Shown: piece by piece, positions 1 to 64,000 of the stretch
Numbering within the stretch: the first letter of the stretch is position 1
Layout: every line of letters starts with the position of its first letter
Assembly: GCA_032622095.1 (NCBI GenBank)
Contig: CP136062.1
Location: 161,010,875-161,074,874, forward strand
Reading direction: 5' to 3'
DNA from: Siphonodentalium dalli
Lineage: Eukaryota > Mollusca > Scaphopoda > Gadilida > Siphonodentaliidae
DNA length: 64,000 nt
The notes under the pieces: generated by a model
Seen by the model: only the letters and a program-made list of their open reading frames with translations
The model's database searches: none
What the model was told of the DNA's origin: nothing
Made by a program: the position numbers and the translations under genes

Positions 1-285
1 TGAGTAAATTACGATTCTTAGACATGTTGACTGCTTTTCATCTACTGACCAAGTAATAGCGTTGTGCCATATTAGTGGTTTTTGCATCTTGTAACATGTT
101 GACTTGAGTGTTCTGTATCCATTTTATGGCAAAAACGTTCCAGCAAAATGCCAAGAGAATTCATTGTTCTCTATATTATTCACAAAGATAAAGTGTGACA
201 CATGTTTTCTCCTCTTCCTTTGAAATATGAGAAGCTTTCCATTTCTGATATATATTGAGTGACTTGATTTCAAAGGAATAGTTAA

Positions 286-666
286 GCTGAAATGGTCACT
301 GTCACCCCCTTTCGTTCAGTTGGGTACCCAGCTTTTTTTAATTTTCAGTTGGGTACCCAGCTTTTGTAAAATTTACATTTGGGATGTACCCAGCTTTATT
401 AAATCTCAAACAGAGCGTGATTTAATTAGTGATTGCCAACCTGTTAAATTAGCTTATATATGAATTATGATGTCTATTCGTCACGATACTTGAAAATAAT
501 AGCGGAGATGAATTGTATGCATAGGACATAGGTATACTGCAGATTTACTGCTCATAAAGCTGGGTACCCAAATGTAAATTTAATAAAAGCTGGGTATACC
601 CAACTGAAAATTTTAAAAAGCTGGGTACCCAACCGAACGAAACAGGGTGACAATGACCATTTCAGC
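286..666. mobile_element. Palindromic MITE with 9-bp target duplication (Mutator-like?)
   Basis: Long terminal inverted repeats of roughly 110 bp begin GCTGAAATGGTCAYTGTCAC and contain repeated GGGTACCCAGCTTT blocks, read inward from 286 and outward to 666. The 9 bases AATAGTTAA flank both ends exactly, at 277-285 and 667-675. A 9-bp duplication is typical of Mutator-like elements; that assignment is inference. There is no transposase, so the element is non-autonomous. The short open frame at 647-844 starts inside the repeat and is not a credible gene. Confidence 0.8.
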
Positions 667-842
667 AATAGTTAACCCTTCCATGACTTTAGTCCCAGTT
701 TGCTGGTACGTAAACCAGCTAAGATATTGGGATAGACAGACGCTGTGTTTACGCCCCAGAATGCTCCCATTGGCATCCTATAGCGGACTTCATGCCCACA
801 CTTGGTGGCGGGATTGGTCAGCTCTTTTACTCAATGCGGATT

Positions 843-905
843 AAGATGGATAACTCTAAAATCAAGTGGTAATAATAACCACTTGATTTTAGAGTTATCC
901 ATCTT
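843..905. repeat. Perfect 28-bp inverted repeat (hairpin)
   Basis: Arms at 843-870 and 878-905 are perfect reverse complements (AAGATGGATAACTCTAAAAT...), separated by the 7-base loop AATAATA. I see no further matching terminal structure. It could be the core of a tiny MITE or a recent inverted duplication. Confidence 0.85.
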
Positions 906-960
906 CACCCACAAGACCGTCCATTTGACCACGTGTTTCTGGGCCACTTATTATTGAACA

Positions 961-1108
961 TCTCGAGAAATAACAAACTTCAAAAATCGATATCTGATCA
1001 CTCTGAGCTTTGATGGCTGGGTTCCTCGACTCAAATCAAATATTTTTTACCCCCGAAGCCAAAGAAATAGTAATTTAGGAGCGTCTGATCGGATTGAGTA
1101 CCTTTAAG
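961..1108 (+). repeat. Dispersed 148-bp repeat K, copy 1
   Basis: This block, containing TCAAAAATCGATATCTGATC and TTTTTTACCCCCGAAGCC, recurs in the same orientation at 39772-39919 with roughly 90% identity and the same length. It has no inverted termini and no poly(A), and the reading frames are interrupted. Family unknown. Confidence 0.75.
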
Positions 1109-1109
1109 A

Positions 1110-1717
1110 TACGCTTTGTAACAATTCCACATTATTGTACTTTTCAATCGATGCTGTCATCAGACTGAGCTCTTTAGCTGTCTGAGATTAACAATCTTGC
1201 GAAACGAGAATCTGGGTGCAATTGATTGAGAGCCCCCACATAAACACACTGAAAAACCCACCAATCCTCAACATTAAAACGGCTTCAAATGTCAGAGATG
1301 TTCTATTTTAGTATATCTCACCATGGCAAGTGGGTCTAAGTCATTTTAAATTAACAAATCTGATAGATAAAATAGGTATAGAAATTGATTTTCAGGGCTT
1401 ATATAGTCCCAAATACAGATACATCATTGCAACTTTTGCAAAGTATTCTTTGTCCAGAATCACTTAGTGATACAAGACATACATTTAGTTTTATCGAACA
1501 ATCACTGAACATCAGGTCATCTAATAATTCCTAAATTCAAATACTAATATTAGGTATTTAAACATGCATACTATTTGCCAGTATTTATACCTGTTTGTTA
1601 TTGTCAGTATTATGTTACATGTCATGACTAACATCACTGGATAGTGGTCAGTCAATAAAGAATTCATTCATTCAACTTGTTCGCTTTTACTGGGAGGTAA
1701 TTAACGTGCATTCGTAT
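1110..1717 (+). other. Unassigned sequence; possible LINE 3' tail near 1640-1676
   Basis: No gene is visible. The part ending AATAAAGAATTCATTCATTC at about 1657-1676 resembles the simple-repeat tail of a non-LTR element, but no coding homology precedes it. The tail call is weak. Confidence 0.25.
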
Positions 1718-1974
1718 ATAACGCTTTGAGTGCCAGGGGCCGATATTATCGGCCCTAAACCTACACAATAAGTCTGTTAAAGAATATAATAAAATATATT
1801 AAAATTGTAAAAAAATTGTAAAAAAAATAATAAAAAAATAATAATAATTGTTAGGCCAATGCATTCTCTTATATATGCGAGGCGACATATGGTCGACTCG
1901 CATATATAAGAGAATGCATTGGCACAGGGTATATGGGTTGATACAAAAATCGGACCTGGCACTCAAAGGGTTAA
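1718..1974. mobile_element. Family A TTAA MITE, copy 1
   Basis: The right end reads ...CACTCAAAGGG followed by TTAA (1971-1974); the left end is a decayed version, ATAACGCTTTGAGTGCC, at 1718. The centre (about 1855-1923) is the shared core palindrome with GGCCAATGCATTCTCTTATA arms. TTAA flanks and a CCCTTT start fit the piggyBac superfamily (inference). Confidence 0.8.
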
Positions 1975-2000
1975 TCAAAATGTGTCCATGCATACAATTT

Positions 2001-2445
2001 GCCTGAGTTTAGTGTGCTTCTCACTTGCAGAATGAGGTCCCCTGAGGGTGAATATAGTGATGCTATCCCACATAGCAGGCTAGCATAAATAAATTCACCC
2101 TCTGGGGACCTCATTCTACTTACGCCTCATCTTCTCTGAAAAGTTTCTTTATCATCAAAATTCTATAGAAACTTCTTCACATATAGATTCTATTTCTTAT
2201 TAGTTTATTTTCTCTATATATCCCTAAATTGGCAGACAAGTACACATTGCATAATCAATGTTCCCAATGTGTGCACAACACAATATTCACCATTTGGGAA
2301 CTTCAATCTGAGTCTATGTCTCCTGTAGCAGATGAGGCCATGCAGAATGAGGTTCCTCAGAGGGTGAATTTGCGGGATAGCATCACTAAATTCACCCTCT
2401 GGGGACCTCATTCTGCAAAAGACATGCACACTAAATTCAGACTTG
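2001..2445. mobile_element. Family D MITE, subtype II, copy 1
   Basis: The left end is GCCTGAGTTTAGTGTGC and the right end the complementary GCACACTAAATTCAGACTTG. Inside each end lie two opposed GAATGAGGTYCCC...GGGTGAATTTAG blocks. Full-length subtype II layout is preserved, with the AAGTTTCTTTATTATC-type interior. Open frames at 2214-2498 are by-products of the inverted repeats. Confidence 0.8.
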
Positions 2446-3035
2446 ATGCCAACTTAAAGTCTCTCCGAGATATTAATGGGACAAATTGGAATCTTTGAAA
2501 ACAATATGTCAACTAGGTCAAATTTCTGAAATTACTCGCGATTCACCACACACATTCCTAAACCTTATAAGCTGGTACTCAATCGATCAGGGTATATAGG
2601 CAGGTTCATAGCTTGCATTCGTTTCTGCCTGGTTAAATGGTGCCCTGTTAGCATTTATGCACAATAAGGGGGGGGGGGTCATCGTTTGTGAGTTTGTGAG
2701 GGGAGGGTAAAATATGGAAAAGTTAAGATGTTATAAAGACACTGGCTAGAGTCTCTGGGTTCTGCGACGGGTTCAGCAGCCTGTTGAGGATGGTATGGCG
2801 GGCACCAACTTATCACAATTAAGTGAACACTTACTCCATTGCACAATCCAATGAAGTTCCACTGAATTCCCATGCACAGAAATCAATACAGTATAGGACA
2901 AAGGGATGGGACTCCATCCACATGTAAATGAGACGTATTAGGCCCATGGCCGGGATAACACAGAAAGGAAAAATACTAGTGTCTTATTTTAACTTTAGTC
3001 CCGGGAGTCCAATGACCCAAATTTGACCAGGTAAT
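2446..3035. other. No gene seen
   Basis: Unassigned sequence with a short poly-G run near 2669-2678. Apart from GATTCACCACACACA (also near 4590) I see no repeat or coding signal. Confidence 0.4.
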
Positions 3036-3227
3036 TTAACCCTTTCATGATGGGAGCTGGTGCAGCATTAAAGACACTGTGCCAGTCCATTCTCTTTCTA
3101 TATGCGAGCCTCCCATAGGGAGCCTCGCACATATATTTAGAGAATGCACTGGCTTACAAGGTCAAGATAAATTTTGTTAGGCTAATGTATTCTCTTATAT
3201 ATGCAGCTCCTGTCATAAAAGGGTGAA
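3036..3227. mobile_element. Family C TTAA MITE, copy 1
   Basis: It starts TTAACCCTTTCATGATGGGA at 3036. It contains one decayed core palindrome (3092-3155) and part of a second (3172-3205), and ends TCATAAAAGGG followed by TGAA where TTAA is expected. The spacer TTACAAGGTCAAGATAAAT is diagnostic for family C. Confidence 0.75.
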
Positions 3228-3280
3228 TAAATTATGAGAAACTGCATGAATTCCCATGTGATTTTGATAGTTCTTTTATC

Positions 3281-3765
3281 ACAGGGTTCACACTAGCTGT
3301 GAAGAGACCATTACTACACAATCCTGTCATTACTTAATCCTTTCCAAGCTTAAAAACAGAGTGCAGTCCCCTCACTACTCTATGTCTGAATGCATTATTG
3401 AAGTGTTTTGTCAGTTCTCACATAAATCCATATAGTATACATGTAGGACAAAATGTTGGATCTGCATAATAGAAAGAAGTAATGTTCTCTGTCAATTTTT
3501 TTTTCCAGTACTCAAGTCCTAGGAGAAACATAAGCGGATAGCGCTAATGGTCTTGTGAATAATATCCAGGAAAAATTTAATCCCATAGATTTTTGCTCGT
3601 ACTTTTTAGCAATAGAAACTAAAGATAGAACAGGGTTCACACTAGCTGTGAAGAGACCATTACTACGGCATCGCGTCATTACTTAATCCTTTCCAAGCTG
3701 AAAAACAGAGTTCAGTCCCCTCATTACTCTATGTCTGAATGCATTATTGAAGTGTTTTGTCAGTT
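3281..3765 (+). repeat. Two direct copies of a ~136-bp repeat
   Basis: Copies at 3281-3416 and 3630-3765 begin ACAGGGTTCACACTAGCTGT and end GAAGTGTTTTGTCAGTT, nearly identical, separated by 213 bp of unrelated sequence. This is a local direct duplication; no termini typical of a transposon are visible. Confidence 0.8.
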
Positions 3766-3942
3766 ACAATTCATTCTGGCTTGACCTAGACAATTTTCAA
3801 ATGAATATGGACACTTCAGTTTCTCAGAATAATGCATGAATAGTACAAAAGTCTCAAATAAATAAATGTGACATTTCTTCACATTATGTGTGGTGCAGGC
3901 AGTGGTAAGTCCTACTTATGGGACTGAACTCTGTATGAAGCT

Positions 3943-4030
3943 TGAACCCTTTCATGACTGAAGCTGCGCTGGTGCAGCATTAAAGACCTTGTGCCAGTGC
4001 ATTCTCTTATATATGCGAGTCTCCCATACT
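3943..4030. mobile_element. Family C MITE fragment, copy 2 (left half)
   Basis: Begins with TGAACCCTTTCATGACTG (TTAA decayed to TGAA) and is colinear with family C until GCGAGTCTCCCATA, where similarity stops at the centre of the first core palindrome. A copy at 48045 stops at the same base. Confidence 0.75.
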
Positions 4031-4668
4031 ACTCAGCCACTACACCCATTTGACATGGCGACAAGTGAGCCCCCCCCCCCCCCCCACCTCAACAGTCATA
4101 GATTTCATGCCTGACACATCAGTTGGAAATTTCACATCAAAACATGTTGAAATTGTTCTCCTGAAATGGCCATCAGTTATAAGTGGGGTGTCATGCAGGT
4201 AGGAAATACTGCAAATGAAATTTCACACACTTGGGAATTTGGCCTGGTTCAAAGTGACCCAAGGCACTCCCAGTTTGTAATTGTGCAAAAATATTTATGT
4301 CTGTAAAAACATCACTATGTTTATTCAGTGTCGGAGGGGGGGGGGGGGGGGGGGATGTGGGGCCAGCAGCCCCTTTGTGTGTTCCCATGAGTGTTCTGGA
4401 TAGTAGACTTATACAAGTTATTCAGTTGAATGGTGTTGTCACAGTGAAAACACATTTATAAAGAGCGTACATCTGTATGGTGCTAAAATAGAGCCATGCA
4501 TGGTCAGCTTATTTTATTTTTTTATTTATTCAATAAAAAAATTTTAAATCAAAATTTTGTAAAACTTATAACCTCCACCATGGTACCCCGATTCACCACA
4601 CACAATTTGGTTGAAACTTGACGAGCTGTCTGGGAGAAAAATCCGGATGGACAGATTGACAGATCCCC
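4031..4668. other. No gene seen; C and G homopolymer runs
   Basis: Contains a run of about 17-20 C near 4070-4086 and a G run near 4337-4354. The short frame across the G run (4191-4388) is low-complexity and not a gene. An AT-rich stretch lies at 4500-4560. Confidence 0.4.
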
Positions 4669-4775
4669 GAGAGCTTTCCAATGAATGGTAACAAGCCATA
4701 TTTCCGACTAAATCCTGAAAAGTTACCCATAATTCTGCTGTGGTTAAGGAGTCGATTACTTAGAGCATTACTGTA
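4669..4775. mobile_element. Family E half-element, copy 1
   Basis: Only the right half of the E palindrome is present. It starts at the central GAGAGCTTTCC and runs through AATCCTGAAAAGTTACCCAT to the terminal GCATTACTG, followed by TA. The left half is absent. The frame MNGNKPYFRL found here recurs in every E copy and is not a gene. Confidence 0.85.
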
Positions 4776-5223
4776 TATATACCAAGGGATGTCAGCCACT
4801 AGGCTGGCCCCTGCAAAGAGCCTGATAAAATATGACTCTCACTGTAACAGTGATGTTAATACTTAACAATGTGTCTTTCATGGCTTCATTTATACCGATA
4901 TGTCTCGCAATAGCATCCATGCTACGAGACTCTTTAAACTGCACTCATAGTATTAAAATTAACAACAAAAGCAAAAATCTATAGAAATACTAGAATTCGA
5001 ACACGCGGACGTTATGAGACAAGACAATATGAATTGTCGGAGTACAAACGACGTGTATTGGAATTTCACTGCGTGATAACGGGACTTCTCTCTCTTGAAT
5101 TTCATTGAAGTGGGCGGAGTGTGTATGATTGATTTGTTGAGGATTTGTATGCATCTACCACGGCAGATATATACAGTACATGGCAGTAATAGAGTAGTAT
5201 CTTGTAAGAGTCGAGTGTACCGT
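4776..5223. other. No gene seen
   Basis: Unassigned single-copy-looking sequence. GAATTCGAACACGCGG near 4993 weakly resembles a tRNA B box on the minus strand, but no matching A box was found. Confidence 0.35.
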
Positions 5224-5672
5224 ATAAACCTTGAAATAGTGTGTCTGTCATTTGCAGTATGAGGTCCCTAGAGGGTGAATTTAGTAATGCTGTCCCGCAG
5301 AGTGGGCTAGCATCACCAAATTCACCTTCTGGGAACCTCATTCTACTTAGGCCTCATCTGCTATAAGAGACCAAAACTCTTATTGAAGTATCCAAAAGGT
5401 GAATATTGTGATGTGCACCCATTGAGAACCTCGATTATGCAATGTGTCGTCTGCCAATTTAAGGATATTGAGAAACTAAACTAATAAAAAAAAGAGGTTT
5501 CTAAAGAAACTAATTGATAATAAAGATACTTTACAGAGAAGATGAGGCCTAAACAGAATGAGGTGCCCAGAGGGTGAATTTGGTGGTGCTAGCCCACTTT
5601 ACTGGGTAGCGTCACCAAACTCACCCTCTGGGGACCTCATTCTGCCTGGCACCTTATTCTCAGGGCCTGGTG
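5224..5672. mobile_element. Family D MITE, mixed subtype, copy 2
   Basis: The left end ACCTTGAAATAGTGTGTCTG is subtype I, while the interior (CTAAAGAAACTAATTGATAA, GAGAAGATGAGGCCTAAACA) resembles subtype II, so this may be a recombinant. Both inner GAGGT..CAGAGGGTGAATTTGG blocks are present. The outermost right terminus is degraded (CAGGGCCTGGTG). Confidence 0.75.
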
Positions 5673-6464
5673 ACAACTATGTATTTATCTCGCCAGTTAC
5701 ATATCACAAGTCAAGCTATTGTCATGGCATTGGTCATAACTACATAAATATATATGTCCAGGGATTGGCCTTCAAATAATGTGACCCATCCATTATACAT
5801 AGTGGATGGGTTTCAGACAGGCACAGGGGTCACGTGGCACTCCATGCTTTTCACCAATTATAGGTGCCTTATAAGTTGTATATAATAGTATCATAATACT
5901 TTTGAATCGAGTTCGCCACCAAGTTTTACTGCCAAAAACCAACAAAAAATATTTTTAAATCACGTAACTATGCATTTTTTGCCCGCGTAAAGAAATAGTC
6001 CCAGATAATTCAAGAATCTTTGATGCATATAATGGAATATATTTAATGAAATAACTGCATGTTCAAGTTTTTTTCATTCAGTAGAGTTTGTTGGAAAAAT
6101 ATTGGAAGCCATATTATTTTTGACAACAAACCTGAAGTCAAAGGTCACCTAGCACATTTCTTGTTATGCAACGAACATTTCATATCACGATTTAAAGATA
6201 AGGTTTATTGAATGGAATAAGAGGAGGATTGTGTAATAAATTCAGCGAATATAATTCAAATATGCTGTTTGGATATAACGCATGGTGACATATGAGAGAG
6301 AAGTCACTTCTCCCTGGGACGAAAATAGGAAGAAGTGACACATTTTAGGGAGGAGATGGTTCCCAAGTCGCCCTCTGAGCTGATCCATTGTTGTGACCCT
6401 CTCCTCCACTTTTTAGGAGCTTCTGCAGCCCCTGGTGGTAGAGAGTACATGGAAGTGATAGAAC
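5673..6464. other. Unassigned, with repeat F fragment at 6288-6410
   Basis: The first 600 bp hold no recognised feature. Positions 6288-6410 contain ACATATGAGAGAGAAGTCAC and a shortened GTCGCCCTCTGAGCTG, matching the repeat that forms the arms at 7189-7850. Confidence 0.5.
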
Positions 6465-6654
6465 TACAGTAATGCCCTAAATAATCGACTCTTTAACCAC
6501 AGCAGAATTATGGGTAATTTTTCAGAATTTAGTAGGAAATATGGCATGTTGCCATTCATCGGAAAGCTCTCATTGAGCCATATTTCTGACTAATTCCTGA
6601 AAAATTACCCATAATTCTGCTGTGGTTTAGTCGATTATTTAGGGCATTACTTTA
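6465..6654. mobile_element. Family E MITE, complete, copy 2
   Basis: Complete palindromic element at 6467-6652, flanked by TA (6465-6466 and 6653-6654). Left arm CAGTAATGCCCTAAATAATC, right arm ending AGGGCATTACT. TA duplication and a CAGT start fit the Tc1/mariner group (inference). No transposase. Confidence 0.85.
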
Positions 6655-7188
6655 GCTTCATATATGCAATCAACCTCTTTTTAATGCATGTATGGGTGTA
6701 TAACATTGCAGGGACCAGCCCAGAGGTGTCAAATATGGAATAGGGGGTCGGTCCCAAATTTTATCAAGGAAAACAATATTTTTTTTGCAAGTAGGTACAT
6801 GTAGGTGGTGGATACCTCAAGGTTAGAAAAACTATTTTTGGGCCTTGTGTCTGCAAGTTCTTTCCAGACCCCCCCACCCCAACCTTGGAATCTCAGATAA
6901 TAAGTTTGTTTATCTGAACATGTCATGTGGGATAACTACTCATCAATGATGCTTTTAGTATAGAAGATGAAGGCAGGGACCAGCCTGGAGGTTTTATATT
7001 GGGAGAAGTCACTTCTCTATGTTTGATTATTAGAGAGAAGTGAGCTGTTATCAGGGAGAAGTAACAATGGCTGAAGTTCAATTTACACCCCAATATCACC
7101 CTTCTATCATCCGATAAATATCATGCAACACAAGAGCCCATTTATAAATCCAATTTAGTCAGTGAGAATACTATTATAATCAATAAAT
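6655..7188. repeat. Repeat F-related segment
   Basis: Contains GCAGGGACCAGCCTGGAGGT (about 6973), the GGGAGAAGTCACTTCTCT motif and CAGGGAGAAGTAACAATGGC. Similar sequence is at 48973-49104. The stretch CCCATTTATAAATCC...ACTTTAAATACACTGTCGGG (about 7138-7206) is repeated about 200 bp downstream. Confidence 0.55.
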
Positions 7189-7850
7189 ATACTTTAAATA
7201 CACTGTCGGGACATATGAGAGAGAAGTCGCTTCTCCCTGGGACAGATATAGGGAGAAGTGGCACATTTTAGGGAGAATATGTCTCCCATGTCGCCCTCTA
7301 GGCTGTTTCCTGATGTAATGTATTAACCCCATTTATAAAACCATTTCAGTCAGTAAGAACACTATTATAATCAATAAATATACTTTAAATACACTGTCGG
7401 GACATTTGAGAGAAAAGTCACAGTAATGCTCTAAATAATCGACTCCTTAACCACAGCAGAATTATGGGTAACTTTTCAGGATATAGTCGGAAATATGGCT
7501 TGTTGCCATTCATCGGAAAGCTCTCACAACAAGCCATATTTCCGACTAAATCCTGAAAAGTTACCCATAATTCTGCTGTGATTATGGAGTTGATTATTTA
7601 GGGCATTACTGTGACTTTTCTCTCATATGTCCCGACAGTGTATTTAAAGTATATTTATTGATTATAATAGTATTCTTACTGACTGAAATGGTTTTATAAA
7701 TGGGGTTAATACATTACATCAGGAAACAGCCTAGAGGGCGACATGGGAGACATATTCTCCCTAAAATGTGCCACTTCTCCCTATATCTGTCCCAGGGAGA
7801 AGTGACTTCTCTCTCATGTCCCGACAGTGTATTTAAAGTATATATATTTT
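7189..7850. repeat. 240-bp inverted repeat with an E element at its hinge
   Basis: The left arm, about 7189-7420, has its near-perfect reverse complement at about 7612-7846, both carrying CTGTCGGGACATATGAGAGA and GTCGCCCTCTAGGCTGTTTC. Between the arms lies the E element 7421-7611. The whole 660 bp is one nested palindrome. Confidence 0.85.
7421..7611. mobile_element. Family E MITE, complete, copy 3
   Basis: Full-length E palindrome from CAGTAATGCTCTAAATAATC to AGGGCATTACTG. Flanks are CA on the left and TG on the right rather than TA, as expected if the surrounding inverted repeat formed around it. Confidence 0.85.
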
Positions 7851-7896
7851 TTTGTTGCTATGAACTATAACTGGTCAAGAATAGATGACATGTAGT

Positions 7897-8300
7897 CAAG
7901 CCTGAGTTTAGTGTGCCTGTCATTTACAGAATGAGGTCTCCAGAGGGTGAATTTAGTCACTAAATTCACCCTCTGGGGACCTCATTCTGTTTAGGCATCA
8001 TCTTCTCTGGAAAGTTTCTTTATTATCGTTGACTCAGATTGAGGCGGTCCCACATGGTGAATATTATGATGTACACTCATTGGGAACCTCGATTATGAAT
8101 TGTGTCGTCTGCCAATTTGGGGATACAGAGAAACTAAACTAAAAAAAAGAAATAAAATCTATGTGAAGAAATCTATAGAAATTTGGTAGTAAAGAAACTT
8201 TCCAGAGAAGATGAGGCCTAAGCAGAATGAAGTCCCCAGAGGGTGAATTTAGTGATGCTAGCTCATTCTGCAAATGACAGGCACACTAAACTCAGGCTTG
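7897..8300. mobile_element. Family D MITE, subtype II, copy 3
   Basis: Intact termini CAAGCCTGAGTTTAGTGTGC and the complementary CACTAAACTCAGGCTTG. The left inner hairpin is collapsed to GGGTGAATTTAGTCACTAAA. The adjacent 8 bases do not match, so no target duplication survives. Confidence 0.85.
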
Positions 8301-9223
8301 ATTGCAATCCTATACTGAACGTTACATATCTGAACACAAAAGGAAGAAAACCTATAAAAAAGATCGTTTGAGTGCGTAGATAAAGAGCGAAGACAAAGCG
8401 TATTGTGTATGAGTGAGTGGTGAATCGGAGGCGATGCACATACCTTCACTCCTCGTTCGCTTAGATCCTGAGTATTGAACTGCTTTATCAGAATATGAGC
8501 CGACTGTTCCGTGCAGTAACAAACAGGTTCTATCTGAAATTATTTCCTAGAGATCAGCCTTTTATTCTCTCAGACCACGTCCTACGGTGCCCCGGGGATT
8601 CTCCGTTATGCTTTATTAGGCTAGGTATGGTGGGTGTGTCATTGTGTCCAAGTGATACAGTGTCTGGGGGTTTCTCTGTTATGTTTTATAAGGCTAGGTA
8701 TGGTGGATGTGCCATTGTGACTGTAAGGTGCCCGGGCTACATAATTTCACATGTTTAAGCCATTGTTATGTAAACAAAACTGTTTCAGTGATTTGTTCAC
8801 AAACATCGCTAATAGCTTCAAATAGTTCAAATATTATAATTAATCTGAATATGATTTTCAGAATATTTTTCAATGCTTTGACCTTTTCCAATGATTACAG
8901 TAAAATTTTGATTAAACTTCGGCATCTTATTCGACTTAAACTGGACTTTTAATCTCTAATAAATCTCATTATTGTCTATTAAGTTATTTTGTCTCTAGAA
9001 AAATATGCAGTGAAGTTTCATTCACTGTTATGTTATTTCACAAAATTTTCAGTGAAAATATTTTTTGAAATTTAGACTATTCACTGAAATTTATTGATAT
9101 TTTAATTAGCTCATGATCGTTTACTAAATTATAAGAATGTGCTTACATTTACTTCAGTCATCTTTTGGCATTCAAAAGTTATTTTCTGTCCACTTCAAGT
9201 GAAATTTAGTTGAATATCTTAAC
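8301..9223. other. No gene seen; short duplication at ~8600-8722
   Basis: GGCTAGGTATGGTGGGTGTG is repeated with changes about 72 bp apart. The overlapping short frame (8495-8758) has no recognisable protein features. The AT-rich remainder is unassigned. Confidence 0.4.
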
Positions 9224-9326
9224 CAGCTTCCTGATGAATGGCAACAAGCCATATTTCCGACTAAATCCTGAAAAGTTACCCATAAATCTGCTGTGGTTAA
9301 GGAGTCGATTATTTAGGGCATTATAA
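9224..9326. mobile_element. Family E half-element, copy 4
   Basis: Right half only: begins close to the palindrome centre (AGCTTCCTGATGAATGGCAA) and ends at TTAGGGCATTA, missing the last bases. Confidence 0.8.
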
Positions 9327-9641
9327 AAAGGAATATTCTATTTATTCATCCGGAAGCATAATGAGACAACAGACAGGCTAATAAATGATAAAAGTGCAGA
9401 AGGATTCCTATTCACTGATGGGGAAATAAACAAATAATCTGTAAACGCTGTTTGTTCAACTTGATATCTGATAATTTCCCAAGTGAATGACACATTATTG
9501 AGTAGTTATCAAGAGTTATGGTATTATTAAACCAATATCATAAATTTTGAAATTGATGTGGGGTTTTGCTGTAAACTCGAGCTCTTAACTGTCTTGATAT
9601 TGGGACCTCATACTAGTCATACTATGTCAGACATGCAGTAA

Positions 9642-10023
9642 CACATGGAGTGCATTTGCAGAATGAGGTCCCCAGAGAGTTGGCTAGCATCAGTAAATTC
9701 ACCCTCTGGGAACATCATTCTTCTTAGGCCTGCTGCAGGAGACCAAGGATAAGATTGAAGTTTCCCAGTTGAAGTTGGTGATTTTCACCCATCAGTCACC
9801 TCGATTATGCATTTTATCTTCTGCAATTAAGGGGATATAGAAACTGAAAAGAAGGGAAAATGTAACTAAAATTAATGTTAATTCCAGGCTATAGACACTT
9901 CCCAGAAGATGAGGCCTAAGCAGAATGAGGTCCCCAGAAGTTGAATTTGGTTATATTAGATTCTCCATCTGGGGACATCATTCTGTAGATGTCAGACACA
10001 CTAAGTCCAGGCTTGCACATGGA
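9642..10023. mobile_element. Family D MITE, copy 4, with 8-bp duplication
   Basis: CACATGGA occurs at 9642-9649 and again at 10016-10023, just outside the D sequence. The right terminus CCAGGCTTG is intact; the left terminus is shortened to GTGCATTTGCAGAATGAG. An 8-bp duplication points to the hAT superfamily. Confidence 0.8.
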
Positions 10024-10552
10024 GAGAATTAGGTTATAATACACCAAATACAAATAAGTAGAGTGATTTCCCTTGGGACCCCCAAGCTAGGATCAGCATT
10101 AAACAAATCCTGGCAGCTAAGTGGTCAATGATACACGGATGAAAAGTGCACGAAAAAATGCACAAAAGTGTTTCCCGAAGAGAAACATCAAATATAGCCA
10201 CATGGTGAACGTTTAGGGCTGTCCAATTGGTGAATAATTTATGGGAGGGGTTGGTGTTTTTTTCAATGTCATTTTTTTATCCATTTTAAGGGTATAGTCT
10301 GATGTTTGTCAAGCTGCAGTGTGACGCAATGCATTGACAAGTACTTTTGGGCACATTTTCTTGTGTCTAAAAGGACGTTCTTTAATTTGTAATACTCGTG
10401 CAGGGTCAATCCTTTCCTGCGAATACAGCCCAGCGGGATTTGTTAACACTGAGGCCTATGCAAATCATTTGGTGTATTGTAACCATTAGTTCTCTGTGAA
10501 TAACAATTTGTTCCGTGTAAAAGGTCAGAATTTTCCTCCTGGCGTGAATTAA
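10024..10552. other. No gene seen
   Basis: Unassigned sequence without visible repeats or coding features. The 300 bp before the preceding D copy (9327-9641) is likewise unassigned. Confidence 0.35.
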
Positions 10553-10765
10553 GACTCGCCACATGGGGGGGGGGGGGGGGGGGTCATAACATTTTACTCC
10601 TTGAGAGTATGACAACTCTGTGCACGTTGTTAAAATTCTGTGAGAATCAGTTGTCACTGGGGTCCAAGCCACATAGGGGGGGGGGGGGGTCATAACATTT
10701 TATTCCTTGAGAATATTACAACTCTCTGTATATGCTGTTAAAATTCTGTGAGAATCAATACACAT
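10553..10765 (+). repeat. Two tandem ~115-bp repeats with poly-G runs
   Basis: Each unit has CCACAT, then a G run of about 14-18 bases, then TCATAACATTTTAYTCCTTG and AAAATTCTGTGAGAATCA. A third copy lies at 11370-11506. The minus-strand frame here (10406-10693) is driven by the poly-G tract and is not a gene. Confidence 0.8.
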
Positions 10766-11369
10766 TTCTTAGGTATGCATTAACAGAATGGGTCGAATAC
10801 GGCTGATGAATAAGAATTGCACTAAAATTGACAGTATATGTGACATGTTTTGTATTGTCCCACATATCAGTGACCCTTTAACAATGACACCTCTGAAAGC
10901 TCACAAACAATAAAACCTTTTTGCGATAGTGTGTGGAAACCTGGACATAAGAAATCTCTCATTATGATAACAGCGACACATAACTAAGGAACTCAGTATA
11001 AAGATGTTTATATTTATCTTGCATGGAACCCAATAGCGGTTAGTGCTATGTATATCATGCATAAGTACATATCATACTTATGCGAAATTAAGGTAATGTT
11101 TACTGTTATGGATGGGACAACACCAATCAAATTTGGAAAAAGTATAACTTATATATAAATGCGTGTACCTTTAATTCAGGTACGAGGTATATATGGTAAA
11201 CTTGGTATACCCTATTGCTTATTTTATTTCAAATTTCTGACTGATTCTGAAACTGCCTAATATTAGCTTATGTCAGCGTCCGGTGGGCAAGACACAGTGG
11301 GCAAGACACGGTACCTCTTATCGTGGACTCAAGTGTCAAAGGGCATTCCCAATTTACTCACATATGTGG
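10766..11369. other. No gene seen
   Basis: Unassigned AT-rich sequence between two parts of the 115-bp repeat family. Confidence 0.35.
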
Positions 11370-11506
11370 GTCATACAAAGCTAAAATTCTGTGAGAATCA
11401 AGCATCACTGGTCCAAGCCACACGGGTGGGGGGTGGGGGACAGGTCATAACATTTTATTCCTTGAGAATATTACAATTGCACGCTGTTAAAATTCTGTGA
11501 GAATCA
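11370..11506 (+). repeat. Third copy of the ~115-bp repeat
   Basis: Carries AAATTCTGTGAGAATCAAGC, a GGGTGGGGGGTGGGGG tract and TCATAACATTTTATTCCTTG, matching the two units at 10553-10765. Confidence 0.75.
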
Positions 11507-11516
11507 ATCGCAAGAT

Positions 11517-11668
11517 GTAATTGCCGATTATGCAATGTCTGATGGGATTTATTGACTAGGATGTTTCAATTATCTCGCCTCTATTGGCCCGCCTTGTTGA
11601 TGAGAAGCCCTGCATGGCCGTTAAAGATTTTGAGCGGTGACACGATAAAATTTTGCTGTTGATCGTGA
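11517..11668 (+). repeat. Duplicated segment, copy 1 (empty site)
   Basis: TGCCGATTATGCAATGTCTG through GTGACACGATAAAATTTTGC matches 13826-13929 joined to 14393-14445. Here the sequence reads GGCCGTTAAAGATTTT without interruption (TTAA at 11621-11624), whereas copy 2 carries a family A element at that TTAA. Confidence 0.85.
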
Positions 11669-13655
11669 ATGAGTGGATGGTTCAGTAAAGGAGTGGGAAG
11701 TTCAGTAAAGGAGTGGATGCATGGTTCAGTAAATGAGTGGGCAGTTCAGTAAAGGAGTGGGTGGTTCAGTAAATGAGTGGGTGGTTCAGTAAAGGAGTGG
11801 GTGGTTCACTAAATGTGTGGGTGGTTCACTAAATGTGTGAGTGGTTCACTAAATGTGTGGGTGGTTCAGTAATTGAGTGGGTGGTTCACTAAATGTGTGG
11901 GTGGTTCACTAATTGTGTGGGTGGTTCACTAAATGTGTGGGTGGTTCAGTAAAGGAGTGGGTGGTTCACTAAATGTGTGGGTGGTTCACTAAATGTGTGG
12001 GTGGTTCAGTAAAGGAGTGGGTGGTTCACTAAATGTGTGGGTGGTTCACTAAATGTGTGGGTGGTTCACTAAATGTGTGGGTGGTTCAGTAAATGTGTGG
12101 GTGGTTCACTAAATGTGTGGGTGGTTCCCTAAATGTGTGGGTGGTTCAGTAAAGGAGTGGGTGGTTCACTAAATGTGTGGGTGGTTCACTCAATGTGTGG
12201 GTGGTTCAGTAAAGGAGTGGGTGGTTCACTAAATGTGTGGGTGGTTCAGTAAATGTGTGGGTGGTTCAGTAAATGTGTGGGTGGTTCACTAAATGTGTGG
12301 GTGGTTCACTAAATGTGTGGGTGGTTCAGTAAATGAGTGGGTGGTTCACTAAATGTGTGGGTGGTTCACTAAATGTGTGGGTGGTTCAGTAAATGTGTGG
12401 GTGGTTCAGTAAATGAGTGGGTGGTTCAGTAAAGGAGTGGGTGCATGGTTCAGCAAATTAGTGGGTGGTTCACTAAATGAGTGGGTGGTTCAGTAAAGGA
12501 GTGGGTGGTTCACTAAATGTGTGGGTGGTTCAGTAAATGAGTGGGTGGTTCAGTAAAGAATTGGTTGGTTCAGTAAATATGTGGGTGGTTCACTAAATGT
12601 GTGGGTGGTTCACTAAATGTGTGGGTGGTTCAGTAAAGGAGTGGGTGGTTCACTAAATGTGTGGGTGGTTCAGTAAAGGAGTGGGTGGTTCACTAAATGT
12701 GTGGGCAGTTCACTAAATGTGTTCATTTAGTGAACCACCCACACATTTAGTGAACCACCCACACATTTAGTGAACCACCCACTCATTTACTGAACCACCC
12801 ACACATTTAGTGAACCACCCACACATTTAGTGAACCACCCACTCCTTTACTGAACCACCCACTCATTTACTGAACCACCCACTCCTTTACTGTGGGTGGT
12901 TCAGTAAAGGAGTGGGTGGTTAAGTAAATGAGTGGGTGGTTCACTAAATGTGTGGGTGGTTCACTAAATGTGTGGGTGGTTCAGTAAAGGAGTGGGTGGT
13001 TAAGTAAAGGAGTGGGTGGTTCAGTAAATGTGTGGGTGGTTCACTAAATGTGTGGGTGGTTCACTAAACGTGTGGGTGGTTCAGTAAATGAGTGGGTGGT
13101 TCACTAAATGTGTGGGTGGTTCAGTAAATGAGTGGGTGGTTAAGTAAAGGAGTGGGTGGTTCACTAAATGTGTGGGTGGTTCACTAAATGAGTGGGTGGT
13201 TCAGTAAAGGAGTGGGTGGTTCACTAAATGTGTGGGTGGTTCACTAAATGTGTGGGTGGTTAAGTAAATGAGTGGGTGGTTCACTTAATGTATGGGTGGT
13301 TCAGTAAAGGAGTGGGTGGTTCACTAAATGTGTGGGTGGTTCACTAAATGTGTGGGTGGTTAAGTAAAGGAGTGGGTGGTTCAGTAAATGTGTGGGTGGT
13401 TCAGTAAATGTGTGGGTGGTTAAGTGAAGGAGTGAGTGGTTCACTAAATGTGTGGGTGGTTCACTAAATGTGTGGGTGGTCCAGTAAAGGAGTGGGTGGT
13501 TAAGTAAAGGAGTGGGTGGTTCACTAAATGTGTGGGTGGTTCACTAAATGTGTGGGTGGTTCAGTAAATGTGTGGGTGGTTCAGTAAAGGAGTGGGTGGT
13601 TAAGTAAAGGAGTGGGTGCATGGTCCAGTAAATGAGGTGGGTGGTTCACTAAATG
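11669..13655. repeat. 20-bp minisatellite, ~99 units
   Basis: The unit is GGTGGTTCACTAAATGTGTG with variants CAGTAAAGGAGTG, CAGTAAATGAGTG and, only after the inverted block, TAAGTAAAGGAGTG. The array spans nearly 2 kb. No coding role is evident. Confidence 0.95.
12722..12892 (-). repeat. Inverted block inside the 20-bp minisatellite
   Basis: About 8.5 units run in reverse orientation (CATTTAGTGAACCACCCACA...). Both junctions form hairpins with the flanking direct units, e.g. GGTTCACTAAATG...CATTTAGTGAACC at 12722. Confidence 0.9.
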
Positions 13656-13820
13656 ATATTATTCTAAAATATTATAGCAACATGATACAAAATGTTAATG
13701 ATGTCTTTCATGCAGAACTTCTAATTCCAAAACTGTTATGTTAAACACTAGATTCTAAATAAAAAGTAAAATAAGTTTCATAAGAATTAGCCTGGAATTC
13801 CGACTACATATTTGTGTAAC

Positions 13821-14445
13821 GGAATGCCGATTATGCAATGTCTGATGGGGAAATATTGACTATGGTGTTTCAATTTTCTCGTCTTTATTGGCTGCGCAGT
13901 GTCAATGAGAAGCCGTGCCTGGCTGTTAACCCTTTCAGTGCCAGGTCCGATTTTTGTATCAACCCATATACCCTGTGCCAATGCATTCTCTTATATATGC
14001 GAGTCGACCATAGGTCGCCTCGCATATATAAGAGAATGCATTGGCCTAACAAATTTTCATCATTTGTTATTATTTTTTACAATTTTAATATTTTTTTCTT
14101 ATTTTCTTTAACAGACTTATTTTGTAGGTTTAGTGCCAGGGAATCTTACGTTTTTTATGGGCATCAAAATTATTACTATGAATACTTGGTGATAGTTTTG
14201 AGTTATAACATGCCCCTAAGGTTTTAAGCAGTTTGTTTTTAAATTCGCTATAGCATGCTTAAGCATACCCAAACAAAATTCAACCCAAAAAAAAAAAGAT
14301 CGAAAATAAAAATAAAAATAAAAATTTAGGACCGATTTTACAGACCATAAATTAGGGCCGATGAGATCGGCCCCTGGCACTGAAAGGGTTAAAGACTTTA
14401 TTTGAGTGGTGACTCAATAACATTTTGCTGTTGATAAAGGAATGG
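13821..14445 (+). repeat. Duplicated segment, copy 2 (filled site)
   Basis: Matches 11517-11668 on both sides of an inserted family A element. It ends with a degenerate single minisatellite-like unit (GGAATGGCGGTTCAGTTG), which may be the unexpanded form of the neighbouring array. Confidence 0.8.
13926..14392. mobile_element. Family A TTAA MITE, copy 2 (longest)
   Basis: TTAA at 13926-13929 and 14389-14392 bounds a 459-bp element beginning CCCTTTCAGTGCCAGG and ending CCTGGCACTGAAAGGG. The core palindrome is at about 13976-14045, near the left end. AT-rich sequence fills the rest. The frames at 13838-14227 run through the palindrome and are not genes. Confidence 0.92.
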
Positions 14446-14538
14446 CGGTTCAGTTGTTGAGATGTGAGGTTGGTGGTGTCATATCGATTATGATGGGTTA
14501 ATTGAATATTGCACTCAATTAGCTTCACTGACCAATGA

Positions 14539-15051
14539 CATGCCTTGAAATAGTGTGTCTGTCATTCGCAGAATGAGGTTCCCAGACGGTGAATTTAGTG
14601 ACGCTATCCTGACCAGCGAGCTAGCGTCATTAAATTCACCCTCTGAGGAACTCATTCTGCTTTGGCCTCATCTTCTTGGAATTATCTATACATGTAGTCT
14701 CAAATTAATATTCTTTTTGGTTACTTTTCCCCATGTATTCTGCTTAGGCCTCATCTTCTGGGAAGTATCTACATTCTCAATTTAACATGTTTTAGTTACT
14801 TTTTCTCTTCTGGGAAGTTTCTATATTTGCAGAAGATAAAATGCATAATCGAGGTGACTAATGGGTGAACTTGCATCACCAGTTTCAACTGGGGAGCTTC
14901 CATCTGATCCTAGATCTCTCATAGCAATTGAGGCCTCAGCAGAATGAGATTCCCAGAGATTCCCAGAGGGTGAATTTTGTGATGCTAGCTAGCACACTGT
15001 GCGGGATAGCGTCACTAACATCACCCTTTGAAGACCTCATTCTGTAAATGA
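14539..15051. mobile_element. Family D MITE, subtype I, copy 5
   Basis: The left end CATGCCTTGAAATAGTGTGT and both inner inverted blocks are present. The interior has an internal duplication (GGCCTCATCTTCT at about 14664 and again near 14748). The right terminus is lost after CATTCTGTAAATGA. Confidence 0.75.
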
Positions 15052-15128
15052 GTTGCTCCTCAAGCAATTTGAAGAGATGAAAGATGTAATTCAGTCTACA
15101 TAAATCCAAGAATCGCGTGATTTACCGT

Positions 15129-15840
15129 CATGCAAACCACAAATTAGAGGTCACATGATCACTTTAATTGCCGCAATTTATAGTACCTACCAGGATCGGA
15201 TCATTCTAGAATTTCTGTTCATTCAGAGTAACGTTGTACATAGCATACATGATACGTATCCATGGTGGTTCTAGCGAGGTCATTCAATTAATACTTCTCC
15301 ATGCAAACCACAAATTAGAGGTCACATGATCACTTTAATTGCCGCAATTTATAGTACCTACCAGGATCGGATCATTCTAGAATTTCTGTTCATTCAGAAT
15401 AATGTCCTACATAGCATACATGATACGTATCCATGGTGGTTCTAGCGAGGTCATTCAATTGATACTTCTCCATGCAAACAACAAATTAGAGGTCACATGA
15501 TCACTTTCATTGCAGCAATTTATAGTACCTACCAGGATCGGATAATTCTAGAATTTCTGTTCATTCAGAGTAACGTCGTACATAGCATACATGATACGTA
15601 TCCATGGCGGTTCTAGCGAGGTCATTCAATTGATACTTCTCCATGCAAACAACAAATTAGAGGTCACATGATCACTTTCATTGCAGTAATTTATAGTACC
15701 TACCAGGATCGGATCATTCTAGAATTTCTGTTCATTCAGAATATAACGTCGTACATAGCATACATGATACGTATCCATGGCGGTTCTAGCGAGGTCATTC
15801 AATTGATACTTCGATATCTCCATGCAAACAACAAATTAGA
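15129..15840 (+). repeat. 171-bp tandem repeat, ~4.2 copies
   Basis: Units start CATGCAAACMACAAATTAGA at 15129, 15300, 15471, 15642 and 15821. The spacing is 171 bp three times, then 179 bp owing to a small insertion. Units are very similar, so expansion is recent. Family D fragments lie on both sides. Confidence 0.92.
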
Positions 15841-15952
15841 ATCTGGGGACCTCATTCTGTAAACAAGTCTGAATTTAGGGTGTCTGACATTTGCAGAATG
15901 CTGGGGCATCATCTTCTGGGAAGTACCTATAGTCTAAAATTAACATTGATTT
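15841..15952. mobile_element. Family D fragments, copy 6
   Basis: A right-end piece (ATCTGGGGACCTCATTCTG to AAGTCTGAATTTAGGGTG) is followed by a left-side piece (ACATTTGCAGAATG, then GGCATCATCTTCTGGGAAGT). It stops where repeat J begins at 15953. Confidence 0.65.
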
Positions 15953-16550
15953 TATGTGTACCCATACCATGTATGGTACACATAATGCTGACGTCCGGAT
16001 CAACCATCCGTCTGTCTGTCCATCTGTCGTCTGTCCGTAGACACTTGCTATCCGATTCGATTACTCAAATATTTTTTATAGGATCATGTTCAAATATTAT
16101 GCGCATGTTTATGATGACACACTACTCACCTGAATAGTTTTTGGTATCAATCGGTTGATTCGTTTAGAAAATAATTAACCCCGCACACAAATGCTATCTG
16201 ATGCATACAAGTCAAACAATTTTCTTCTGATATGCCTCATATTTCCTACCTAGGTCTTTCTTAGCACGTTCTTCATCTGTATAGATTTTGGTATTGTTTA
16301 GTTAACCCTTTCCGCTCTTGATTTTAAATAGAATTCATCCAAGCTGTGATGACTTAAATATTTCTCTTCTGATCAGCACCAAATTTGGTACATATGGTCC
16401 TCACCGCGAAATACAGATCAAGTTCGAATTTGGGTTTGTTCCATCAGTTCCGATATATTTTAACAGAGTTATGGCCATTTAAAATTTAAAAGAGAACTAC
16501 TCATCACACAGACTTTATTATTGGTTTGAGTTATGTTTAGCTGGACACTA

Positions 16551-16573
16551 TAGATAGATAGATAGATAGATAG
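16551..16573 (+). repeat. (GATA)n microsatellite
   Basis: About six uninterrupted GATA units. Confidence 0.9.
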
Positions 16574-16937
16574 CACATGGCTAGCAAAATCTGTTGATAA
16601 AATCTCTCAAAATATAATTAATGGATGGCTCTCTTTATTAGTTTTCTGTGCAATATTAAGTGAACCCCTTTGTTGAACCAGGTTCATTAATGTACACTCA
16701 ATAAGACACCTATTCTAAAAGATTAAATTGGAATGGTCCATTGTTTATTTGTAGGGATTTTTTACAGATATTGCTGTTTATAGACATTGTTGTTTACATA
16801 CACTGTATCTTAGAAATAAATTAACCCACCCATTCCGTAGTTCCATCATATGATGTCATTGAAAATGATTAACCCTCTCCACACATCATATGGTCTTGTG
16901 AAGTTTTTCATCTGATCATTCTCCTATTCTGTGTCCA

Positions 16938-17305
16938 GGTTGATGGTGATCTACTTTTCACTTACATGGATTTTGGGATTAAAATTAACCCATTCCATAG
17001 GCAGATATTAAATTATCTCTTTCACCTTGAGCCAGATTCAGTAAGGATTTCTATATCTGCAGGTTGATGGTGATCCACTTTTCACTTACATGGATTTTGG
17101 GATTAAAATTAACCCATTCTTTAGCAGATATTAAATTATCTCTTTCACCTTGAGCCAGATTCAATAAGGGTTTCTATATGGCCAGGTTGATGGTGATCCA
17201 CTTTTCACTTACATGGATTTTGGGATTAAAATTAACCCATTCCATAGCAGATATTAAATTATCTCTTTCACCTCGAGCCATGGTTTAGTAAGGATTTCTA
17301 TAAGC
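16938..17305 (+). repeat. 123-bp tandem repeat, three copies
   Basis: Units begin AGGTTGATGGTGATCYACTT at 16938, 17061 and 17184. Each contains GATTTTGGGATTAAAATTAA and ATTATCTCTTTCACC. Nearly identical units within the older repeat J body indicate a local expansion. Confidence 0.9.
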
Positions 17306-17830
17306 CACCAATTGAATATTCATCATTAGAGGAAATATCTTTTTTTGAAATTCCCTCAATTGCATTTCGGCTGCAGGATAATAATAATGGTGCTGGTATT
17401 CTTGAGACTGACTTATTGGTCAAATATTTTTCTACCCGATCACTTTTATAATCTCATTCAGGTTAATCATGACACATTCTTCACCTGTATAGATTTTGGT
17501 ATTGATTGAATGGTTTTGAAAATATTAACCCTACATTTAATAATATTTCTGCTGTTTACAGACATTGTGTCTTTCCAATGATCAGCTTAGAATAAAATTA
17601 ACCATTGATATACTGTATGCGATCCAATGTTATGACTCTAATATTTTCAATCTGACCATTCTCATATCTCACCTTTAGTTATCTGATAATTCTGCATTAA
17701 AATATTTTATATCCAGGTCTATACACCCCTCACTTGTATAGATGTTCAGGTATTGATTGGTCTCTAATCTCAATGATCCCATAACTTTTTAATATGCAGC
17801 TAACACAACAACGTAATATGGTATGACTCA

Positions 17831-18221
17831 GGCTCCAATGTAAGAAGTAGATAAATAGAGTTATTATGATGTTATTTACATAATTTCGTAACTATTATAT
17901 CATTAACAGAGCTGCGTATGTCTGACTATGGTTGGGCTTATTTAGCTTTATCACTCTATAACACATACATGTGTCTGTGTTAGAGTGACCTAATAGGTTG
18001 AAATCGAATGATATATCCATTTTCCTATTGTGTTTATGTGAGCAAGTTGCCCAATAAGTCTGATTCCACTTGGGAACTATTAATTAATAAAAAGCTGTGA
18101 ATTGTTGAAAGTCTTGCACTCAAGAAAATGTTGGTGTAAAGATTTATGAAAATAGCTGATCACTATCGCCAAGGTATGGGTTAAACATCTGCCAATCGTG
18201 ATCGGCCTCTCGTTAGTTACT
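17831..18221. other. No gene; hairpin repeat at 18152-18215
   Basis: GATCACTATCGCCAAGGTAT...GATCGGCCTCTC is a degraded copy of the hairpin at 35813-35871. The rest is unassigned. Confidence 0.45.
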
Positions 18222-18385
18222 TGTTTCCTGGGGGACTTCAATCTGATCCTAAGTCTCCCATAACAGTTGAGGCCTAACCAGAATGAGGTTTCCAGAGGGT
18301 GAATTTGTTGACTCCAGCTCACTGTGCGGGATAGCATCACTCAATTCACCCTCTTGGGACCTCAATCTGCAAATGTCAGACACAA
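18222..18385. mobile_element. Family D fragment, copy 7 (right half)
   Basis: Runs from the GTTTCCTGGGGGACTTCAAT region through AGTTGAGGCCTAACCAGAAT to the right inverted block. It ends AAATGTCAGACACA, short of the terminus. The frame 18080-18340 here is antisense repeat. Confidence 0.75.
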
Positions 18386-18437
18386 AACTGTAGATAGCAG
18401 AACCACTTGACTAGGGGTTAGTATGGTAATATTAAGG

Positions 18438-19045
18438 GGAGGTCAGGTGACCAATTTTGAATGGGGATTTACATGCAAATCTGCGGAGCAAAAGTTTGAG
18501 TTGCACATACTTCTGAGGTTGAATTGATGGGTATTTGATCTGGTGGTCCACTTAAGACTTATTCCATTATAATTTTGGTGTATTTATTTTTGAATTTTAT
18601 ATTGATTTTTCAAATGTAGGTCATGTGATGTAATTTCGGAATTTTTTTTCCTCAAAAATATGGTTATTGCCAAATTTTTTAATTTACCGAGCGCATCTGC
18701 CAGTTAAATATTATGACTGTTCAATGACATGCCTGCTTTGGTGTCCAGACAACTGCTTCATGCAGTAATGCCCTAATTAATCGACTTCTTAACCACAACA
18801 GAATTATGGGTAACTTTTCAGGATTTAGTCGGAAATATGGCTTGTTGCCATTCATCGGAAAGCTCTCGGCGAGAGCTTTCCGATAAATGGAAACAAGCCA
18901 TATTTCCGACTAAATACTGAAAAGTTACTCATAATTCTGCTGTGGTTAAGAAGTCGATTAATTAGGGCATTACTGCACATAACTTTTGCTCTGCAGATTA
19001 GCATGGAAATCCCCATTCAAAATTATTCATTTGAACTTCCCCTTA
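18438..19045. mobile_element. Element G: inverted-repeat unit containing an E copy
   Basis: The left arm AAGGGGAGGTCAGGTGACCA...GCGGAGCAAAAGTTTG (18438-18505) has its diverged reverse complement at about 18975-19046 (ACTTTTGCTCTGCAGATT...AACTTCCCCTT). The E element 18763-18975 directly abuts the right arm. Superfamily unknown. Confidence 0.65.
18763..18975. mobile_element. Family E MITE, complete, copy 5
   Basis: Both arms and the central GAAAGCTCTCGGCGAGAGCTT hairpin loop region are present. Flanks are TG and CA rather than TA, as at 7421-7611. Confidence 0.88.
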
Positions 19046-19336
19046 AATGGTGAATACTGTAAGTACTGTTTACAGACCCTACTCTGTTATAATAGATTCT
19101 ATTGACAATGAGTTTTCTTATCGCACTCGGTAGAAAAAATCCATTCTACGAGCAGCATGCGTTGTATCAAACACATCTATTGTGATAACACTTGTTTGTG
19201 CCGCCATATGGGCATGGACCCTTTCGAGTGACTGCAGTGAACCAAATATAGGGGTGGTTCAAAGTCATGCTCCTAAATTCCCACAGAGTGGTAACTGGTC
19301 AAGATCAAGAAAATCCCATGAAGGCCGCGGGGAAAC

Positions 19337-19576
19337 TTAACCCTTTGAGTGCCAGGGGCCGATCTCATCGGCCCTAAACCTACAAAATAAGTCTGTTAAA
19401 GAATATAATAATAAATTATTAAAATTGTAAAATATTGTAAAAAAAAAAAATGTTAGGCCAATGCATTCTCTTATATATGCGAGGCGACCTATGGTCGACT
19501 CACATATATAAGAGAATGCATTGGCACAGGGTATATGGGTTGATACAAAAATCGGACCTGGCACTCAAAGGGTTAA
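19337..19576. mobile_element. Family A TTAA MITE, copy 3
   Basis: TTAA at 19337-19340 and 19573-19576; ends CCCTTTGAGTGCCAGG and CCTGGCACTCAAAGGG. The core palindrome is at about 19453-19524. Length without TTAA is 232 bp. Confidence 0.92.
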
Positions 19577-20330
19577 GACACTCTGATCACCAAGTTAGCC
19601 TCAAAGTTGAAAATTTGATTTTTGAAAGTGACAAGTTTTCCGATCAAGCGACATTCAGAAAAAGAATCATCGGGATAATTTACTCCTACATTCTACTGCA
19701 TTTACCATGTTCTCAATTCCTTACAAAATTTAACACTATCGGATGAATAACATAGGAGATACATGGTATTATATGAGGGGGGACTTTCTTTTGTTGAGAT
19801 GTTTATATGCGATTTTTCCACTCTCCCCGAGATATTTTGCCATTCATCTGAAAGCTCTCATTGAAGTTTTATGGTGTTTAAATTTTAAATGTTCATATGT
19901 CATTTCTTCTTTTTCAGGTAAGTTTGGTGTAGACGGCAATTGTTTTCATGAACACTTGGGGTTGGTGAGTTTAAGAGACCACGAGGGATTGTAGGACCAT
20001 ATTTTAATCATGAGGCTAATGTAACACTTACCCTCCCTTATATAGGGCTTACCCCCCCCCTAATAGAGGGCTTACACCCCTTATATAGGGCCAGGAACCT
20101 ATACATCACCAATCAAGTCTCTAACCGAAAGCAGAAGCTACGTCACCAATTAAGTCTCTAACCCAAAGCTGATTTAATGTTAAATTTGTTTGAAACACAT
20201 ATAAACGTCTGGTGGGTTAAACAGTAACTTAAACTAGTGATTGAGCCATGGAAATTCACAACGCACATTAAAAAATCAGAAATCATAAAAACCGAAAATT
20301 TACAAGGGAAATATGTATCGATTGTGCCCC
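19577..20330. other. No gene seen
   Basis: Unassigned. A short imperfect repeat of TATATAGGGCTTACCCCC occurs at 20030-20090. The frames 19743-19994 and 20158-20397 show no protein features. Confidence 0.35.
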
Positions 20331-20695
20331 GATTTTGATCCCCAGAGGGTGAATTTAATGGGCTAGCATCACTAAATTCGCCATTTGGGGACCACATTCT
20401 GCTTAGACCTCATCTTCTGGGAAGTATCTATAGTCTGAAATCAACATTGGTTTTAGTTACTTTTTCCCTTCGGAAGTTTCTATATCCCCTAATTTGCAGA
20501 AGATAAAGTGCATAACCGAGGTGACTAATGGGTGAACATCGCCAACTTCAACTGGGTAAATTCAATCTGATTCTAGGTCTCCCAGAGCAGTTGAGGCCTA
20601 GGGAGAATGAGGTTCCCAGAGGGTGAATGTTGTAATAATAGCCAATTGTATGAGAAAGCGTAACTAAATTCACCCTCTGAGGACCCCCCTGGGAG
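20331..20695. mobile_element. Family D MITE, subtype I, copy 8
   Basis: Both inner blocks and the full subtype I interior (ACATTGGTTTTAGTTACTTT, TATATCCCCTAATTTGCAGA) are present. The outer termini are lost on both sides. Confidence 0.75.
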
Positions 20696-20954
20696 AAATA
20701 CACTATCTTTAAAAGCTACATAATGACTGGACTCAAATTGCTTCAATTTGTGCCTCAGTTCTTCTTAAGGATTATATTCCAATTCGCACAAAATTACTTT
20801 TGTTTTAGCAAGGTCTCTCAATTTATTTCATGATTCCCGGAGGAATTATTTGCTTTTAACTTATTTACTGGTATTAATGTCTAAATTGTAGGTGGAATGG
20901 TAAATCCTGTTATAGCTATTCAGGCCCCTGGGGTATGAGTTAATGGCTGTGTCT

Positions 20955-21130
20955 GAATCAGTCTTGACACAGTTGTCATTTTCAGAATGAGGTCCCCAGA
21001 AGGTGAATTTAGTGATTTGGCATCACCAGACTCAACCTCTGGGGGACCTCATTCTACTTAGGCCTCATCTTCTGGGCAGTATCTATAGACTCAAATTAAC
21101 ATTGTTTTTAGTTATTTTTCCCTTCTGTTC
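20955..21130. mobile_element. Family D MITE, copy 9, left part
   Basis: Left inner block (TCAGAATGAGGTCCCCAGAA) through TTATTTTTCCCTTCTGTTCA. It is interrupted at 21131 by a 2.3-kb block and resumes at about 23432. Confidence 0.8.
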
Positions 21131-21713
21131 AGTTTTTAGCTCACCTGAGACAAAGTCTCCGGTGGAGCTATAGACATCACTTCTCGTCCGTCGTCCGTCC
21201 GTCCATCCGTCCGTCCGTCAACAATTCTTTGAACATCTTCTCCTCTGGAACCGTAAGACCAAATGGGTTCATATTTGGTGTGGATGTTTCCTAGGTGACC
21301 ATCATTCAGATTTGTTCAAATGAGGTCACTGGGTCAAATAGTTGCGAAACCAGGGCCATAACTCTATTCCTCCATAATAATTCTTAGAACGACTTCTTTT
21401 CCAGAACTATAAGGCCGAATGGGTTCATATTTGGTGTGGATGTTCCCTAGGTGACTCACATTCAGATTTGTTCAAATTAGGTCACTGGGTCAAACAGTTG
21501 CGAAGCCAGGGTCATAACTCATAACTCCCTCCATAGTGATTCTTTTAAACATCTCAAATACCATCAGGCCAAATGGGTTCATATTTGGTATGCAGGATCC
21601 TTGGGTGACTGGGGTTCAGATTTGTTCAAATGAGGTCACTGGGTAAAATGTGGGCAGGGCCAGGGACATAACTCCAAAAAATATTTAAAAAAAAAAAATT
21701 AAACTCCATGGTC

Positions 21714-21787
<74 letters not shown>

Positions 21788-23431
21788 CCCCTGGCCCTTT
21801 ATTCAAGTTCACTGCTTCTGCCACCCTGGTCCCAAAAATAATATTTACTCAAATTCTGAACAGAGAATCATTAGATAGAACCATTTACTTTGGGTCTAAC
21901 TGTATGCAGGCTATGCCTGCACATGTCAAGTGAAATCTGACATGTGTATAAACATTCCCTCAGGATATCTCCTAGAGGTCATTAATTCACTATTACAACA
22001 ACAATTTATCTCATGTATTGTTCACATCTTTCAACAGGACATTTAACACATTTATCAGGGTCACCAGGTCAAGTAGGTTGAAGGCCAGTACATTACTCTT
22101 TTTCTCCATAGTAATTCATGATATGTCTTCTATGCAATAATCAAATGGGCTATTTGCTTATATTTGGTATGAAATTACATTGAGTGACATATTTGTGAAA
22201 ATGTGATCACAAAGTTGAATAAGGGTAGAGCCACAGACATAACTATTTCACTACATAGTAATTCTTAAAATATGTTTGCAAGAGCCAAGAACTAGTTGGC
22301 TTATTTAGCATGGAATGTTCTTGTTTGACTGTAATTCAGATTTTTTTTTGGGGCCACCTGGTCAAATAGGGGCCAAGCGAAGGACAGTTTCACTCTTAAT
22401 ATGCTTCCTTCTCAAGGACAATCAGGTCTATTTTACTGATATTTAGTATGAAGGGTTCTTTGGTGTCTGGGATTCAAATATATTCAGATGGGGTCACCAG
22501 GTTAAATAGGGTGGGGACCAGGGACATAACTGTATGTCAAATTTATTCAGATGGGGTCACCAGGTTAAATAGGGTGGGACCAGGGACATAATTGTATGTC
22601 TCTATAGTAATTCTTAAAATGTCTTCTCAAGAGAGGTTGGACTATTTAGCTTACATATAGGGGCCAAGCGAAGGACAGTTTCCCTCTTAATATGCTTCCT
22701 TCAGGTCTATTTTACTGATATTTAGTATGAAGGGTTTTTTTGTGTTTGGGATTCAAATTTATTCAGATGGGGGTCACCAGGTTAAATAGGGTGGGACCAG
22801 GGACATAACTATATGTCTCTATAGTAATTCTTAAAATGTCTTCTCAAGGGAGGGTGGACTATTTAGCTTTCATATACTTGGAGGATCCTTCAGTGACTGC
22901 ATGAGATTCAGATTTCTTAACATGAGGTCAACATGTTAAGAAATGACAGGGCTATGGGGAGTTAACACTTTTGTGTCTAATAAAATCATTGAAATACCAA
23001 ATTCATTAAATCATCTACCTTGGAACTACCTGACTGATTAATCTGACATACATGTATGGTGTTTTGGGTCCATGGATAATTGGGCTTCAAACATGTCTAA
23101 ATGGTTTAATAAAAAGGTGCTTGGGAGATTGGAAATTTCAAACAATTGAGAAAGTTTGAGATGTCGGTTGTGAAATTCCAACCTAAGACTTGGGAGTCTG
23201 GAGGGGACTTGTTGAGCTGGAGGAGGGGGTGATCAGTAGTGTATAGTTGGTAATTTCAAGGTGGATATTCACCGATCTACATACATGAAGCCTCTCTAGC
23301 CACATATCCTGTTTAGATCTACTTCTTTTAAATTTATTATGAAAAGTTCTGACTGTTGTGGTCTCCAGAGTCCCAGTCTTATCAGTCTTTGCAGTCTGGT
23401 GAGCGACCCCACAGTCATTGACTGTCTTGTT
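21131..23431 (+). mobile_element. 2.3-kb AGCTCACCTGAG repeat inserted in family D
   Basis: It begins TTTTTAGCTCACCTGAGACA with an AGTCTCCGGTGGAGCT hairpin and CGTCCGTCCGTC tracts. Degenerate repeats of about 150-170 bp follow (GGGTTCATATTTGGTRTG, AGGTCACTGGGTCAAA). It ends GACTGTCTTGTT at the rejoined family D sequence. No open reading frame. I associate this head with molluscan repeats from memory; mobility mechanism unknown. Confidence 0.65.
21717..21784. repeat. (TA)n microsatellite
   Basis: About 34 uninterrupted TA dinucleotides within the 2.3-kb block. Confidence 0.97.
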
Positions 23432-24065
23432 ATATCCCCTAATTTGCAGAAGATAAAATGCATAATCGAGATGACTGACGGGTGAACATCACCAACTTCT
23501 ACTGGGGAACTTCATTCTTATCCTAGGTCATCCATAACAGTTAACCCTTTACCCAACAGAAGGGCCCTGTGCCAATGCATTCTCTTATATATGCGAGTCG
23601 ACCATAGGTCGCCTCGCATATATAAGAGAATGCATTGGCTTAACACATTACAAATTATAAAATTGTTAAAGAATGTAAGAAAAAATGGTAAAAAGTGTTA
23701 AAAAAAGATTTTTTTTAGGCCAATGCATTCTCTTATATATGCGAGGCGACCTATGGTCGACTCGCATATATAAGAGAATGCATTGGCACAGGGCATAACT
23801 GTAACCATCACAATGTGGTCAATGAGCCGGTTCCAATGATATCCATATTTGTATGGGTTTATTGAGACAGACCCAAGATAATTTTGGCTGTTGCAGCTTT
23901 ATTTGGCCGTTTTTGGCCGGTTTGTTGGGTAAAGGGTTAAGGCCTAAGCAGAATGAGGTTACCAGAGGGTTAATTTGGTGATGCTAGCCCACTGTGTGTG
24001 ATAGCGTCACTATATTCACCATCTGGGGACCTCATTCTGCAAATGACAGACACACTTTTTCAAAC
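23432..24065. mobile_element. Family D MITE, copy 9, right part
   Basis: ATATCCCCTAATTTGCAGAA to CATAACAG, then the B element at 23541-23940, then GGCCTAAGCAGAATGAGGTT to the degraded terminus CTTTTTCAAACCTTG. With 20955-21130 it makes one subtype I element. Confidence 0.85.
23541..23940. mobile_element. Family B TTAA MITE, copy 1
   Basis: TTAA at 23541-23544 and 23937-23940. The 13-bp perfect terminal repeat is CCCTTTACCCAAC / GTTGGGTAAAGGG. Two core palindromes lie at about 23570-23639 and 23718-23787. It is inserted in family D where other copies read CAGTTGAGGCC. In the opposite orientation relative to the other two B copies. Confidence 0.93.
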
Positions 24066-24420
24066 CTTGTGTCTGGATCAGCCAATTTATGATACTTAGA
24101 ACACTATATACACATCAGTTATCTGATGAACCCAATGAGCAACACATGTACTCAAGCCTGTCAATAACCTGTTTATCATAGTCATTGATCATGACCACGA
24201 TATCAGCAAGAGTTTTGCCCCCCCCCCCCTCCAATTTGTCATTTGATCCATAATGCATAATGACTCAACTGAAATCCTAGTCTGAAGTCCTGGAAAATTA
24301 ATTGGAATTCCAGGCCTGAAAAATGACACCTTTTTAGGGTAGTATGGAAAAACTTCCTGGATAAGTTTTTGGAAAATTTAAGTCATGGAATTTTTCATAT
24401 TGATGTGTACGAACCCTGAT
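24066..24420. other. No gene seen
   Basis: Unassigned; poly-C run near 24221-24230. Confidence 0.35.
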
Positions 24421-24741
24421 CACTATGGGGGAACTACTCCGGGCAATTTGGTTCTCTACCGAGTTTCGTGACTTTTTTTGAGGGATGATTCCTATTCTCT
24501 ATTGAGCCATCGGCAGGATAAAGTGACCCGATTTTGAGACATATAGTACAAACTTCACTTGTGCAACCATTGCTCTTTCTGTTAGAATGACAAGAGGAAT
24601 TACGTGGTAGAAAGATTGCTTTGGGTATAATGATTTCACGAAAATGAGCAAAAATGCACAGAATCAGAAACTGAATTACTTGTTAGAGAATGTAAATAAA
24701 GCTCAGGAGGGAACCAAATCTCCAGTAGTTCCCCCACAGTG
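24421..24741. mobile_element. MITE with ~36-bp TIR beginning CACTATGGGGGAAC
   Basis: Left CACTATGGGGGAACTACTCC...AATTTGGTTCTC pairs with right GGGAACCAAAT...AGTAGTTCCCCCACAGTG. Flanking triplets GAT and GCT match at two of three bases. The CACTA start is suggestive of that superfamily but not proof. Confidence 0.7.
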
Positions 24742-25417
24742 GCTTCATTCCCTGTTCTCAGCGACACGTAATTCTGGTGAAATAAGCCTTCCGTATCTTT
24801 AAATCCCCAATCTTCGGCATTAACATGGCTGCAATCCCCTTTTTCTCCGGTGCGTTATTCTGCTGAAATCCTAATCTTGTTTTCGCTTCATTCTCAAATC
24901 TCTGCTTCGTTCATAGGATTTCAAAGGGATGACTTGCATAAAATTTAATCTGTTTTTCTAGAAAATTAATCCAATTCTAATCTGCGTCAGATCGGTGTTG
25001 ATTCGGTTTTGTAACTCGTTTCGCATTTCTTTGCGAGTTAATTATTTCTTCTGCACGATTTGATATTCTGCGCCTTTGAAATTACAAGATGGTCATATTA
25101 TCTTTGCACAAGATTTCATTCTGTTTAATAATGTAGTATTTTGTTGAAGCTCCTGTCTTTTCATCTTTCTAATTAACAGTTACGTCTTCGTCAAGTTTTA
25201 ATTTCCAGTGTCACGTTTTCATCAAGGATGATGAGAAGGAACAGAAGTCGTAATGGAAGACTTGTTTAATTTTAGGCATTGACGTGACAGGTTTAGTTTT
25301 TAGGACCAAATCAAGTGACCTGGTCACTGACCTTGTTATTGAAATTAAACACAGAATCTTAGAATATGACACGCAAATGTCAGGCCAATCGGTACAAGAC
25401 AACCTGAGCAACCCTTT
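24742..25417. other. No gene seen
   Basis: Single-copy-looking sequence without coding or repeat signals that I can read. Confidence 0.35.
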
Positions 25418-25925
25418 AAATAGTTTGTCTGTCATTTGCAAAATGAGGTCCCCAGAGTGTGAATTTTGTGATGCTATCCCACTCAGTAGGCTAGCATCAC
25501 CAAATTCACCCTCTGGAAACCTCATTCTACTCACAGTAATGCCCTAAATAATCGACTCCTTAACCACAGCAGAATTATGGGTAATTTTTCTGGATTTAGT
25601 CGGAAATATGGCTTGTTGCCATTCATAGGAAAGCTCTAGAGCTTTCCGATGAATGGCAACAAGCCATATTTTCGACTAAATCCTGAAAAGTTACCCATAA
25701 TTCTTCTGTGGTTAAGGAGTCGATTATTTAGGGTATTACTGTAGGCCTCAACTTCTATGGGAGACCTAGGATCAGATTGAAGTTCCCCATTTGAAGTTAG
25801 TGATGTTCACCCATTAGTCACCCCAATTATGCATTTTATATTCTGCAAATTATGGGATAAAGATACTGAACAAAAGTAACTAAAAACAATATTAATTTGA
25901 GACTATAGGTACTTCCCAGAAGATG
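25418..25925. mobile_element. Family D MITE, subtype I, copy 10, split by E
   Basis: Left block to CTCATTCTACT, then E 25534-25741, then TAGGCCTCAACTTCTATGGG to CTTCCCAGAAGATG, where it is truncated just before another D copy. Frames on both strands at 25211-25547 are inverted-repeat shadows. Confidence 0.8.
25534..25741. mobile_element. Family E MITE, complete, copy 6
   Basis: Both arms complete. Uninterrupted family D copies read ATTCTACTTAGGCC; here the reading is ATTCTACTCA, element, TAGGCC. This indicates insertion at TA with the left copy since mutated to CA. Confidence 0.92.
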
Positions 25926-25931
25926 TACTGA

Positions 25932-26275
25932 TCAAGCCTGAGTTTAGTGTGCCTGTCATTTGCAGAATGAGGTCCCGAGAGTGTGAATAGCGGCTAGCAT
26001 CACTAAATTCACCTTTTGCTATGGGAGACATAGACTCAGATTGAAGTTCCCAAATGTTGAATATTGTGATGTACATCCATTGGGAACCTCGATTATGCAA
26101 TGTATCATCTGCCAAATTGGGGATATAGAGAAACTAAACTAAAAAAAAATCTATGAAGATTTTTCTATAGAAGTTTGATAATAAAGAAACTGTCCAGAGA
26201 AGATGAGGCCTATTATAAAGCAGAATGAGCCCCCCAGAGGGTGAATTTAGTGATGCTAGCCCACTGTTTGCAGAC
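25932..26275. mobile_element. Family D MITE, subtype II, copy 11
   Basis: Left terminus CAAGCCTGAGTTTAGTGTGC intact, subtype II interior complete, and right end broken after GATGCTAGCCCACTG. Confidence 0.8.
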
Positions 26276-26399
26276 TTGAATCTAAGATATAACTTGTTTC
26301 CCACAGGTTATCAAGACGATATTTTTACGGATATCACGCGTTACCTTCTTTAAAGATGAATGTGGCTTCAGTTGTGTCTGTCATAAATTCCAGAGAAAG

Positions 26400-27465
26400 T
26401 GTATCTTACACCCCCTGGTGTACCATATCTTATAGGCCCTAGTGTATCTTATAGGGCCCTAGTGTATCTTACGGCCCTAGATGTATCTTACGGGCCTAGA
26501 TGTATCTTATAGGCCCTAGATGTATCTTACGGGCCTAGATGTATCTTACGGGCCTAGATGTATCTTACGGGCCTAGATGTATCTTACGGGCCTAGATGTA
26601 TCTTACGGGGCCTAGTGTATCTTATAGGGCCCTAGTGTATCTTACAAGCCCTAGTGTATCTTACAGGCCTCAGTGTATCTTACAGGCCCCAGTGTATCTT
26701 ATAGGCCCTACTGTATCTTATATGCCCTAGTGTATCTTACAGGCCTGAGTGTATCTTACGGGCCTTAGTGTATCTTATGGTCTCTACTGTATCATATAGG
26801 CCCTAGTGTATCTTACAGGCCCGAGTGTATCTTACGGGCCTTAGTGTATCTTATGGTCTCTACTGTATCATATAGGCCCTAGTGTATCTTACAGGCCCGA
26901 GTGTATCTTACGGGCCTTAGTGTATCTTATGGTCTCTACTGTATCATATAGGCCCTAGTGTATCTTACAGGCCCGAGTGTATCTTACAGGCCTTAGTGTA
27001 TCTTATGGTCTCTACTGTATCATATAGGCCCTAGTGTATCTTACAGGCCCGAGTGTATCTTACGGGCCTTAGTGTATCTTATGGTCTCTACTGTATCATA
27101 TAGGCCCTAGTGTATCTTACAGGCCCGAGTGTATCTTACGGGCCTTAGTGTATCTTATGGTCTCTACTGTATCATATAGGCCCTAGTGTATCTTATGGTC
27201 TCTACTGTATCATATAGGCCCTAGTGTATCTTACAGGCCCGAGTGTATCTTACGGGCCTTAGTGTATCTTATGGTCTCTACTGTATCATATAGGCCCTAG
27301 TGTATCTTATGGTCTCTACTGTATCATATAGGCCCTAGTGTATCTTATGGTCTCTACTGTATCATATAGGCCCTAGTGTATCTTATGGTCTCTACTGTAT
27401 CATATAGGCCCTAGTGTATCTTACAGGCCCGAGTGTATCTTACGGGCCTTAGTGTATCTTACGGG
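26400..27465 (+). repeat. 19-bp minisatellite with 76-bp and 38-bp higher-order units
   Basis: The basic unit resembles TAGTGTATCTTACAGGCCC. From about 26770 four variants cycle as a 76-bp block (GGTCTCTACTGTATCATATA, GGCCCTAGTG.., GGCCCGAGTG.., GGCCTTAGTG..). Toward 27300-27410 a two-variant 38-bp block repeats instead. Confidence 0.93.
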
Positions 27466-27529
27466 ATCATAATAGTTGAATTGATATACATGTATGTGTA
27501 TGACTACATTATATGAGTGTACACATTTT

Positions 27530-28200
27530 TATGTGTACCCATACCATAGTATGGTACACATAATGTCGACGTCCGGATTGACCACTCGTTGTTCGTTCGT
27601 CTGTATGTAGTCACTTTACGCATAATGCAATAACTCAAACATTTTCTATCCGATCAGAACCAAATTTTGTATATAGGTTTCTCAGGCTAAAATACATATC
27701 GAGTTCAAATATTGCCCTTATTAGTTATGGCCCTTTTTCAACTTAGAATTCATACATGCTGCCTTAATTAACTCAATTTGTTTTTATCTGATTGGAACCA
27801 ATTTGCTATGTGAGTTTCTCAGCCCAAAATACTGATCGAGTTTGAATATGGGTTTGATCTGATTTATTTTAAAGGAGTTATGACCCTTTTTATTTTCCAA
27901 AAAAAAGTTGAAATTTGTTGTGTTTTTTTTTATTTAGATTTGAACTCCTTACTCAATTTAACAAACAAAATTATGTTCTTAAAATATTTTTTTTTTAACT
28001 TTTATAATAATAAATTAAAATTAAAATATAAACAAAATTGTCATTGACACTTTCATTGGTTTGAGTTTTATACCATTAATTAGGTGTGATGTCCTGTTTT
28101 GAAAATATGAAAATTTTATTGCAATAGTTGCATGCAATATAATTATATTAATAAATTACCATGTGAACATCCAATATCCAGAGTATATGAGAGTACTGAT
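27530..28200 (+). repeat. Repeat J, copy 2
   Basis: The hairpin head TATGTGTACCCATACCATAG / ATGGTACACATA is followed by TGTCGACGTCCGG and GTTCGTTCGTCTG. The body contains CAGAACCAAATTTTGTATAT, and CTTTTTCAACTTAGAATTCA is also recognisable near 60175. No coding capacity. Confidence 0.6.
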
Positions 28201-28989
28201 TACACCCGTCAGTAAGCCCATCCTCGAAGATAAGCCCAGCCTGGGTTTTTTACCCTAAACAAAACATGGGGTGGTCCTCGTAGATAAGCCCACCCCCATT
28301 TCTGAGCATTTGGAAGGTGAATACAATCATGTCTCTATCCTGCAGAATAGGAGAAGATACTCAAGCACATCTTTTATTATCTTTTCCAGTTGTTTTTCTT
28401 AAATAATAAAGATGTATAATAGTATACACTTATGTTAATATTGTTGTGAATTATACACATCTTATTCTATTCTTAGTTGTAGGATAAATCAAAGATGTAT
28501 CAATTCAATAAAATCAAAGTTGTCAATTATTGTTCACACCTCCATCAGATTAAATCCAATGGGATATCAAGTAATGACTTGGTGTTTTTGTAGGATCCTT
28601 TGATAATGCAGAAGATTGACCTGTTGTGTTTTTATAAGAATTAGCTTGGTTAATAATCATTAGTGTAACTAAATTAACTTGTGAACTCATCATAAAACCC
28701 TATTGTGTTTACAAATTAATCCCAAAATGTGTACAATCTTATTCAAAATGATTCCAAATGTATAGAACTGTCTATCACTGTTTTTGGTTATTATATGATT
28801 TTATCTTCTTAATAATATAAATAAAACACATTATCTTTATTCAATACAAAAATATGGTATTGGTATAAAACATGATTGTAGGTCGACACCTGAAGGCTGA
28901 CATAATTTTTGCACAGGGGGGTCCTCGTGAGTAACCCCAGTACCCCCCCCCCCCCCCCCCCCCCCCCCCCGGGCTTACTGATGGGTGTA
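28201..28989. mobile_element. 785-bp TA-flanked element with poly-C run
   Basis: The 17-bp ends CACCCGTCAGTAAGCCC (28203) and GGGCTTACTGATGGGTG (to 28987) match at 16 of 17 bases and are flanked by TA on both sides. GTCCTCG and TAAGCCCACCCCC motifs lie inside each end. About 30 C precede the right end. No transposase frame. Confidence 0.78.
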
Positions 28990-30510
28990 TACAGTATGTT
29001 TAATAGATGTCATTCCAAGTGAAATCTGTTATTAATTGAGTGATGACATATGGTTAAATGAAGGTAAAGATTAAACAACTGCTCACTGGCTGGCAAATCT
29101 TTTAACCTATCTGTCAAATTGATTAATGGCAGTATGAGACTCTTGTTTCTCCTATTCTTGAAATTTCATTACAGTTGTGATAAGGGACCCCTCATCTGTA
29201 TAAGTGTCTTCTATATTCCATTGATCTGCTTCAAAAATAATTAACCCTTTCCAAGGTTCCCATATACACATGCTATAATGTACATGGACTCTTTCTAATA
29301 TCTCTTATCTATGGTTATCTTTGCACACTATTCACTTCTATCGATTTTGGTATTTACTGATTAATTGATTTTTGAAAAAAATATATATTAACCCTTCAGA
29401 CACATGCTTTCAATTTGAAATTAAAATAATGGCTGATAGCCAATATGATTTATCTATGCAATAGGTAACAGGCAGATAAATCTACATGACTATTGTAGCT
29501 AGGTGATGCCTTGTTTTGAAAATCAAGATGGTAGATGTTGTTAATATTTCCAGGAACCTTATTTTCCCATTTGTTCATATTGTCATGGTTGATTGAATTT
29601 TAGGGGCCACAGAGCATTTAGAAGATTAACATTGAAGGTTATGGATTTTAGTGTCCAAGCTACTTGTAAAACATTGTAATGTGTGAAACCATTTGATTGA
29701 GGGATACTTACTTTCTTTTATGGTAATCTGTTTCGATTCAGTGATCATAGGGGCCAGCATCCTCATCATATTATGTCTGTATAACATTATATAGATAACA
29801 CTTTTGTATTATATAAACTAAATATATTTTTGAAAACCATACTAGTCCAGGAGATCGGGAGGTAGTGTTGCTCACATTGACGGACAAGCTGCGACCATGT
29901 TATTTTAATGTTTTAGGTATGGTAATGAAGAAAAATCATGATAGCAAGAACAAATTTGTAGCCTTCTTTGTTTTTTTTTCGATTTTTCGGGCATTTTTCG
30001 ACATTTTAAGCCCAAAATTTTAATTATTTTTTTTCGATGTGTGAAGATTTCATTTTAGCATGATTTTGGTGATTAAGTTGAATAGTAATTGTGTTAATAA
30101 TTTTTTTTTGAAAATGTTATACAATACTGAATAAGACTAATGTCACATGATGAAATTTAAAAAATGATCTGAATAAAAAAATATTAAAACAAAAAATTGT
30201 GTTAATAATGTTAAATAACTAAATTGTGCTGAACAAATTGAAGAATTTAAATGTTTTTTTTTCAATATTTTAACATTTTTTTTACTTTTTTACGCAAAAT
30301 CGTCCAAATTGCAACCATTTCATCTTAGTATGATTTTAAGATTAAAATTCACCATAATTATTTTAATATTGTTAAATAATTTACAACTTGGCTTCTACAA
30401 TGTTTTTAAATGGATTTAAGAAGGTTTCTACTTGTTTTCTAAGTTGAGGGGGGCGGGGGTCTAATTCAAATCCAATTAAACATTGTACTGTTCAAAATTA
30501 GATAAATTCC
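28990..30510. other. AT-rich intergenic sequence, traces of repeat J
   Basis: Phrases such as CTGCTTCAAAAATAATTAAC at about 29228 and CACTTCTATCGATTTTGGTA at about 29333 resemble the repeat J body. The very AT-rich 29900-30420 holds no readable feature. Confidence 0.4.
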
Positions 30511-30654
30511 TTAACTGATTGAACGCCAGCATCCTGGTGGATTACGTCGCCCGGCGGCCAGCCTCCCTTAGACGACGTCAGGGCGCCTGTCACATCAAAC
30601 TTTGATGTTCAGGTTGCTCCATTATCGCTAACACATTGTATGTAATATTTAACA

Positions 30655-30694
30655 CCAATAATTTCTTATATGCGCGCATATATAAAGCAATTGG
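30655..30694. repeat. Core-palindrome-like site in the 1.5-kb element
   Basis: CCAAT, then TTCTTATATGCGCGCATATATAA, then ATTGG forms a compact palindrome resembling the core palindrome of families A-C (CCAATGCATTCTCTTATATA ... TATATAAGAGAATGCATTGG) without its outer CATTCTC arms. Homology is a suggestion. Confidence 0.5.
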
Positions 30695-31636
30695 ACCGCC
30701 TTCACTACAACAAGTACCCAAAACAAGAGGTACACATGGTTGATCAGCTGACTAGCCAGTGGTCCCGAGATTGTGATATCAAACCACGTTGGCCTATATA
30801 TATATATATAGATGGGAATTGAATTTGAATATTATTTATTCATTTTATAATTTACAATGTGCAGGTTGTTATTTGAATCGTTAATAGCAATGATTAAAAT
30901 TCACATACCATGGTTTGGAGCAATAAAATTATATAACCAACGATTGATACGATCTCATTTCCGTCACATGACAAATCCTGACGAAGCCATGAAACATTTC
31001 ATAATGATCCGTAAATCGGCGCCGTCTTCTCACTTCACGCGTTCAGCATGCCTCTAACCGTGAATTATATGATAAAACTATCAGAATGGTTAATATATAA
31101 GAAATAGATAATATCACGAAGAACGTTTGTATAATAATTTTCAATTAACGATATATAGCCTATTATTACCACTTTATAGGGCGTTCTCTAGGCCATTGAT
31201 AATGTTTTTCGGGGCGTTCCAAATAGCGTATTGTTACCAAAACAGCGGGCCGCGGGCCGATAATGAGAAGCCTAGTTCAATATCAGCCCGCCGCCCGGAA
31301 ACTATAGATCTCGTTTATTATCGCGAGAGTTACGTCCCTTCAACTTCCAATCCGGCGTGTTTATTTCAAGAAAATAATGGGAATATGTATCGACACTATA
31401 GTGGTTGTATGATTGGAATTCACGCTATATGATAATTTTAGCTGTTAACCTCTCATTGGTTGTTACTCGTCTCCAATGCTGGGTTTTCCCCTGTCCTATT
31501 TTCGAGACTCCGTCAGTCCGTGTCAGCTGCCAAGTCAAATTTAAATGTTCTTGAAAATATTTCTCTCTTAATCTACTTCATTATTCCACTAAATCCTCAA
31601 ATGGGTCAAATGTCCAAAACTGTGGTAATAATAGTA

Positions 31637-31849
31637 ATAACATGATTTCATCGGGCATTATGGTTTATTAACGGCCCTCTGGAATGATTAACAGCCCTCG
31701 GGCCTATTAGCGTCCCTCGACCGCTAATAGGCCCTTGGGCTGTTAATCATTCCAGCCGGGCCGTCTCGGGCCGCTAATAGGCCCTTGGGCTGTTAATCAT
31801 TCCAGCCGGGCCGTTAATAAACCATAACGCCCTCAAAAATCATGTTATT
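31637..31849. mobile_element. Palindromic MITE nested in the 1.5-kb element
   Basis: The outer arms AATAACATGAT...GGGCATTATGGTTTATTAAC pair with GTTAATAAACCATAACGCCC...ATCATGTTATT. The inner part has a duplicated GCTAATAGGCCCTTGGGCTG segment (about 31722 and 31772). Confidence 0.8.
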
Positions 31850-31913
31850 GTTATATTGGTACAGGGAACGCAAACCGAGCATTCGGAAACGAAAAGGACG
31901 GAACGTAAATCTG

Positions 31914-31979
31914 GGCGACGAGATATCTCGTCGCCGGCGTGCAACGTCATGACGTCGGGCGACGAGATATCTCGTCGCC
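31914..31979. promoter_or_regulatory. Paired 22-bp palindromes near the right end
   Basis: Two identical perfect palindromes (GGCGACGA then GATATC-centred, then TCGTCGCC) with 22 bp between them, 14 bp from the element end. Repeated subterminal palindromes are plausible transposase-binding sites; this is inference. Confidence 0.5.
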
Positions 31980-31996
31980 GGCGTTCAATGAGTTAA

Positions 31997-33045
31997 GGCG
32001 TATGGTAGATATACGTAACTAGTTTCCAAAACGTATACATATGCCTTTCTAACCTGTGCGTTATGCACGCGAGTCGGATTTTACAAATTAAATTATGATG
32101 AAAAACCCTGAATATGGGTGTGGTCACATTTGTGGTCATAATATTCCGATTAGAGAGTGGATGGACATGGGGCATTCGACACTGTGCAGTATATATGTAT
32201 ATAACAAGCATGACATGAGACATTAGTATCTTTCTACTAAACTGTGCTTCCAGAGTTATCAGGAATCGAGTATCAGTGTTATTTTTTACCCCCCAAAAAA
32301 TAGTCAATTTTAAAACGGGGTATGTGGGTCAAAGGTCAAATTATGAGATAATAGGATGTCCAATGACTTCTATATTTTTATCGTATCACAGTAAAGCTTT
32401 TTTTGTAAAATTGGCGCAGTTTACACGATCAAAGTTCAATTTTCTTTACAATTATACGTTACAAGCAACTAATTATATAGAGTTACGCTTCTTGAAACTC
32501 GAGTCAGCATAACAAAACAATATGGCTGCTGATTGGTTGATTATCATTGAGGGAAATATCCCTATTCGGGAACAGAAAATCATAGCCTTTGTAAATATAG
32601 TGATCGTGTATGTTTAGATGTCCTGGAAGAGTCTGGTGGTATCCAGAAGTTACGGAAGGGGTCTGGATATGTTTATGCTGCTGATTTTTGTGCAGTAAAT
32701 GGGATAGTTGTGGAAATGCAAGATTATCGTTTGAAAAAAATACCGAAAATGGCGCGTTTGTTGTCACATACTGGTGCAGCGGATGACGTGCTAAGGGAAA
32801 ATTGACCATTTGAAGATCAAATAGGCTTAACCCATAGCCGGCGGGACTTTTAGTTAACACTGTTGCCTATGGAAAATAATTAGATGTTTGTAACCTATAG
32901 ATACGAAGCTTTGGTACATTAATTATTATTTATATATTACTATATTTAAATCAGATTTATGCATACAGTCGAAACAAAAACATGAATGTACCGATTATTC
33001 GTGACATTCAAGTTAAATGTTCAATAATTGAAAATTATTCTGTGA
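31997..33045. other. No confirmed gene
   Basis: A 118-codon minus-strand frame (32504-32860) and a plus-strand frame without a start codon ending at about 32802 (..DYRLKKIPKMARLLSHTG..) overlap. I recognise neither, and neither has splice or start context that I can defend. Confidence 0.35.
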
Positions 33046-34080
33046 CTGGTTCATTCAACATGAAGGTAATCAAGGTGTATCTTTATTAATAACAGTATAC
33101 AGTACTATCAAAATCAGAAGAAACATGTGACCCTGGGTACTTATCTCCCAGTTCTGTGGCAAAAAAAAAATTGACAATGCATTCTTAAACCCAAACCTGT
33201 GGCGGTTTTTCAACATTGAATGGTCACCAGAAACCCGGATATTAATAATTTCAGATCATAATTAGCATCGCATTATATATTAACCCATCGAGTAATATGT
33301 CATGACACACTATATTACACCTACTATATAACTGCTCCCTCCCTCCCTGACACAGGGCTACATATAAGAAGTTTATTGATGTCTACTTAATGAGAGTATA
33401 CAGTTCCGTCAAAATCTGGTGAAAATGTGACCTCGCATCATTAACCCCAATCTGTGGCGATTTTTCATCCAATTTACCGAAGCTTCGTGACACGTACCGT
33501 CAAATGGCATCAAACGTTGAATGGTTACCATAAACTTTGATATCAGTCATTTCAGATCGTAATTATCATGGAATTATATATTAATACATGGTGTAATTAT
33601 GTCAAAATGACACACTATATTACATCCACCCTATATAACTGCTTCCTCCCTGACACAGTGCTACATACAAGAAGTTTATCCATGTCTACTTAATGAGAGC
33701 ATATAGTTCTGTCGAAATATGGCGAAAAATGTGACCTTGCATCATTAACCCTAAATAAGTGGCGGTTTTTCATCCTATGTACCGAAGCTTCGTGACATGT
33801 ACCGAAGCTTGGTGACGTGTCAGAACTTCTAAAATATACCCCATCGGGACATCAAATGGTATCAAACGTTGAATGGTCACCAGAAATCTCGATATTAGTC
33901 ATTTCAGACCATAATAACATAGCATTATATATTAACCCATCGAGAAATATGTCAAAATGACACACTATATTACACCCACCCCTATATAACTGCGTCCTCT
34001 CTGACACAGGCTGCATATAAAAAGTTTATCCATGTCTACTTAATGAGAGTATAGAGTTCTGTCAAAATCGGGCGAACAAT
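33046..34080 (+). repeat. Degenerate ~300-350-bp tandem repeat, three copies
   Basis: The phrase GACACAGGGCTACATATAAG then AAGTTTATYSATGTCTACTT recurs at about 33346, 33650 and 34002. Each unit has GTGACCTBGCATCATTAACC, GTGGCGGTTTTTCA and ACACACTATATTACA. The first unit (from 33046) is the most diverged. Confidence 0.85.
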
Positions 34081-35812
34081 TTGGTCTATAAATTCCGTAG
34101 TGTGACACATTTAATATAGACCAAAACAATAAACACCTTTCAACTCAAAGATAGTTACATTTTAATTGCAAAAATGGTCCAAACATGAAAAGTTAATTTT
34201 TGCCGATATTTAAGTAAACTTTTTGAGAGAAAAGTCCAATATTTTTGGTGATGTCAGTGGTGACAAATAGTAACAATTAACCATGGCACATCAGACATGT
34301 TAGTATTCAATTTATAGAAGGCAGAATAGCCAATTTTGTACATCATCCACAACTTGTAATCGATTGCAGGACACGCTGGGGCAATATTTATCATTTTCCA
34401 TATTTTGGCAGCCATTTTGAGCCAAAGTAAGAATTTTGGTTCCAGTGAGTTGGAATATTCATAGGTATAATCATATGCATCACTTACATTACAAAGTTCT
34501 GTTCATTTCTTGTTAAAATATGACTATAATCCCAATTGTGATTTTTTTGGTGAAATTTTATACTGCGTTCTGTAAATTCGAATTTTTGAGGGAACGGAAG
34601 GGGCTAGGAACCCAAAAAGTGCATATTTAATTGCCCCAATGATCAGTTACACAAAATACAAAATAAAGTCGCATTACTCAACCAGTTCCAAACAGCATGA
34701 ATCGATCTAGAAGATATTTGTAAAAAAAGTCATATTTTCAACTTCAGGCAGCCATTTTGGTGGCCATCTTGGATGCTGAGTTTCAATTTTGCCCCAAAAA
34801 AGTGACATTATGTTTTAGCTTCACGAAAATATATACATTTGTATACATTTTACAAGATTTTCACCGCTATAATTTGCATAAAACTGACTTAGGGTCTGGT
34901 CTGAAAAATGGCGGCCATGATGGACGCCATTTTGTCTGGAGTCTATACGGCCACTTTTTTTTCTTGTTAACATTGCTTAAAAGTTGAAGGACATAATAAG
35001 GAACAAAATGAGTTGGGAGAAGTTAAGTCCCAGGGGGTGCAAGGGTACCCATATTAGCTCCCGGACTACTAGTAGTACTATGACGTCGCCGGAAAATTAT
35101 TTCATTTTCGGTCGTCGGGTAGGTCAATAAAAACACGTTTTTCGCCAATTAAGCTACAAATTCAACACTGCTATCATGGATTTTCATAATCTACATATAT
35201 TTTACTACAAAATTAGACCGGATAGCACTTGTCCGTCAAAATGAGCAACATTTGTTATTTCTTGGGGTCGATCTCCTGGACTATACACCCCTGTTATGAA
35301 ACACTTAATCTTGCATGTACCTGACAATATAAGCATTCCTTATTACACAGGTCAGATATGATCCTATCTGTCAATGTTTGATAAACAAATAACAACTGGG
35401 GAGAATGGGGGGTAGTAATTAAAGTACAATTAAATATGAGATGGAATCCCATACATGTATGTTCTAAGCAGTCTGGCTAGTTAACAAATTATAATTTCTC
35501 TTTAGAAGTGAATGAATTTTGAATATCTGGCATGTCAAAAGTGGCAGAGATAGGGATTTATCATATTTGCTTCCAATGAGTTAACTTAAACTCCTAAACA
35601 TGTCCTCCGAAATCACTAAACCATTGGATCTCACAGTGAGAGTTCTTTGGGTGAATAGGGACAGAGTTATGAGATTTAAAACTACTCCCCCCACCCCAAA
35701 TACTTTAACCCTTTCTTAAGACAAATTATTTGAGCTTTTGATTTCAAGTTGGGTACTGATGTATGGATTCATGTGATCATATCTTTGAAAAATTATCAGT
35801 TATAGCTAATCG
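34081..35812. other. Unassigned; no gene seen
   Basis: Contains GGCAGCCATTTTG and GGCGGCCATGATGGACGCCAT phrases similar in style to 42480-42860, suggesting an old dispersed repeat. The 76-codon frame at 34757 is not protein-like. Confidence 0.35.
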
Positions 35813-35871
35813 CTATCGCCAAGGTATGGGTTTACATATGCCGATCATGATCGGCCTCTCCTTGGTGATAG
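35813..35871. repeat. Nested hairpin repeat, intact copy
   Basis: Outer arms CTATCGCCAAGG (35813-35824) and CCTTGGTGATAG (35860-35871) enclose a perfect 16-bp palindrome GCCGATCATGATCGGC (35840-35855). A degraded copy lies at 18152-18215. Confidence 0.75.
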
Positions 35872-36001
35872 ATTCTGCAAGTTTTCAATAAGATATCTCA
35901 TATCTTATATAGCAAAAGAACAGCCCTCGAAAAATGTAATGCCATGGAAAAAGCTGTAGAAGTAAATAAAGAATTTCATGCAGTTCTAAAGCAATGATGT
36001 A

Positions 36002-36118
36002 CAGTAATGCCCTAAATAATCATGGGTAATTTTTCAGGATTTAATCGGAAGTATGGTTTGTTGCTATTCATCGGAAAGCTCTCACTTAGAGCTTTCCGAT
36101 GAATGGCAATAAACCATA
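36002..36118. mobile_element. Family E MITE, internally deleted, copy 7
   Basis: Preceded by TA. The start CAGTAATGCCCTAAATAATC is followed by a deletion of the CGACTCC..AGAAT segment. The central hairpin is intact and the right arm is truncated after CAATAAACCATA. Confidence 0.85.
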
Positions 36119-36985
36119 GAAGAAAAATGCAAATTTCAAGGGCTGAAAGTAATGGAAATTTCATGACCAAAAGACACAATGAAGTATATTATGACTTATC
36201 AATGAGAAATATAACAGATGTTGTGTTTTTATCAAAATGGGACTTGTGAGCATTAAATTGCCTCTGGCATAGTAATATATTGGTATATTTGATATTTTTC
36301 CTGTGTCCTGTAATTCATAGCTGGGACAAGGTATATGTAATTCATATCAGTACATACGCACGTGTTGTTTATGGCTTCATACTCGATATATGAAGCTTAT
36401 CACGATTAATGAGTTTTTGTTGGAGATCCACGTGGGATCAGTGAGATGCCTTCTCTTTACTGGACATATATCCTTCCGACAGGAAAAAAGCTTTTGAAGG
36501 GGATATGACTCCCTATTTTAGGAAATTATTTCGTCTCAGCAGACGTTTTAGATCCGTCTAATATGTCATATCATCACGACACATGTCAGACAGTCAAGGT
36601 ACATCAGTCTTAATACATCATATCGTCAGGCAGACGTCACTTGAAGGTCATCATCAAGATGATTATATAATAATGGATGACCAACTAGAAAAATTTCAAC
36701 CATTTTGATTTTTGGTATCTTCGTTGTGTAATCAACTCCACCCACAGTATCAAATGTAGAGAAATGAAACTTTAGGATTGCATTACCCATATATTTCTAA
36801 AGTGCAACGTGTATTACAGATGATGGAAAAATTCCCCTTTTTTTATTTTTAAATGATTTTTACCCTGTGATTTTTTTTTAAATAGCCAACCTCTTAAGAA
36901 AACCATTTTTCTGGGGAGATGGCAATCTTTTATTTATTCACCAATCCAAAATTGGGGGTATACTGGATTAGACGCATCCATTCGT
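36119..36985. other. No gene; member of a dispersed local repeat
   Basis: TTAATACATCATATCGTCAG then CAGACGTCACTTGAAGGT (about 36611-36655) recurs near 37910 and 41190; AGCTTTTGAAGGGGATATG (36489) resembles 40649-40668. Confidence 0.45.
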
Positions 36986-36989
36986 CTGT

Positions 36990-37075
36990 TCGTCATCATC
37001 TCATCATCATCATCATGACATCATCATCATCATCATCACCATCATCATCCATCATCACATATCGTCTTCGTTGTC
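36990..37075. repeat. (ATC)n microsatellite
   Basis: Imperfect runs of CAT/ATC with TGACATC interruptions. Confidence 0.9.
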
Positions 37076-37145
37076 ATCACCACCGTCATCATTAGAAGGC
37101 TGATAACATCGTCGTCAGAACGCGCCATCAGAACGTGTTTACGTC

Positions 37146-37512
37146 ACTTCTTGTATTGGTAGGTGGTGTTAACCATCTATTTTCACTTCTTGTATTGGTA
37201 GGTGGTGCTAACCATCTATTTTCGCTTCTTGTATTGGTAGGTGGTGTTAACCATCTATTTTCACTTCTTGTATTGGTAGGTGGTGTTAACCATCTATTTT
37301 CACTTCTTGTATTGGTAGGTGGTGTTAACCATCTATTTTCACTTCTTGTATTGGTAGGTGGTGTTAACCATCTATTTTCGCTTCTTGTATTGGTAGGTGG
37401 TGTTAACCATCTATTTTCACTTCTTGTATTGGTAGGTGGTGTTAACCATCTATTTTCACTTCTTGTATTGGTAGGTGGTGTTAACCATCTGTTTTCACTT
37501 CTTGTATTGGTA
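37146..37512. repeat. 39-bp minisatellite, ~9.4 units
   Basis: The unit ACTTCTTGTATTGGTAGGTG GTGTTAACCATCTATTTTC repeats with only a few substitutions. Because 39 is a multiple of three and the unit lacks stops, both strands stay open (plus strand 13-residue period SLLVLVGGVNHLF; minus strand TNTRSENRWLTPP). I do not regard either as a proven gene. Confidence 0.92.
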
Positions 37513-37997
37513 TCAGCCATGGGTTATTGGATTCTGTTGAAATTATGGAGTTTGGCATCAGGAGGGCTTTCAAAAGTCCAATCTGTCATATCATCACATA
37601 AAGACACATGTTACACAGTAAATGTATATGAGTTTAATACGTCATATCATGGGCAAACATCACTTAACACTTCCATGACTGGAGCTTCCTGAAATTTTAC
37701 ATTGTCAACTGAAAGTAGTAATTTAATGTGAAAAATATATTTTATAACTATGTTTACATTATTTCAAAAGAATATGAACTCATTTTACCTCGCGAATTCA
37801 TAACAGTTTGTGTCTTCCCTGAGCATAAACAAACAGATCATACTTTAGTTATTTCTAATTACACGATTATTATGTGCGTAATTTATTAATACATCATACA
37901 AGCAGTCTTAATACATCATATCATCGCGGGCAGACGTCACTTGAAGGTGATCATATAATGATGGATGATTCTGTCTCTATCATCTCAAACTCGCATG
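37513..37997. other. No gene seen
   Basis: Unassigned, with another copy of the ATACATCATATCATCGCGGG / CAGACGTCACTTGAAGGTGA phrase near 37909. Confidence 0.4.
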
Positions 37998-38397
37998 TTA
38001 ACCCTTTACCCAACTAACCGGCCAAAACCGGCCAAAACCGGCCAAATAAAGCTTCAACAGCCTAAAATATCTTCGGTCTGTCTCAATAAAACCATACAAA
38101 TATGGATATCACTGGAACCGGCTCATTGACCACATTGTGATGGTTACAGTTATGCCCTGTGCCAATGCATTCTCTTATATATGCGAGTCGACCATAGGTC
38201 GCCTCGCATATATAAGAGAATGCATTGGCCTAAAAAAAATATTTTTTTACCATTTTTTCTTACATTCTTTAACAATTTTATAATTTTTAATGTGTTAAGC
38301 CAATGCATTCTCTTATATATGCGAGGCTACCTATGGTCGACTCGCATTTATAAGAGAATGCATTGGCACAGGGCCCTTCTGTTGGGTAAAGGGTTAA
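37998..38397. mobile_element. Family B TTAA MITE, copy 2
   Basis: TTAA at 37998-38001 and 38394-38397, ends CCCTTTACCCAAC / GTTGGGTAAAGGG. The left arm carries three tandem CCGGCCAAAA units. Two core palindromes lie at about 38160-38230 and 38302-38376. Confidence 0.93.
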
Positions 38398-38798
38398 CAA
38401 CCTTTCCATAACTGGAGCTTCCCAAATTTTTGCAACAACCCTGTGCCAATGGGAGCCATAGGGAGCCTTGAATATATAAGTGAATACATTGGCCAAGCAA
38501 TATTTACTTTGACCTTGGAAGCCAACGCATTCTCTTATATAATACGTGTGAGGCTCCCTATGCCAATGTGCATTCAACCCTGTGCCAATGCATTCTCTTA
38601 TATATGCAAGTCTCCCATAAGGAGACTTGCATATATAAGAGAATACATTAGCCTAACAATATTTACTTTGACCTTGTAAGCAAGTGCATTCTCTTATATA
38701 TGTGAGGCTCCTTATGGGAGACTTGCATATATAAGACTATGCACTGGCACAGGATATTTAATGATGCACCAAGGCAACCCCCTTCGCGAATGGGTTAA
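38394..38798. mobile_element. Family C TTAA MITE, copy 3, sharing TTAA with B
   Basis: Starts from the same TTAA that ends the B element (then CAACCTTTCCATAACTGGAGC) and ends CGAATGGG TTAA at 38795-38798. It is longer than other C copies and has four decayed core half or full palindromes, suggesting internal duplication. Frames at 38181-38679 are palindrome shadows. Confidence 0.75.
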
Positions 38799-39105
38799 AA
38801 AAATATTCAAGGTAACAGGCTAAATTTTATGAAACAATTTTACTTCATATTTTGACTCTGGGACTGCACATGCGTACAATGATTCCTAGATGACCTTAGC
38901 ACTTGGTCAACCGCAAATAACTTTAATCTCAAAACTTCAAAATGAATACTTATTCTAGGTTCCCCCATGTTGACCTACGGAAGGAAATTATACATCTAAC
39001 TTGTTATGGCTTCTTGTTAAACAGTACATATGTAAAACAAAATTCAACCCAGACCAGACATATTTACTTCTGGAGTGCCGATTTGGCTTCTTGTTAAACA
39101 GTAAA
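38799..39105. other. No gene; short direct repeat
   Basis: GGCTTCTTGTTAAACAGTA occurs at 39007 and again at 39085. Confidence 0.4.
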
Positions 39106-39620
39106 CATGGTGGGGAATCTCGTGGTTTCGATGTTCCTGAGTACGACACATACAAAACGACTGAGGCTAGTGCAAACACACAAAAAAACATAGGAGGAAG
39201 AGAACCCTTAGGACTCCAGGACGCATTTTGACTGTTACAAGCATATGCTAGTTTATTTTTGAAACAAGTTGATAACTTGTTTGTTCGGAAATACTCAGTG
39301 GTTTTCTTGAACATTCTGACCAAAGTTGCCAGTTGGAGGTGCGTGGAATACACCAGTCATACATCTTGGAGAATCCTTCGACTGACAACTTTGGTCAGAT
39401 AAGAATGTTTAGAGCAAATAAATGTGAATTTAGACACAAATGAGGTATCAGCTTGTTTGAAAAATAGTATAGCGTCTGCTCGTAGCTGACAAAATACTAT
39501 GTAATATGTCATATCTTAATTTATTACCTTTTTCCTCGTTTCTGGTTGCGTTTTCGATCATCTCGGCCATTTTGAATGTGTGAAACTCATCAACTCGAAA
39601 CCACGTGATTCCCCACCATG
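39106..39620. mobile_element. 515-bp element with ~60-bp inverted ends
   Basis: CATGGTGGGGAATCTCGTGG (39106) pairs with the complement of CCACGTGATTCCCCACCATG (39601-39620), and similarity continues about 60 bp inward. An inner inverted pair (TCTGACCAAAGTTGCCAGT near 39315, ACTGACAACTTTGGTCAGA near 39379) is also present. No clear target duplication. The overlapping frames on both strands have no recognised domain. Confidence 0.6.
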
Positions 39621-39635
39621 GTACATATACCGGTA

Positions 39636-39720
39636 CAGGAATGCCCTAAGTAATCAACTCCTTAACCACAGCAGAATTATGGGTAACTTTTCAGGATTTA
39701 GTCGGAAATATGGCTTGTTG
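39636..39720. mobile_element. Family E half-element, copy 8 (left half)
   Basis: Preceded by TA, starts CAGGAATGCCCTAAGTAATC and stops after ATATGGCTTGTTG, about 25 bases before the expected palindrome centre. Confidence 0.85.
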
Positions 39721-39771
39721 GCTTAATAACTAACCACTTGAGCACGAGGCAGACTAAATTAGTGTCCCAGA

Positions 39772-39919
39772 TCTCGAGAAATTAACGAATTTCAAAAATC
39801 GATATCTGATCACTCTGAGCTTTGATGTGTGGGTTACTCGACTCGAATCAAATATTTTTTACCCCCGAAGCCAAAGAAATAGTAATATAGGACCCTCTGA
39901 TCGGATTGAGTACCTTTAA
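39772..39919 (+). repeat. Dispersed 148-bp repeat K, copy 2
   Basis: Same orientation and length as 961-1108, starting TCTCGAGAAA and ending GAGTACCTTTAA. Confidence 0.75.
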
Positions 39920-40255
39920 CATGAATGATAAATTAACTGCCGTACATCAGGTCTCCCACTATGATGAGAGGGCATCATCCAGCTGGTTTGTTTGCTGCCC
40001 CCGAAAAATTAATTTTGGGAGACTATTAAAATAACTGGTGTCCATCCATCTGTTCGGAAAGTTTCCGGAGGAGAAATTTATTTTTGGCTATCGTATCAAA
40101 ACCAAATTTGGTATTTGGTATAATATGCCACAACTCATCTTCAGTTTTATCTGTATTTTATTCACAAAACAGCTTGTTGTAGTCTTGATATCGTGATTTA
40201 TAAAATTATGTTGCTGTAATTGTGGCCGGAAAGAGATAGACCATCTTTTATTATT
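39920..40255. other. No gene seen
   Basis: ACCAAATTTGGTATTTGGTAT near 40099 resembles phrases in the degenerate repeats at 50407 and 62110; otherwise unassigned. Confidence 0.35.
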
Positions 40256-40616
40256 TTCCCATAGGGAGCCTCGCATACATTGCTTACAAAGCGAAGGTAA
40301 ATATTGTTAGGCCAATGCATTCTCTTATAAATGCGAGGCTGCCTATAGGAGACTCACATACATTAATGCCCTAACTAGTCAACTCCTTAACCACAGCAGA
40401 ATTATGGGTAATTTTTCAGGATTTAGTCGCTGAGAGCTTTCCGATGAATGGCAACAAGCCATATTTCCGACTAAATCATGAAAAATTACCCATAATTCTG
40501 CTGTGGTTAAGGAGTCGATTATTTAGGACATTACCGGTACTGCATGTATATAATAGAATGCATTGTCACAGGGTTTTCACAAAATTTCAGGAAGCTCCAG
40601 TCATGGAAGGGTTAAT
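40256..40616. mobile_element. Family C MITE, copy 4, split by E
   Basis: Begins at a core palindrome centre (CCCATAGGGAGCCTCGCATA), so the left quarter is missing. It contains the diagnostic CGAAGGTAAATATTGTTAGG, is interrupted by E at 40363-40535, and ends CAGTCATGGAAGGG TTAA (40613-40616). Confidence 0.8.
40363..40535. mobile_element. Family E MITE, copy 9, inside family C
   Basis: Nearly complete: starts TTAATGCCCTAACTAGTCAA, centre GAGAGCTTTCCGATGAATGG, ends TTTAGGACATTACC. Part of the left arm (AAATATGG..CATCGG) is deleted. Its insertion splits the second C core palindrome. Confidence 0.82.
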
Positions 40617-40694
40617 TTTTCAATAACTCAGTGCCTAAATAAGCCTGGATGACAAAAGCTTTGAGGGGGATATGGTTTCTCTATTTGAGGAGAT

Positions 40695-41170
40695 TAGGGC
40701 GTCGGGCCTGAGTTTAGTGTGCCTGTCATTTGCAGAATGAGGTCCCCAGAGGGTGAATTTAGTGACGCTATCTCGCATTGTGGGCTAGCATCACTAAATT
40801 CACCCTCTGGTGACCTCATTCTGCTTAGGCCTCATATTCTCTGGATTGTTTCTTTTTTATTAAATTTCTATAGAAACTTCTTCACATAGATTCTATTTCG
40901 TTTTGAGTTTAGTTTCTCCATATCCCCAAATTGGCAGATGACACATTGCACAATCGAGGTTGCCAATGGGTGTACATCACAATTTTCACCATTTGGGAAC
41001 TTCAACCTGAGTCTATGTCTCCCATAGCAGATGAGGCCATGCAGAATGAGGTCCCCCAATGGTGAATTTGGCGATGCTAGCCTGCTATGAGGGATAGTGT
41101 CACTAAATTCACCCTCTGGGGACCTCATTCTGCAAATGACAGGCACACTAAACTCAGGCTTGTTGGGTGT
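40695..41170. mobile_element. Family D MITE, subtype II, copy 12 (full length)
   Basis: Element 40703-41162 with both termini (CGGGCCTGAGTTTAG, CTAAACTCAGGCTTG). Flanking octamers TAGGGCGT and TTGGGTGT match at six of eight bases, probably a decayed 8-bp target duplication. The minus-strand frame 40868-41191 is antisense repeat. Confidence 0.85.
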
Positions 41171-41589
41171 CCCAGCAGACTCGTTTAGCATACTAATACA
41201 TCATATCGTCATGGGCAGACGTCATTTCAAGGTGATCATCCATACTTATAGCAGCTTATGATGTATTACTCAGTGACTAGGACACCAAGGGGGACAATTT
41301 CAATCTGCAGGAGCTAAGCCTTCTGAGTCTCTTTTATGGAGATTAGTTCGCACTTCAAGAGTATCAAAGTCCCGAGAGAAAACCTGATTCGATGAGCTGT
41401 GTAAACATGTTGAGTTAAAAACGTCACTTCAAACGCTTCATCGTCCTATAATGATGGATGACTCGGTCTCTATGATCTTTATGATGAACTCTTATCTTAA
41501 TAACTGTCTGCTGATTCAGACCTGTTAACACGTTTGGGAGGTGATTCTTTTGGGAAAACATTACTCAAAGACCAGAATATTTGCAGAAA
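41171..41589. other. No gene; dispersed local repeat
   Basis: Contains another copy of AATACATCATATCGTCATGG then CAGACGTCATTTCAAGGTGA. Confidence 0.4.
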
Positions 41590-42066
41590 TACTTACATAT
41601 GTATATCATTTTATAGCAATTTATGCATTTATTTAATGCTGGGTCAGACCATTTGTCATGGCAAAATTCTCCATGTGACAACTCATACTATATGGTCGAT
41701 CATCTGTATTCTATAAATCTTCCAGATATTAGCGGTAGATACCAGCAAATTGCGACCGGTTGACCGGTTGCATGGCAACTGATTTTTGGAAAAATTACAC
41801 GTTTGGGGGGGGGGGGGGGTTGTAATTTTCGCTATATGACAAGATGTCTGCGACCTTTTGAATCAAATATACTATGATTTCCATAGTTAAATGATCCAGG
41901 AATATTTTTCCAACATCTGGAACTAGCCTTGCTCGAAAATCACTCATCACCGACAGAGGGCGCCATTCAAAATGGACATCAAACCCTGTTTTCTAACTTT
42001 AAATGCTTACATGTATATCATTTTATAGCAATTTATGCATTTATTTAATGCTGGGTCAGACCATTA
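41590..42066 (+). repeat. ~58-bp direct repeats flanking a 355-bp segment
   Basis: TATATCATTTTATAGCAATT...ATGCTGGGTCAGACCATT occurs at about 41597-41652 and 42012-42064. Between them lie a G run (about 41804-41818) and GACCGGTTGACCGGTTG. Confidence 0.75.
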
Positions 42067-42072
42067 TATATA

Positions 42073-42226
42073 CAGTAATGCCCTAAATAATCGACTCCTT
42101 AACCACAGCAGAATTATGGGAAATTTTTCAGTCGGAATTATGGCTTGCTGCCATTCATCGGAAAGCTCTCGGTGAGAGCATTCCAATGAATGGCAACAAG
42201 CCATATTTCTGACTAAATATGTCTTG
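42073..42226. mobile_element. Family E MITE, copy 10, right-truncated
   Basis: Preceded by TA; left arm and centre present. The right arm stops at TTTCTGACTAAATA, near the start of the element at 42227. Confidence 0.85.
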
Positions 42227-43330
42227 AAAAAATTTCTGAACACTAGGCGCTTTTTTATTTTCCGCCCTCTGGGTACCCACCACCCCCTAATTTTTATTTG
42301 TTCCGATTCTGGGATAGGGACCCACCCCCTCCAAACTGCGTCAAATGACTATTTTACTCAGTTTTCCTGATCTTATCCGATCAACGTTCCATATCATGAT
42401 TATAGAAGCATTCCTACTTTTATTTACCAACAAGACTGTAAAGTTTCAAAACAATTCTCCAATAAAAGTGGGCTGGAGGGTATGCTGATGAATTGACATT
42501 TGAAATCCATGATGGCTGCTGGTGGCCATGTTTGTTTTAAACAAATTTTGGGGAAAAAATAGAGGCTCCAATCTAGAGATCACATTGAAGATCCATATGA
42601 AGTTTGGTGACGATTAGATGTAAGGTGTGCTAAAGGATTTGGTCATACAAAGGGTAAAATCCAAGATGGCCACTGGCAGCCATTTTTTTTTAACAAAATT
42701 TGGGAAAAGAAGGTAGGCACCCACTGAGAGGTCACACCGAAGATCCATATAAAGGTTGGTGATGATCGGATGAGGGATAAACTCTGCAAGGTGTGTTAAA
42801 GGATTTAGTGATGTAAAGAGTAAAATCCAAGATGGCTGCCAGTGGCCATATTTTTTCATAAAAAATCATTAAAATTTTACAGCTCCCAACTAGAGGTGAT
42901 CCTAGACCCATATACCGAATAGTCTATTTTTATTTGAAGAGTTCAGTGAAGAGTTTACATTTATTTGAAGAATCTATTATTGTGTTGTGTTTTCATTTAT
43001 ATCAGGTTGAATAAATGATTTTTGATAGAAATATTTAAATCTGAGCCTTTCCATGTCAATGTGCATTGATAGATCCTTGATGAAAACATTTAGCAAGCTG
43101 ACCTTTTTATTACCCCTTGGTGTCATCCCTCATTATTAACTGATGGTGAACTCAAACACCCCTATCAAGAGTTAAGTGCGTGCCTAATACATAATAGAAG
43201 CATTCTTAAAACCTTTTGTCCCATTATTTGGAAGAAAAATGACTCTAGGAAAAAAATTACAGGCTCAGGAAAAAATGTGTAAGCCGGGCTGCTGAACCAC
43301 CCACCCCCGCCTAGTGTTCGGAAAAAATTT
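42227..43330. mobile_element. 1.1-kb element with 9-bp flanking repeats
   Basis: AAAAAATTT at 42227-42235 and 43322-43330 flanks ends CTGAACACTAGGCG and, complemented, CCGAACACTAGGCG (13 of 14). Inside are three diverged units ending AAGATGGCYRCYRGTGGCC-like phrases (about 42508, 42658, 42826). The A/T-rich duplication could be chance; superfamily unresolved. The minus-strand frame 42614-42859 covers two units and is not recognised. Confidence 0.6.
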
Positions 43331-43378
43331 GCAGACCCCCCCCCCCCTGCTAAATCCTGGATGGATGTTTCACTTATA

Positions 43379-43518
43379 CAGTAATGCCCTAAATAATTGA
43401 CTCCTTAACCACAGCAGAATTATGGGTAACTTTTCAGGATTTAGTCGAAAATATGGCTTGTTGCCATTCATAGGAAAGCTCTCATTGAGAGCTTTCCGAT
43501 GAATGGCAACAAGCCATA
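43379..43518. mobile_element. Family E MITE, copy 11, right-truncated
   Basis: Preceded by TA. Left arm and central hairpin are complete; the right arm ends at AACAAGCCATAT, directly fused to a family D end. Confidence 0.85.
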
Positions 43519-43603
43519 TGCCCGCTGTGTGGGATAGCGTCACTAAATTCATCCTCTGGGGATCTCATTCTGCAATTGACAGTCACACTAAATTCAGGCT
43601 TGG
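43519..43603. mobile_element. Family D fragment, copy 13 (right end)
   Basis: GCCCGCTGTGTGGGATAGCG to the terminus CACACTAAATTCAGGCTTG. Confidence 0.8.
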
Positions 43604-43949
43604 ATTGATGAGTAGTTCCCTTAGGAAATGTTCAGGTAATATGATTCAACAATGTTTGTTGAACTTATTATCTGAACATATCCCTTCAATAAATAAAAAC
43701 CATTCTGCACTTGTATTACTTTTCTTCATAATGTTGTCTGCTGATTTATCCTGAACATCTCTCCAAATGAATAATAGACCATTCCAATGTTTACCTTTAT
43801 AACTGAATGGGATAATCAGTGTTAATTGTCCTGGTGTATTACATATCAGCCAAAATGAGCAAATTATATGCATCCAGATGAAGGGCCATTGTTTCTATGT
43901 GAATTCTGGCAATGTCGACCTTCCATGGAGGTACATTATTATTCTTGCA
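43604..43949. other. No gene seen
   Basis: Unassigned; short overlapping frames on both strands (43503-43873) without recognised features. Confidence 0.35.
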
Positions 43950-46905
43950 GATTAATTGAAGTTCAATAACGCTGGATTCCATACACACTTTCCCCAATAT
44001 CTTGTGTTAATAGTATGAGACTGTTGATAGTGGGACAACCTCTCACTTTAATTAATGACAATATCTCTGGCTCCCCCAAGAAATCTCATACATCTTATTT
44101 AAGCTAGTTGATATGAATTGAAGTTCAATAATGCTGGATTCCATACACACTTTCCCTGATTGATATCTTGTGTTAATAATTGGGAGGCTGTTGATAGTCG
44201 GACACTCTCCCACTTTAATGACGATGTTTCTAGCTCCCCCAAGAAATCTCATACATTCAGCTAGTTGATATGAATTGAAGTTCAATAACGCTGGATTCCA
44301 TACACACTTTCCCCGATATCTTGTGTTAATAGTACGAGACTGTTGATAATGGGACACTCTCTCACTTTAATTAATGACGATATCTCTAGCTCCCCCAAGA
44401 AATCTCATACATTCAGCTAGTTGATATGAAATGAAATTCAATAACGCTGGATTCCATACACACTTTCCCCGATATCTTGTGTTAATAGTAGTACGAGACT
44501 TTTGATAATCAGACACTCTCTCACTTTAATGTCGATATCTCTAGCTTCCCCAAGAAATCTCATACATTCAGCTAGTTGATATGAATTGAAGTTCAATAAC
44601 GCTGGATTACATACACACTTTCCCTGATATCTTGTGTTGATAGTAGTATGAGACTTTTGATAATCGGACACTCTCTCACTGTAATGACGATATCTCTAGC
44701 TCCCCCAAGAAATCTCATACATACAGCTAGTTGATATGAATTGAAGTTTAATAACGCTGGATTCCATACACACTTTCCCTGATTGATATCTTGTGTTAAT
44801 AATTGGGAGGCTGTTGATAGTCGGACACTCTCCCACTTTAATGACGATGTTTCTAGCTCCCCCAAGAAATCTCATACATACAGCTAGTTGATATGAATTG
44901 AAATTCAATAACACTGGATTCCATACACACTTTCCCCGATATCTTGTGTTAATAGTAGTACGAGACTTTTGATAGTCGGACAACCTCTCACTTTAATTAA
45001 TGACAATATCTCTGGCTCCCCCAAGAAATCTCATACATCTTAATTAATCTAGTTGATATGAATTGAAGTTCAATAATGCTGGATTCCATACACACTTTCC
45101 CTGATTGATATCTTGTGTTAATAATTGGGAGGCTGTTGATAGTCGGACACTCTCCCACTTTAATGACGATGTTTCTAGCTCCCCCAAGAAATCTCATACA
45201 TTCAGCTAGTTGATATGAATTGAAGTTCAATAACGCTGGATTCCATACACACTTTCCCCGATATCTTGTGTTAATAGTACGAGACTGTTGATAATGGGAC
45301 ACTCTCTCACTTTAATTAATGACGATATCTCTAGCTCCCCCAAGAAATCTCATACATTCAGCTAGTTGATATGAATTGAAATTCAATAACGCTGGATTCA
45401 ATACACACTTTCCCCGATATCTTGTGTTAATAGTAGTACGAGACTTTTGATAATCGGACACTCTCTCACTTTAATGACGATATCTCTAGCTTCCCCAAGA
45501 AATCTCATACATTCAGCTAGTTGATATGAATTGAAGTTCAATAACGCTGGATTCCATACACACTTTCCCTGATATCTTGTGTTGATAGTAGTATGAGACT
45601 TTTGATAATCGGACACTCTCTCACTTTAATGACGATATCTCTAGCTCCCCCAAGAAATCTCATACATACAGCTAGTTGATATGAATTGAAGTTCAATAAC
45701 GCTGGATTCCATACACACTTTCCCTGATTTATATCTTGTGTTAATAATTGGGAGGCTGTTGATAGTCGGACACTCTCCCACTTTAATGACGATGTTTCTA
45801 GCTCCCCCAAGAAATCTCATACATACAGCTACATGTAGTTGATATGAATTGAAGTTCAATAATGCTGGATTCCATACACACTTTCCCTGATTGATATCTT
45901 GTGTTAATAATTGGGAGGCTGTTGATAGTCGGACACTCTCCCACTTTAATGACGATGTTTCTAGCTCCCCCAAGAAATCTCATACATACAGCTAGTTGAT
46001 ATGAATTGAAGTTCAATAACGCTGGATTCCATACACACTTTCCCTGATTGATATCTTTTGTTAATAATAGTACGAGACTGTTGATATTCGGACACTCTCT
46101 CACTTTAATGACGATGTTTCTAGCTCCCCCAAGAAATCTCATACATACAGCTACATGTAGTTGATATGAATTGAAGTTCAATAATGCTGGATTCCATACA
46201 CGCTTTCCCTGATTGATATCTTGTGTTAATAATTGGGAGGCTGTTGATAGTCGGACACTCTCCCACTTTAATGACGATGTTTCTAGCTCCCCCAAGAAAT
46301 CTCATACATACAGCTAGTTGATATGAATTGAAGTTCAATAACGCTGGATTCCATACACACTTTCCCTGATTGATATCTTTTGTTAATAATAGTACGAGAC
46401 TGTTGATATTCGGACACTCTCTCACTTTAATGACGATGTTTCTAGCTCTCCCAAGAAATCTCATACATACAGCTACATGTAGTTGATATGAATTGAAGTT
46501 CAATAATGCTGGATTCCATACACACTTTCCCTGATTGATATCTTGTGTTAATAATTGGGAGGCTGTTGATAGTCGGACACTCTCCCACTTTAATGACGAT
46601 ATTTCTAGCTCCCCCAAGAAATCTCATACATACAGCTAGTTGATAAGGGTTGAAGTTCAATAACGCTGGTATTCCATACACACTTTCCCTGATATCTTGT
46701 GTTGATAGTAGTATGAGACTTTTGATAATCGGACACTCTCTCACTTTAATGACAATATCTCTAGCTCCCCCAAGAAATCTCATACATCTAGCTAGTTGAT
46801 ATGAATTGAAGTTCAATAACGCTGGATTCCACGCCCATATACTCCGATGTTTAGTGTTAATAATTGGAGGTTGTTGATAGTGGGACACTCTCTCACTTTA
46901 ATTAC
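43950..46905. repeat. ~157-bp satellite array, ~18-19 monomers
   Basis: The monomer contains GAAGTTCAATAACGCTGGAT, TCCATACACACTTTCC, YGATATCTTGTGTTAATA and CTAGCTCCCCCAAGAAATCT. Successive GCTGGATT positions are about 154-160 bp apart. Segments 44052-44865 and 44997-45810 correspond at a constant 945-bp offset (six monomers); 45798-46295 and 46120-46617 correspond at 322 bp (two monomers). Many minus-strand frames here are repeats of one another and shift frame between monomers, so I do not call genes. Confidence 0.95.
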
Positions 46906-47700
46906 GCGCCACACAATTCCACCTAATGACAGACCACTCGAGTTTTATTTCGCCAGAACAATCACACCTTGGAACTCGAATAGAGAACCAGCATTGATCG
47001 CGCGTAATAATCTTTTTACGCTGTTTACTTATGTCAGTTAATTTGTGAGATTTTCGTTATTTGACATCCGAGTTCTGTTTACTCTGTGAGTTTCTCGTTA
47101 TTGGGTTTGTTTGCTTGTCTCAAATCCCAGCCCACTGACGTAATTTAGTTCTGAAACTAATCTAGCTTATTGATGCTAAGGATCATGATTTCGTTTCAGT
47201 TCAACTTACATCTGACCTGTCGTCAATGGAATACTCCTTATTTATTCTGCTACATCATCATTATGTTCCTAATTTAATATTACATTTTCATTATAGGGCC
47301 AAAAACAAAAAGCCGCTTTGTTTCCAAAACCCTGCCTGGCTGACATTTTCTTGACTGCCTCATTTTTTTCTTCACTTTCATCCGGAAGGCTAGTTAATAT
47401 AATTAAGTTACCTGTTAGAGTTCCAGTGTGAATATTTATCTTTTTTCCCAATCCCAAAAGCAAAAATAAGTCAGTTATTAAGCTCAGCGTTGCAATATTG
47501 CTGAGTGATTAAATTCAAGGGTCAGCATGTTTTTATCCAATGCTTGGCTCATTTTCGATACACATTGATCTACCATATCCCATGGGACTGTGACTACACT
47601 ATTATATAGCTTATAAGGCTGAAAGGTTTTTAAAAAAAAATTGTAAAAAAAAAAAGAAAAAAAAAAGGCCTGTCTGGAAAATTATCCCAATGTTACCGGA
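46906..47700. other. No confirmed gene
   Basis: A 64-codon minus-strand frame (47269-47463) looks somewhat protein-like (SLPDESEEKNEAVKKMSARQ) but I do not recognise it. AT-rich with A runs near 47630-47668. Confidence 0.35.
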
Positions 47701-47721
47701 AACAGAGAAGTTTTTTTTTTT

Positions 47722-47925
47722 GGCATTGTCATCATTCACCCCACTCCACCTCCATCCCCACCCCAACCTGGGCCAAATCATCATTCACCCCTCCACCTCC
47801 ACTCCCCCTCCATCCCCGCCCACCCCTCCATCCCCACCCCTCCATACCCACACCCTCTGTCTGCACCCCACTCCCCCTCCATCCCCCACCCCCTCCATCT
47901 CCACCCCAATTAACCTGGGCCAAAT
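47722..47925. repeat. Pyrimidine-rich low-complexity tract
   Basis: CCCCACCCCTCCATCC-like sequence for about 200 bp. The proline-rich plus frame and glycine-rich minus frame are consequences of composition. GGGCCAAATCA / GGGCCAAATAACG bound a partial duplication. Confidence 0.85.
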
Positions 47926-48044
47926 AACGTCTCAGCAGATGGAAATTTCATGCCTGGCTAAACATTTTAGTTTGAAATTTCAAACCAAAAAATAAGATGA
48001 AATTTATTTGATTTTCCAACTAATATTAGTGTAAAATTTGTTAT

Positions 48045-48131
48045 TAACCCTTTCATGACTTGAGCTGCGCTGGTGCAGCATTAAAGACCCTCAGCCAGTG
48101 CATTGTCTTATATATGCGAGTCTCCCATACA
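48045..48131. mobile_element. Family C MITE fragment, copy 5 (left half)
   Basis: TTAACCCTTTCATGACTTGA to GCGAGTCTCCCATA, ending at the palindrome centre exactly as at 4030. A weak GCAGCATTCAAAACCCTC echo follows at 48164. Confidence 0.8.
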
Positions 48132-48374
48132 TCAGTTGTTTTTGTTTTGTTTTGTTTTTCTTGCAGCATTCAAAACCCTCTCCTTGTGCATTCTTTTATA
48201 ATGCGAGTCTTTTGTCACAAGGATGACTGCACTAAAGTTGGTCTTTGGTCACAAATTGATCTTATAGTAATAGAAATGGCTGTTTTATCGATGAGCCCAT
48301 GTAAATGAACTTATAATTATGATGAATGTCAGTTATGTAGAAAACACTATATATGACAATGGCCCCTGTCGCAT

Positions 48375-48644
48375 GACATTACCAAGCCTTGAAATAGTGT
48401 GTCTGTCATTTGCAGAATGACGTCCCCAGAGGGTGAATTTAGTGATGCTACCCCGCATAGCGGGCTAGCATCACCAAATTCACCCTCTGGGGACATCATT
48501 CTGCTTACACCTCAGCAGAATGAGGTTCCCAGAGGATGAATTTGGTGATGCTAGCCCACTATGCGGGGTAACATCACTAAATTCACCCTCTGGGGACCTC
48601 ATTCTGCAAATGACAGACACACTATTTCAAGGCTTGGACATTAC
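48375..48644. mobile_element. Family D MITE, subtype I, copy 14, with perfect 8-bp duplication
   Basis: Element 48383-48636 with 9-bp ends CAAGCCTTG / CAAGGCTTG and about 30-bp TIR. GACATTAC flanks it at 48375-48382 and 48637-48644. This compact 254-bp form lacks the subtype I interior. It is the best evidence that family D is hAT-like. Confidence 0.93.
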
Positions 48645-48742
48645 GCGGACTAGTGTGTATTAATGTATACAGAACGACAACGACCCCATCAGCGACACTG
48701 TGTAGGTAACTTGAGGGTGAATTTAGTGACGATAATTACGAT

Positions 48743-48922
48743 TAACCCTTTGAGTGCCAGGGGCCGATCTCATCGACCCTAAACCTACAAAATAAGTATG
48801 TTAAAGAATATAAGAATAAATTATATTCTCTTATATATGCGAGGCGACCTATATATAAGAGAATGCATTGGCACAGGGTATATGGGTTGATACAAAAATC
48901 GACCTGGCACTCAAAGGGTTAA
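48743..48922. mobile_element. Family A TTAA MITE, copy 4 (shortest)
   Basis: TTAA at 48743-48746 and 48919-48922; 172 bp between. The core palindrome has lost its central part. Confidence 0.9.
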
Positions 48923-48972
48923 GTAGAGATAATTAATTATATCAAAGAGTGATATTCAATGTATACTTTTAT

Positions 48973-49104
48973 CAGGCACCAGCCTAGAGGTTTAATTAGT
49001 TTCAAAAAGTCACTTAAATTCTCCCAATCAGATTATAGAGATATAGACTTTATCAGGGAGCAGTAACAAAGGCTGAAGTTCAACTTAAACACCAACATCA
49101 CCAC
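48973..49104. repeat. Repeat F-related fragment
   Basis: CAGGCACCAGCCTAGAGGTT and CAGGGAGCAGTAACAAAGGC match the segment beginning at about 6973. Confidence 0.6.
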
Positions 49105-49424
49105 ACCCGCAGTGGGCTAGCATCACCAAATTCACCCACAGGAAACCTCATTCTGCTGAGGCCTGTCAGTCACCTCGATTGTGCAATTTATCTTCTGAAA
49201 ATTAGGGAATATAGGGGACTGAACAGAAGGTGGAAAAAGTAACTAGAAACTAAATTAATTTGAGACTATAGATACTTCCCAGAAGATGAGGCCTAAGCAG
49301 AATGAGGTCATCAGTGGGTGAATTAATTATGCTACCTCGCTGTGTGGGGTAGCATCAATAAATTCACTCTCAGGCGACCTCATTCTGCAAACAACAGACA
49401 CTTTATTTCCAGGCCTGGTTTCAG
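49105..49424. mobile_element. Family D MITE, subtype I, copy 15
   Basis: Left end truncated (starts CACCCGCAGTGGGCTAGCAT). Interior and right terminus (CTTTATTTCCAGGCCTGG) present. Confidence 0.78.
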
Positions 49425-49451
49425 GTGATCAGAAAAACGGACCACAATGTG

Positions 49452-49709
49452 TTAACCCTTTCATGACGGGAGCTGTGCTGGTGCAGCATTAAAGATCCTG
49501 TGCCAGTGCAATCTCTTATAAATGCGAGTCTCCAATAGGAAGCCTCACATGTATAAGAGAATGCACTGGCTTACATAGTCAAGGTATATATTGTTAGGCC
49601 AATGTATTCTCTTATATATGAGAGTCTCCCTATGGGAGTCTCGCATATATAAGAGAATGAATTAGCACAGGTTGCAAAATTTCAGGAAGCTCCAGTTATG
49701 AAGGGTTCA
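49452..49709. mobile_element. Family C TTAA MITE, copy 6
   Basis: Starts TTAACCCTTTCATGACGGGA, with two core palindromes joined by TTACATAGTCAAGGTATATA, and ends CAGTTATGAAGGG TTCA. Internal CACAGGTTGCAAAATTTCAGG shows the asymmetric right arm of family C. Confidence 0.88.
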
Positions 49710-50200
49710 ATCTTGCTTGATATGTTGACGTCGGGTGACTTGTGTGTCACGTAAATCGTTTAATGACATCAGACAATGAGTCTTTGGTGCTACAGAGGCC
49801 TCCAGGTGTTTATTCCACCTCATTTAGAATCCATCCAGTTTATCAAAAAACTTTTCCCAAGTAATTATGTGTCAATTAGTGTGTTCTCTTTGTTAGTCTC
49901 GGACAGGACACTGTTAGACTCGGACATAACGCAGTGTACGTGACTTGAGACATGTGTAACTTACGTCGTTCATGCAGCGAGCCAATCACTTAATGGTGGT
50001 CGGAGAATCAATGAATCTCATCGTGAGGTTGAAGCAGCAGGTTGTTCGTGGGAGTTCTGATTGACACCACCTATGGGATGGATTCCATTCATAACTCTTG
50101 GATAGGGGAAAAATTAATGGGATGAAATACGGCAACTTGCACTAATCAAAAGTGTATTATTGGTCGTCTTGTGCAAAAAGCTTGACCAATGTTTAGATGA
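49710..50200. other. No gene seen
   Basis: Unassigned sequence. Confidence 0.35.
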
Positions 50201-50960
50201 ATGATGGTGGGTGTCATGTCTGTCCATCCATCCATCTGTGTCACAATGTATGTGCGATAACTTTAACAAATGTACCCCAATTTTGATTAAATTTTGTCCT
50301 TCGTGAGTCTCTTGGATGAGTTTGATAACCAGTCCTATCCAATTTAATACCCCCCCCCACTCTAAAAAAAATGGGGTGTAAAACCTCATCCATCCAGGCA
50401 GATGTCTCAAATACCGGTTGTCGGATCTAAATGAAATTTGGTATGGATGTTCACTGCTGGAGGTCTTTCAACGGAGTGTTCACTCGTTTTTTTCCCCAGA
50501 TTTTCCGTTTTAGAGTTATTCATCTTTGTTATATCTGGAAATGTTGTTTTTTTGTCTGTCCGAGCAGATACCACCACCGGTTGACTAATCAAATTTGGTA
50601 CGTTCACCACCATGAGAGCAATCAATTGAGGGTTCAATCTTTGTTTTGCGTTCTAGAGTTATATAATACTCATCTTTGTTTATTTGGAAGTTTTGTTTTT
50701 ATCTCTTCATCACATGTGGACGGATATCAATGAAATTTGGTATGATTGTTCTCTACTATGATGGCAATCAATTGAGTGTTCAATCGTTTTGTTCATGTTT
50801 TCAGTTCTAGAGATATTTATCTTTGTATGAAAATGGGTTATTTTTCCATCCGTGCCGATCTCAACCATACTTTGTCTGTTCGAATTTGCCACCTTTGGGT
50901 GTATCCCAGCCCCGCTGTTGCAGTCTCTTGTTTTTTCAGGAGGTATGCCTCCCGGTTCAT
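50200..50960. repeat. Degenerate tandem repeat with CCATCCATCC head
   Basis: AAATTTGGTAYG, then a TCACTRCTR phrase, then GCAATCAATTGAGKGTTCAAT and ATCTTTGTT recur about every 110-150 bp (50407, 50590, 50730). Style resembles the blocks at 21190 and 62060. Frames on both strands are shadows. Confidence 0.7.
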
Positions 50961-51072
50961 CTGTTAATTTATAGGGGCGTGATATCACAATGAAAGTAAC
51001 CCACTGCATGGCTCCTCTGCCAATAAAACTGATATTGGAATATGGCCTAACAATTTAGAGGTTATTTATTCT

Positions 51073-51411
51073 TTAACCTTTCCATGACTGCATGGAGCTT
51101 CCTGAAATTTTGCGAAAACACTGTGCCAATGCATTCTCTTATATATAAGGAGCCTCGCATATATAAGAAAATGCATTTGCCTAACAATAATTTTCTTGAC
51201 ATTGTAAGCCAGTGCATTCTCTTAAATGTAGGAACCTCGCATAGATAAGAGAATGCAAAGCTGGTTTACAAGATGAAAGTAAATATTGTTAGACCAATTC
51301 AATCTCTTATATATGTGAGGCGCCCTATGAGAGACTCGCATATATAAGAGAATGCACTGGCACAGGATCTTTAATGCTGCACAAACGCAGCTCACATCAT
51401 GAAAGGGTTAA
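51073..51411. mobile_element. Family C TTAA MITE, copy 7
   Basis: TTAA at 51073-51076 and 51408-51411. Three core palindrome remnants (about 51122, 51203, 51297) instead of two, with the spacer TTACAAGATGAAAGTAAATA. Confidence 0.88.
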
Positions 51412-52405
51412 CACATTCACTACCGATGCCCATTCAATTAGATGCAAAAGGTACAAGATAAGTCATAGTCGGCAGTGAACTTGTTAATCTCTTGGCTGCT
51501 ATACATCAGTACTGAGTACGGACGTAAAATGTCACTCTGTGTGCTATATGTCCGAACGGACCTACTTCAGCACATTAGCACTCGGCCAGGATTCATAACT
51601 GAAACTCAGAGATTGGTATACATCGGAACAACTGTATCTCGAAGTTTCAAACAGTGTATGATGTTCCACGACTGTGAATGAAAATAACTATTCAACTGAG
51701 TCAGTTTTATGGTTTTCGTGATATTCCCCCGTTATAGTTTTCCACTGGAAAATGGTCATAACATCAACAGACCAACACACAACGTCATTAGCAGTGAAGC
51801 GGTTAAAACCCACAAAGAAAATAAATCTGTAAATAAAACAAACACAAAATGTAGTTCACATTAAAAACATAGTCAACAATTTCGCCCCGTTTGGTCAGTC
51901 CCACCTCTAGTTATATTATATCTCAACCTATGATTTTTTTACCTTACATGTGTTGAATAAATGTCCAAGTGACTGTTCTGTAATGCATGCCCCACTTTAT
52001 TTTGACTCTATATGTGTTAGCGATCTTACTGCTAATCGAGAGCCTTTACTCAGGTACCCTTGCTAACTGTGATATATCCCACCATATATATTAGAGTGGT
52101 TTAGCAAACTCACACTTAGCAGTTACAATTACCGTACAGTTAGGTAGTCGTTGAAAACTTTATGTCGGGCCATAAATTTGTTTTGCAAATTGACAAGTAT
52201 AGGATTATTGAAATGCAGTGAGAATTTCGCTATACACAATCTACCAGATTAAGCATAACCTTTACAGTAATATATAGGAGAAATGACACAGTAGCATGTT
52301 ATATTTACGCCTCCGAAACATGCCGAGCATTGCTCTTTGAACATGCTTGGGACTATACAACACACAAAGTGCCTATTTTTAGAAGCAAATTAAATTTTTG
52401 AGACA
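51412..52405. other. No gene seen
   Basis: Single-copy-looking sequence. The frame 51475-51681 has no recognised features. Confidence 0.35.
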
Positions 52406-52406
52406 G

Positions 52407-52522
52407 TGCCAATTTTTTTTTTTTATGGGATTGGGTGGGATTCGAACCCCGGCCCATGATGGCGAGCGCGCCTTGCGACTCAAAGTCCGACGTCAGTACC
52501 ACACGGCCACCAAAGCGACCCC
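52407..52522 (-). repeat. tRNA-like sequence with poly(A), probable SINE
   Basis: On the minus strand TGGCCGTGTGG resembles an A box and GGTTCGAATCC is a perfect B box about 54 bp later, followed by CCACCCAATCCCAT and 11-12 A. Acceptor and anticodon stems do not pair well, so it is not a functional tRNA. A tRNA-derived SINE head or tRNA retropseudogene fits best. Confidence 0.6.
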
Positions 52523-52806
52523 AAAAAAGGAAGCTCAAATGGCCGCTGTATTCTGACGTCGGACTTAGGACACTATATGCACATTTTAAGGTCTCTACAG
52601 TAATATCTTCTATTAAATCCTGTTCAATCAGTCAATTGAGGATAGTTAATAAGTTATAAATATATGATACAACATAACTAGTTTGCTGAGTATCCGTAAA
52701 GTTTGAAGTTTTTTAGTCTATGTTACTAACGGAAGAAATTGAAACCCTGTATCCATTATGACAGTTAGGACTTCACTGTTTAATAGTGACCTAGTACCCT
52801 AGCTCA

Positions 52807-52914
52807 GTGAGAGCTAATTTCCGATGAATGGCAACAAGCCATATTTTCGACTAAATCCTGAAAAATTACCCATAATTCTGCTGGGGTTAAAGAGTCGATT
52901 ATTTAGGACATTAC
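52807..52914. mobile_element. Family E half-element, copy 12 (right half)
   Basis: Begins GTGAGAGCTAATTTCCGATG at the palindrome centre and ends TTTAGGACATTAC. Confidence 0.83.
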
Positions 52915-53482
52915 GCTAACTGTGAGTTTTCATAACATCTCTACTATATATTACAGAAGTGTATGTTGAGCGATTTAATCGTGAGGAATCGTTTCATCCT
53001 GTGTCAGAAATGAGTCGTGTTGGAGGTAGTTAATAAATCATCGTTTGACATCTGATCGCGGTCAATAAGTCTGGGAAAAAAAGGTTCTCGGAAGCACTTG
53101 TCAAAACATAACAGTACATAAAAATATTGTTACATTGTCGCAAGTAAATTTGAGAGATGTTACGGTCAATAAAATCAATTCAAAAAAGAATTGCTCACAC
53201 GAACAACTTAATAACTCAAGTCGAAATGACAGGAAAATTACCCACGTCAGTGATAAATAGCGTAGCATTCTGCCCGTTCAAATTGATTATTGACTTTTGA
53301 AGTACGTTTCACATAATCTGAAACCCAAGTAGCGCAACTAATATCAAATCTCGGAAAGTTTTCAATTAGTTTTTTATTTACGCTTGAGATTTCTTTTAGA
53401 CCAGATGTTTTTTTCCAGAGTGGAGTACAACCAACCTAGGTCTGACTTCATAGAATGTGATACTCTACTCATATAAAATCTA
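52915..53482. other. No gene seen
   Basis: Unassigned AT-rich sequence. Confidence 0.35.
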
Positions 53483-53886
53483 TTAACCCTTTACCCAACA
53501 AAACGGCAAAAAACGCCCAAATAAAGCTTCAACAGCCTAAAATATCTTGGGTCTGTTTCAATAAAACCGTACAAATATGGATATCATTGGAACCGGTTCA
53601 TTGACCACATTGTGATGGTTACAGTTATGCCCTGTGCCAATGCATTCTCTTATATATGCGAGTCGACCATAGGTCGCCTCGCATATATAAGAGAATGCAT
53701 TGGCCTAAAAAAAATCTTTTTTTAACACTTTTTACCATTTTTTCTTACATTCTTTGTTAAACAATTTTATAATTTTTAATGTGTTAAGCCAATGCATTCT
53801 CTTATATATGCGAGGCGACCTATGGTCGACTCGCATATATAAGAGAATGCATTGGCACAGGGCCGTTCTGTTGGGTAAAGGGTTAA
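53483..53886. mobile_element. Family B TTAA MITE, copy 3
   Basis: TTAA at 53483-53486 and 53883-53886; ends CCCTTTACCCAAC / GTTGGGTAAAGGG; two core palindromes at about 53634-53705 and 53788-53861. It immediately precedes the left end of a family D copy. Confidence 0.93.
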
Positions 53887-54094
53887 AGCCTGCAAATAGT
53901 GTGTCTGTTACATGTATTTGCATAATGAGGCCTCATGAGGGTGCATTTGGTGAAGCTATCCCGCATGGTTGGCTAGCACCACCAAATTCACCCTCTGGGA
54001 ACCTCATTATGCTTAGGACTCAACTGCTATGAGAGACCTAGGATAAGATAGAAGTTCCCCAGAAGTTGGTGATATTAACCCATCAGTCACCTCG
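53885..54094. mobile_element. Family D MITE, copy 16, left part
   Basis: Left end AAAGCCTGCAAATAGTGTGT to CATCAGTCACCTCG, where the LINE begins. Continues at 58702. Confidence 0.85.
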
Positions 54095-54206
54095 CTTTTC
54101 AAATTCGCTCTGCTGTTTTGTTTATTTCTCGATGTTTTTGGACATTTAGCTTTCGGATATAAAGGATATTCAGTTCTGTATGACTGTTTAGGATTATATA
54201 GTTTGA

Positions 54207-55016
54207 ATGTCAGATAAGAAACGTGACCGCAATTCGGAGGGAGAGACACCCAAGCCATCCGAAAAAAATCCCAAAACTAGCGCGGGTGCAATGGCCGACG
54301 GCGACGGTGTAGTCAACCAGCTGAAAGCGTTGACCGATGTCATCAATGAAGTAAAAAATGGACAAGATGGAATGCGAAAGGCGATTGACAAAAAATTAGA
54401 CAAGATGAGGGACGAGTGGAAAAAGACTTTTGATGAAAAATTTAAAGTACTTAAAGAGGACATAACGTTGGAAATCGGAGTGGAACGTGCTAGGCTCGAT
54501 ACAGTTATTCAACAAGTTGGAGAGTTAACCAACCGTATCGCGCACGCTGATCGACAACAATCTGACCCAGTTACGCCGCCGTTACGCCAATCAGCTGATG
54601 ACAGCGAGCTCGCTGTTATTATAACAAATGTGCCGGAGAGACAGGATGAAGACCTCGACGAGGTGATACAGGGAATGTTAACTACCATGAAGCTAGAGAA
54701 TCAAGAGATCCGTGTATTATCCGCGAGGAGGCTGAATAAAAGGGTGCTGAACAAACCAGCGTTGTTAAAGGTAACTTTCGAAACTGTGCCACAAAAAGTG
54801 AAGGTTCTTCGGAACAAACAAAAACTACGCGATGATGACAGATATAAAGAATGTTACATCCGCAGCAGTAAGCCACACGTTGAGAGGCTGGTCGAGACGA
54901 ATGCCAGGACACTCCTCGCACAGTTACCGAATGGCCATGAATTCTTTGTGTCGGGAAGTGGGCGAATCGTTCGGAAGTCGGACCGCCATCACCGAGGGGC
55001 CAACAACTCGAGATAG
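54207..55016 (+). CDS. LINE ORF1 protein, coiled coil plus RRM-like domain
   Basis: 269 residues from ATG at 54207 (the first in-frame methionine, MSDKKRDRNS). ORF1 proteins bind the element's RNA and act as chaperones in the ribonucleoprotein. Residues 1-30 are charged and polar. Residues about 38-112 form a likely coiled coil (MRDEWKKTFDEKFKVLKEDI). Residues about 134-255 resemble the RRM/C-terminal fold of L1-like ORF1 proteins (AVIITNVPERQDEDLDEVI, CYIRSSKPHVERLVE, SGSGRIVRKS). The frame is intact. It ends at TAG 55014-55016, and the downstream polymerase frame continues in the same phase. GC content looks higher than in the downstream ORF2. The overlapping minus-strand and +1 frames are shadows. 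Confidence 0.88.
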   Translation: MSDKKRDRNSEGETPKPSEKNPKTSAGAMADGDGVVNQLKALTDVINEVKNGQDGMRKAIDKKLDKMRDEWKKTFDEKFKVLKEDITLEIGVERARLDTVIQQVGELTNRIAHADRQQSDPVTPPLRQSADDSELAVIITNVPERQDEDLDEVIQGMLTTMKLENQEIRVLSARRLNKRVLNKPALLKVTFETVPQKVKVLRNKQKLRDDDRYKECYIRSSKPHVERLVETNARTLLAQLPNGHEFFVSGSGRIVRKSDRHHRGANNSR

Positions 55017-57182
55017 GACAAGCCGACATGTGTCTTTCCGAGGAAGGCAGTAAAAATTGGGCATATAAACATTAATGGTTGGACTTTGAAAAGTAAAACA
55101 TTGAAAACAAAATTAATAAATGCAGTAAATTGTGATATATTATGTATTTCTGAATCTCACTTGAAACAAGGAGAAAATATTGATTTATTGAATTATTTAT
55201 GGATTGGAAATAACAGATCAAGTACACATGTATTAGCCCCTAAGGCTTCTGGTGGTGTGGGAATGCTAATTAGAGAAGAATTATTACAATATTTTGATGT
55301 TTCCATATTAGACAGAGAAATTGATGGCATTTTATCAGTAAAGTTTAAATCAATTAGTTTAAATGAAGAATTCATATTATGTACATGTTATCTTCCCCCA
55401 GAAAGGTCTGTGTGGGGCAGAAATCCAGATAGATTTTTCTCACATATTTTGACAAGCGCTTATTTACATTGTGATACCCCAATGATTGTATGTGGTGATA
55501 TGAATGCACGCATAGGTAAATTGTCAGATGTAAATATGGAACTCGACTGTGTACCCCAAATTCATAATATTGATAACACAGTAAACCAGCATGGAAAATC
55601 GTTTCTTGAATTTTTAAATGAAACTAAGTTATGCTGTTTAAATGGTCGTTTGAATAATGAAAACAATAATTATACCTCGATTAGTACCAAGGGTTCAGCT
55701 GTTGTCGATTATATTTGTGTGCCACATGACGTATTTGATCGCTTCAATAATTTCTGGGTCAAAACACAATCGGATTTAATTACCGATAATTCGTTAGAAA
55801 GTATGCTAGGTGAAGGGTGTAAACCACCGGACCATAGTTTTGTTTTGGTGGAGTATATTGTAAATACAGTCCATGTACATGGCAGCACACCAACTGATCA
55901 CAAATATACACCAACTAAACTTAATAAACCATTACCAGCTGATTTTTTAGCCTCATCTGAAACTTTATTAAATTTGATACATGAAATCGAGTCTGCAATA
56001 GAATCCCAAATAACTGTAGACAATATTTATGATAAATTTACAAAACACATTTTTGAAAATATGTCAGACCAATTACCAAGTTTCAAAAATGGAAGGCGTT
56101 CACATAAAAAATTTAAATTTCACAAACCATATTGGAATGATGACCTTACTAAATTATGGCAAACAATGAGTAACTTGGAAAATGCATTCCTAAAATATAA
56201 AACTAAGTCAAGAGACAAAAATTTAGCTTTTCTAAAATTTAAAGAGGCTAGGCAAATTTTTAATCGTAAATTACGCACTTATGAAAGACAATATAAACGT
56301 AATTTTGCACTCGATATGGAACTAAACTGTAATAATCCTAAATCTTTCTGGGACACGATTAAGAAACTTGGACCCAAAAAAGAAAATGGTATCCCAAATG
56401 AAGTAATTGGACCTGATGGTTCTGTCATAACAGATACAAAATTAATTACAGAAAACTGGAGGTGTGCTTTTAAAACTTTATACAATCCGGAATTTGGAAA
56501 TGAACTTTTTGATAATAATTTCAGAGAAAATATCATAAAAGAAAAGGTATTTACAGAAAATAAATTTTTAGACCCATTATATGTACACAATAATGTTCTA
56601 AATCGGACTATTCAAATAGAAGAAATTGATCGTGCAATAAATAAAGTAAAGACTGGAAAGGCGTTTGGCATAGATAAAATACCTGGTGAAACCCTAAAAT
56701 GTGAATCTGTTAAACCTGTATTGCTTAGTTTATTTAATTTCATTTTTGATACTGGCATTATACCATCTGTTTGGAGACAATCTATAATATGTCCCATACC
56801 AAAAGATAAATCACTAGACCAGAGAATTCCGCTTAATTATCGTGGCATCTCATTACTACCAACAAGCAGCAAATTATATAATAGTGTTTTAAATAATAGA
56901 CTTGTTGAACATCTAGACCATAATAATATACTAGTTGATGAACAAAATGGTTTCAGATCAAAGCGGTCATGCATTGATAATATTTTCATACTAACAAGCA
57001 TAATGAAAGGAAAAAAAGATATATTTACTACGTTCATAGATTTCAAAAAAGCTTTCGATTGTATCGACAGAGACATGTTACTCTTCAAACTTCTTAAATG
57101 TGGGATAGACGGAAACATGTACCAATCAATTCGAAGTATGTATAGCAGTACACATGCACGTATCAGAATAAATGGAGATGTG

Positions 57183-57185
57183 TAG
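57183..57185 (+). other. In-frame TAG within the RT domain
   Basis: Lies between RIRINGDV and EPFDCQFGVKQGD, both normal RT sequence in the same phase. A point mutation is the simplest explanation. Confidence 0.9.
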
Positions 57186-57842
57186 GAGCCTTTTGATTGT
57201 CAATTTGGTGTAAAACAAGGAGATAATTTATCATCTACACTCTTTAATGTATTTGTAAATGATCTGGCATCTGAAATAAAAACCATGAATGTTGGTGTAA
57301 AATTAAATGACATTAATGTACCCATTTTAATGTATGCTGATGACATAGTGTTACTATCTGAAAATGAAAACAATATGCAAAATATGCTCGAAGTAGTTCA
57401 CAAATGGTGTAGAAAGTGGAGAATGGTGATAAACACAAATAAAACAAAAACAATGCATCTTAGAAATGTCAGAACCAAACGAACAAGTTTTCCTTTTAAA
57501 CTTGGCACGCAACAACTGAATATCGTAGAAGAATATAAATTCTTGGGTATTATTATTCATGAACATAAACAATTTGACACAACAGCTGAGGTCTTGGCCA
57601 AATCTGCAAGCAGAGCTTTAGGTGCTATAATTTCAAAAATTCACCCATATAAAGATATAGGTTTCAAAACATTTAAAAAATTATATATAACATGTGTATC
57701 TCCAATTTTAGATTATGCATCAGGCGTATGGGGTTCAAAGAATTTTTCATGTCTAGATAGTGTACAGAATAAGGCTTTTAGATATTTTTTGGGAGTCCAT
57801 CGCTATTGTCCATTATTAGCAGTAAATGGTGATATTGGTATA

Positions 57843-57845
57843 TAA
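57843..57845 (+). other. In-frame TAA after the RT domain
   Basis: Lies between AVNGDIGI and SCKIRRVLNHIRLWN in the same phase; the frame resumes to the zinc-like motif. Confidence 0.9.
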
Positions 57846-58701
57846 TCTTGTAAGATTCGTCGAGTCCTGAACCATATCCGTCTATGGAACCATATAATAG
57901 AATTACCAGATGACAGACTAATTAAAAAAGTGTTTAACTGGGACCTAGCTCATGTTTCAAATGGTTGGTGTTCCTTTATGAATGATACTCTATCTAACTT
58001 ACAATTGTCAACAGTATTTCAAAATTTAGAAACATGTAATATAGACGATTTTGAAACGAAGCTTAAAAATGATGAATCAGATAAATGGAAAAACAGCTTA
58101 AATTTTGTTCCTAAATTAAGAACATATAAACTTTTCAAAAGGAATTATGAAACTGAATCATATGTATTGATGAATATGGACCGTGCTCATAGATCTATAT
58201 TTGCTCAGTTTCGATGTGGAATTCTTCCTTTGAGAGTGGAAACTGGTCGTTTTAGAAATGAAAAGCTAAATCTCAGAAAATGCACATTATGTGCCTCACA
58301 TGAAGTCGAAGATGAAATGCACTTCCTATTAAAATGCCCTTTCTATAACGAAAAGCGAGAACTTTTACTCGACTCTCTCCCTTTAAATGTAACCATGATG
58401 ATAGAACAAAACCAGTTAGAATCAGCTTTTATTGAAATAATCAACAAACACACACGTCAGTGTGCTAATTTTATCCAAGATGCCTATCTGAAAAGAAAGC
58501 AGTATATATATAAATAAACATCATAGCATATAATAGCGTAAATTGACAGGCGTCTTGCTATACAATGCAAAAATTAATTAACTCTTATTTTCAGGGTGAC
58601 ATATAGGCCCAATAGGGCCGGGTGCGCGATGTAAACTAATGTCTAAAAATTGTTTGTAATTTAACATGCACATGTCACGTAAATAAAAGATATTACTACT
58701 A

Positions 58702-58927
58702 TATTCTGCAAATTAGGGGATATAGAAACTTCCCAGAAGGAAAAAAGTTACTAAAATTAATGTTAATTTGAGACTATAGATACTAACCAGAAGATGAGGA
58801 CTAAGCAGAATGAGGTCACCAGAGGGTGAATTTGGTGATGTTAGCTTACTGTGTGGGATAGCGCCACTAAATTAACCCTCTGGGGACCTCATTCTGCAAA
58901 TGACAGACACACTATTTTCAGGCTTGA
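58702..58927. mobile_element. Family D MITE, copy 16, right part
   Basis: TATTCTGCAAATTAGGGGAT to the terminus CACACTATTTTCAGGCTTG. With 53885-54094 it makes one subtype I element interrupted by the LINE. Confidence 0.88.
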
Positions 58928-58976
58928 CTATTGAATATGTGATGAATGAATAATAATATTACACCGAACTAACCCA

Positions 58977-59243
58977 TTAACACTTTCATGACTGGAGCTT
59001 CCTGAAATATTGTGAAAACCCTGTGCCAATGCATTCTCTTATATATGCGAGTCTCCCATAGGGATCCTCACATATATAAGAGAATGCATTGGCCTAACAA
59101 TATTTACTTTGATCTTGTAATTAAGCCAGTGCAATCTCTTAGATATGCGAGGCTCCCTATGGGAGACTCGCATATATATGAGAATGCACTGGAACAGGCT
59201 CTTTAATGCTGCACCAGTACAGCTCCCATCATGACAGTGTTAA
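58977..59243. mobile_element. Family C TTAA MITE, copy 8 (inverted)
   Basis: TTAA at 58977-58980 and 59240-59243. Starts with the GCTTCCTGAAATATTGTGAA arm, then two complete core palindromes, and ends GCACCAGTACAGCTCCCATC. Confidence 0.9.
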
Positions 59244-60331
59244 CTAACTGAACTGATTCTAGGAGACTATTTCTATATCGATATCTGGTAAATTTATTGT
59301 AATATCCCCCTATTTCAGGAAATATCCAAGTTTAAAGCTCGTAATTACGCGTCTAATAAGACAACCAATAAAATGATACCCAAGTTTGATTTCCATGACA
59401 AGAATAGACTTGGATGTTACGCCAGTCACTTACGCAAATCCACGTCTCCGATACGAAGATTAACGACCGACCAATGGCTTCGGATATTACTTCCAATTCC
59501 AATAAACGTATCAAATATCATACAAATTATCAAGATTCTGATGGGAATTCTGATTCCTGCTGAAGAATGAAATATATATCTGATGCGAAATTTGATTGTA
59601 AATCCGATATTTTGAATTAAAATTTGCTTTCCATTATATATACGGTGTCGCATTGCTCGCGGATAAAGTAAGATAGATAGGACGATATTAGGGGAGAAAA
59701 TGTCATTGTTATTGGATTTTGGAGATGTAATCGGGGGTGAACTAATATCATAGTGTGTGAGACTCGTCGATATCAATGATATTCCGATAACCAATTTAGA
59801 ATTAAAGTACCATTGAGCATCCATTCTTTTCTTATTGTTGTATAATCAAAATTTCTCATTTACTCTGGTGAAAGTGACATTCAATGTTCAAGGTTAAAGG
59901 CCCATTTAATTTTCTGATCATCGATTATTTCTTTTGTAGTCCCTTGATATAAAGTTTCATTAACAATCTATGCCATAAAATATGATTCAAATACTATAAT
60001 TCATCACCATTTGTAACGTCTGTGTCTCAGAAGATGTGCATAGAGTAATAGAATATAGCTGAATGCAACATAATTCAAACTAAGACATAGAGTTATATGT
60101 GTATTTCCCGGCTAAAACTACAGGCGAAGCTCGAATATAGGTTCTGTCTAATTATTTTCACATGAGTTACAGCCATTTTTCGACTTAGAATTTGACCGCA
60201 TATTGGCATTGAAATTAGGGGTATATCAGATATTCTTCAAATGTAAGCCCAAAGTATTATTTTATTTTGCGGTAGTATAATTCGAAATAGCTAAAGGGCG
60301 TATTTTGCCACACCCTAGCGATGCTCTTGTT
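59244..60331. other. Unassigned, then a repeat J-like right end
   Basis: No gene is called; frames at 59373-59570 and 59426-59824 lie on opposite strands of the same AT-rich sequence. From about 60100 the text (GAGTTACAGCCATTTTTCGA, CTTAGAATTTGACCG) resembles repeat J and ends GCGATGCTCTTGTT at 60331 against family D sequence. Confidence 0.45.
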
Positions 60332-60376
60332 ATATCCCCTAATTTGCAAAAGATAAAATGCATAATCGAGGTTAAC
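60332..60376. mobile_element. Family D fragment
   Basis: ATATCCCCTAATTTGCAAAA to ATAATCGAGG, the same internal D point at which the insertion at 23431 ends. Confidence 0.7.
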
Positions 60377-60449
60377 CTCCTTCTCTAGAGATGTCAACAA
60401 CACCAGCTGAAGTTGAGTTCAAGTCACTGTGACGATCATGATTATGTAG

Positions 60450-60606
60450 AGAATAATCACTTGATTGAACTAGTGATGAGAAATAATTCATGAGAGGCAG
60501 GGACATTGTACACACACGAGAGCGCATTGCGTTCAAGTGTTTTAAAAAATAGTCCCTGCCTTGAATGAATTATTTAAAGTCACCAGTTTAATCAAGTGAT
60601 TATTCT
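60450..60606. mobile_element. 157-bp palindromic MITE
   Basis: Arms of about 56 bp: AGAATAATCACTTGATTGAA...AGGCAGGGAC and GTCCCTGCCTTGAATGAATT...GTGATTATTCT, with a 45-bp spacer. No target duplication is obvious. Confidence 0.82.
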
Positions 60607-60840
60607 GTTTATTGTATTCCACTATAAACATCTGATTTACCAGAAATCCGAATAACACCACCATTAAACCCATGATGTATACATTTCAATAGCGCGTATG
60701 TATATATAATGCTCCAGTTAGTGACATAATTAACTTGTGAAGTTATCATTTATAATCACTCGAGAAATCAAGGTAAATCACACATATTGTAACAAAACGC
60801 TGTAACCACTGGGTGACCAATTCTACACAACACACTCAAG

Positions 60841-61192
60841 TGAACTTAGATTTACAATCGCTTCATGGAACACTTAAGGTGGTCTGAACTTAGATTAACA
60901 ATCACTTCACGGAAGAGTTAACATTGTCTGATAAGTTAGTCAGACAGACCAATTTAATTATGTAAAAATCTTGTCAAATTTCTCTCCTCGAGAGCCCAGC
61001 CCATGTTATCATGAAAATTCCCCAAACAACTTGACGTGATTTCGCTCCACACAGTACTTATTATATACTTATCGTGGTTTGATAAATTAGTCAGACGGAC
61101 TCATCTATTTATGTAAAACACTCATCAAATTTCTCTCTTCGAGAGCCCAGCCCAGTTCTCAGGAAATTCCCAAAACAACTCAATGTGATTTG
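60841..61192 (+). repeat. Direct duplications, ~45 bp and ~147 bp apart
   Basis: GAACTTAGATTWACAATC occurs at about 60843 and 60888. A longer unit containing TAGTCAGACRGAC, ATCAAATTTCTCTCTTCGAG and GAGCCCAGCCCA occurs at about 60934 and 61081. Confidence 0.8.
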
Positions 61193-61488
61193 TTAGTGTC
61201 TACAATGACCACGTACGTCATTAAACGTGACTATTTTTATACCCTTGCCCGGCCAGCAGCTGATTCGTTGGTCGTTTCTTGAGCCGTTTGTCTCATGTCA
61301 TGGATCTATAATATTATTATATTATTATTATATAATTTTTATATCTATATACATGCTTTATACTTTTATCGCATGTTTTAAACATTGGTATAATGTAAGA
61401 ATATTCTGCCGTTCTACTGTAAAAATATTAGTTGACCGCGGCGTAGATAGCCGAAGTATCTCTGTTTGGGTTGGCAGTCGAGTATTTG

Positions 61489-61619
61489 CAGTAATTCTCT
61501 AATTAATCGACCCCTTAACCACAGCAGAATTATGGGTAACTTTTCAGGATTTAGTCGGAAATATCGCTTGTTGCCATTCATCGGGAAGCTCTCTGATGAA
61601 TGGCAACAAGCCATATTTC
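61489..61619. mobile_element. Family E MITE, copy 13, right-truncated
   Basis: Starts CAGTAATTCTCTAATTAATC; the centre is GAAGCTCTCTGATGAATGG; it stops after AAGCCATATTTCT. Flanked by TG rather than TA on the left. Confidence 0.83.
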
Positions 61620-61706
61620 TTTTATCACTAACTCGTTCACTGTTGCAAAAGGTGTAGTTTTCATAGGTTTTGTAAATCTGTTTATTCTTGCAGCCCTATC
61701 TCATCC

Positions 61707-61967
61707 TTAACCCTTTCATGACGGAGCTGCACTGGTGCATCATTAAAGATCCTGTGCCAGTGCATTCTCTTATATATGCGAGTCTCCCATAGGAGCCTCG
61801 CATATATAAGAGACTGCAATGGCTTTATACAAGGTCAAGGTAAATATAGCTAGGTTAATGTATTCTCTTATGTATGCGAGGCTCCCTATATACATACATA
61901 TATAAGAGAATGCATTGGCGCAGGGTTTTCTAAAAATTTCAGAAAACTCCCATCACGAAAGGGTTAC
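61707..61967. mobile_element. Family C TTAA MITE, copy 9
   Basis: TTAA at 61707-61710; right TTAC at 61964-61967. Two core palindromes, spacer ACAAGGTCAAGGTAAATATA, and the right arm CAGGGTTTTCTAAAAATTTC. Confidence 0.88.
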
Positions 61968-62059
61968 TATATGCATAATTTAAATACACCAAATCTAGAA
62001 GAATATACAACATTTCCATTGCTGTCCATGGGTAATCTATTACATATTTTGGAACTTCT

Positions 62060-62480
62060 GTCTGTCTGTGTGTTATAGACTCAAAAACTGCTCGACCGAT
62101 CCGACTCAAATTTGGTATGTAGGCCTACTTTGATCCTGGGAACAATATGGGCAGGTCCAATTTCACGTGCAACCGTGTCCTTGACTGTGACCATATACGC
62201 TTATATAGTCATGTTTCTGGACCTTGACTGATCTGACTCAAATTTGGTTTGTAGGCCTACTTTGATCCTGGGACCAATATGGGCAGGTCTTATTTCATGT
62301 GCGACCGAGTCGTTGACCCTTGACCTCGCTCATATACGCTCTTATAGGTATGTTTCTGGACCTTGACATATCCAACTCAATGTAGGCCTACTTTGATCCC
62401 AGGAACAATATGGTCGGGTCTAATTTCACGTGCAACCATGTCCTTGACCTCGCTCATATATGCTCATATAGGCATGTTTC
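62060..62480 (+). repeat. ~130-bp tandem repeat, three copies
   Basis: GTAGGCCTACTTTGATCC recurs at about 62118, 62252 and 62381, with CAATATGGGCAGGTC, TTTCACGTGCAACC and GGCATGTTTCTGGACC in each unit. A CTGTCTGTCTGT tract precedes it. Confidence 0.88.
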
Positions 62481-62547
62481 TGGACCGATTGGACAATAGT
62501 TCTGCCCAAATTGAGGCAATCTCAAAGAAATCCCTAATTAGCCTGGA

Positions 62548-62798
62548 CAGTTTCTATATCCCCTAATTTACAGAAGATAAAATGCACAATCGCGGTGACT
62601 AATGGGTAAACATCACCAACTTCATCTGGGGAACTTCAATATAATCCTATTTCTCCCATAGCTGTTGTGGCCTAAGCAGAATGAGGTTCCCAGAGGGTGA
62701 ATTTGGTGATGCTAGCCAGCTGTACGGGATATTATCACTAAATTCACCCTCTGGGGACCTCATTCTGCAAATGTCAGACACACTATTTCCAGGGGGTG
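62548..62798. mobile_element. Family D MITE, subtype I, copy 17 (right half)
   Basis: Starts GTTTCTATATCCCCTAATTT and runs to the right inverted block and TCAGACACACTATTTCCAGG; the left half is absent. Confidence 0.82.
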
Positions 62799-63056
62799 CC
62801 TGCATCAATATTTAAATATAAAATTTCTAGTGGATTATCCCATACAATTATAATTATTCTGATAGACTAGTGGCCACGATGTAAAACAAGCTCATACACA
62901 TATGAACATCTCCGCAGGTGAATCAATGGGAATCAATCAAGTAACTACCCATCATTATCAAACTTGTATATCCCAGTTTCAACAGGTTTGCTATCTTAGT
63001 ATGAGCAGACAAAAGATAGACTGAGGAACACGGCAAATAGCACAAATAGGTGAACA
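62799..63056. other. No gene seen
   Basis: GCATCAATATTTAAATA at about 62800 recurs at 63223, bracketing this area; otherwise unassigned. Confidence 0.35.
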
Positions 63057-63140
63057 AACATCGATGTTTAACTATCAGTGAACCAGACCGTTACAACAGA
63101 CATCGATGTTTAACTATCAGTGAACCAGACCGTTACAACA
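63057..63140 (+). repeat. Exact 42-bp tandem duplication
   Basis: ACATCGATGTTTAACTATCA...GACCGTTACAACAG occurs twice in a row without differences, so the duplication is recent. Confidence 0.93.
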
Positions 63141-63440
63141 GACGGGTTGTGTGTGTACTGCACCGACTGATAGGGAACAAAATTACAAATGCTTCGGAAC
63201 AGAGGCATCCGAGGGGGACGTGCATCAATATTTAGATAGGACTCGTGGAATTAATAAACTCTGAGAGTGATATTGTCTCGTCCAACGATATCAATATCAT
63301 TCGTGCTGAAAAAACAAAAGCTGTCTGCCAGGAACGCGTGTTGATGGAGTTCCATCTGTCAGTAAACATCCTTTGAATCTTTCCACTGTCCTTGTTTCAT
63401 TTCATTTAAAGATGGATTATCTCTTTATATCATCTTTTTA
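63141..63440. other. No gene seen
   Basis: Unassigned sequence. Confidence 0.35.
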
Positions 63441-63543
63441 GAGCTTTCCGATGAATGGCAACAAGCCATATTTCCGACTAAATCCTGAAAAGTTACCCAT
63501 AATTCTGCTGTGGTTAGGGAGTCGATTAATTAGGGCATTACTG
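63441..63543. mobile_element. Family E half-element, copy 14 (right half)
   Basis: Begins GAGCTTTCCGATGAATGGCA at the centre and ends AGGGCATTACTG, followed by TA. Confidence 0.87.
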
Positions 63544-63814
63544 TAAATGAGCACCGATTCGGCTACATTGTTTTATTTGGAAACCTACACATAAAACAAA
63601 ATTTTATGATGGCGATAAACCCACTTCGAACGCCTTGGCTCCCTTTAAATCTTGGTGACCCAGTTTTTACAGCCACACAAAATTCAGAATGGGATATTAC
63701 CCTGAGCAACAATTTTCTTATGATTATTATCAGAGTGTCCCTAAATAAGTCAATAGACTCTGGAGAATGATTATTTACAGGTTTCATGTGAGACCATCCA
63801 TTAGTCCTCTGGCT

Positions 63815-63895
63815 CCAAGTCTGAGTTTAATGTGCCTGTCATTTGGGACCTCATTTGCTATGGGAAACATAGACTCAGATTGAAGTTCCCAAATT
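63815..63895. mobile_element. Family D fragment, subtype II, copy 18
   Basis: CCAAGTCTGAGTTTAATGTG, then a jump to TTGGGACCTCATTTGCTATG and CAGATTGAAGTTCCCAAATT; internally deleted and right-truncated. Confidence 0.75.
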
Positions 63896-64000
63896 GATTT
63901 CATAAGATTATTTTGTCTGGACAAAGGAAAAATGTTTGTGGTTTCTCTATACTGAATCTATGCTAAAACCCCTACCTTAACAGACATGACTCATTCGAGC

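Follow-up and report, generated by a model that had tools for sequence, protein, structure and literature searches.

Related elements and processes

The closest described counterparts are the CMITEs of the corals Acropora millepora and A. palmata, which are piggyBac-type TTAA MITEs with a conserved interior and different TIRs (PMC2872659). As described there, their tips read CCCTTT or similar, they fall into several families, and between families the interior varies less than the TIRs. They also occur in tandem arrays, and the function and origin of the interior are a puzzle. The same source gives CC[C/T]T as the TIR tip motif of piggyBac-type TTAA MITEs. Palindromic subterminal sites near the tips are known from piggyBac (about 19 bp) and piggyBat (12-14 bp). 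In piggyBac, identical 19-bp palindromes lie closer to one tip than to the other and are bound by the C-terminal domains of the transposase (PMC11707139). KolobokP elements, which are rich in bivalves, likewise combine TTAA target duplications with a composite architecture (PMC9587614). A process rather than an element is also relevant: quasi-palindrome template-switch mutation, described for yeast genes and loci, makes the arms of imperfect inverted repeats identical (PMC3820800, PMC8604942).

The window, the whole 64-kb stretch of DNA analysed here, contains 16 TTAA-type miniature transposons in three families, A, B and C. Their ends are unrelated and they share one palindromic core, which confirms the central claim of the initial annotation. 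That annotation regarded the layout as unlike any known; the CMITEs are a published precedent, and by analogy the elements would be of the same kind in a new, palindromic form. The likeness concerns the layout as described and not the sequence, as the coral interior is given only as a figure. CMITEs are about 100 bp long and contain a 75-nt interior once, whereas the present elements span 173-459 bp and carry a 69-nt palindrome in one to four copies, with copies inverted. The text of the CMITE paper contains neither "palindrom" nor "hairpin".

The elements

A1: 1722..1970, minus strand; 249 nt; core 1855-1923; flanks ATAA/TTAA
A2: 13930..14388, plus strand; 459 nt, long form; core 13977-14045; TTAA on both sides; CCCTTTCAGTGCC common to both tips
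A3: 19341..19572, minus strand; 232 nt; core 19457-19525; TTAA on both sides
A4: 48746..48918, minus strand; 173 nt; core 48824-48872, from which 13 nt have been deleted up to the hairpin tip; TTAA on both sides
B1: 23545..23936, plus strand; 392 nt; oppositely oriented cores 23571-23639 and 23719-23787; TTAA on both sides
B2: 38002..38393, minus strand; 392 nt; cores 38161-38229 and 38299-38367; TTAA on both sides
B3: 53487..53882, minus strand; 396 nt; cores 53636-53704 and 53788-53856; TTAA on both sides
C1: 3040..3223, minus strand; 184 nt; cores 3081-3153 and 3181-3210 (partial); flanks TTAA/TGAA
C2: 3947..4028, plus strand; E2 end and half core; ends at the hairpin tip after CCCATA
C3: 38401..38797, plus strand; about 397 nt; four cores (two damaged) forming two tandem core-spacer-core units; adjoins B2
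C4: 40257..40611, plus strand; starts at a hairpin tip; core 40257-40280 and core 40311-40364, the latter interrupted by a nested insertion at about 40370-40540 and resuming at 40547; E1 end at 40611
C5: 48048..48128, plus strand; E2 end and half core; ends at the hairpin tip following CCCATA; another, decayed half core near 48186
C6: 49456..49706, minus strand; 251 nt; cores 49502-49570 and 49598-49666; flanks TTAA/TCAA
C7: 51077..51407, plus strand; 331 nt; three cores, spacers inverted about the middle core, the first core with the same 13-nt tip deletion as in A4; TTAA on both sides
C8: 58981..59239, plus strand; 259 nt; cores 59025-59093 and 59125-59193; TTAA on both sides
C9: 61711..61963, minus strand; 253 nt; cores 61756-61823 and 61857-61919; flanks TTAA/TTAC

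Among the 13 two-ended elements, TTAA flanks both sides in eight, one flank is off by one base in four, and the status of C3 is unclear because B2 abuts it. The tip motif CC[C/T]T occurs at seven of eight A tips, all six B tips and most C tips, having decayed at both tips of C8 and at the right tips of C6 and C3; the tips otherwise keep CCCTTT and TTAA. The elements are non-coding, with no Pfam match in the 69 stop-to-stop frames of at least 75 aa scanned, some of which span several elements. They thus combine the TTAA duplication, TIR tip motif and small, non-coding form of a piggyBac-type MITE, and the TTAA and CCC tips suggest piggyBac ancestry. Neither a transposase domain nor an autonomous parent was found in the window frames scanned by Pfam (8 and 69 frames, four of them in both sets, the latter of at least 75 aa and all outside the tandem arrays). 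The elements differ from piggyBac and piggyBat in having no linked transposase. The only Pfam matches in window frames were to reverse transcriptase and endonuclease, plus a below-cutoff DUF5388. Membership of Kolobok is rejected on the termini, which are 5'-RR and YY-3' in that group as described and CC...GG in the consensus tips here; KolobokP differs further in its long direct, not inverted, terminal repeats (PMC9587614).

The shared palindrome

Pattern searches of the window returned 24 matches to CCTGTGCCARTGCATTCTCT at up to three mismatches (0 expected) and 47 to TTATATATGCGAG at up to two (1.8 expected). An iterated profile search resolved 29 separate core sites at E<0.001, close to the earlier count of about 28. 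All 29 lie within the TTAA elements, as assigned by reading the element sequences: four in the four A elements, six in the three B elements and 19 in the nine C elements. Cores had been described as occurring once in A, twice in B and two to four times in C. The A and B figures stand, while the range in C is one to four (C1 2, C2 1, C3 4, C4 2, C5 1, C6 2, C7 3, C8 2, C9 2), since C2 and C5 each have one half core at this threshold. Below it, the match at 48186 (E 0.045) is the decayed core fragment of C5 and that at 40547 (E 0.27) the outer piece of the interrupted C4 core; those at 26252, 30673 and 2092 are probably due to chance.

The initial annotation saw an arm, a middle of 10-16 bases and the complement of the arm. 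The arms are real, but the middle is itself palindromic, and the whole is a single near-perfect 69-nt hairpin with 33-nt arms flanking ATA (32 pairs in the A2 core; z -15.6 against shuffles). The core consensus is identical in A and B (69/69) and matches in C at 64 of 69 positions; two core sub-types exist within C. The block common to the families also takes in CCTGTG outside the core and CTAA(CA) inside it. One unpaired T-C position is retained in A, B and C cores: among scorable copies, the outer T is present in 20 of 22 and the inner C in 24 of 26. This favours a core of shared ancestry that has kept a single orientation.

Exact core patterns had no match in prokaryote and viral contig collections, nor had the A and C end patterns in the viral collection; as these hold prokaryote and viral records, the absence says little for a eukaryote. 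In the portions of the literature open to searching, core and end strings were not found, save three chance-like end-string matches in unrelated medical papers.

Ends and cores compared

In each of the three families, one end resembles the other more closely than any of 500 shuffles does, whereas the 12 between-family end comparisons are all at chance level, the lowest being matched by 31 of 500 shuffles. Family C has two different end types, E1 and E2. Altogether, five different end sequences join the core at CCTGTG, and the base before this junction is C in all of them but C-E2, where it varies. Mosaic elements are absent: both tips clearly belong to one family in 12 of the 13 two-ended elements, and the right tip of C3 is decayed. 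The similarity of the A and B spacers is marginal in the shuffle test; they may be homologous.

The conserved interior and differing TIRs of the CMITEs thus have their parallel here, with the core far more conserved than the ends between families. The expectation that cores are also better conserved than arms within families held for B, where singleton changes number 2/414 in cores and 14/525 in ends (p 0.010), but not for A (2/255 vs 1/187, p 1.0). In C the core is not clearly less diverged (23/402 vs 20/255, p 0.33, from three of the six two-ended elements, leaving out C1, C3 and C7). For A, a comparison of the core against everything else (p 0.0006) was not used, because the class "spacer/endA2" (0.185) is inflated by an alignment that misplaces the extra segment of A2.

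These comparisons bear on the reading that the elements are one old family whose arms simply diverged around a core without special status, the first of two outcomes that the initial annotation had named as refuting it. The second, a core never more conserved than the arms, gives the mixed picture just described, with a clear contrast between families and, within them, only in B. The CCCTTT and TTAA kept at tips would suit it. However, the core is the same in A and B, whose ends are unrelated and differ in length, and copies within each family differ at their ends by only a few per cent. With end matches confined within families, gradual divergence of one family, already disfavoured, is highly improbable.

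Arm matching and breakpoints

Three of the four pairs that differ between core lineages are changed on both arms. Two of these three are adjacent and may represent one event; the fourth, pair 8-62 in C-E1 (five A to three G), is one-sided. Changes specific to single copies are compensated in only one of 53 cases and one-sided in 52 (Fisher p 0.0005 against the lineage pairs). In a test by alignment columns, paired cells, double-changed cells and the covariation score exceed shuffles, but pairs changed on both sides do not (4 vs 3.5; 250/500), nor do further pair types (458/500). The palindrome thus seems to stay self-matching as families diverge. Selection for an RNA hairpin left no sign in the copies, as G-T cells (9) are not in excess over A-C cells (16) among the 54 non-Watson-Crick cells of 661. 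The window likewise gave no Rfam match at gathering score and no tRNA, which speaks against an RNA gene.

Damage concentrates at the hairpin tip: 11 of 21 breakpoints in damaged cores fall within eight of 68 positions there (2.5 expected; p 7e-6). The breakpoints were listed by hand, with C3a, C4L and C5b taken from the element sequences, and the list omits the small insertions of C1L, a one-base gap in the first core of C9 and the nested insertion in C4. The core C7b can be read in two orientations and breaks near the tip in either. C2, C4 and C5 are each cut off at, or close to, CCCATA at the hairpin tip. Insertion of another transposon at this point is disfavoured, the missing halves not being nearby among the 29 sites; breakage at the tip with loss is preferred, without being proven. 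Two-sided lineage changes, one-sided copy changes and tip breakpoints together suggest that the palindrome is maintained for as long as elements move and decays afterwards.

Origin of the shared interior

The best explanation as a whole, with a probability of roughly 55%, is that three piggyBac-type, non-coding TTAA MITE families share an inherited internal module and differ in their terminal 20-150 nt. The module would consist of CCTGTG, the 69-nt palindrome, a spacer, the inverted palindrome and CACAGG, with one palindrome kept in A; given the marginal A-B spacer homology, the whole of it may not be common to the families. Each family would be cut and pasted by a transposase reading its own tips, and the module would have been inherited, or moved between lineages, when ends were replaced. 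Self-complementarity could be maintained in spreading lineages because a transposase or host factor binds the palindrome, or through template switching during replication, in which one arm serves as the template for rewriting the other. After insertion, copies would erode as any sequence does, with a bias towards breaking at the hairpin tip; such breakage may also multiply or remove cores. These steps of origin and movement are proposals drawn from sequence comparison.

A unit with past or present mobility of its own, either the palindrome or the double-palindrome module bounded by CCTGTG...CACAGG, that had entered three unrelated TTAA MITE families would account for the sharp boundary, with five different end sequences stopping at the same base, and for core numbers varying from one to four. 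The extra cores of C3 and C7 are nevertheless explained by tandem or inverted duplication of core plus spacer. By eye, neither the core nor the double-core module has a target-site or other direct duplication beside it in the B and C flanks, and the window lacks a core-less A or B element that could serve as an empty site. With every core inside a TTAA element, the independently moving hairpin proposed in the initial annotation is not supported, and such a unit is unlikely; the earlier interpretation therefore stands in part, for the unrelated ends with a common core and not for independent movement or novelty of layout.

It is similarly doubtful that selection preserves the core as a palindromic binding site for a transposase or host factor, with the three families kept together by one transposase that needs it while the ends diverged freely beyond the tip motif. 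Such a role would fit the complementarity retained between core lineages and is also suggested by the CMITE authors (PMC2872659). The arrangement in B recalls the piggyBac sites: the distance from tip to core is 26 and 149 nt in B, 44 and 46 nt in C8 and 47 nt in A2, with CCTGTG towards the tip. Yet 69 bp far exceeds a 19-bp site and A has only one core. Arm correction by template switching would also yield the same complementarity without selection, and a binding role is read from sequence. Template switching would produce the two-sided lineage changes, although the cores of these elements have kept their loop orientation and one T-C mismatch, and the published cases are not transposon interiors.

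Significance

In the inherited-module reading, these families offer a second, better-resolved case of the coral puzzle of a MITE interior outlasting its ends. What is new in comparison with the CMITEs are the compensated two-arm changes between lineages and the tip-centred breakpoints. Sixteen elements within 64 kb point to families that may be abundant in the host genome, so that a genome-wide count would have power. More speculatively, and with little likelihood, the 69-nt palindrome could hitch-hike from one piggyBac-type MITE family to another, unrelated one, carried over by breakage and replication template-switching at the tip of its own hairpin. If so, the same tip process would keep the arms matched, multiply copies and truncate elements, and DNA would spread as a hairpin inside other transposons without ends of its own. 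Because the interior is a long palindrome and elements hold several copies of it, one can ask directly whether spreading lineages have matched arms, and whether hairpin breakage lets MITEs gain, lose and exchange parts.

The palindromic core and its elements

The initial annotation had proposed that one palindromic core is shared by three TTAA transposon families, A, B and C. Pattern matching, followed by a profile, confirmed this core as real and far above chance level in the 64-kb window. The profile, made from ten copies and then iterated within the window, matched 29 separate sites with E<0.001; every site was hit on both strands, as a palindrome would be. They are distributed over 16 elements, with one core in each of A1–A4, two in each of B1–B3 and one to four in each of C1–C9. 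The core (GCC...GGC, 69 nt) consists of ATA flanked by two 33-nt arms, with one mismatched pair in the consensus. DNA folding of three copies gave stabilities far above those of shuffles (z -15.6, -10.5 and -10.6).

In B and most C elements, an AT-rich spacer lies between two oppositely oriented cores, whose CCTGTG is always on the side of the nearer tip. The A elements have a single core, and the spacer continues to the opposite end. The ends are of five types (A, B left, B right, and the two C types, C-E1 and C-E2), each joined to the core at CCTGTG; the base before it is an extra C in four of them and mixed in C-E2.

Paired ends of the same family are alike, their score being reached by 0 of 500 shuffles in all three comparisons; across families, none of 12 comparisons revealed similarity beyond chance (lowest: 31 of 500 shuffles). 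Both tips clearly belong to one family in 12 of the 13 two-ended elements of the window, the right tip of C3 being decayed, and none of the 13 has mixed-family ends. Common ancestry of the A and B spacers is only possible, because between 0 and 122 of 1000 shuffles attained the score in nine comparisons and the sequence is of low complexity. Element A2 (13930-14388) is about 200 nt longer than the remaining A elements and carries CAGTGCC instead of GAGTGCC at both tips; the extra length and the shared change suggest that it belongs to a sub-lineage of its own in which both tips changed jointly.

Other repeats in the window include:
7215-7817, a 291-nt inverted repeat (arms 97% complementary, 21 nt apart), a large foldback that bears no relation to the cores
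11668-13655, a 20-nt tandem repeat of about 98 copies with strong GC skew, in which 12723-12892 is an inverted block
43954-46906, a 155-nt unit repeated in tandem about 19 times; a 322-nt unit in 9 copies is an alternative reading
48412-48607, a repeat (GCAGAATGA..., 103-nt period) forming two neighbouring hairpin-like units; strings resembling its ...CTCATTCTG also occur at other window positions
54207-58514, a block resembling a non-LTR retrotransposon, its frames interrupted by in-frame stops; the N-terminal frame has only a DUF5388 match, below cutoff, and later frames match endonuclease and reverse transcriptase

Conservation and pairing of the core

The expectation that the core is more conserved than the ends held between families, where the consensus cores of A and B are identical, that of C departs from them at 5 of 69 positions, and the ends are unrelated. 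Within families, singleton changes in core versus end gave a mixed picture: 2/255 versus 1/187 in A (p 1.0), 2/414 versus 14/525 in B (p 0.010) and 23/402 versus 20/255 in C (p 0.33; C8, C6 and C9 only). This mixture argues for even decay of core and ends in most inserted copies, so that core conservation would belong to spreading lineages, not to resident copies.

Between the A, B, C-E1 and C-E2 consensus cores, four pairs differ. Pairs 5-65, 30-40 and 31-39 changed on both arms with pairing retained, although the adjacent 30-40 and 31-39 may represent a single event; in C-E1, pair 8-62 changed on one arm only (5 A to 3 G). Within core classes, 52 changes affect one arm and 1 affects both (Fisher p 0.0005 against the between-lineage changes). 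A column test of 19 cores (14 distinct) against 500 shuffles supports this pattern in part. Paired cells (90.9% versus 88.5%), double-changed cells (12 versus 5.1) and the covariation score (0.087 versus 0.050) each exceeded 499 or all 500 shuffles, an excess that relatedness of the copies alone can yield; double-change pairs (4 versus 3.5) and further pair types (8 versus 9.0) showed none. Pairing as RNA is not indicated, since G-T cells (9) are not in excess of A-C cells (16) among non-Watson-Crick cells. The T28-C42 mismatch, retained across families (outer T in 20/22 copies, inner C in 24/26), marks core orientation and points to a single origin.

Breakage and apparent duplication

Eleven damaged cores yielded 21 breakpoints, compiled partly by eye. 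Eleven of these fall within 8 of 68 positions at the hairpin tip (2.5 expected), and the p of 7e-6 is indicative only, because the breakpoints were picked after the sequences had been viewed. Ten of the 11 cores have a tip breakpoint; the exception, the first core of C4, breaks one position outside. C2 and C5 stop after CCCATA, the point at which C4 starts, and an identical 13-nt deletion occurs in the A4 core and the first C7 core, that is, in different families. On reading the sequence, the extra cores appear to be core-plus-spacer duplications, tandem in C3 and inverted in C7. Such damage and duplications would be the expected remains of hairpin breakage or template switching. One C4 core also hosts a second, nested foldback element (40370-40540), which resembles sequence near 4660-4770.

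Classification and origin

The elements are most likely piggyBac-type MITEs, because of their TTAA flanks and CC[C/T]T tips, by the criteria of PMC2872659. Kolobok identity was excluded by the RR/YY termini described for that group (PMC9587614). No transposase domain turned up in the translated frames scanned.

Coral piggyBac-type CMITEs likewise combine a conserved interior with differing TIRs, and their authors propose that the interior aids transposition (PMC2872659). Searches of a paper library for MITEs, piggyBac and these sequences gave that paper as the only close precedent; an earlier description elsewhere, for example in subscription journals or Repbase, is possible. The CMITE-like layout and the piggyBac-type features favour an inherited internal module whose ends were replaced (probability about 0.55). 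Independent movement of the core, also raised by the initial annotation, or of the module appears unlikely. A binding role for the core is plausible, as palindromes in piggyBac ends are bound by the transposase (PMC11707139); the core is longer than those sites. Selection for a binding palindrome is improbable as the chief cause. A putative binding role and an inherited module with replaced ends are mutually compatible.
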